This document shows positions 1-20,088 of a stretch of DNA of 20,088 nt, piece by piece (position 1 is the stretch's first letter; each line of letters begins with the position of its first letter). A model generated the notes under the pieces. That model had not been told where the DNA came from, did no database searches, and worked only from the letters and a program-made list of their open reading frames with translations. This DNA is from a virus, in IMG/VR virus record IMGVR_UViG_3300015372_000034, positions 1 to 20,088 of that record. The stretch is one strand, 5' to 3'. Position numbers and translations under genes: made by a program.

Positions 1-2
1 AC

Positions 3-1721
3 CGTCGACTGCTGAAGCCGACTGCGGCCCCGTGGCAACACCAGGCCCGGTGGTTCGCCAAGAACGTCGGTCTCGCCCGGTTCGGTGCTTCGGTGGTGGC
101 CGAGACCATCAGTCGCATGACGCCGATCGCTGAGCGCCGTGTCGGTCGAGACTGGGTGAAGGGCGCGGACCGCACCGTCCAGGACCTGATCGACTCCTAC
201 GTCACCTACCGCCAGCAACAGCAGTCGCTGCTGCGGCTGCATGCGTGGCACTACCAGGTCACTGGCGAAATGTACATGGCGGAGGTGGACGCCTCGCCGA
301 TCAACCAGTTCTTCATCTTCATGACGGAGACGGTGAACCTCAAGCGCAAGGACGGGATCGCCGAGATCAAGCTCCGTCCCGACGCCGACGCCAAGAAGGT
401 GGGTGGGCTGCTCGAGCTCCCACAGAACCAGCTGTGGCGGGTGTGGTGGGCGGACGAGGACTATCCGCTGCTGGCCGCCTCGCCGATGCGGGCGGTCCTG
501 GAGGACCTGCGCCGGTACATGACGCTGTCCACCACCGTGTCTCGCACCGCCAAGTCAGCGCTGCTCGAAGCGGGCATGATCTGGACGCCAGACGAGGCGC
601 ACGTGCCGCTGCCGCCCGAAGTGCAGCAGGCGACGGGCTACTACTCGGAGCTGGAGCGAGACTTCTACACGGCGGCTGAGCTCGGGCTGGCTGACGAGTG
701 GGACTACACCGGTCGCAAGAACCCCGAGACCCTGGCGATGTACGCCCCGGCCATGATCCGCTGGGCGGACCAGCTCAAGCCTCCGCTGCCGGTCCCGCTG
801 CGCCGACCGCAGGACCCGATGAACCTCGAGGCGCTGGATTGGTGCGTCAAGGCGTACGCTCGCGGCACGAACCTGCCGAACCAGCTGGTGATCGAGGGCC
901 AGGGGCAGGGTAACCACTGGTCGGCGTGGCTCGTCGACGAGAAGTTCCACCTGTCCACCACTGCGCCGTACGCCGACCAGGTCTTCCACTCCGACATCAC
1001 CGAGTTCTTCCTCCGACCCACGCTGCGGGTGCTGAAGGCGCTCGATGAGTGGCAGGGAGATCCGGAGAACTGGCGGTGTGGCTACGACCCGGCACCGGTC
1101 CTCGTCCACCCAGACCGATCGGTGCAGGCCATCGAGCTCTACCAGATCGGGCTCCTCAAGGCCGAGGCGGTGCTGCGCGAGAACGGGCTGTCAGTCGGCG
1201 ATATCCCTAATCAGGATGAGCTCAACCAGATCGTGGAGACGCTCGCGCGGCTGCAGCCCAAGGGACCAGGCCGACCGAACGAGGGCGCCCAGACCACCCC
1301 GAACCGGACGCCGAACACCCAGTCGACCGTTCAGCAGGACGCGCCGAGACAGAACGACGCTCGCTTCGCGTTGCGCGCCAGCGTCACGGCAATTACAAAG
1401 CTCACGCTACAGGAAGCGCGACGTCGGGCTGACGTCAAGCTCAGTGTGCGGGCGCGCAGTCGGCACGTGGACGTCCCGAAGAGCGGCGCACCCATCACAG
1501 CAGCAGTGACGCAGCGGGTGGGCGTTTCACTCGAGGAGCTGTTCGATCATGCGTTCGACTCGGCTGTGGCGATGGTGGCGTCCATGACCGGCAACGAGAC
1601 GCGTGCTGAGCTTTATGCCACCCGACTGCGTTCGATCGCGCTCTCGACGATGGTGGAACAGGCCGACAGACTGGCGCCTGATGATGAAGTGGCTTGGGTA
1701 GTCGCAGCTGCCGTAGACTGA
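3..1721 (+). CDS. Portal protein, 5' end outside the window
   Basis: The portal forms the dodecameric ring at one capsid vertex through which DNA is packaged and to which the tail is joined. The frame is open from base 3, so the gene begins upstream; the GTG at 93 is internal, because the 30 codons before it read as good portal sequence (an APWQHQARWF segment then a Gly-Leu-Ala-Arg-Phe stretch). About 572 residues are visible. Family-type landmarks are a W-W-A-D-E-D-Y-P segment followed by A-A-S-P-M-R near residue 160, an N-H-W-S-A-W segment near residue 305, and an F-L-R-P-T-L helix. The last 150 or so residues are a Pro/Thr/Gln-rich linker and a basic helical tail that looks variable. It is followed after 20 bases by the protease gene. 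The family assignment rests on remembered portal patterns of actinobacterial phages; I am confident of it. Confidence 0.92.
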   Translation, partial: RRLLKPTAAPWQHQARWFAKNVGLARFGASVVAETISRMTPIAERRVGRDWVKGADRTVQDLIDSYVTYRQQQQSLLRLHAWHYQVTGEMYMAEVDASPINQFFIFMTETVNLKRKDGIAEIKLRPDADAKKVGGLLELPQNQLWRVWWADEDYPLLAASPMRAVLEDLRRYMTLSTTVSRTAKSALLEAGMIWTPDEAHVPLPPEVQQATGYYSELERDFYTAAELGLADEWDYTGRKNPETLAMYAPAMIRWADQLKPPLPVPLRRPQDPMNLEALDWCVKAYARGTNLPNQLVIEGQGQGNHWSAWLVDEKFHLSTTAPYADQVFHSDITEFFLRPTLRVLKALDEWQGDPENWRCGYDPAPVLVHPDRSVQAIELYQIGLLKAEAVLRENGLSVGDIPNQDELNQIVETLARLQPKGPGRPNEGAQTTPNRTPNTQSTVQQDAPRQNDARFALRASVTAITKLTLQEARRRADVKLSVRARSRHVDVPKSGAPITAAVTQRVGVSLEELFDHAFDSAVAMVASMTGNETRAELYATRLRSIALSTMVEQADRLAPDDEVAWVVAAAVD

Positions 1722-1724
1722 GGC

Positions 1725-1733
1725 TGGTACAGT
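1725..1733 (+). promoter_or_regulatory. Extended -10 element for a leaderless protease transcript
   Basis: TGGTACAGT combines a TGn extension with a TANNNT hexamer (1728-1733). It ends 8 bases before the GTG at 1742, which has no convincing Shine-Dalgarno. The geometry fits transcription starting at or near the start codon. No clear -35 is visible. A TAGACT hexamer lies just upstream at 1714-1719 and could be an alternative. This is inferred from the motif and its recurrence before five other starts. Confidence 0.5.
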
Positions 1734-1741
1734 GTCGGGGC

Positions 1742-2770
1742 GTGGATCCGTTCCCGCTCCATCCTCCGACTGCGTGGTTCACCCCACCGGCGGACATGCC
1801 AGAGGGACGCGACGTCTACGCCATCTCCAAGGGCGAGGAAGCAGGTCGTGTCTTCGGGTACGTGTGCCCCAAGAACAGTTGCATTCTGACGGCTGCCGTC
1901 CTCGGTCAGCAGACGGACGAGTGCTTCACTGCGCCGCCGTCTCCTACGCAGTATCGCGATGCCCATCCCGGCCACACTGAGACGCTGGAAGGCACCGAGC
2001 TTCGGACGGCCAACATCGGTGGGGGTGTGAACCACTACGACGCCGGCCCGTTCACGGCAGCAGTCGACCACTACGCCAACACGGCCAGTCAGCTCATGCG
2101 AGTCCGATACGGCGAGGACAAGTATGGAATCTGGGCAGCTGGTGCCATGTGGCCGGATCTGTCCGAGCGACAAGTTGCCATGATCCGGGCGTCAGCCCTG
2201 TCTGGTGACTGGCGCTGGCGGCCGGAGTACGGCGCCTACGACATGGCGGGGTCACAGCTGGTCAACAACCCGGGCTTCCCGCTGATCACGCAGCTGCCGA
2301 TGGCTGCCGCCCTTGGTGAACCGCCGCCGCTGTTTGGTGGCTGGGGTGGTGTGCCGGTCGTGGCCGCGACATTCAACGCCAACCAACGCAAGAACCTGGC
2401 GAAGTCAGGCGCGGCGATGCCAGACGGGTCGTTCCCGATTCGCAACCGCTCCGACTTGAAGAACGCCATCCAGGCGATCGGTCGGGCCAAGAATCCGGCT
2501 GCCGCGAAGGCTCACATCAAGAAGCGAGCGCGCGCGCTCGGACTCACCTCACTCCTCCCTGAGGGGTGGACCAGCAGAAAGGCTGCTTCAGCCATGAAGG
2601 ATCACGAGTGCACCTGCGGCGCCAACGACCCTGATCCGGTCTTGGCGGCGCTCACCGAGGACTCCCGCCAGGTCCTCATCGACGAGATCGTCACGCAAGT
2701 GACGGCGGGTCTTCAGCCCTTCGTCGACAAGATCGAAGAGGCAGTGACCCGGTTGCTGGTGGACGCCTGA
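1742..2770 (+). CDS. Capsid maturation protease
   Basis: This protease cleaves the scaffold region of the major capsid protein during head maturation. The chosen GTG start gives 342 residues beginning MDPFPLHPPTAWF; a TTG further upstream at 1694 would only add residues that overlap the portal gene. Residues 36-180 carry the family pattern: R-V-F-G-Y, a Cys/Pro-rich segment, the histidine-containing D-H-Y-A-N-T (His110), G-E-D-K-Y-G-I-W and L-S-G-D-W-R (Ser154), then N-N-P-G-F-P. By comparison with HK97-type proteases, His110 and Ser154 are my best guess for the catalytic pair. Residues 211-270 form a separate basic helical domain of the M-P-D-G-S-F-P-I-R-N type. After this come a short C-x-C motif (290-292) and an amphipathic C-terminal helix that may bind capsid or scaffold. 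It sits between portal and capsid genes, as expected. Confidence 0.88.
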   Translation: MDPFPLHPPTAWFTPPADMPEGRDVYAISKGEEAGRVFGYVCPKNSCILTAAVLGQQTDECFTAPPSPTQYRDAHPGHTETLEGTELRTANIGGGVNHYDAGPFTAAVDHYANTASQLMRVRYGEDKYGIWAAGAMWPDLSERQVAMIRASALSGDWRWRPEYGAYDMAGSQLVNNPGFPLITQLPMAAALGEPPPLFGGWGGVPVVAATFNANQRKNLAKSGAAMPDGSFPIRNRSDLKNAIQAIGRAKNPAAAKAHIKKRARALGLTSLLPEGWTSRKAASAMKDHECTCGANDPDPVLAALTEDSRQVLIDEIVTQVTAGLQPFVDKIEEAVTRLLVDA

Positions 2771-2799
2771 CACAGTCGTGGTACGTTGCCACGACTGTG
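2771..2799 (+). promoter_or_regulatory. Perfect 11-bp inverted repeat between protease and capsid genes
   Basis: The arms CACAGTCGTGG (2771-2781) and CCACGACTGTG (2789-2799) are exact reverse complements around a 7-base loop (2782-2788). The repeat begins right after the protease stop codon. As RNA it would form a strong hairpin, but no T tract follows, so it is not a canonical intrinsic terminator. It could attenuate or insulate transcription, protect the 5' end of a capsid mRNA, or act as an operator. Confidence 0.75.
2779..2787 (+). promoter_or_regulatory. Possible extended -10 for the major capsid gene
   Basis: TGGTACGTT matches the TGn-TANNNT form seen before the protease gene. It overlaps the last bases of the left arm and most of the loop of the inverted repeat. 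A transcript started about 7 bases downstream would carry a leader of roughly 50 bases that includes the AAGGAG site. No good -35 is seen at a usual spacing, so this is tentative. Confidence 0.35.
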
Positions 2800-2833
2800 G
2801 AGGCCATGAGCCGATCGTCTGAAGTCAACCCGC

Positions 2834-2839
2834 AAGGAG
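2834..2839 (+). promoter_or_regulatory. Shine-Dalgarno for the major capsid gene
   Basis: AAGGAG lies 7 bases before the ATG at 2847. It fixes the start of the capsid gene and contrasts with the SD-less starts of several neighbouring low-copy genes. Confidence 0.85.
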
Positions 2840-2846
2840 AGGTGCC

Positions 2847-4628
2847 ATGACCCCCGAGGAGCTTGCCGCGCTGCTGGACTCCCTCTCGGCTGAGACCGAT
2901 GAGGGTGCGATCCGCCAGGCGCACGAGGCGCTGGGCTCGCAGATCGCAGAGCTGCGCGCCAACGCGAAGACGTTGGATGACGCCACGAAGCTTCGTGAGC
3001 TTCGTGCCGCTCAGGCGAAGCTCCACACGGAGCTCGAGCGTCGAGTCGAGGAAGCCGAGGCTCTGGCCCAGGCCCTCGAGGAGACCAAGGAGGACCTCAC
3101 GCCGCCGGTGCCTAAGGCCAGCGACGCCCCTCCGGCCACCGAGGACCCCGACGCGGACACCGACGGGGACGGCGACGTGGATGAGGACGACGTCACCGAG
3201 CCGGACGACAAGGAGAAGGTCCTCGTCACGGCGGCGGCCAAGTCCAAGGCTCGGACCGACCAGCCGGCCGCCGAGAAGGAGACCACCGACACGGGTCGGC
3301 AGCCGCTGCCCTTCGTGTGGGCGGCCGCCCCCGGTCAGAGTGTGGTCAACCACGGCACTGAGCTCGACAAGACGAGCCTCGCTCGGCTGTTCGAGGACGC
3401 CCGCTCCAAGTGCATGGAGAACCCCGGCACCTACGTGGTCGCCTCGGTTCCCAGCTACGAGGAGCTCGGCGAGAACGTCGTCTCCATCCGTGATGGCGTG
3501 GTGCGCTGCGACGAGTTGGTCAAGGCGGCTCAAGCCAAGTGGGCCAAGGAGCACAACCTCTCGTACGAGCCGGACCGGGTCACCGCGGCCATCTGTGAGC
3601 CGTTCGAGGTCATCCGCCAGCTCGCCCCCTTCCAGGGCGTGACGGACACCCCGTTCGCGGACATCTTCCCCCAGACCCCGATGGCGCGGCTCGGCCTCCG
3701 GCTGACCAAGCGCAACTGGGGCCTGTCGGACATGGACGCCGGCTTCACGATGCCGTTCACCGGTCAGGACTCCGTGGACGAGGCGGTGCCCAGCACCTGG
3801 AAGCCCTGCATCACGATCCCCTGTCCGACGACCTTCGACATCACGGCGGAGGAACTCACGGCCTGCTTCAAGGTCCGCGACGACACCCTGATGTCCAGCC
3901 CCGAGACGGTGGACGACTTCCAGGAGCTGCTGTTCGTCCAGCGCGCTCGGCGCCGGGAGCAGTACCTCCTCGCCAAGTTCGACGCCCACGCGGACACGAT
4001 CAACCAGACGTATGAAGAGGCTCTCTTCCCGACGGGCGTCGACGTGCTGCCGAAGCTCGCGGAGGCCATCGCCACGTGGCTGGCGCACGCCCGCTACCCC
4101 AACCGGATCAACCTCGACACCTACACCCTCGTCCTGCCTCCGAACCTCGACCTGGTGCTGCGCCTCGGCCAGATCAAGCGGGCGTTCGGCGACAACGAGA
4201 TGACGGTCGCCGAGGCGGAGGCCTACATCCGCAACCTCACTGGTGTGGGGAACGTCGTTTGGCTGCGGGACAACCGCAACGGCGGCGTGGGCACCCAGCC
4301 CCAGCCTCTCATTCAGGCGGCGGCCGCCGACGGCAACCCGGAAGCTGTTCTCGCTGACGGCGTGATGGACCCGCTGAACGTCAACTACCGTGTGCGGCTC
4401 GTCGCCCCGGGTGACGCCATCTACGCGGTGGTCGGGTCCATGCAGACTGGCCTCGAGACGGACCCCCAGCTCCTGCGGCAGAACATGTCGCAGTGGTTCC
4501 TCAAGGAGTGGGTCGGCTTCGGCAAGAACGGCGCCAACCCGTGGGGCACCATCGACTTCCGCTGCCTGCTGCCCAACGGCGCCTCGGTCGGCTTCATGAC
4601 GCCGGTCTCCTGCCCGGCTGCCAGCTGA
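2847..4628 (+). CDS. Major capsid protein with N-terminal scaffold-like region
   Basis: This is the main shell protein, predicted to have the HK97 fold. It is 593 residues. Residues 1-85 are a charged, heptad-rich helical segment typical of a fused scaffold (delta) domain. Residues 85-150 are an acidic Pro/Asp/Glu linker, which includes an EF-hand-like loop at 104-115. From about residue 152 (P-L-P-F-V-W) the shell domain begins. It contains an N-terminal/E-loop-like region, a spine-helix-like stretch around 355-380 and, around 402-440, K-L-A-E-A followed by L-V-L-P-P-N-L-D. The protease encoded just upstream presumably removes the N-terminal region between about residues 120 and 152; the exact cut site cannot be read from sequence. 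The start has a strong AAGGAG, as expected for the most abundant virion protein. Confidence 0.9.
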   Translation: MTPEELAALLDSLSAETDEGAIRQAHEALGSQIAELRANAKTLDDATKLRELRAAQAKLHTELERRVEEAEALAQALEETKEDLTPPVPKASDAPPATEDPDADTDGDGDVDEDDVTEPDDKEKVLVTAAAKSKARTDQPAAEKETTDTGRQPLPFVWAAAPGQSVVNHGTELDKTSLARLFEDARSKCMENPGTYVVASVPSYEELGENVVSIRDGVVRCDELVKAAQAKWAKEHNLSYEPDRVTAAICEPFEVIRQLAPFQGVTDTPFADIFPQTPMARLGLRLTKRNWGLSDMDAGFTMPFTGQDSVDEAVPSTWKPCITIPCPTTFDITAEELTACFKVRDDTLMSSPETVDDFQELLFVQRARRREQYLLAKFDAHADTINQTYEEALFPTGVDVLPKLAEAIATWLAHARYPNRINLDTYTLVLPPNLDLVLRLGQIKRAFGDNEMTVAEAEAYIRNLTGVGNVVWLRDNRNGGVGTQPQPLIQAAAADGNPEAVLADGVMDPLNVNYRVRLVAPGDAIYAVVGSMQTGLETDPQLLRQNMSQWFLKEWVGFGKNGANPWGTIDFRCLLPNGASVGFMTPVSCPAAS

Positions 4629-4645
4629 CCCACCCACCCAGATCT

Positions 4646-4661
4646 GAAGGAGCGACGGGAG
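4646..4661 (+). promoter_or_regulatory. Two candidate Shine-Dalgarno sites for the capsid paralogue gene
   Basis: GAAGGAG (4646-4652) is the better match but lies 13 bases from the ATG at 4666. GGGAG (4657-4661) is weaker, at 4 bases. Either or both could be used. Confidence 0.6.
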
Positions 4662-4665
4662 CGAA

Positions 4666-5598
4666 ATGGTTGCGTACAGGTTCGATCCTGCGGCACCGCT
4701 TCGCCCCGCCGCACCTCAGGTCACGGTCTTCTCGACCTTCCAGCCTCTCGCGACCGACGACTGGCTGTCCGGCATCGAGTTCCACGCCGAGGAGTGCGTC
4801 ACGACCTACGACTTCCCGTACTGCGGGACGTCGCACGCCGACACCACGCTCGACACCCGCAGTGCGGCCATCCGGTTCTCGCCGTTCCGGGTGTACGCGA
4901 GTGCCACCTGCGAGTCGGTCCTGCCGACGGAGGACCCTGAGTACGTCTCGCTGGTAAACGACAAGCTTGACACGGCCATCAGCTGGCAGATCGCCCGTCA
5001 GCTGTGGATGGGCTCCATCGATCCCAACCAGACCACACTGCAGTCGGCCGGGAAGCTCGCGGTCGCACTCGCCAGCATGGGCACCTCGGTGGACTGGGCG
5101 ATGGGCGCGCTGATCCAGAAGTACACGGACACGGCCAAGAACGGCAACTTCACGCTGCACGCGCCGCCGCGTCTGATCACGTACCTCATGGACAAGTACC
5201 TGATTGAGCGGGACGGCGATCGGTACATCGGCCCCTACGGCCAGCCTGTCGCCGTGCTCGAGGGCTACCCCGGCTTGACTGCCTCGGTGAACACCAACCC
5301 CACCACGTGGAAGGCCTCTGCCTTCGGACCGGCCAAGGACGAGGCGGGGACGGCGCACAACGAGGGCGGCGCCGTCGGCGTGGCGCCGTTCGGACAGGCC
5401 TCGGTCGACGAGGACTGGATGTTCATCTCTGGTCAGGTCGAGGTGGCGAAGGGTCCGAACCGCGTGCGGCCGGACAGCTTCAGAGGGCGTGAGATGCAGC
5501 CGCGTACCAACCGCTACGTGGTCTACGCCGACACGGACGCCATCGTCCGATTCGATCCTTGCGCGGTGTTCGCTGCTCGCGTAAGCGGACTGGACTGA
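4666..5598 (+). CDS. Probable HK97-fold capsid paralogue or accessory head protein
   Basis: The product is 310 residues and is not a family I can name with certainty. It resembles an uncharacterised protein often found just after the major capsid gene in actinobacterial phages. Three landmarks occur in the same order as in the upstream capsid protein: a Cys followed by P-E-x-V (C82, P91-V94 here; C340, P352-V355 there), a K-L-A-x-A helix (130-134 versus 403-407), and T-L-x-x-P-P-x-L (163-170 versus 427-434). Between them lies a helix with I-A-R-Q-L-W. Residues 186-203 (G-P-Y-G-Q-P-V-A-V then a glycine-rich turn) suit an HK97 A-domain. There is no scaffold region. It may form vertices (pentons), decorate the shell, or serve as another head protein; it starts 37 bases after the capsid gene with its own ribosome binding site. 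Confidence 0.6.
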   Translation: MVAYRFDPAAPLRPAAPQVTVFSTFQPLATDDWLSGIEFHAEECVTTYDFPYCGTSHADTTLDTRSAAIRFSPFRVYASATCESVLPTEDPEYVSLVNDKLDTAISWQIARQLWMGSIDPNQTTLQSAGKLAVALASMGTSVDWAMGALIQKYTDTAKNGNFTLHAPPRLITYLMDKYLIERDGDRYIGPYGQPVAVLEGYPGLTASVNTNPTTWKASAFGPAKDEAGTAHNEGGAVGVAPFGQASVDEDWMFISGQVEVAKGPNRVRPDSFRGREMQPRTNRYVVYADTDAIVRFDPCAVFAARVSGLD

Positions 5599-5599
5599 G

Positions 5600-5605
5600 T
5601 AGGTT
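5600..5605 (+). promoter_or_regulatory. TANNNT element for the small basic protein gene
   Basis: TAGGTT ends 7 bases before the GTG at 5613, right after the previous stop codon (5596-5598). No Shine-Dalgarno is present. It fits the leaderless pattern seen elsewhere in the window. Confidence 0.45.
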
Positions 5606-5612
5606 GCCCGCT

Positions 5613-5822
5613 GTGAAGGACAATGAGCCAGAGCTTCCTCAGCCTCAGACACTCCAGGAGTTCCAGGCCCCACCTTTGAGCGGAGACGCCCCAGAGCCCG
5701 AGCGTGCCTCGAGCCCCCGGAAGTCCAAAGCCCCTGCCAAGGCCGCGGCCCGAAAGGCCGCAAGCCCCAAGACCGGAGCCACCAAGGCCGGCGCCCCCAA
5801 GAAGCGTAAGGAGACGCGATGA
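5613..5822 (+). CDS. Small Lys/Ala/Pro-rich, histone-H1-like protein
   Basis: This is a 69-residue protein with no recognised family. The first 30 residues are acidic and Pro/Gln-rich. The remainder is strongly basic, with repeated Ala-Lys, Ser-Pro-Lys and Ala-Pro-Lys units ending in K-K-R-K-E-T-R, like the tail of histone H1 or bacterial H1-like proteins. It is likely disordered and able to bind nucleic acid, but that is inference. The GTG start at 5613 is preferred because it follows the previous stop and has a TANNNT element 7 bases upstream; a longer in-frame start at 5559 would overlap the previous gene. Its final lysine and glutamate codons supply the ribosome binding site of the major tail gene, with which it overlaps by 4 bases (ATGA). 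Part of its role may therefore be translational coupling. Confidence 0.7.
   Translation: MKDNEPELPQPQTLQEFQAPPLSGDAPEPERASSPRKSKAPAKAAARKAASPKTGATKAGAPKKRKETR
5808..5813 (+). promoter_or_regulatory. Shine-Dalgarno for the major tail gene
   Basis: AAGGAG lies 5 bases before the ATG at 5819, inside the last codons of the small basic protein gene. It supports this start and strong translation of the tail tube protein. Confidence 0.85.
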
Positions 5823-6502
5823 CGCAGTCCATGTCAGTCCTGGGGTTCCGGGTCAGCCGCACCGATGCCACCGGAGCGCCCGACTTCGGCAACCCGGTTG
5901 GGTCCATGTACGTCTGCTCGGGTGTCCGCACCTTCCAGATGACGGACAACGTCGAGGCGGGCGACGACATCGCAGAGAAGGACGGCGCCAACCGGCTGTG
6001 CGTCACGCGTAAGTACGACGACAGCTTGAAGCGCGTCGACTTCAACATCGAGATGTGCGACGATAGCCGCAAGCTCAAGGAGATCCTCGGCATCGGCACG
6101 GCCGTCACCGTGAACGGTGATCCGTACGGCGGCCTCGTCACCCAGGCACGCACCGGCTGTTCGAACCCCACCCCTCGCAAGCCGGTCATCCTCGAGGTAT
6201 ATGTGGAGAACTGGGAGTGCTCTGGCCCGTCCGCGCCGTACCCCTACAAAGTCATCGTCTACCCGCGCGTGTTCCTGTCGACGGGCGACCGCACCTTCCA
6301 GTCGGGCCTCGTGCCGCTCACGCTCACCGGCTTCGCGGAGACCACGGCGGCGTTCTCGGACGGGCCGTTCGGCGACTACGACGAGCTCAACGTCGCGCCG
6401 TACAACACGGTCGGCTTCCTTCGCTACGAGCGGGACATCGCCGCGCTGCCGTCTAACGTCGACTGCTTGCAGCTCGCCGCACTACCTGGCTCCGCAAGCT
6501 GA
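5819..6502 (+). CDS. Major tail protein (tail tube subunit)
   Basis: This is the predicted subunit of the tail tube, which stacks as hexameric rings around the tape measure. It has 227 residues. The pattern is that of actinobacterial phage tail tube proteins: R-L-C-V-T (59-63), the beta strand D-F-N-I-E-M-C-D-D (74-82) leading to K-L-K-E-I-L-G, V-I-L-E-V-Y-V-E-N-W (123-132), Y-K-V-I-V-Y-P-R-V-F (143-152), L-T-L-T-G-F-A-E (167-174) and S-D-G-P-F-G-D-Y (180-187). It has a strong AAGGAG and a 4-base overlap with the gene before it. Its place ahead of the neck genes is unusual: in many siphoviruses the tube gene follows the tail terminator. I am fairly sure of the family from the strand pattern. 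Confidence 0.8.
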   Translation: MTQSMSVLGFRVSRTDATGAPDFGNPVGSMYVCSGVRTFQMTDNVEAGDDIAEKDGANRLCVTRKYDDSLKRVDFNIEMCDDSRKLKEILGIGTAVTVNGDPYGGLVTQARTGCSNPTPRKPVILEVYVENWECSGPSAPYPYKVIVYPRVFLSTGDRTFQSGLVPLTLTGFAETTAAFSDGPFGDYDELNVAPYNTVGFLRYERDIAALPSNVDCLQLAALPGSAS

Positions 6503-7233
6503 TGCCGGGGCCGTCGACGGCCCCCTGTCAACCGTGGGCCACGTGGGAACAGGCGGTCGTCTGTCACAACAACGCCCCGAGCCTTGAGGCAGCGCAGCGC
6601 ACATCGGTCATGCTGCGGGCCACGGCCATCCTGTCCCGGCTCTCGATCAACGCCGGGGCGCCGGCCTACGGGCTGTGTGAGCACACCGTTCGACCGTGTC
6701 GAACCTGCTCCTGCGGAGGCTGCGACACCTGCGACTGCGCGCCGTACTACGAGATCGAGCTGACGAACGAGTCGATCGCTGAGATCGTCGAGGTGCGGGT
6801 GGACGGCGTCGTCTTCGAGGACTGGCAGCTAGACAACTGGGGTCAGCTCGTCCGGACGGACGGCCAACCGTGGCCGTATTGCCAGAACAAGATCGGTGCG
6901 GCGACCGACACCGGCGTCTTCTCCGTCAAGTACTCAGTCGGGCTCGCGCCGCCGGAGGACGCTGTCGCTGTGGCCGCTGAGTTCGGCTTCCAACTGGCGC
7001 TGGCAGACTGCAGCGACAGCCGCTGTGTGTTGCCGCAGCGGGTGAAGTCCATCGTGCGAGAGGGCGTCACCATGACGCTGATCGACAAGATGGACTTCCT
7101 CTCTACGGGCGGCACCGGGGTTTACGAGATCGACCTCTGGCTCTCCTCGTTTAAGTCTCGGTCGGCAGGTGGTGGGCTCATGCACGCCGGGATGCGGTTC
7201 AAGAACCGGGTGTCTCAGACGTCGGTGCCCTGA
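6502..7233 (+). CDS. Head-to-tail adaptor (connector) protein
   Basis: This protein is expected to bind under the portal and begin the neck. It has 243 residues. Family landmarks are W-P-Y-C-Q (124-128), a V-x-Y-x-x-G-x-x-P-P segment (142-151), a helix ending with C-V-L-P-Q-R-V (175-181), then S-I-V-R-E-G-V-T and the G-G-T-G-V-Y-E-I-D-L-W-L motif (203-214). It has twelve cysteines, six of them between residues 66 and 79 in a C-x2-C-x-C-x2-C-x2-C-x-C array that could bind metal. The ATG overlaps the previous stop by one base (TGATG) with no clear ribosome binding site, so translation is probably coupled to the major tail gene. Confidence 0.82.
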   Translation: MPGPSTAPCQPWATWEQAVVCHNNAPSLEAAQRTSVMLRATAILSRLSINAGAPAYGLCEHTVRPCRTCSCGGCDTCDCAPYYEIELTNESIAEIVEVRVDGVVFEDWQLDNWGQLVRTDGQPWPYCQNKIGAATDTGVFSVKYSVGLAPPEDAVAVAAEFGFQLALADCSDSRCVLPQRVKSIVREGVTMTLIDKMDFLSTGGTGVYEIDLWLSSFKSRSAGGGLMHAGMRFKNRVSQTSVP

Positions 7234-7652
7234 TGCCGTGGGACCTGCGCCCCATGAAGGCGACGCTGCGTTCTCGGTCAGCCACAGCATTGGCAACTGG
7301 GACAGAGGTCACGGCGCTGCTGATCCGAGCTGCTGCACCCAAGCGGTCAGGTGAGCTGGCCAACAGCATCACGGTAGACCCAGGTCACTCGTCCGGTGAC
7401 AGGTTCGCCGCCAAGATCCAGACCAACTCGGTCCACGCACAGTACGTCTACCAGGGCACTGGCTTCTTCGGTCCCGCCCACCATGCCATCGTCCCGGTCT
7501 CGGCGCCGATGCTGGTCTTCGAGATCGACGGCACCACGATCCACGCTCAGAACACGGCAGGCCAGCGTCCACAGAAGGAGTGGTGGGACAACGGCATCAA
7601 CACCTGGAAGGAGGCGGTCGCCACCGCCTACGCTGCCAGGTTCGGTCGGTAG
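7233..7652 (+). CDS. HK97 gp10-like neck protein (head closure or tail completion)
   Basis: This 139-residue protein has the order seen in HK97 gp10-type joining proteins: an N-terminal helix, then A-P-K-R-S-G-E-L-A-N-S-I (35-46), a strand with K-I-Q-T-N, Y-V-Y-Q-G-T-G (71-77), A-I-V-P-V (85-89), a hydrophobic L-V-F-E-I strand, and a C-terminal helix beginning R-P-Q-K-E-W-W (112-118). Such proteins act in the neck or at the top of the tail. The start overlaps the adaptor stop by one base (TGATG), implying coupled translation. Whether it is the head stopper or a tail completion protein cannot be settled from sequence. Confidence 0.78.
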   Translation: MPWDLRPMKATLRSRSATALATGTEVTALLIRAAAPKRSGELANSITVDPGHSSGDRFAAKIQTNSVHAQYVYQGTGFFGPAHHAIVPVSAPMLVFEIDGTTIHAQNTAGQRPQKEWWDNGINTWKEAVATAYAARFGR

Positions 7653-7655
7653 GGT
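7650..7655 (+). promoter_or_regulatory. TANNNT element for the tail terminator gene
   Basis: TAGGGT includes the previous stop codon (TAG, 7650-7652) and ends 6 bases before the GTG at 7662. No Shine-Dalgarno is present. Because the TAG is already required as a stop, this is the weakest member of the set. Confidence 0.35.
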
Positions 7656-7661
7656 CACGTC

Positions 7662-8099
7662 GTGACGCTCTCTGCGCAAGGCGACGCGATTGCCCAGCAG
7701 CTCAACCTCGTCCTCGTCCCGCAGGCGAGGATGGAGCGGTACGTCGCCTCGGCACCGGTGGTCTGTTGTGAGGGGTGCGGGATCCTGACGTGGTGGCCGG
7801 GTGCCATGACGCCGGAGAACGAGGACGACTTCACCTGCCCGGGTCGGCTCCTCGCACGACTCCACTTCCGACTGACGGTGTGCTGGCCGACGCCTGATGA
7901 GCAGGGCAACTTCCCGCAGGCGGAGGCAGACGCCATCGCAGCTCAGCTGATGGACGAGCTCGCAGCGATGTCCAAGAAGATCATCGAGATGCAGTGCACG
8001 GCAGAGTGGCGGGGTCTACGACTGGTCGACAGCTTCACGCAGCCGCCGCAGGGCGGGTGCGCCACAGCTCGCCTTGAAGTTGAGATCGTAGTATCATAG
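7662..8099 (+). CDS. Tail-terminator-like protein
   Basis: This 145-residue protein occupies the tail terminator position, between the gp10-like gene and the tail chaperones. It begins with a helix, has a V-C-C-E-G-C-G cluster (34-40) and further cysteines at 59, 74, 112 and 133. A helix at 86-110 follows, then P-P-Q-G-G-C-A (128-134) leads into a final beta strand (L-E-V-E-I-V-V). The P-x-G-G-C-x-then-strand ending is common in small neck or terminator proteins of actinobacterial phages. A terminator would cap the tube and set its end. The assignment is by position plus this ending. The GTG start follows the previous stop by 9 bases and has a TANNNT element but no Shine-Dalgarno. Confidence 0.6.
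   Translation: MTLSAQGDAIAQQLNLVLVPQARMERYVASAPVVCCEGCGILTWWPGAMTPENEDDFTCPGRLLARLHFRLTVCWPTPDEQGNFPQAEADAIAAQLMDELAAMSKKIIEMQCTAEWRGLRLVDSFTQPPQGGCATARLEVEIVVS
8092..8097 (+). promoter_or_regulatory. -10-like element for the tail chaperone gene
   Basis: TATCAT matches the TATAAT consensus at five of six positions and ends 8 bases before the GTG at 8106. It overlaps the end of the upstream gene. No Shine-Dalgarno is present. An overlapping TAGTAT at 8089-8094 is a second possibility. Confidence 0.5.
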
Positions 8100-8105
8100 T
8101 CCTTC

Positions 8106-8615
8106 GTGCCTAACCTGCGTGACGTCCTCCACCTGCTCGACGACGGCACCGCAGTGCTGGTGGTGAACGACCAGGAGCTCAAGCTGCGGGAGCCGCTCAT
8201 CAAAGAATGGCGCGGGTTTATCCAGGACTTCACCGAGGCGGAGCGCCGAGTGATCATGTCGGTCAGTCAGCTGCGCGCCACGCTCGGTGACGACGAGATC
8301 ACTGACGACATGGACCCGTCGGAGCACCCGACCACGCAAGGCGCGGCCTACGCCACGGTGCTGTGCCGGATCATTCGTACGCTGAGTGAGGACGCCATCT
8401 CGTTGGACCCCGGTGACCTGCCGGCGTGGTGCGGGATGCCGGAGGTGATCGTTGCACTCGAGCACCACTGGACGCACGTCCCTTTAGCTATCGGGTCCCA
8501 GCCGGCGAAGATGGTGCCGCACGCGAAGGTGCTGGAAGCAGTGGGGATCCAGACGGTGCAGAGCGACCTGCTCGAACGACTCTCACAAGCTGGCTTGGAG
8601 TCTACGCAGAGCTGA
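8106..8615 (+). CDS. Tail assembly chaperone, upstream (G-like) product
   Basis: This 169-residue acidic protein is the unshifted product of the chaperone locus. Such chaperones bind the tape measure protein and deliver tube subunits during tail assembly. Support comes from its position directly before the tape measure gene, from the overlapping open frame in the -1 register, and from a slippery heptamer. The N-terminal half has a beta-rich start (A-V-L-V-V-N-D-Q-E-L-K-L) and then helices. Residues 123-144 (T-H-V-P-L-A through P-H-A-K-V-L) form the conserved-looking region around the shift site. The GTG start follows the preceding stop by 6 bases and has a -10-like element but no Shine-Dalgarno. 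Confidence 0.78.
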   Translation: MPNLRDVLHLLDDGTAVLVVNDQELKLREPLIKEWRGFIQDFTEAERRVIMSVSQLRATLGDDEITDDMDPSEHPTTQGAAYATVLCRIIRTLSEDAISLDPGDLPAWCGMPEVIVALEHHWTHVPLAIGSQPAKMVPHAKVLEAVGIQTVQSDLLERLSQAGLESTQS

Positions 8616-8812
8616 TTCGAGCACTGCTGCCAGCCGGCATCACGCCACCGGTCTTGGACGAGATGACCTTCTTCCAGGTGGCGGCCGTCGTCGGCGCTGA
8701 TCTCAAGGAGAAGGCCGACCCCAACCGAGAGATGCAGCTGGTGTGGGACCGCAAGGAGGTCCAGTCCACCGCAGTGGTGTCAAGCACCGGTGTGGTGGGC
8801 AAGGTCACATAG
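8106..8812 (+). CDS. Tail assembly chaperone, -1 frameshift fusion (GT-like)
   Basis: Reading switches from the frame of 8106 to the -1 frame, which is open to the TAG at 8810-8812. If the ribosome slips on CCCTTTA (8480-8486), the fusion has 127 residues from the first frame and 108 from the second, 235 in all. The last 70 or so residues of the second frame look like real protein (L-T-S-W-L-G-V-Y-A-E-L-I-R and M-T-F-F-Q-V-A-A-V-V-G), whereas the stretch just after the slip looks like a low-conservation linker. No independent ribosome binding site or likely start codon for the second frame is evident. In lambda and many siphoviruses the shifted product is minor and its C-terminal part contacts the tape measure. 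Confidence 0.75.
8480..8486 (+). other. Programmed -1 frameshift site CCCTTTA
   Basis: C CCT TTA fits the X XXY YYZ rule in exact register with the upstream frame (codons CCT 8481-8483 and TTA 8484-8486). After slipping, the tRNAs pair with CCC and TTT. It is the only such heptamer I find in the overlap of the two frames (8426-8615). TTA is a rare codon in this GC-rich sequence. I saw no convincing downstream hairpin. Confidence 0.7.
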
Positions 8813-8813
8813 A

Positions 8814-8819
8814 TAGGAT
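8814..8819 (+). promoter_or_regulatory. TANNNT element for the tape measure gene
   Basis: TAGGAT lies just past the previous stop codon and ends 8 bases before the ATG at 8828. No Shine-Dalgarno is present. It fits the leaderless pattern. Confidence 0.5.
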
Positions 8820-8827
8820 CCTGCGCC

Positions 8828-11800
8828 ATGGCGTTGAGCGAGACACTCACCCTGGACATCTCCCAGGCACAGCGTCAGCTTGATCAGCTCCAGAAGCAAG
8901 TCGACACCCTCCGCGCCTCGATCGCCAAGTCTGGTGGCGCCGGCTTCGACTCGACCCAGCTCAACTCAGCCACTACTGCGACACAGCGGCTGAGCAAGGC
9001 CTTCGACACCATGATCGCTTCGGGCGCCAAGCTCGCCCAAGTGGGTCGGAACCTCTCGGTCATCTCGCTGCCCTTGATCGCTGTCGGTGTGGCAGCAGAC
9101 CGAGCGGCGATCAAGTTCGAGGACACGTTCCTCCGCATCCAGACCTTGACCAACACGGCGACCAAGGACCTCGGCAAGTTCCGTGACGCGACGCTGAACC
9201 TGGCGGGCACCTTCGGCCAGGGGCCGCAGGACCTGGCCGAAGCTCTGTTCTTCATCACCTCGAACGGCATCCAGGGCGCGAAGGCCTTGGATGTCCTGAA
9301 GGTCTCAGCGCAGGGCGCCGCCCTGCAGCTCGGCACCACGCAGGTCGTGGCGTCCAACATCACGTCCATTATGAACGCCTACGGCAAGTCGAACCTCTCG
9401 GCTGCCCGGGTGCTCGACATCCTGGTCGCCTCCGAGAAGGAGTCCAAGACGGCGGCGGCCGAACTGATCACCCAGTACGGACGAGTCCTGCCCGCCGCGT
9501 CCGTACTGGGTGTCTCCTTCGAGGAGGTCTCCGGCATCCTGTCGTTCTTCACCAGGACGACGGGCTCGGCGTCGCAGGCCGGCACCCAGCTGAGCAACAT
9601 CCTCAACAAGCTGATCAAGCCGTCGGTCGAAGCGAAGAACGTCCTGAAGTCGATCGGCATCACGTCGGTGGAGAACCTCGACGCCCTCGTCAAGCAGAAC
9701 GGCGTCCTCAACACGGCGCAGCTCATCTTCGAGAAGCTGGGTCGAGACCCTGAGAAGTTCGCCAAGGTCTTCGGCAACATCCGAGGCATCGCAGGTGCGC
9801 TGCAGCTCGTCGGACCCAGCGCGCAAGACGCTCGCGACGCCATCGACCGGGTGATCAACTCGGTTGGTGCTGCGGACGCGGCGTTCCGCCAGCTGCAGAA
9901 CAACCCGGCCTTCCAGCGCAAGCAGGCGTTCGCCGAGTTCCAGGCGGCGCTGATTGAGGTGGGCGAGCTGCTCATCCCAATCGGCAACAAGATCATCGGG
10001 TTCGGCAAGTCAATCGCTGAGGCGTTCCTCTCGCTGCCGAAGCCCATCCAAGACGTGCTCATCGCCATCGGCGGGTTCGTCGCCATCCTCGGACCGGCAG
10101 CGCTGGGCATCGGCCACCTGGTGCAGGGCATCGGACAGCTGGGCAAGTCACTGCTCGACATCCCAGCGCCGCTGCTGGTCATCGGCGCCGCCCTCGCCGC
10201 CGGTGCCTTGCTCTGGTTCCAGTACACCAAGGACTCCCGCGAGGCAGCGAAGGCGGCTAAGGAGTTCCGCGGCAACTTGCAGGACAGCGCACAGGCGCTG
10301 GACATCGAGGCCATCGCCACCCTCAACGCAGCGGACGCCCACCGACAGTACGCCGCGGCCGTCAACGAGTCGAACGTGGCGGGCTTCAAGAAGAAGCTCA
10401 CCGACAAGAACCAGATCGACGACCTCAACCGACTCGGCATCTCCCTGCAGGACGCCACCAAGATCACGGGCACAGCTGTGGAGCAGGAGGAGCTACTCAA
10501 CCGGATCCGCCTGCGCTCGTTCCAGACGGGCGAGATCACGCTTCGATTGAACGACCAGAACATCTCGGCGACTGGCAGACACAGCGAGGCGCAGCAGAAG
10601 CTGATCGACACGTTCCTCCGGACGGGCAGCATCCAAGACCAGCTCAACCGAGGCGTCAACGCTCAGATCCGGGGCAACACTGATCTGATCAGCACGTTCG
10701 AGAAGGAGTCGACTGCCGCTCAGACGTCGACCGCGCAGCTAGTCGAGTTGACGAAGTCGGGTGACGCGCAGGCAGCGGCGATCCTCAAGGCGCGCGGTGA
10801 GTGGGACAAGCTCACACCGTCGCAGCAGAAGGCAGCGCAGCAGTCGCTCGACCTCGCAGTGGCCGGCAAGAAGCTACAGGAAGCACAGCAGGGCTCCGTT
10901 GGCACACTCAACGAGACGCAGCAGCATCTCGAGGATCTCGCGGCGTCAGCCGGCGACACGGCGTCGAGCTACGACGACCTGACCAAGGCCGTCGACGACG
11001 CTCGCGACTCGGTCTCACTCTTCCTCGGGATCCCGTTGAACGCCGCGGAGCAGCAGCTCAAGTGGAACACCGCTCTGCAAGACTTCGCGAAGCAGGTTAA
11101 GGACTCCAATCTTGGAATCAGTGAGTGGACTAACCTCAGTGGCGACCAACTCACTCAGGTGCGTAAGAACGAGCAGGGCTACATCAGCCTGGCCAAGACG
11201 ATCCAGGAGAACGTTTCCGAGAACCTCAAGCACGGCGACTCGATCGACACCGTCAAGCAGAAGTACAACGATCAGCGCACGCAGCTGGAGCAGATCGGTC
11301 TCTCGGCCGGGTTGACCAAGGACGAGATGGACGCCTACAACAAGACGCTCGGCCTGACACCCGAAGCAGTGGACACGGCGCTCGCACTCGCTGGCGTCGA
11401 CGAGAACCAGCGCAAGCTCGACGAGTACAACAAGCTCCTGTCAGCGCTGCCGCCTGATGTGCAGACTCTCGTCAAGGAGGTCGGCGCCAAGGACGCCCAG
11501 GCCGGTGTCCAGCTCCTGGCGCAGAAGCTCCTCGAGCTTCCGCCGGAGCAGCTTACCGCAGTAGGGATCAGCGGCAAGGACGAAATGATCCAGATCCTGA
11601 CAGACCTGGGGCTGGACGTCACGACGCTGGGTGATCTGGTCGCTGAGCCGACCGTCACGGTTGATCCTCTGCCAGCTAAGGCCAGCATCGCTGGCGTCGC
11701 CAAGGAGATGGACGGTCTCGACAAGAAGGAGGCCAAGCCTACAGCGACTCTCACCGACCACGCGACCGTGCCGATCAAGGCAGTGACTGGCGCCATGAAC

Positions 11801-12394
11801 ACCTTGAGTGGATTGGTCGCGACGCCGACAGTCGAGGTACGCGGTGTGGGAGCCGCGTTAAACGCAATCGGCGGACTCATCGGCCAGCTGCAGCGGCTGG
11901 GCACAGCGCGCGCTACCGCGTCTGCTGGGACCGGTCCCACCTCGGTGCCCGGTGTGGCGTCTGGTGCCATCTTCGGAGCGGGAGGTGTCCGACGGATGCG
12001 CGAGGGCGGTATCATCGGAGATCGGCTGCCGGCGATCGGTCGCACGACGTCGGGAGCCGGGATCCTGTGGGCGGAGCCTGAGACTGGTGGCGAGTCCTAC
12101 ATCCCGCACGGACTCCGCTACCGGTCTCGGGCGATCGGCCTCACCAAGGAAACGGCGCGCATGTTCGGCTACGACATGGTGCCGCGCGGGACGGCCACGC
12201 CGTCCGGTCCGACCGTCGCTCGGCTGGCAGACGGTCACATCACAGAGCTCACCCACGCCGTCGTCCACATGTCGAAGACGGTGCGCCGGCTGGAGGACAA
12301 GGTCGGCGACGTCAACATCACTGTGGAAGGCGGCGATCGCTCGGCGAAGGCGCTAGGATCTGAGCTCGGCCGCCTCGTGGCCACTGCGCGATGA
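8828..12394 (+). CDS. Tape measure protein
   Basis: This protein sets tail length and is ejected ahead of the DNA. It has 1188 residues, the longest product here. Residues 1-60 are helical and coiled-coil-like. Residues 95-330 carry the TP901-1-type tape measure core, with segments such as A-L-F-F-I-T-S-N-G-I, S-I-M-N-A-Y-G and the G-S-A-S-Q-A-G-T-Q-L-S-N-I-L helix. Hydrophobic segments lie at about 409-440 and 446-465 and may enter the host membrane during ejection. Long charged helices follow. The C-terminus (from about residue 1060) has the G-G-I-I-G, I-L-W-A-E-P-E-T-G-G-E-S-Y-I-P-H-G pattern usual at tape measure ends. At about 1.5 angstrom per residue, a rule from other siphoviruses, the tail would be about 180 nm. 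No lytic domain is evident. It overlaps the next gene by 4 bases. Confidence 0.93.
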   Translation: MALSETLTLDISQAQRQLDQLQKQVDTLRASIAKSGGAGFDSTQLNSATTATQRLSKAFDTMIASGAKLAQVGRNLSVISLPLIAVGVAADRAAIKFEDTFLRIQTLTNTATKDLGKFRDATLNLAGTFGQGPQDLAEALFFITSNGIQGAKALDVLKVSAQGAALQLGTTQVVASNITSIMNAYGKSNLSAARVLDILVASEKESKTAAAELITQYGRVLPAASVLGVSFEEVSGILSFFTRTTGSASQAGTQLSNILNKLIKPSVEAKNVLKSIGITSVENLDALVKQNGVLNTAQLIFEKLGRDPEKFAKVFGNIRGIAGALQLVGPSAQDARDAIDRVINSVGAADAAFRQLQNNPAFQRKQAFAEFQAALIEVGELLIPIGNKIIGFGKSIAEAFLSLPKPIQDVLIAIGGFVAILGPAALGIGHLVQGIGQLGKSLLDIPAPLLVIGAALAAGALLWFQYTKDSREAAKAAKEFRGNLQDSAQALDIEAIATLNAADAHRQYAAAVNESNVAGFKKKLTDKNQIDDLNRLGISLQDATKITGTAVEQEELLNRIRLRSFQTGEITLRLNDQNISATGRHSEAQQKLIDTFLRTGSIQDQLNRGVNAQIRGNTDLISTFEKESTAAQTSTAQLVELTKSGDAQAAAILKARGEWDKLTPSQQKAAQQSLDLAVAGKKLQEAQQGSVGTLNETQQHLEDLAASAGDTASSYDDLTKAVDDARDSVSLFLGIPLNAAEQQLKWNTALQDFAKQVKDSNLGISEWTNLSGDQLTQVRKNEQGYISLAKTIQENVSENLKHGDSIDTVKQKYNDQRTQLEQIGLSAGLTKDEMDAYNKTLGLTPEAVDTALALAGVDENQRKLDEYNKLLSALPPDVQTLVKEVGAKDAQAGVQLLAQKLLELPPEQLTAVGISGKDEMIQILTDLGLDVTTLGDLVAEPTVTVDPLPAKASIAGVAKEMDGLDKKEAKPTATLTDHATVPIKAVTGAMNTLSGLVATPTVEVRGVGAALNAIGGLIGQLQRLGTARATASAGTGPTSVPGVASGAIFGAGGVRRMREGGIIGDRLPAIGRTTSGAGILWAEPETGGESYIPHGLRYRSRAIGLTKETARMFGYDMVPRGTATPSGPTVARLADGHITELTHAVVHMSKTVRRLEDKVGDVNITVEGGDRSAKALGSELGRLVATAR

Positions 12395-13710
12395 CTGCAC
12401 TTCTGCCCTACCTCTGTCTCGGCGGCATCGAGATCGCCAACCCGTGCCGACTCATGGCCTACGTCCGACGCCAGACGGCACCGCGACCGCACGGATCGTG
12501 GGCGGTGGGTGACTACTGCCCGGAGTGCTGCTGCGCCGACTACGACGACGGGCCGTACACCTACCCGGCGGACACGACCGTCGGTGTGAACCAGCCGCCC
12601 TGGATGGACTCGGCAGTGCCGGAATCCGGTGAGTTCTTCGGCGTCCTCATCAGGACGTTCAACATGGAGACCCCGCTGCAGCGGATCGGCGGCACCGACC
12701 AGACGCTCGGCCGACTAATCACCCGGAAGCGGTCCCTCACGTTCGAGGCAGACCTCGTCTCGTCCACTGAGCGAGGCGCAGCCTACGGCTACCAGTGGCT
12801 AGTGCAGGCGCTGGTCGACGCCAGCCAGTGTGGGGTCGACGGCTGTGCGGACAAGGCCATCGTCTATGTGTCGTGCGACACAGTGACCGGCAAGGGCGCA
12901 CGTCGTTTGTTCGGCGTCGGACTGGTGTCGATCACCGACACCACACCGACTAACGGGTCATTCCCGCCCAACGCCGGGCGTCGGGTCAGGGTGGAGCTGG
13001 AGGCTGAGATCCCCTGGCTCTACTCGATCGACGACATCTCGTGTGTGGTGGCCACTCAGTGGGACTTGAACCCGGTCCTGTCCAACGCTGACTGCGCTGC
13101 CGTCTGGGACAGCTGGCTGACTCGGATCTGCCAGGCGCCGGGCACCCAGGCCCAGATCGTCACAGCCTGCGGCCTGCCGCCGGACTGCGCACCAGCTCAG
13201 GCGCCCATCGTCCCGCCGACGCCGTTGAGCTCTTGCTTCTGTGAGCCGATCTATTCGGCGGTGCAGTGCTGCTCCACGCCTGACATCCCCGACTGGTCAC
13301 AGGCGGTCTTGACGTTCGTGGTGGAGGCCGGTCAGACGGCGCTGCGCAACGCCCGAGTGGTGGTCTACGAGAACCCCACCAACCAGCCGTGCCCCAGCGA
13401 GGTGGACCCAGGCGACCCGGTCTTCAGCTACTGGGGTGAGCAAGTCCCGATCGCCAACCTTGAGATCGCCTACATCCCGGCTCAGTCCACCCTGACGATC
13501 GACGGCAAGATCGGCACTATCACGCTAGACTGCTCCGGCCAGTGCTTCGACGCGGACTCGTTCGTGACGGGTGCCAACTCCACCGTCTGGCTCGACCCGG
13601 TCGTTGAGTGCGTGTCCGGCTCCCTCTGCGCCTGCATGTACGTGGACGCAGCCAACACCAACCCGGAGGCGAAGCTCTCGATCTACGTGACCGAGAGGAC
13701 GATGGCGTGA
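12391..13710 (+). CDS. Distal tail-like minor tail protein, Cys-rich
   Basis: This is the first gene after the tape measure, the usual place of the distal tail protein that links tube and tip. It has 439 residues. The N-terminal half shows the actinobacterial phage pattern: a Cys cluster C-P-E-C-C-C (43-48), N-Q-P-P-W-M-D-S-A-V-P-E-S-G-E-F-F-G (67-84), T-R-K-R-S-L-T-F-E-A (111-120) and Y-G-Y-Q-W-L-V-Q-A-L (132-141). A C-terminal domain (about 300-439) appears to be a separate beta-sandwich. About two dozen cysteines are spread through the protein, many in pairs. The ATGA overlap with the tape measure gene implies coupled translation. The minor tail assignment is strong; the distal tail role is inferred from position. 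Confidence 0.8.
   Translation: MTALLPYLCLGGIEIANPCRLMAYVRRQTAPRPHGSWAVGDYCPECCCADYDDGPYTYPADTTVGVNQPPWMDSAVPESGEFFGVLIRTFNMETPLQRIGGTDQTLGRLITRKRSLTFEADLVSSTERGAAYGYQWLVQALVDASQCGVDGCADKAIVYVSCDTVTGKGARRLFGVGLVSITDTTPTNGSFPPNAGRRVRVELEAEIPWLYSIDDISCVVATQWDLNPVLSNADCAAVWDSWLTRICQAPGTQAQIVTACGLPPDCAPAQAPIVPPTPLSSCFCEPIYSAVQCCSTPDIPDWSQAVLTFVVEAGQTALRNARVVVYENPTNQPCPSEVDPGDPVFSYWGEQVPIANLEIAYIPAQSTLTIDGKIGTITLDCSGQCFDADSFVTGANSTVWLDPVVECVSGSLCACMYVDAANTNPEAKLSIYVTERTMA
13694..13699 (+). promoter_or_regulatory. Weak Shine-Dalgarno for the hub-like gene
   Basis: AGAGGA lies 7 bases before the GTG at 13707, inside the end of the upstream gene. It supports the choice of that GTG over the more upstream in-frame start at 13608. 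Confidence 0.5.
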
Positions 13711-14864
13711 CGGCCACCTTCGCAGTCCCGCTCAACACCAACTACAACCAGCTGCTGGATCCCAACCGGCCTCGGTGTCTCTGCGCTGAGTACCAGGCCA
13801 TCGTGGTGGACCGACACACGTTGCAGCCCATCGTGCGGCTGCCAGTCTACGCGACGTCTGGGACGTGGTCTCGGGAGCTCAATCAAACGAGCGAGGCCAC
13901 GGCGACGGTCGACCTGTCGTCCCCGCTCTCCGGCAACTGCTGCCGAAAGCTGACGCAGGTCAGCGAGTGGGGCCACGAGCTGATCATCACGCGAGCAGGG
14001 GACCAGCACGCCTGCTGGATCGGGCCGATCGTCAGTGCGCAAGAGCAGAATCAGGGCACCCAGTTCGCCATCCGCGCACTCGACCGGACGTCGTGGTTCA
14101 CTCGCATCCCGGTGCCGGTCGACGTGGTCTACGGGGACGCCAACCCGATCGACGCCAGCCAGCTGTTCAAGGTGCTGTACGACCTGGCGAAGACGCAGTT
14201 CGACCCGCAGCTGACACTGATCGTGACGAACACCGGGATCAACGTCACGCAGACGATCGTCGGGACTGATCAGCTACTACTGACTGACGCCATCACCAGT
14301 TCAGCCACGGCAGCGGCGGACTGGGTGACGGTGGGCTCGACGCTGCTGATCGGCGGAAAGCTTGTGCCGGCGCCGTACATCAAGCTGCGGTCCTCCATGT
14401 GGGTCGATCCCGGACCGAGTGTGACTGAGGACGGCCGTGCGTTGGCTACCCATGTCACGGTCTTCGGCGACAAGGTGCAGGCGACCTACCCGTCCGGGCC
14501 GCCGTTCACCCCGCACCCGTTCTACGGGCTGCACCTGCACAAGGCGACCGACAACCGGTTCACGGACGTGGCGTCGTGCCTCGCCGCGGCGAAGTCACTG
14601 TACGAGCTCAACAGCCAGCCGGCCGTGTTCATCACGACAAGCGACACTTCACTCGGGCCGAAGTCGACGGTGCTGCCGCCTCAGCTGATCCCGGGGCAGA
14701 CGGCGCTGATCGCCATCGAGCAGGGCTGCCGCTCCAACGCCCAGACCGTGCAGGCTCGGCTGAGTCGGATGGAAGTGGAGTGGACGGACGGCGTTGAGAC
14801 GTCGGTCAAGCCGGACTTCCAGCCACCGGGCTCCATTGACGTCGTGGTGGGTGGCTACCAGTGA
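13707..14864 (+). CDS. Minor tail protein, baseplate hub-like
   Basis: This 385-residue protein starts at a GTG that overlaps the previous stop (GTGA). A longer reading from 13608 is unlikely because its extra residues are low-complexity and overlap the distal tail gene. The pattern of an N-terminal beta domain with S-G-T-W-S-R-E-L (48-55), E-L-I-I-T-R-A-G-D with W-I-G-P-I-V (about 90-107), then I-R-A-L-D-R-T-S-W-F (119-128) matches the tail hub or Gp37-like minor tail proteins that follow the distal tail gene in many Gram-positive phages. Such proteins form the central tip through which the tape measure and DNA exit. There are few cysteines beyond the N-terminal half. No peptidase motif was found. 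It overlaps the fibre gene by 4 bases. Confidence 0.75.
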   Translation: MTATFAVPLNTNYNQLLDPNRPRCLCAEYQAIVVDRHTLQPIVRLPVYATSGTWSRELNQTSEATATVDLSSPLSGNCCRKLTQVSEWGHELIITRAGDQHACWIGPIVSAQEQNQGTQFAIRALDRTSWFTRIPVPVDVVYGDANPIDASQLFKVLYDLAKTQFDPQLTLIVTNTGINVTQTIVGTDQLLLTDAITSSATAAADWVTVGSTLLIGGKLVPAPYIKLRSSMWVDPGPSVTEDGRALATHVTVFGDKVQATYPSGPPFTPHPFYGLHLHKATDNRFTDVASCLAAAKSLYELNSQPAVFITTSDTSLGPKSTVLPPQLIPGQTALIAIEQGCRSNAQTVQARLSRMEVEWTDGVETSVKPDFQPPGSIDVVVGGYQ

Positions 14865-17665
14865 GTGCGCGCGGACAGGGTGAGCTCACACCCAGTTCGG
14901 TGCCGAGTGTCACGCTGCTGCGCTGGCTGGAGGCGCTGCGCAAGGACGTCGACGAGCTACAGGAGTCGAAGGCCCGAGATGGGCTGCCGTACCCGCTGCG
15001 GTGGAAATCGACCAAGCTGACGAATGCTCCGAGCTTCCACATCCAGCTGTGGAACCCCATCACCGGTGAGCTGTGCGACGTGTGCGGCGGCAGCGGCACG
15101 ACGATCTGCGACTGCGAGGACGGCGCGCCCGGCCCTCCAGGTCCTCCCGGTCCTCCCGGGTCTGCCGGTCCGGGTGTTCCGACTGGAGGAGCTTCGGGCG
15201 AGTCGCTGATCAAGGTCAGTGGCGCCGACTTCGACACGGCCTGGGGGACTCCGGATCCGCCCGACCTATCGATCGACCAGCTGACAGACGTCAACACGTC
15301 TGGCGCCGGCAACAACGACATGCTGCTCTACGACAGCGGCTCCAGCTCCTGGTTCCCGGGCGGTATCTTCCTGGACGACCTCCTCAACGTCACCGCATCG
15401 TCACCGGCTGACGGTGATGCGCTGGTCTGGGACAACGGCGCCTCAGCGTGGGTGCCGGGCGCTGGCGTCGGGTCCCCGGGCCCTGCCGGTCCCCCAGGTG
15501 GCAGCCTCTCGTACCTGTTCGACACCGGCACGTCGGTAGCCGACCCTGGCGATGGACACATCCGCTTCAACGATGCGGCTGGGCTCGCTACCAAGCTCGT
15601 GATTGACGCCGTCGACGCCAACCTTGTTGACCAGGACCTGGTCATCCCGACATGGGCAGAGTCCAACTCGACCGTGCGCGGCACGCTTCTCGTCTCCGCC
15701 GCCGCGGCGCCGGAGAGTCGGTGGGCCATGTTCCAGATCACGGGCTACACCTTCCACATCGGATGGTTCGAGTTCAACGTGACCCCCGTGCAGGATGTTG
15801 GCACGGCCCCGGCGGACGAAGAGGCTGTCACCATCGTCTTCTCCCGCACGGGCGACAAGGGCACCACGGGATCGACTGGTGCGACAGGCGCTACGGGCCA
15901 ATGGGGTGGGGCCGTCACGATCCCCTACCACTTCTCCACAACCACCACGAACTCCGACCCGGGCTCGGGGAACTTGCGTCTCGATCAGGCAGTCCAGGAC
16001 ACTGCTTCCACCATCCGAGTTGACGTGCTTGACGTGAACGCCTCGTCATGGGAGACACTCCTCGACACGATGGATCTGCCTAGCCATTCGCCGAAGGGCT
16101 ACATCAGGCTGGTTCGCGCTACCGCACCGACGGAGTGGTTCCTGTACGAGCTGATGGCGGTTGACTCCTCTTCGGGCTATCGCAACATCACGGTCGTCCT
16201 CTCAGAGATCGGGACTCAGGCCGGCAGTTCCCCGTTCGTGAACGGCGAGCTGCTCTATCTGCTCTACGACCGCAACGGTGACGACGGAGTGGACGGGACG
16301 GATTTCACGGCGGCAGCCGGGCCGATGGGCTATGCCTACCGCACCTCTAACCAGACGATCACTACCGCAACGGAAACACGTGTCGACTTCGACACGTCTA
16401 CCGCCGAGAACGGCATGACTTTCAACGCGACCAACGACTGGTTCGTCGTCCCCTCCACTGGCTGGTACACGCTCCAGGCCGTTCTCCGCTGGGCCTCGGC
16501 GGCAGGAAACGCCAACGTCATCACGCGCATCGGCGTTACCAATGCCGCTGGCTCGGTGACGACCATCGTAGCGTCGGAGGCGATCGCCGTCGGTGCCTCC
16601 ATTACCGTCGAGCAGTCTCCCGGCATCACTATGAAGTTGACCGCCGGCGACAAGGTCTTCTTGCAGGCTTACCACGACACTGGCTCCAATCGGAACCTGG
16701 ATTACGTTTCCTCTGGCTTCAGGTTTATCTCGCTCTCGGTGGCCTCCGTCGAAGGCGCCCAGGGCCCCCAGGGCCCTGCGGGTAGCGGCGCCTCAGCGCT
16801 CGATGATCTAACCGACGTCGACACGACTGGCGCAGTCTCGGGCGACCATCTCGCTTTCGATGGCTCCGACTGGGTTCCGTCGACGCCATCCGTCTTGATC
16901 CTCGATGCGGGCTCCTCAATGCCGAACCCCGGCAACGAGGGCGTCACGATGCGTTTCAAGCACGTCGTGTTCGAGGACACTGGGGACTACTGGTGGCCTC
17001 TAGGGGGCCGCATGGAGCAAATCCAATACGAGTTCACTCACTTCTTCAACAACAACGCTCAGAAACTAGAACTGCAGTCGAGTGCCAGTGGTACAGGCGC
17101 TGCAGCGAACGCGGGCGTAGCAGCTGCTGGTGTACAGGGTCTCGTCTCTCTCGACACTGGCACGACGAGTACAGGCCGGGCGTCTTACGCAGCCGGACAG
17201 GCGAGCGCTCTGCGCGGCACGGCAGACAAGATCATGCAGTTCCATACGAGGGTGCGGTTCCCGACGCTGTCTACCTCAGGAGAGCGGTACATCTTTGCGG
17301 CTGGGTATATCTCCTCGCTCACCGCTACCTCTCCTGACGGCTTCTACTTCCGTTACGATGAGAGCGTCTCGGCCAACTGGTATGCCGTGGTGACCAACAA
17401 CAGCTCCGGCATCACTGGAGTAACCACCGGAGTCGCGGTCGGTACCAATACCTTCCAGAAGCTCCGCATCGAGGTCGACGAGACCGCCACCTCCGCGAAG
17501 TTCTACATCGACAACGTCCTCACCAACACGATCACCACCAACTTCCCCGGCACAACCAGGGACTTTGGACCCGGTGTCAACATGCGGAAGACGAACGGTA
17601 CGACAGCGCGGACTGCTGAGGTGGACTATCTCGGTTACTGGTCCTTGATGACGACCACGATCTAG
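14861..17665 (+). CDS. Modular collagen-like tail fibre, probable receptor-binding protein
   Basis: This 934-residue protein probably forms a trimeric fibre at the tail tip. Residues 1-40 include a short coiled coil that may anchor it. A C-x2-C-G-G-S-G...C-x-C motif (72-85) resembles a DnaJ-type zinc site. Five collagen-like Gly-X-Y runs lie near 88-105, 204-213, 331-346, 473-479 and 632-641. Three L-T-D-V-type repeats ending in S-x-W-x-P lie at 138-167, 171-200 and 647-674. Two copies of a beta-rich domain occupy 218-346 and 356-480. Residues 485-632 look like a C1q/TNF-type jelly roll (F-x-V-P-x-x-G-W-Y-T-L-Q-A core). Residues 680-934 look like a concanavalin- or laminin-G-like lectin domain (F-Q-K-L-R-I-E-V-D then F-Y-I-D-N-V). 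The GTG start overlaps the previous stop. The module assignments are by pattern; the collagen repeats are certain. Confidence 0.85.
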   Translation: MSARGQGELTPSSVPSVTLLRWLEALRKDVDELQESKARDGLPYPLRWKSTKLTNAPSFHIQLWNPITGELCDVCGGSGTTICDCEDGAPGPPGPPGPPGSAGPGVPTGGASGESLIKVSGADFDTAWGTPDPPDLSIDQLTDVNTSGAGNNDMLLYDSGSSSWFPGGIFLDDLLNVTASSPADGDALVWDNGASAWVPGAGVGSPGPAGPPGGSLSYLFDTGTSVADPGDGHIRFNDAAGLATKLVIDAVDANLVDQDLVIPTWAESNSTVRGTLLVSAAAAPESRWAMFQITGYTFHIGWFEFNVTPVQDVGTAPADEEAVTIVFSRTGDKGTTGSTGATGATGQWGGAVTIPYHFSTTTTNSDPGSGNLRLDQAVQDTASTIRVDVLDVNASSWETLLDTMDLPSHSPKGYIRLVRATAPTEWFLYELMAVDSSSGYRNITVVLSEIGTQAGSSPFVNGELLYLLYDRNGDDGVDGTDFTAAAGPMGYAYRTSNQTITTATETRVDFDTSTAENGMTFNATNDWFVVPSTGWYTLQAVLRWASAAGNANVITRIGVTNAAGSVTTIVASEAIAVGASITVEQSPGITMKLTAGDKVFLQAYHDTGSNRNLDYVSSGFRFISLSVASVEGAQGPQGPAGSGASALDDLTDVDTTGAVSGDHLAFDGSDWVPSTPSVLILDAGSSMPNPGNEGVTMRFKHVVFEDTGDYWWPLGGRMEQIQYEFTHFFNNNAQKLELQSSASGTGAAANAGVAAAGVQGLVSLDTGTTSTGRASYAAGQASALRGTADKIMQFHTRVRFPTLSTSGERYIFAAGYISSLTATSPDGFYFRYDESVSANWYAVVTNNSSGITGVTTGVAVGTNTFQKLRIEVDETATSAKFYIDNVLTNTITTNFPGTTRDFGPGVNMRKTNGTTARTAEVDYLGYWSLMTTTI
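15122..15175 (+). repeat. Longest collagen-like Gly-X-Y run in the fibre
   Basis: Six consecutive triplets encode G-A-P, three G-P-P, G-S-A and G-P-G (residues 88-105). In viral fibres such runs form triple-helical shafts, so this supports a trimeric fibre. Confidence 0.9.
15512..16300 (+). repeat. Duplicated beta-rich domain in the fibre
   Basis: Residues 218-346 and 356-480 share a common order: Y/F start with D-T or S-T, D-P-G-x-G, a strand with alternating hydrophobics and a V-x-D-x-N segment, G-Y or G-T-L strand, a W-x-x-F/Y strand, a long V-T-I-V or L-Y-L-L strand, and an R-x-G-D-x-G ending that runs into collagen triplets. The two copies are divergent, so the duplication is old or was acquired as a repeated module. 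Confidence 0.65.
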
Positions 17666-17682
17666 TGCCGGACCTCGTGCTG

Positions 17683-17691
17683 TGCTAGCAT
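17683..17691 (+). promoter_or_regulatory. Extended -10 element for the 84-residue gene
   Basis: TGCTAGCAT is a TGn-TANNNT element whose hexamer (17686-17691) ends 8 bases before the ATG at 17700. It lies in a 34-base gap with no Shine-Dalgarno. It matches the form and spacing of the element before the protease gene. Confidence 0.55.
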
Positions 17692-17699
17692 GAGCGGTC

Positions 17700-17954
17700 A
17701 TGGGTCGAGGCCGGTGCAACTGCGGGAGTGGTTCTGGCGACATCAACTTCTCGAACGCCGGCAACGTCGATCTGAGTGGCGACGGCTCCGTGCCGAACCC
17801 GTACGTGTTCGACTTGGATCCGGTGCAGCTCATCGCGGACCTCGGGGCCGTGCTCCAAGGCAGTCAATGCGGTAGCACGCGGGTGATCGGCGTCTCGGGT
17901 GGCACCCTGAGGCTGATCGACCTGCCGCCGAACCGCTGCAAGCGCTTTGTGTAA
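17700..17954 (+). CDS. Small tail-tip-associated protein
   Basis: This 84-residue protein has no family I can name. It begins M-G-R-G-R-C-N-C-G-S-G-S-G, followed by G-S-V-P-N-P-Y-V-F-D-L (29-39), a turn-strand pattern that is also seen in small segments of phage tail-fibre proteins (G-S-x-x-N-P-Y-V). A short helix (42-53) and a Cys-containing strand region follow. Four cysteines are present (6, 8, 57 and 80). It lies between the fibre and another glycine-linker tail protein, so a tail-tip role is likely. The ATG at 17700 is chosen because of the -10 element 8 bases upstream. The stop codon overlaps the ribosome binding site of the next gene. Confidence 0.65.
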   Translation: MGRGRCNCGSGSGDINFSNAGNVDLSGDGSVPNPYVFDLDPVQLIADLGAVLQGSQCGSTRVIGVSGGTLRLIDLPPNRCKRFV

Positions 17955-17958
17955 GGAG
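17953..17958 (+). promoter_or_regulatory. Shine-Dalgarno for the glycine-linker protein gene
   Basis: AAGGAG overlaps the previous stop codon (TAA, 17952-17954) and lies 5 bases before the ATG at 17964. Confidence 0.85.
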
Positions 17959-17963
17959 CCCTG

Positions 17964-18605
17964 ATGGCTGTCTCGATGTGCACGCCGGGTGCCACGATCA
18001 ACGACCTGCCGACGTTCGTCGGCTGGGCCGTCATCGACGTCGATTGCTCGAACACCTACACCGGGCAGTACTTCAACAAGAACTGGGTGGCCCAGGGCAC
18101 CAGTGCGCCGTTGAACTGGACGCCGTGTGAGGCGTGCTCAGGTGGCGGCGGCGGAGGCGGTGGAGGAGGCGGCAGCACTGTCGTGCCCATCTCCATGGTG
18201 TGGCAGCTGGGGAACTTCGAGGACGCTGGCGCCGGTGCCACCACCTGGCCAGACGGCGGTCTCACCACCTCGATCGCTGGTGAACGTTGGACTGAAGCGC
18301 CCATCGCCGGCAGCTTCACCACCTGGACCTGTGTCGGGATCAAGGTCACCGTCCACAACGTGGCAGCTGCGACGTCTGGCAACATCCAAGTCTCACTGAA
18401 GGACGACACCGGCAACGTGTTCGCCACGGTCACCATCGCTTCGGGTACGTCGCCTGACTCGCCCGGCACTGCCAAGTTCATCCAGCGGGCGGCGTCTTCC
18501 TCGTCTGCCGCTGTGGCAGGGACACGCCTCCAGTGGTCCATTGATGACGCCCCAGACGGGAACGACTACTGGGTGGAGGCCTTCGCGCTCGGGATCCTCA
18601 CCTGA
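17964..18605 (+). CDS. Two-domain tail protein with polyglycine linker
   Basis: This 213-residue protein is probably a minor tail or fibre-associated protein. Residues 1-58 form a small domain with C-x2-C (55-58). Eleven consecutive glycines follow (60-70). Residues 75-213 look like a beta-sandwich of jelly-roll or carbohydrate-binding type, with alternating hydrophobic strands such as V-G-I-K-V-T-V-H and N-I-Q-V-S-L-K, and end W-V-E-A-F-A-L-G-I-L. The architecture (anchor, flexible linker, binding domain) suits a virion surface adhesin. No enzymatic motif is seen. The start has a strong AAGGAG. It overlaps the following gene by one base (TGATG). The function is inferred from position and shape only. 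Confidence 0.7.
   Translation: MAVSMCTPGATINDLPTFVGWAVIDVDCSNTYTGQYFNKNWVAQGTSAPLNWTPCEACSGGGGGGGGGGGSTVVPISMVWQLGNFEDAGAGATTWPDGGLTTSIAGERWTEAPIAGSFTTWTCVGIKVTVHNVAAATSGNIQVSLKDDTGNVFATVTIASGTSPDSPGTAKFIQRAASSSSAAVAGTRLQWSIDDAPDGNDYWVEAFALGILT
18141..18173 (+). repeat. Polyglycine tract (11 Gly codons)
   Basis: Eleven glycine codons, using GGT, GGC and GGA in mixed order, separate the two domains. The mixed codons argue for selection on the protein linker rather than simple nucleotide slippage. Confidence 0.9.
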
Positions 18606-20088
18606 TGGTAGCGCACTGCGCGCCTGCACGCTACGGTCGGCCGACCCGGACCAGTGGGACGGGCCACGGCTTCACCATTGCCAAGTCGGTGTGGCTGCCG
18701 TCTGCCATCGAAGCGACCGGTCGGACCATGTGCGCGACCTGGGACACGGTGGGTGGAACCTGGGTGATCGGAGTCGACGTGGCGACTCCCTCTGTCTGGG
18801 ACCGGCAGAACAAGACCTTCACCAACTACGGCGCCGGCGGCGCCTGGAACGGCACGACGCTCGACACAGCGTACAAGAAGTCGCCGTTCGTCTTCGTCCA
18901 ATCTGGTGTCCAGGGCGTGTGGCTGTCAGGCTCGAACGGCTCCGGTGGGATCATGACTCGGATCCCCGGCACGGACCCGGCCTGGACCAACGTCGACACC
19001 ACGCGTTACGGCCAGGTGGACGAGGGCGGCTCCGCAGACCCACGCACAGCGGGGTCGCGGTTGGGATTGGCGACCGGGACCCAGTTCTTCCTGGCCGTCT
19101 CCAAGGCTGGTGGTCGAGGAATCACCAAGCGGGACACAGTGGCCGGGAGCTTCTCGGACTGGGCGGTGGCCACCGATCGGAACTACACGGCGTTGGTCAA
19201 GTCGCCTCAGTGGGCCTGTATCTACGGGACGGCCGACCACCGAGGTGCGGCGGCCACCGACGGCCTGTTCCTGCTGACGGGCCTCGCCTCCGCTTCCGCC
19301 ACTGTGACGAGGGCAGACAACGTCGGAACCGGTGCCCCCACCTTGGTGGACGTGCGAGACGTCGGCGTCGCTGTGGTATCGGGAGTCGAGTACGTCTACG
19401 TGGTAGTCGGCAACGCCACGGGTGTCGACTCGGAGGCCGGAGTCTGGGAGTGTGCCGTGTCGCACGACCCGTCTGACGGCGGGTTCGTCGCTGCCACCCA
19501 CCTCACCTGGCGGAAGGTCTTCTCGGTCGAGACGTCCACCGATCGACCGCAGTCGATCTGCATCCACCAGGCGGCAGCTAACTCCGCGCCGCGGGCGTAC
19601 CTCGGGCTGTTCGTCAACGGGACGACGGCCACCGGCACGTACACCCAGTCCTCAGGCGCCGTGGAGAACTACAAGAAGAGCCACTACCGCTGCCTCGACC
19701 TGCGCGCGGGTTCGCCGACGTGGGCCGACGTGTCCAGCGCAGCCAACGTCAACATCAACACATACGGCATCGACTTCAAGCTCCATCCGCACGTCATCTC
19801 GCTAACTGGGGAGCCGTCGCTGGAGAAGGGCCGGCTCGGCGGTGGCAACCACGCCTGCCAGTCGATCACCATCAATCCGACTGGGACCGAGATCGTGTCG
19901 GTCGGCAAGTCCACGCCGTGGATCGTCACCGACCCGTGGGGCACCACACCGGTGTGGCGGCCGTTCAGCTTCGGCCTCGGCGCGTTGGCTGGCGGTTACA
20001 AGGCGAAGCTCATCACCGAGCACTCGCAGGGCTGGGTCGCAGCGACAGACGATGACCGCGCGGCCTATCTCATGGAGCACGGCACGCC
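18605..20088 (+). CDS. Probable beta-propeller tail protein, 3' end outside the window
   Basis: The frame is open from the ATG at 18605 to the window edge: 494 complete codons with no stop. The start overlaps the previous stop by one base (TGATG). The protein has spaced repeats in which a Trp-containing turn is followed by strands, for example S-D-W-A-V, L-T-W-R-K-V-F-S-V, P-T-W-A-D-V-S-S and P-V-W-R-P-F-S-F, with alternating strands such as Y-V-Y-V-V-V-G. This spacing resembles sialidase- or BNR-type beta-propellers. No canonical Asp-box is clear, so enzyme activity cannot be claimed. Position after the fibre cluster suggests a tail-tip surface or receptor-binding role. Codon use and high GC match the rest of the module. 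Confidence 0.75.
   Translation, partial: MVAHCAPARYGRPTRTSGTGHGFTIAKSVWLPSAIEATGRTMCATWDTVGGTWVIGVDVATPSVWDRQNKTFTNYGAGGAWNGTTLDTAYKKSPFVFVQSGVQGVWLSGSNGSGGIMTRIPGTDPAWTNVDTTRYGQVDEGGSADPRTAGSRLGLATGTQFFLAVSKAGGRGITKRDTVAGSFSDWAVATDRNYTALVKSPQWACIYGTADHRGAAATDGLFLLTGLASASATVTRADNVGTGAPTLVDVRDVGVAVVSGVEYVYVVVGNATGVDSEAGVWECAVSHDPSDGGFVAATHLTWRKVFSVETSTDRPQSICIHQAAANSAPRAYLGLFVNGTTATGTYTQSSGAVENYKKSHYRCLDLRAGSPTWADVSSAANVNINTYGIDFKLHPHVISLTGEPSLEKGRLGGGNHACQSITINPTGTEIVSVGKSTPWIVTDPWGTTPVWRPFSFGLGALAGGYKAKLITEHSQGWVAATDDDRAAYLMEHGT

Follow-up and report, generated by a model that had tools for sequence, protein, structure and literature searches.

The late operon of a phage is usually pictured as a single long transcript that is translated from Shine-Dalgarno (SD) sites. 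Here we ask how expression begins at genes within such an operon that follow a gap, have little or no SD site and carry a –10-like TANNNT hexamer at a nearly constant distance from the start codon. The locus is the viral fragment IMGVR_UViG_3300015372_000034, which is complete at 20,088 bases, has a GC content of 65% and was analyzed over its whole length (hereafter, the window). It is a head and tail gene module with every gene on the + strand: by PHROG/Pfam-type annotation it begins with the portal gene (3-1721) and includes the major capsid gene (2847-4628, SD-led), the major tail gene (5819-6502, SD-led), the head-tail adaptor gene (6502-7233) and the neck protein gene (7233-7652), the starts of the last two overlapping the gene upstream, as well as minor tail genes. 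No tRNA genes were found in its 20,088 bases. A nucleotide search of the whole window against 50,697 phage records gave no match, while its proteins match those of Mycobacterium, Gordonia, Microbacterium, Streptomyces and Arthrobacter phages, mostly at 20-40% identity. The hosts of the matching phages are almost exclusively Actinobacteria, and an actinobacterial host is the natural inference for the phage studied here.

Six hexamer-led gene starts in the window

Six genes of the module start behind a TANNNT hexamer. The preliminary description had placed these hexamers 6-8 bases before the start codons, and every coordinate checks out. On the + strand, TACAGT (1728-1733) lies at a gap of 8 bases from the GTG at 1742, the start of the gene for the capsid maturation protease (1742-2770; PHROG phrog_18402, head maturation protease), which like the five genes below is a candidate for leaderless expression. 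Its product is closest to a protein of the related locus L229 (52% identity), and the homologue in L336 is likewise TANNNT-led. TAGGTT (5600-5605, +) precedes the GTG at 5613 by a gap of 7 and leads the gene of a 69-aa protein (5613-5822) without a match in PHROG or Pfam. TAGGGT (7650-7655, +) stands at gap 6 from the GTG at 7662, and its TAG doubles as the stop codon of the gene at 7233-7652, the one shared stop codon that had been pointed out before. The product of the gene behind it (7662-8099) is homologous to a family of module proteins conserved among the relatives (HMM E 1.7e-12); the L025 member of this family matches PHROG phrog_810, and the homologue in L348 is also TANNNT-led. The two neck-type genes at 7233 and 7662 are in swapped order: in the relatives whose gene order was compared, the phrog_810 family comes ahead of the neck protein.

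The fourth hexamer, TATCAT (8092-8097, +), falls within the end of gene 7662-8099 and is followed at gap 8 by the GTG of gene 8106-8615, whose place immediately 5′ of the tape measure gene suggests the tail assembly chaperone. Homology of its product to the relatives' chaperone family was not detected, so that the equivalence is positional. A candidate –1 frameshift heptamer, C_CCT_TTA (8480-8486, +), lies in the zero frame of this gene; the slippery CCCTTTA leads into a –1 frame (8417-8812) that is open to 8812. This is the layout of a frameshifted chaperone pair, and a programmed frameshift is likely here. At 8814-8819 (+), TAGGAT is found at gap 8 from the ATG of the tape measure protein gene (8828-12394; PHROG phrog_1533, E 7.6e-52), and TAGCAT (17686-17691, +) is at gap 8 from the ATG of an 84-aa protein gene (17700-17954) located 3′ of a tail-fibre-like gene. 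The 84-aa product has no match in PHROG or Pfam. The tail-fibre-like gene itself (14861-17665) encodes 934 aa with a weak match, under the curated cut-offs, to a C1q/BclA-C-like domain. The TGn extension reported for two of the sites is indeed present, as TGG before 1728 and TGC before 17686. We also considered that the TAG of the TAGNNT hexamers might be a by-product of stop codons and rejected this, as an in-frame stop is found in only one of the six.

As had been stated, TANNNT is rare in this GC-rich window (26 on the + and 25 on the – strand in 20,088 bases). It nevertheless occurs at gap 6-8 before 6/16 gene starts; the rate at random positions is 0.39% (binomial P 2.7e-11), and none of 241 internal in-frame ATG/GTG codons is preceded by it in this way. 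The 16 starts fall into three exclusive classes with none unassigned: the six TANNNT-led ones, four led by a strong SD (2847, 4666, 5819 and 17964, all +; duplex with the anti-SD sequence, –7.4 to –11.3 kcal/mol), and six that share 1 or 4 bases with the gene upstream (6502, 7233, 12391, 13707, 14861 and 18605, all +). The claim that the TANNNT-led genes lack an SD held in part. It is clear at 8106 and 17700, whereas the case is weak to ambiguous at 5613 (–5.8 kcal/mol), 7662 (–6.2) and 8828 (–4.0), where the three hexamers contain AGG(N). At 1742 the duplex energy is –5.0, and the sole pairing comes from a GGGG run adjoining the start codon.

The base at –1 is a pyrimidine at 6/6 sites, followed by the purine of the start codon. 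A shared –35 box among the six sites was sought and not found, and a strict σ70 scan of the window returned no TTGACA/TATAAT promoters, as expected for –10-only promoters, although this is no positive evidence for them. A search of the + strand for intrinsic terminators preceding the sites found none. The only other intergenic TANNNT is a TACGTT (2782-2787, +), 59 nt before the SD-led major capsid gene at 2847. It is located at the loop of a strong hairpin formed by a perfect 11-bp inverted repeat (2771-2800; fold z –2.7) between the protease and major capsid genes, and the two together could possibly be a leadered capsid promoter or a processing site.

Recurrence of the hexamer in related and cultured phages

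Scanning viral contigs with one protein at a time (capsid, tape measure or portal) retrieved no relatives. Alignment-based queries for adaptor and protease gave 80, 80 and 80 loci in overlapping sets and 215 related loci altogether. The genes of these loci were taken from a codon-usage caller that is blind to upstream sequence, and the starts are the caller's own. The gap profile covers 2,283 distinct starts; these come from loci that have a GC content of 60% or more and lack the Streptomyces-type box (see below), the window excluded.

In this set, TANNNT occurs 78, 34 and 9 times at gaps 6, 7 and 8, compared with about 4-5 times at nearby gaps (2,283 starts, from loci that are phylogenetically non-independent). 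The peak belongs to genes without an SD, which contribute 70, 31 and 9 cases against a mean of 2.3 at other gaps; SD genes contribute 8, 3 and 0 (110 versus 11 TANNNT-led genes, Fisher P 3e-21). Enrichment over other positions had been set beforehand as the result on which the idea could fail, and it is present: among the relatives' no-SD genes, gap 6 exceeds the other gaps 30-fold and gap 7 does so 13-fold. Two AT-rich control hexamers, ATNNNT and TTNNNA, gave a flat profile at the same starts. Reversed and complemented hexamers, examined in the first 84 loci, showed no comparable peak; the reversed TNNNAT was found 12 times at gap 6, compared with 33 for TANNNT.

The –1 base provides an independent sign, as it played no role in gene selection. 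Among the 121 TANNNT-led genes, 93% have a pyrimidine there, versus 52% of 1,068 others (P 1.7e-20) and 53% of a further non-TANNNT class. Overlap with the upstream gene is found for 2% of TANNNT-led genes versus about 30% of others, a difference that fits a need for a separate 5′ end at each TANNNT-led gene. The 121 genes show no –35 consensus, and the three middle bases of their hexamers are uninformative.

Which genes are TANNNT-led varies. Over 216 loci the tail assembly chaperone family is the most frequent (33/83), followed by adaptor (13/137), tape measure (10/102), protease (8/159) and portal (7/111), and several loci, like the window, have more than one such gene: L317 has six, L348 five, and L315, L358, L251, L075 and L085 four each. 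These family counts and multi-site loci indicate that the scheme is common while the set of genes using it differs among phages. The same arrangement is seen with published gene starts of cultured actinophages: TANNNT stands at gap 6-8 before 19/220 structural starts from eleven phages, where chance would give ∼1 at a TANNNT density of about 1 per kb. Examples are the portal and adaptor genes of Struggle. TANNNT-led tape measure genes are present in Struggle, Sisko, CRB2 and Clawz as well as in the loci L315, L358 and L075.

Predicted leaderless promoters and their alternatives

Based on these observations, we propose that the six sites are very probably host-type –10 promoters that give rise to leaderless mRNAs inside the late operon. 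This had been suggested from the window alone, and the prediction is now supported by the enrichment in relatives, the restriction to no-SD genes and the pyrimidine-purine step. The hexamer would be the –10 element of a short housekeeping-σ promoter of Actinobacteria (TANNNT, –35 not needed), placed at a gene boundary. RNA polymerase would take as its start point the first purine found 7-9 bases downstream, which coincides with the A or G that opens the start codon and has a pyrimidine before it; the transcript would thus have no leader or a minimal one (0-2 nt), with ribosomes initiating on its 5′-terminal AUG or GUG without an SD. Genes further down on the same transcript would be reached via SD sites or the 1- and 4-base overlaps. 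Protease, chaperone, tape measure and the three other genes would in this way receive an extra transcript on top of read-through. Within this scheme we infer transcription initiation, its timing in infection, the type of host and leaderless translation from sequence.

The strongest alternative accepts the promoters and differs in the start point: transcription could begin slightly off the first base of the codon, 1-3 nt upstream or a few nt downstream of it, giving very short leaders or a start within the gene. The window gives some reason to consider it, since 4/6 of its sites have gap 8, compared with 9/121 of the relatives' genes (Fisher P 0.0009), which favour gaps 6-7. At gap 8 the polymerase might start one or two bases further down, or the mRNAs might carry 1-2 leading bases. 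However, 3/4 of the gap-8 sites carry two pyrimidines immediately ahead of the start codon (tc, cc, tc). Transcription starts poorly on pyrimidines, and this favours a start on the codon itself, which offers the first good purine; 1742 is the only gap-8 site with a purine two bases upstream of the start. We consider the shifted start unlikely.

It is also conceivable, but improbable, that the hexamers act as weak SD sites through base pairing of AGG or GGA in TAGGNT to 16S rRNA, their TANNNT shape being a coincidence. Three of the six window hexamers do contain AGG, with duplex energies between –4.0 and –6.2 kcal/mol. Relative to the start codon, however, these AGG cores are 1-3 nt more distant than those of the window's real SD genes, and TACAGT, TATCAT and TAGCAT have no AGG at all. 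In the 121 genes of the relatives the middle bases are nearly without preference, with TACCGT a common hexamer, and pairing would leave both the fixed T and A and the pyrimidine at –1 unexplained.

Close counterparts of the predicted promoters are known from Actinobacteria and their phages. In Actinobacteria, TA-led leaderless genes of high-GC genomes carry TANNNT about 12 bp (first T) before the start and no SD (Zheng 2011, PMC3160421); in the window the first T is at 12-14 bp, likewise with little or no SD. Those genes are cellular, whereas the window sites lie between successive genes of a co-oriented phage operon, and the same authors argued that operon-distal genes usually need an SD. Mapped starts of Mycobacterium tuberculosis show TANNNT, no –35 consensus and C as the commonest base at –1, with purines starting 85% of transcripts and the TGN extension rare (Cortes 2013, PMC3898074). 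The phage sites share the TANNNT –10, the missing –35, the predicted purine start, the prevalent C at –1 and the rare TGN with this leaderless transcriptome; those host promoters were mapped experimentally, whereas the phage sites are predicted. For Cluster O mycobacteriophages, leaderless SigA promoters with +1 at the first base of the start codon have been predicted in three cases (PMC4351075). Two of them are in a divergent intergenic region, and the third, PL2, lies in the structural operon and serves a leftward gene. In contrast, the window has a predicted series of co-oriented promoters inside a rightward structural operon.

We found no description of serial leaderless promoters within phage structural operons in the literature searched, in which subscription journals are thinly covered. 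Leaderless TANNNT initiation in Actinobacteria is known, and its predicted repeated use inside phage structural operons is new. The leaderless mRNA of phage lambda is that of cI, a single repressor gene expressed in lysogeny, whereas virion genes are concerned here; a phage gene on a leaderless mRNA, predicted in our case, is what the two have in common. Leaderless initiation in lambda is cited in PMC3160421.

If virion genes have leaderless promoters of their own, gene dosage in actinophages would be set at many points within the operon, which would bear on the synthesis of virion proteins when the host favours leaderless translation, for example during starvation. Start-codon annotation in phages of GC-rich hosts should then use TANNNT, as for bacteria. 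Mycobacteriophages that are in culture and open to genetics, and Gordonia or Microbacterium phages, offer predicted sites for a direct test.

A bipartite unit in Streptomyces phages

A box with the consensus GGAANGATCWT is found in 39 of the first 84 loci, where it is part of a longer unit that includes the –10 element, GGAAYGATCWT-N14/15-TACCGT. In a genome scan, the 41 matches to this unit came mainly from Streptomyces, and the others were spread among unrelated phyla in the way that chance would produce. We searched nine phage contigs in full; seven of them contain the unit, six with 4-5 copies on a single strand, and the reversed control gave no match in these nine contigs. The genome of S. 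caniscabiei has five units in 10.9 Mb. The eight literature matches listed, out of 218, for the box GGAATGATC were unrelated sequences only.

Among 118 distinct units, 68 stand at gap 6-8 before the start codon of no-SD genes and at least six are found upstream of an SD-led gene at a distance of 32-41 nt. A third group of 17 units has the form CACAAT and lies inside a gene, the protease gene in the loci laid out. Since the shape of the unit is constant while its distance to the start depends on the presence of an SD, it is best read as a promoter and not as a translation signal.

These positions bear on the reading that TANNNT at a fixed distance is a non-SD ribosome-binding element. A translation element, too, would keep its distance, and the window tests only the distance to start codons. 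Yet the Streptomyces-phage element, with its –35-like box, also occurs well upstream of SD-led starts, and the pyrimidine-purine step at –1/+1 is a mark of bacterial transcription starts; we regard such an element as very improbable. Chance combined with selective choice is a negligible explanation: the preliminary description had picked its genes after the motif was seen, but the P value given above counts all 16 starts, agreeing with its view that chance is unlikely, and the same peak appears in 2,283 other starts. The GGAAYGATCWT box is absent from the window, whose sites are –10-only, so the unit supports the mechanism and not membership of the window in this group.

A broader reading is tentative, and we consider it somewhat short of evenly balanced: actinophages as a group would have many internal leaderless promoters in their late structural operons, one per dosage-critical gene, and chaperone, tape measure, protease and adaptor could then be boosted independently of read-through and of SD-dependent initiation. 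In one Streptomyces-phage lineage these promoters would make up a late regulon with a box of its own, possibly read with a phage-made factor.

Copies of the unit (for example at 108, 3295, 11551 and 20130 of L038, in the L006-L085 set; also in the Streptomyces genomes L188 and L225) are located before the SD-led portal gene, in the protease gene, and before the chaperone gene and the gene of a protein of ~125 aa, both predicted to be leaderless. The arrangement resembles a dedicated late regulon in Streptomyces phages. The CACAAT form in the protease gene (L025:4730, L038:3295 and equivalents) is followed, after a few tens of nt, by an internal SD with GTG/ATG, for example aggaggcggcaccGTGCCGTAC. 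It possibly drives a nested scaffold protein with its own promoter, an arrangement like that of lambda Nu3 within C.
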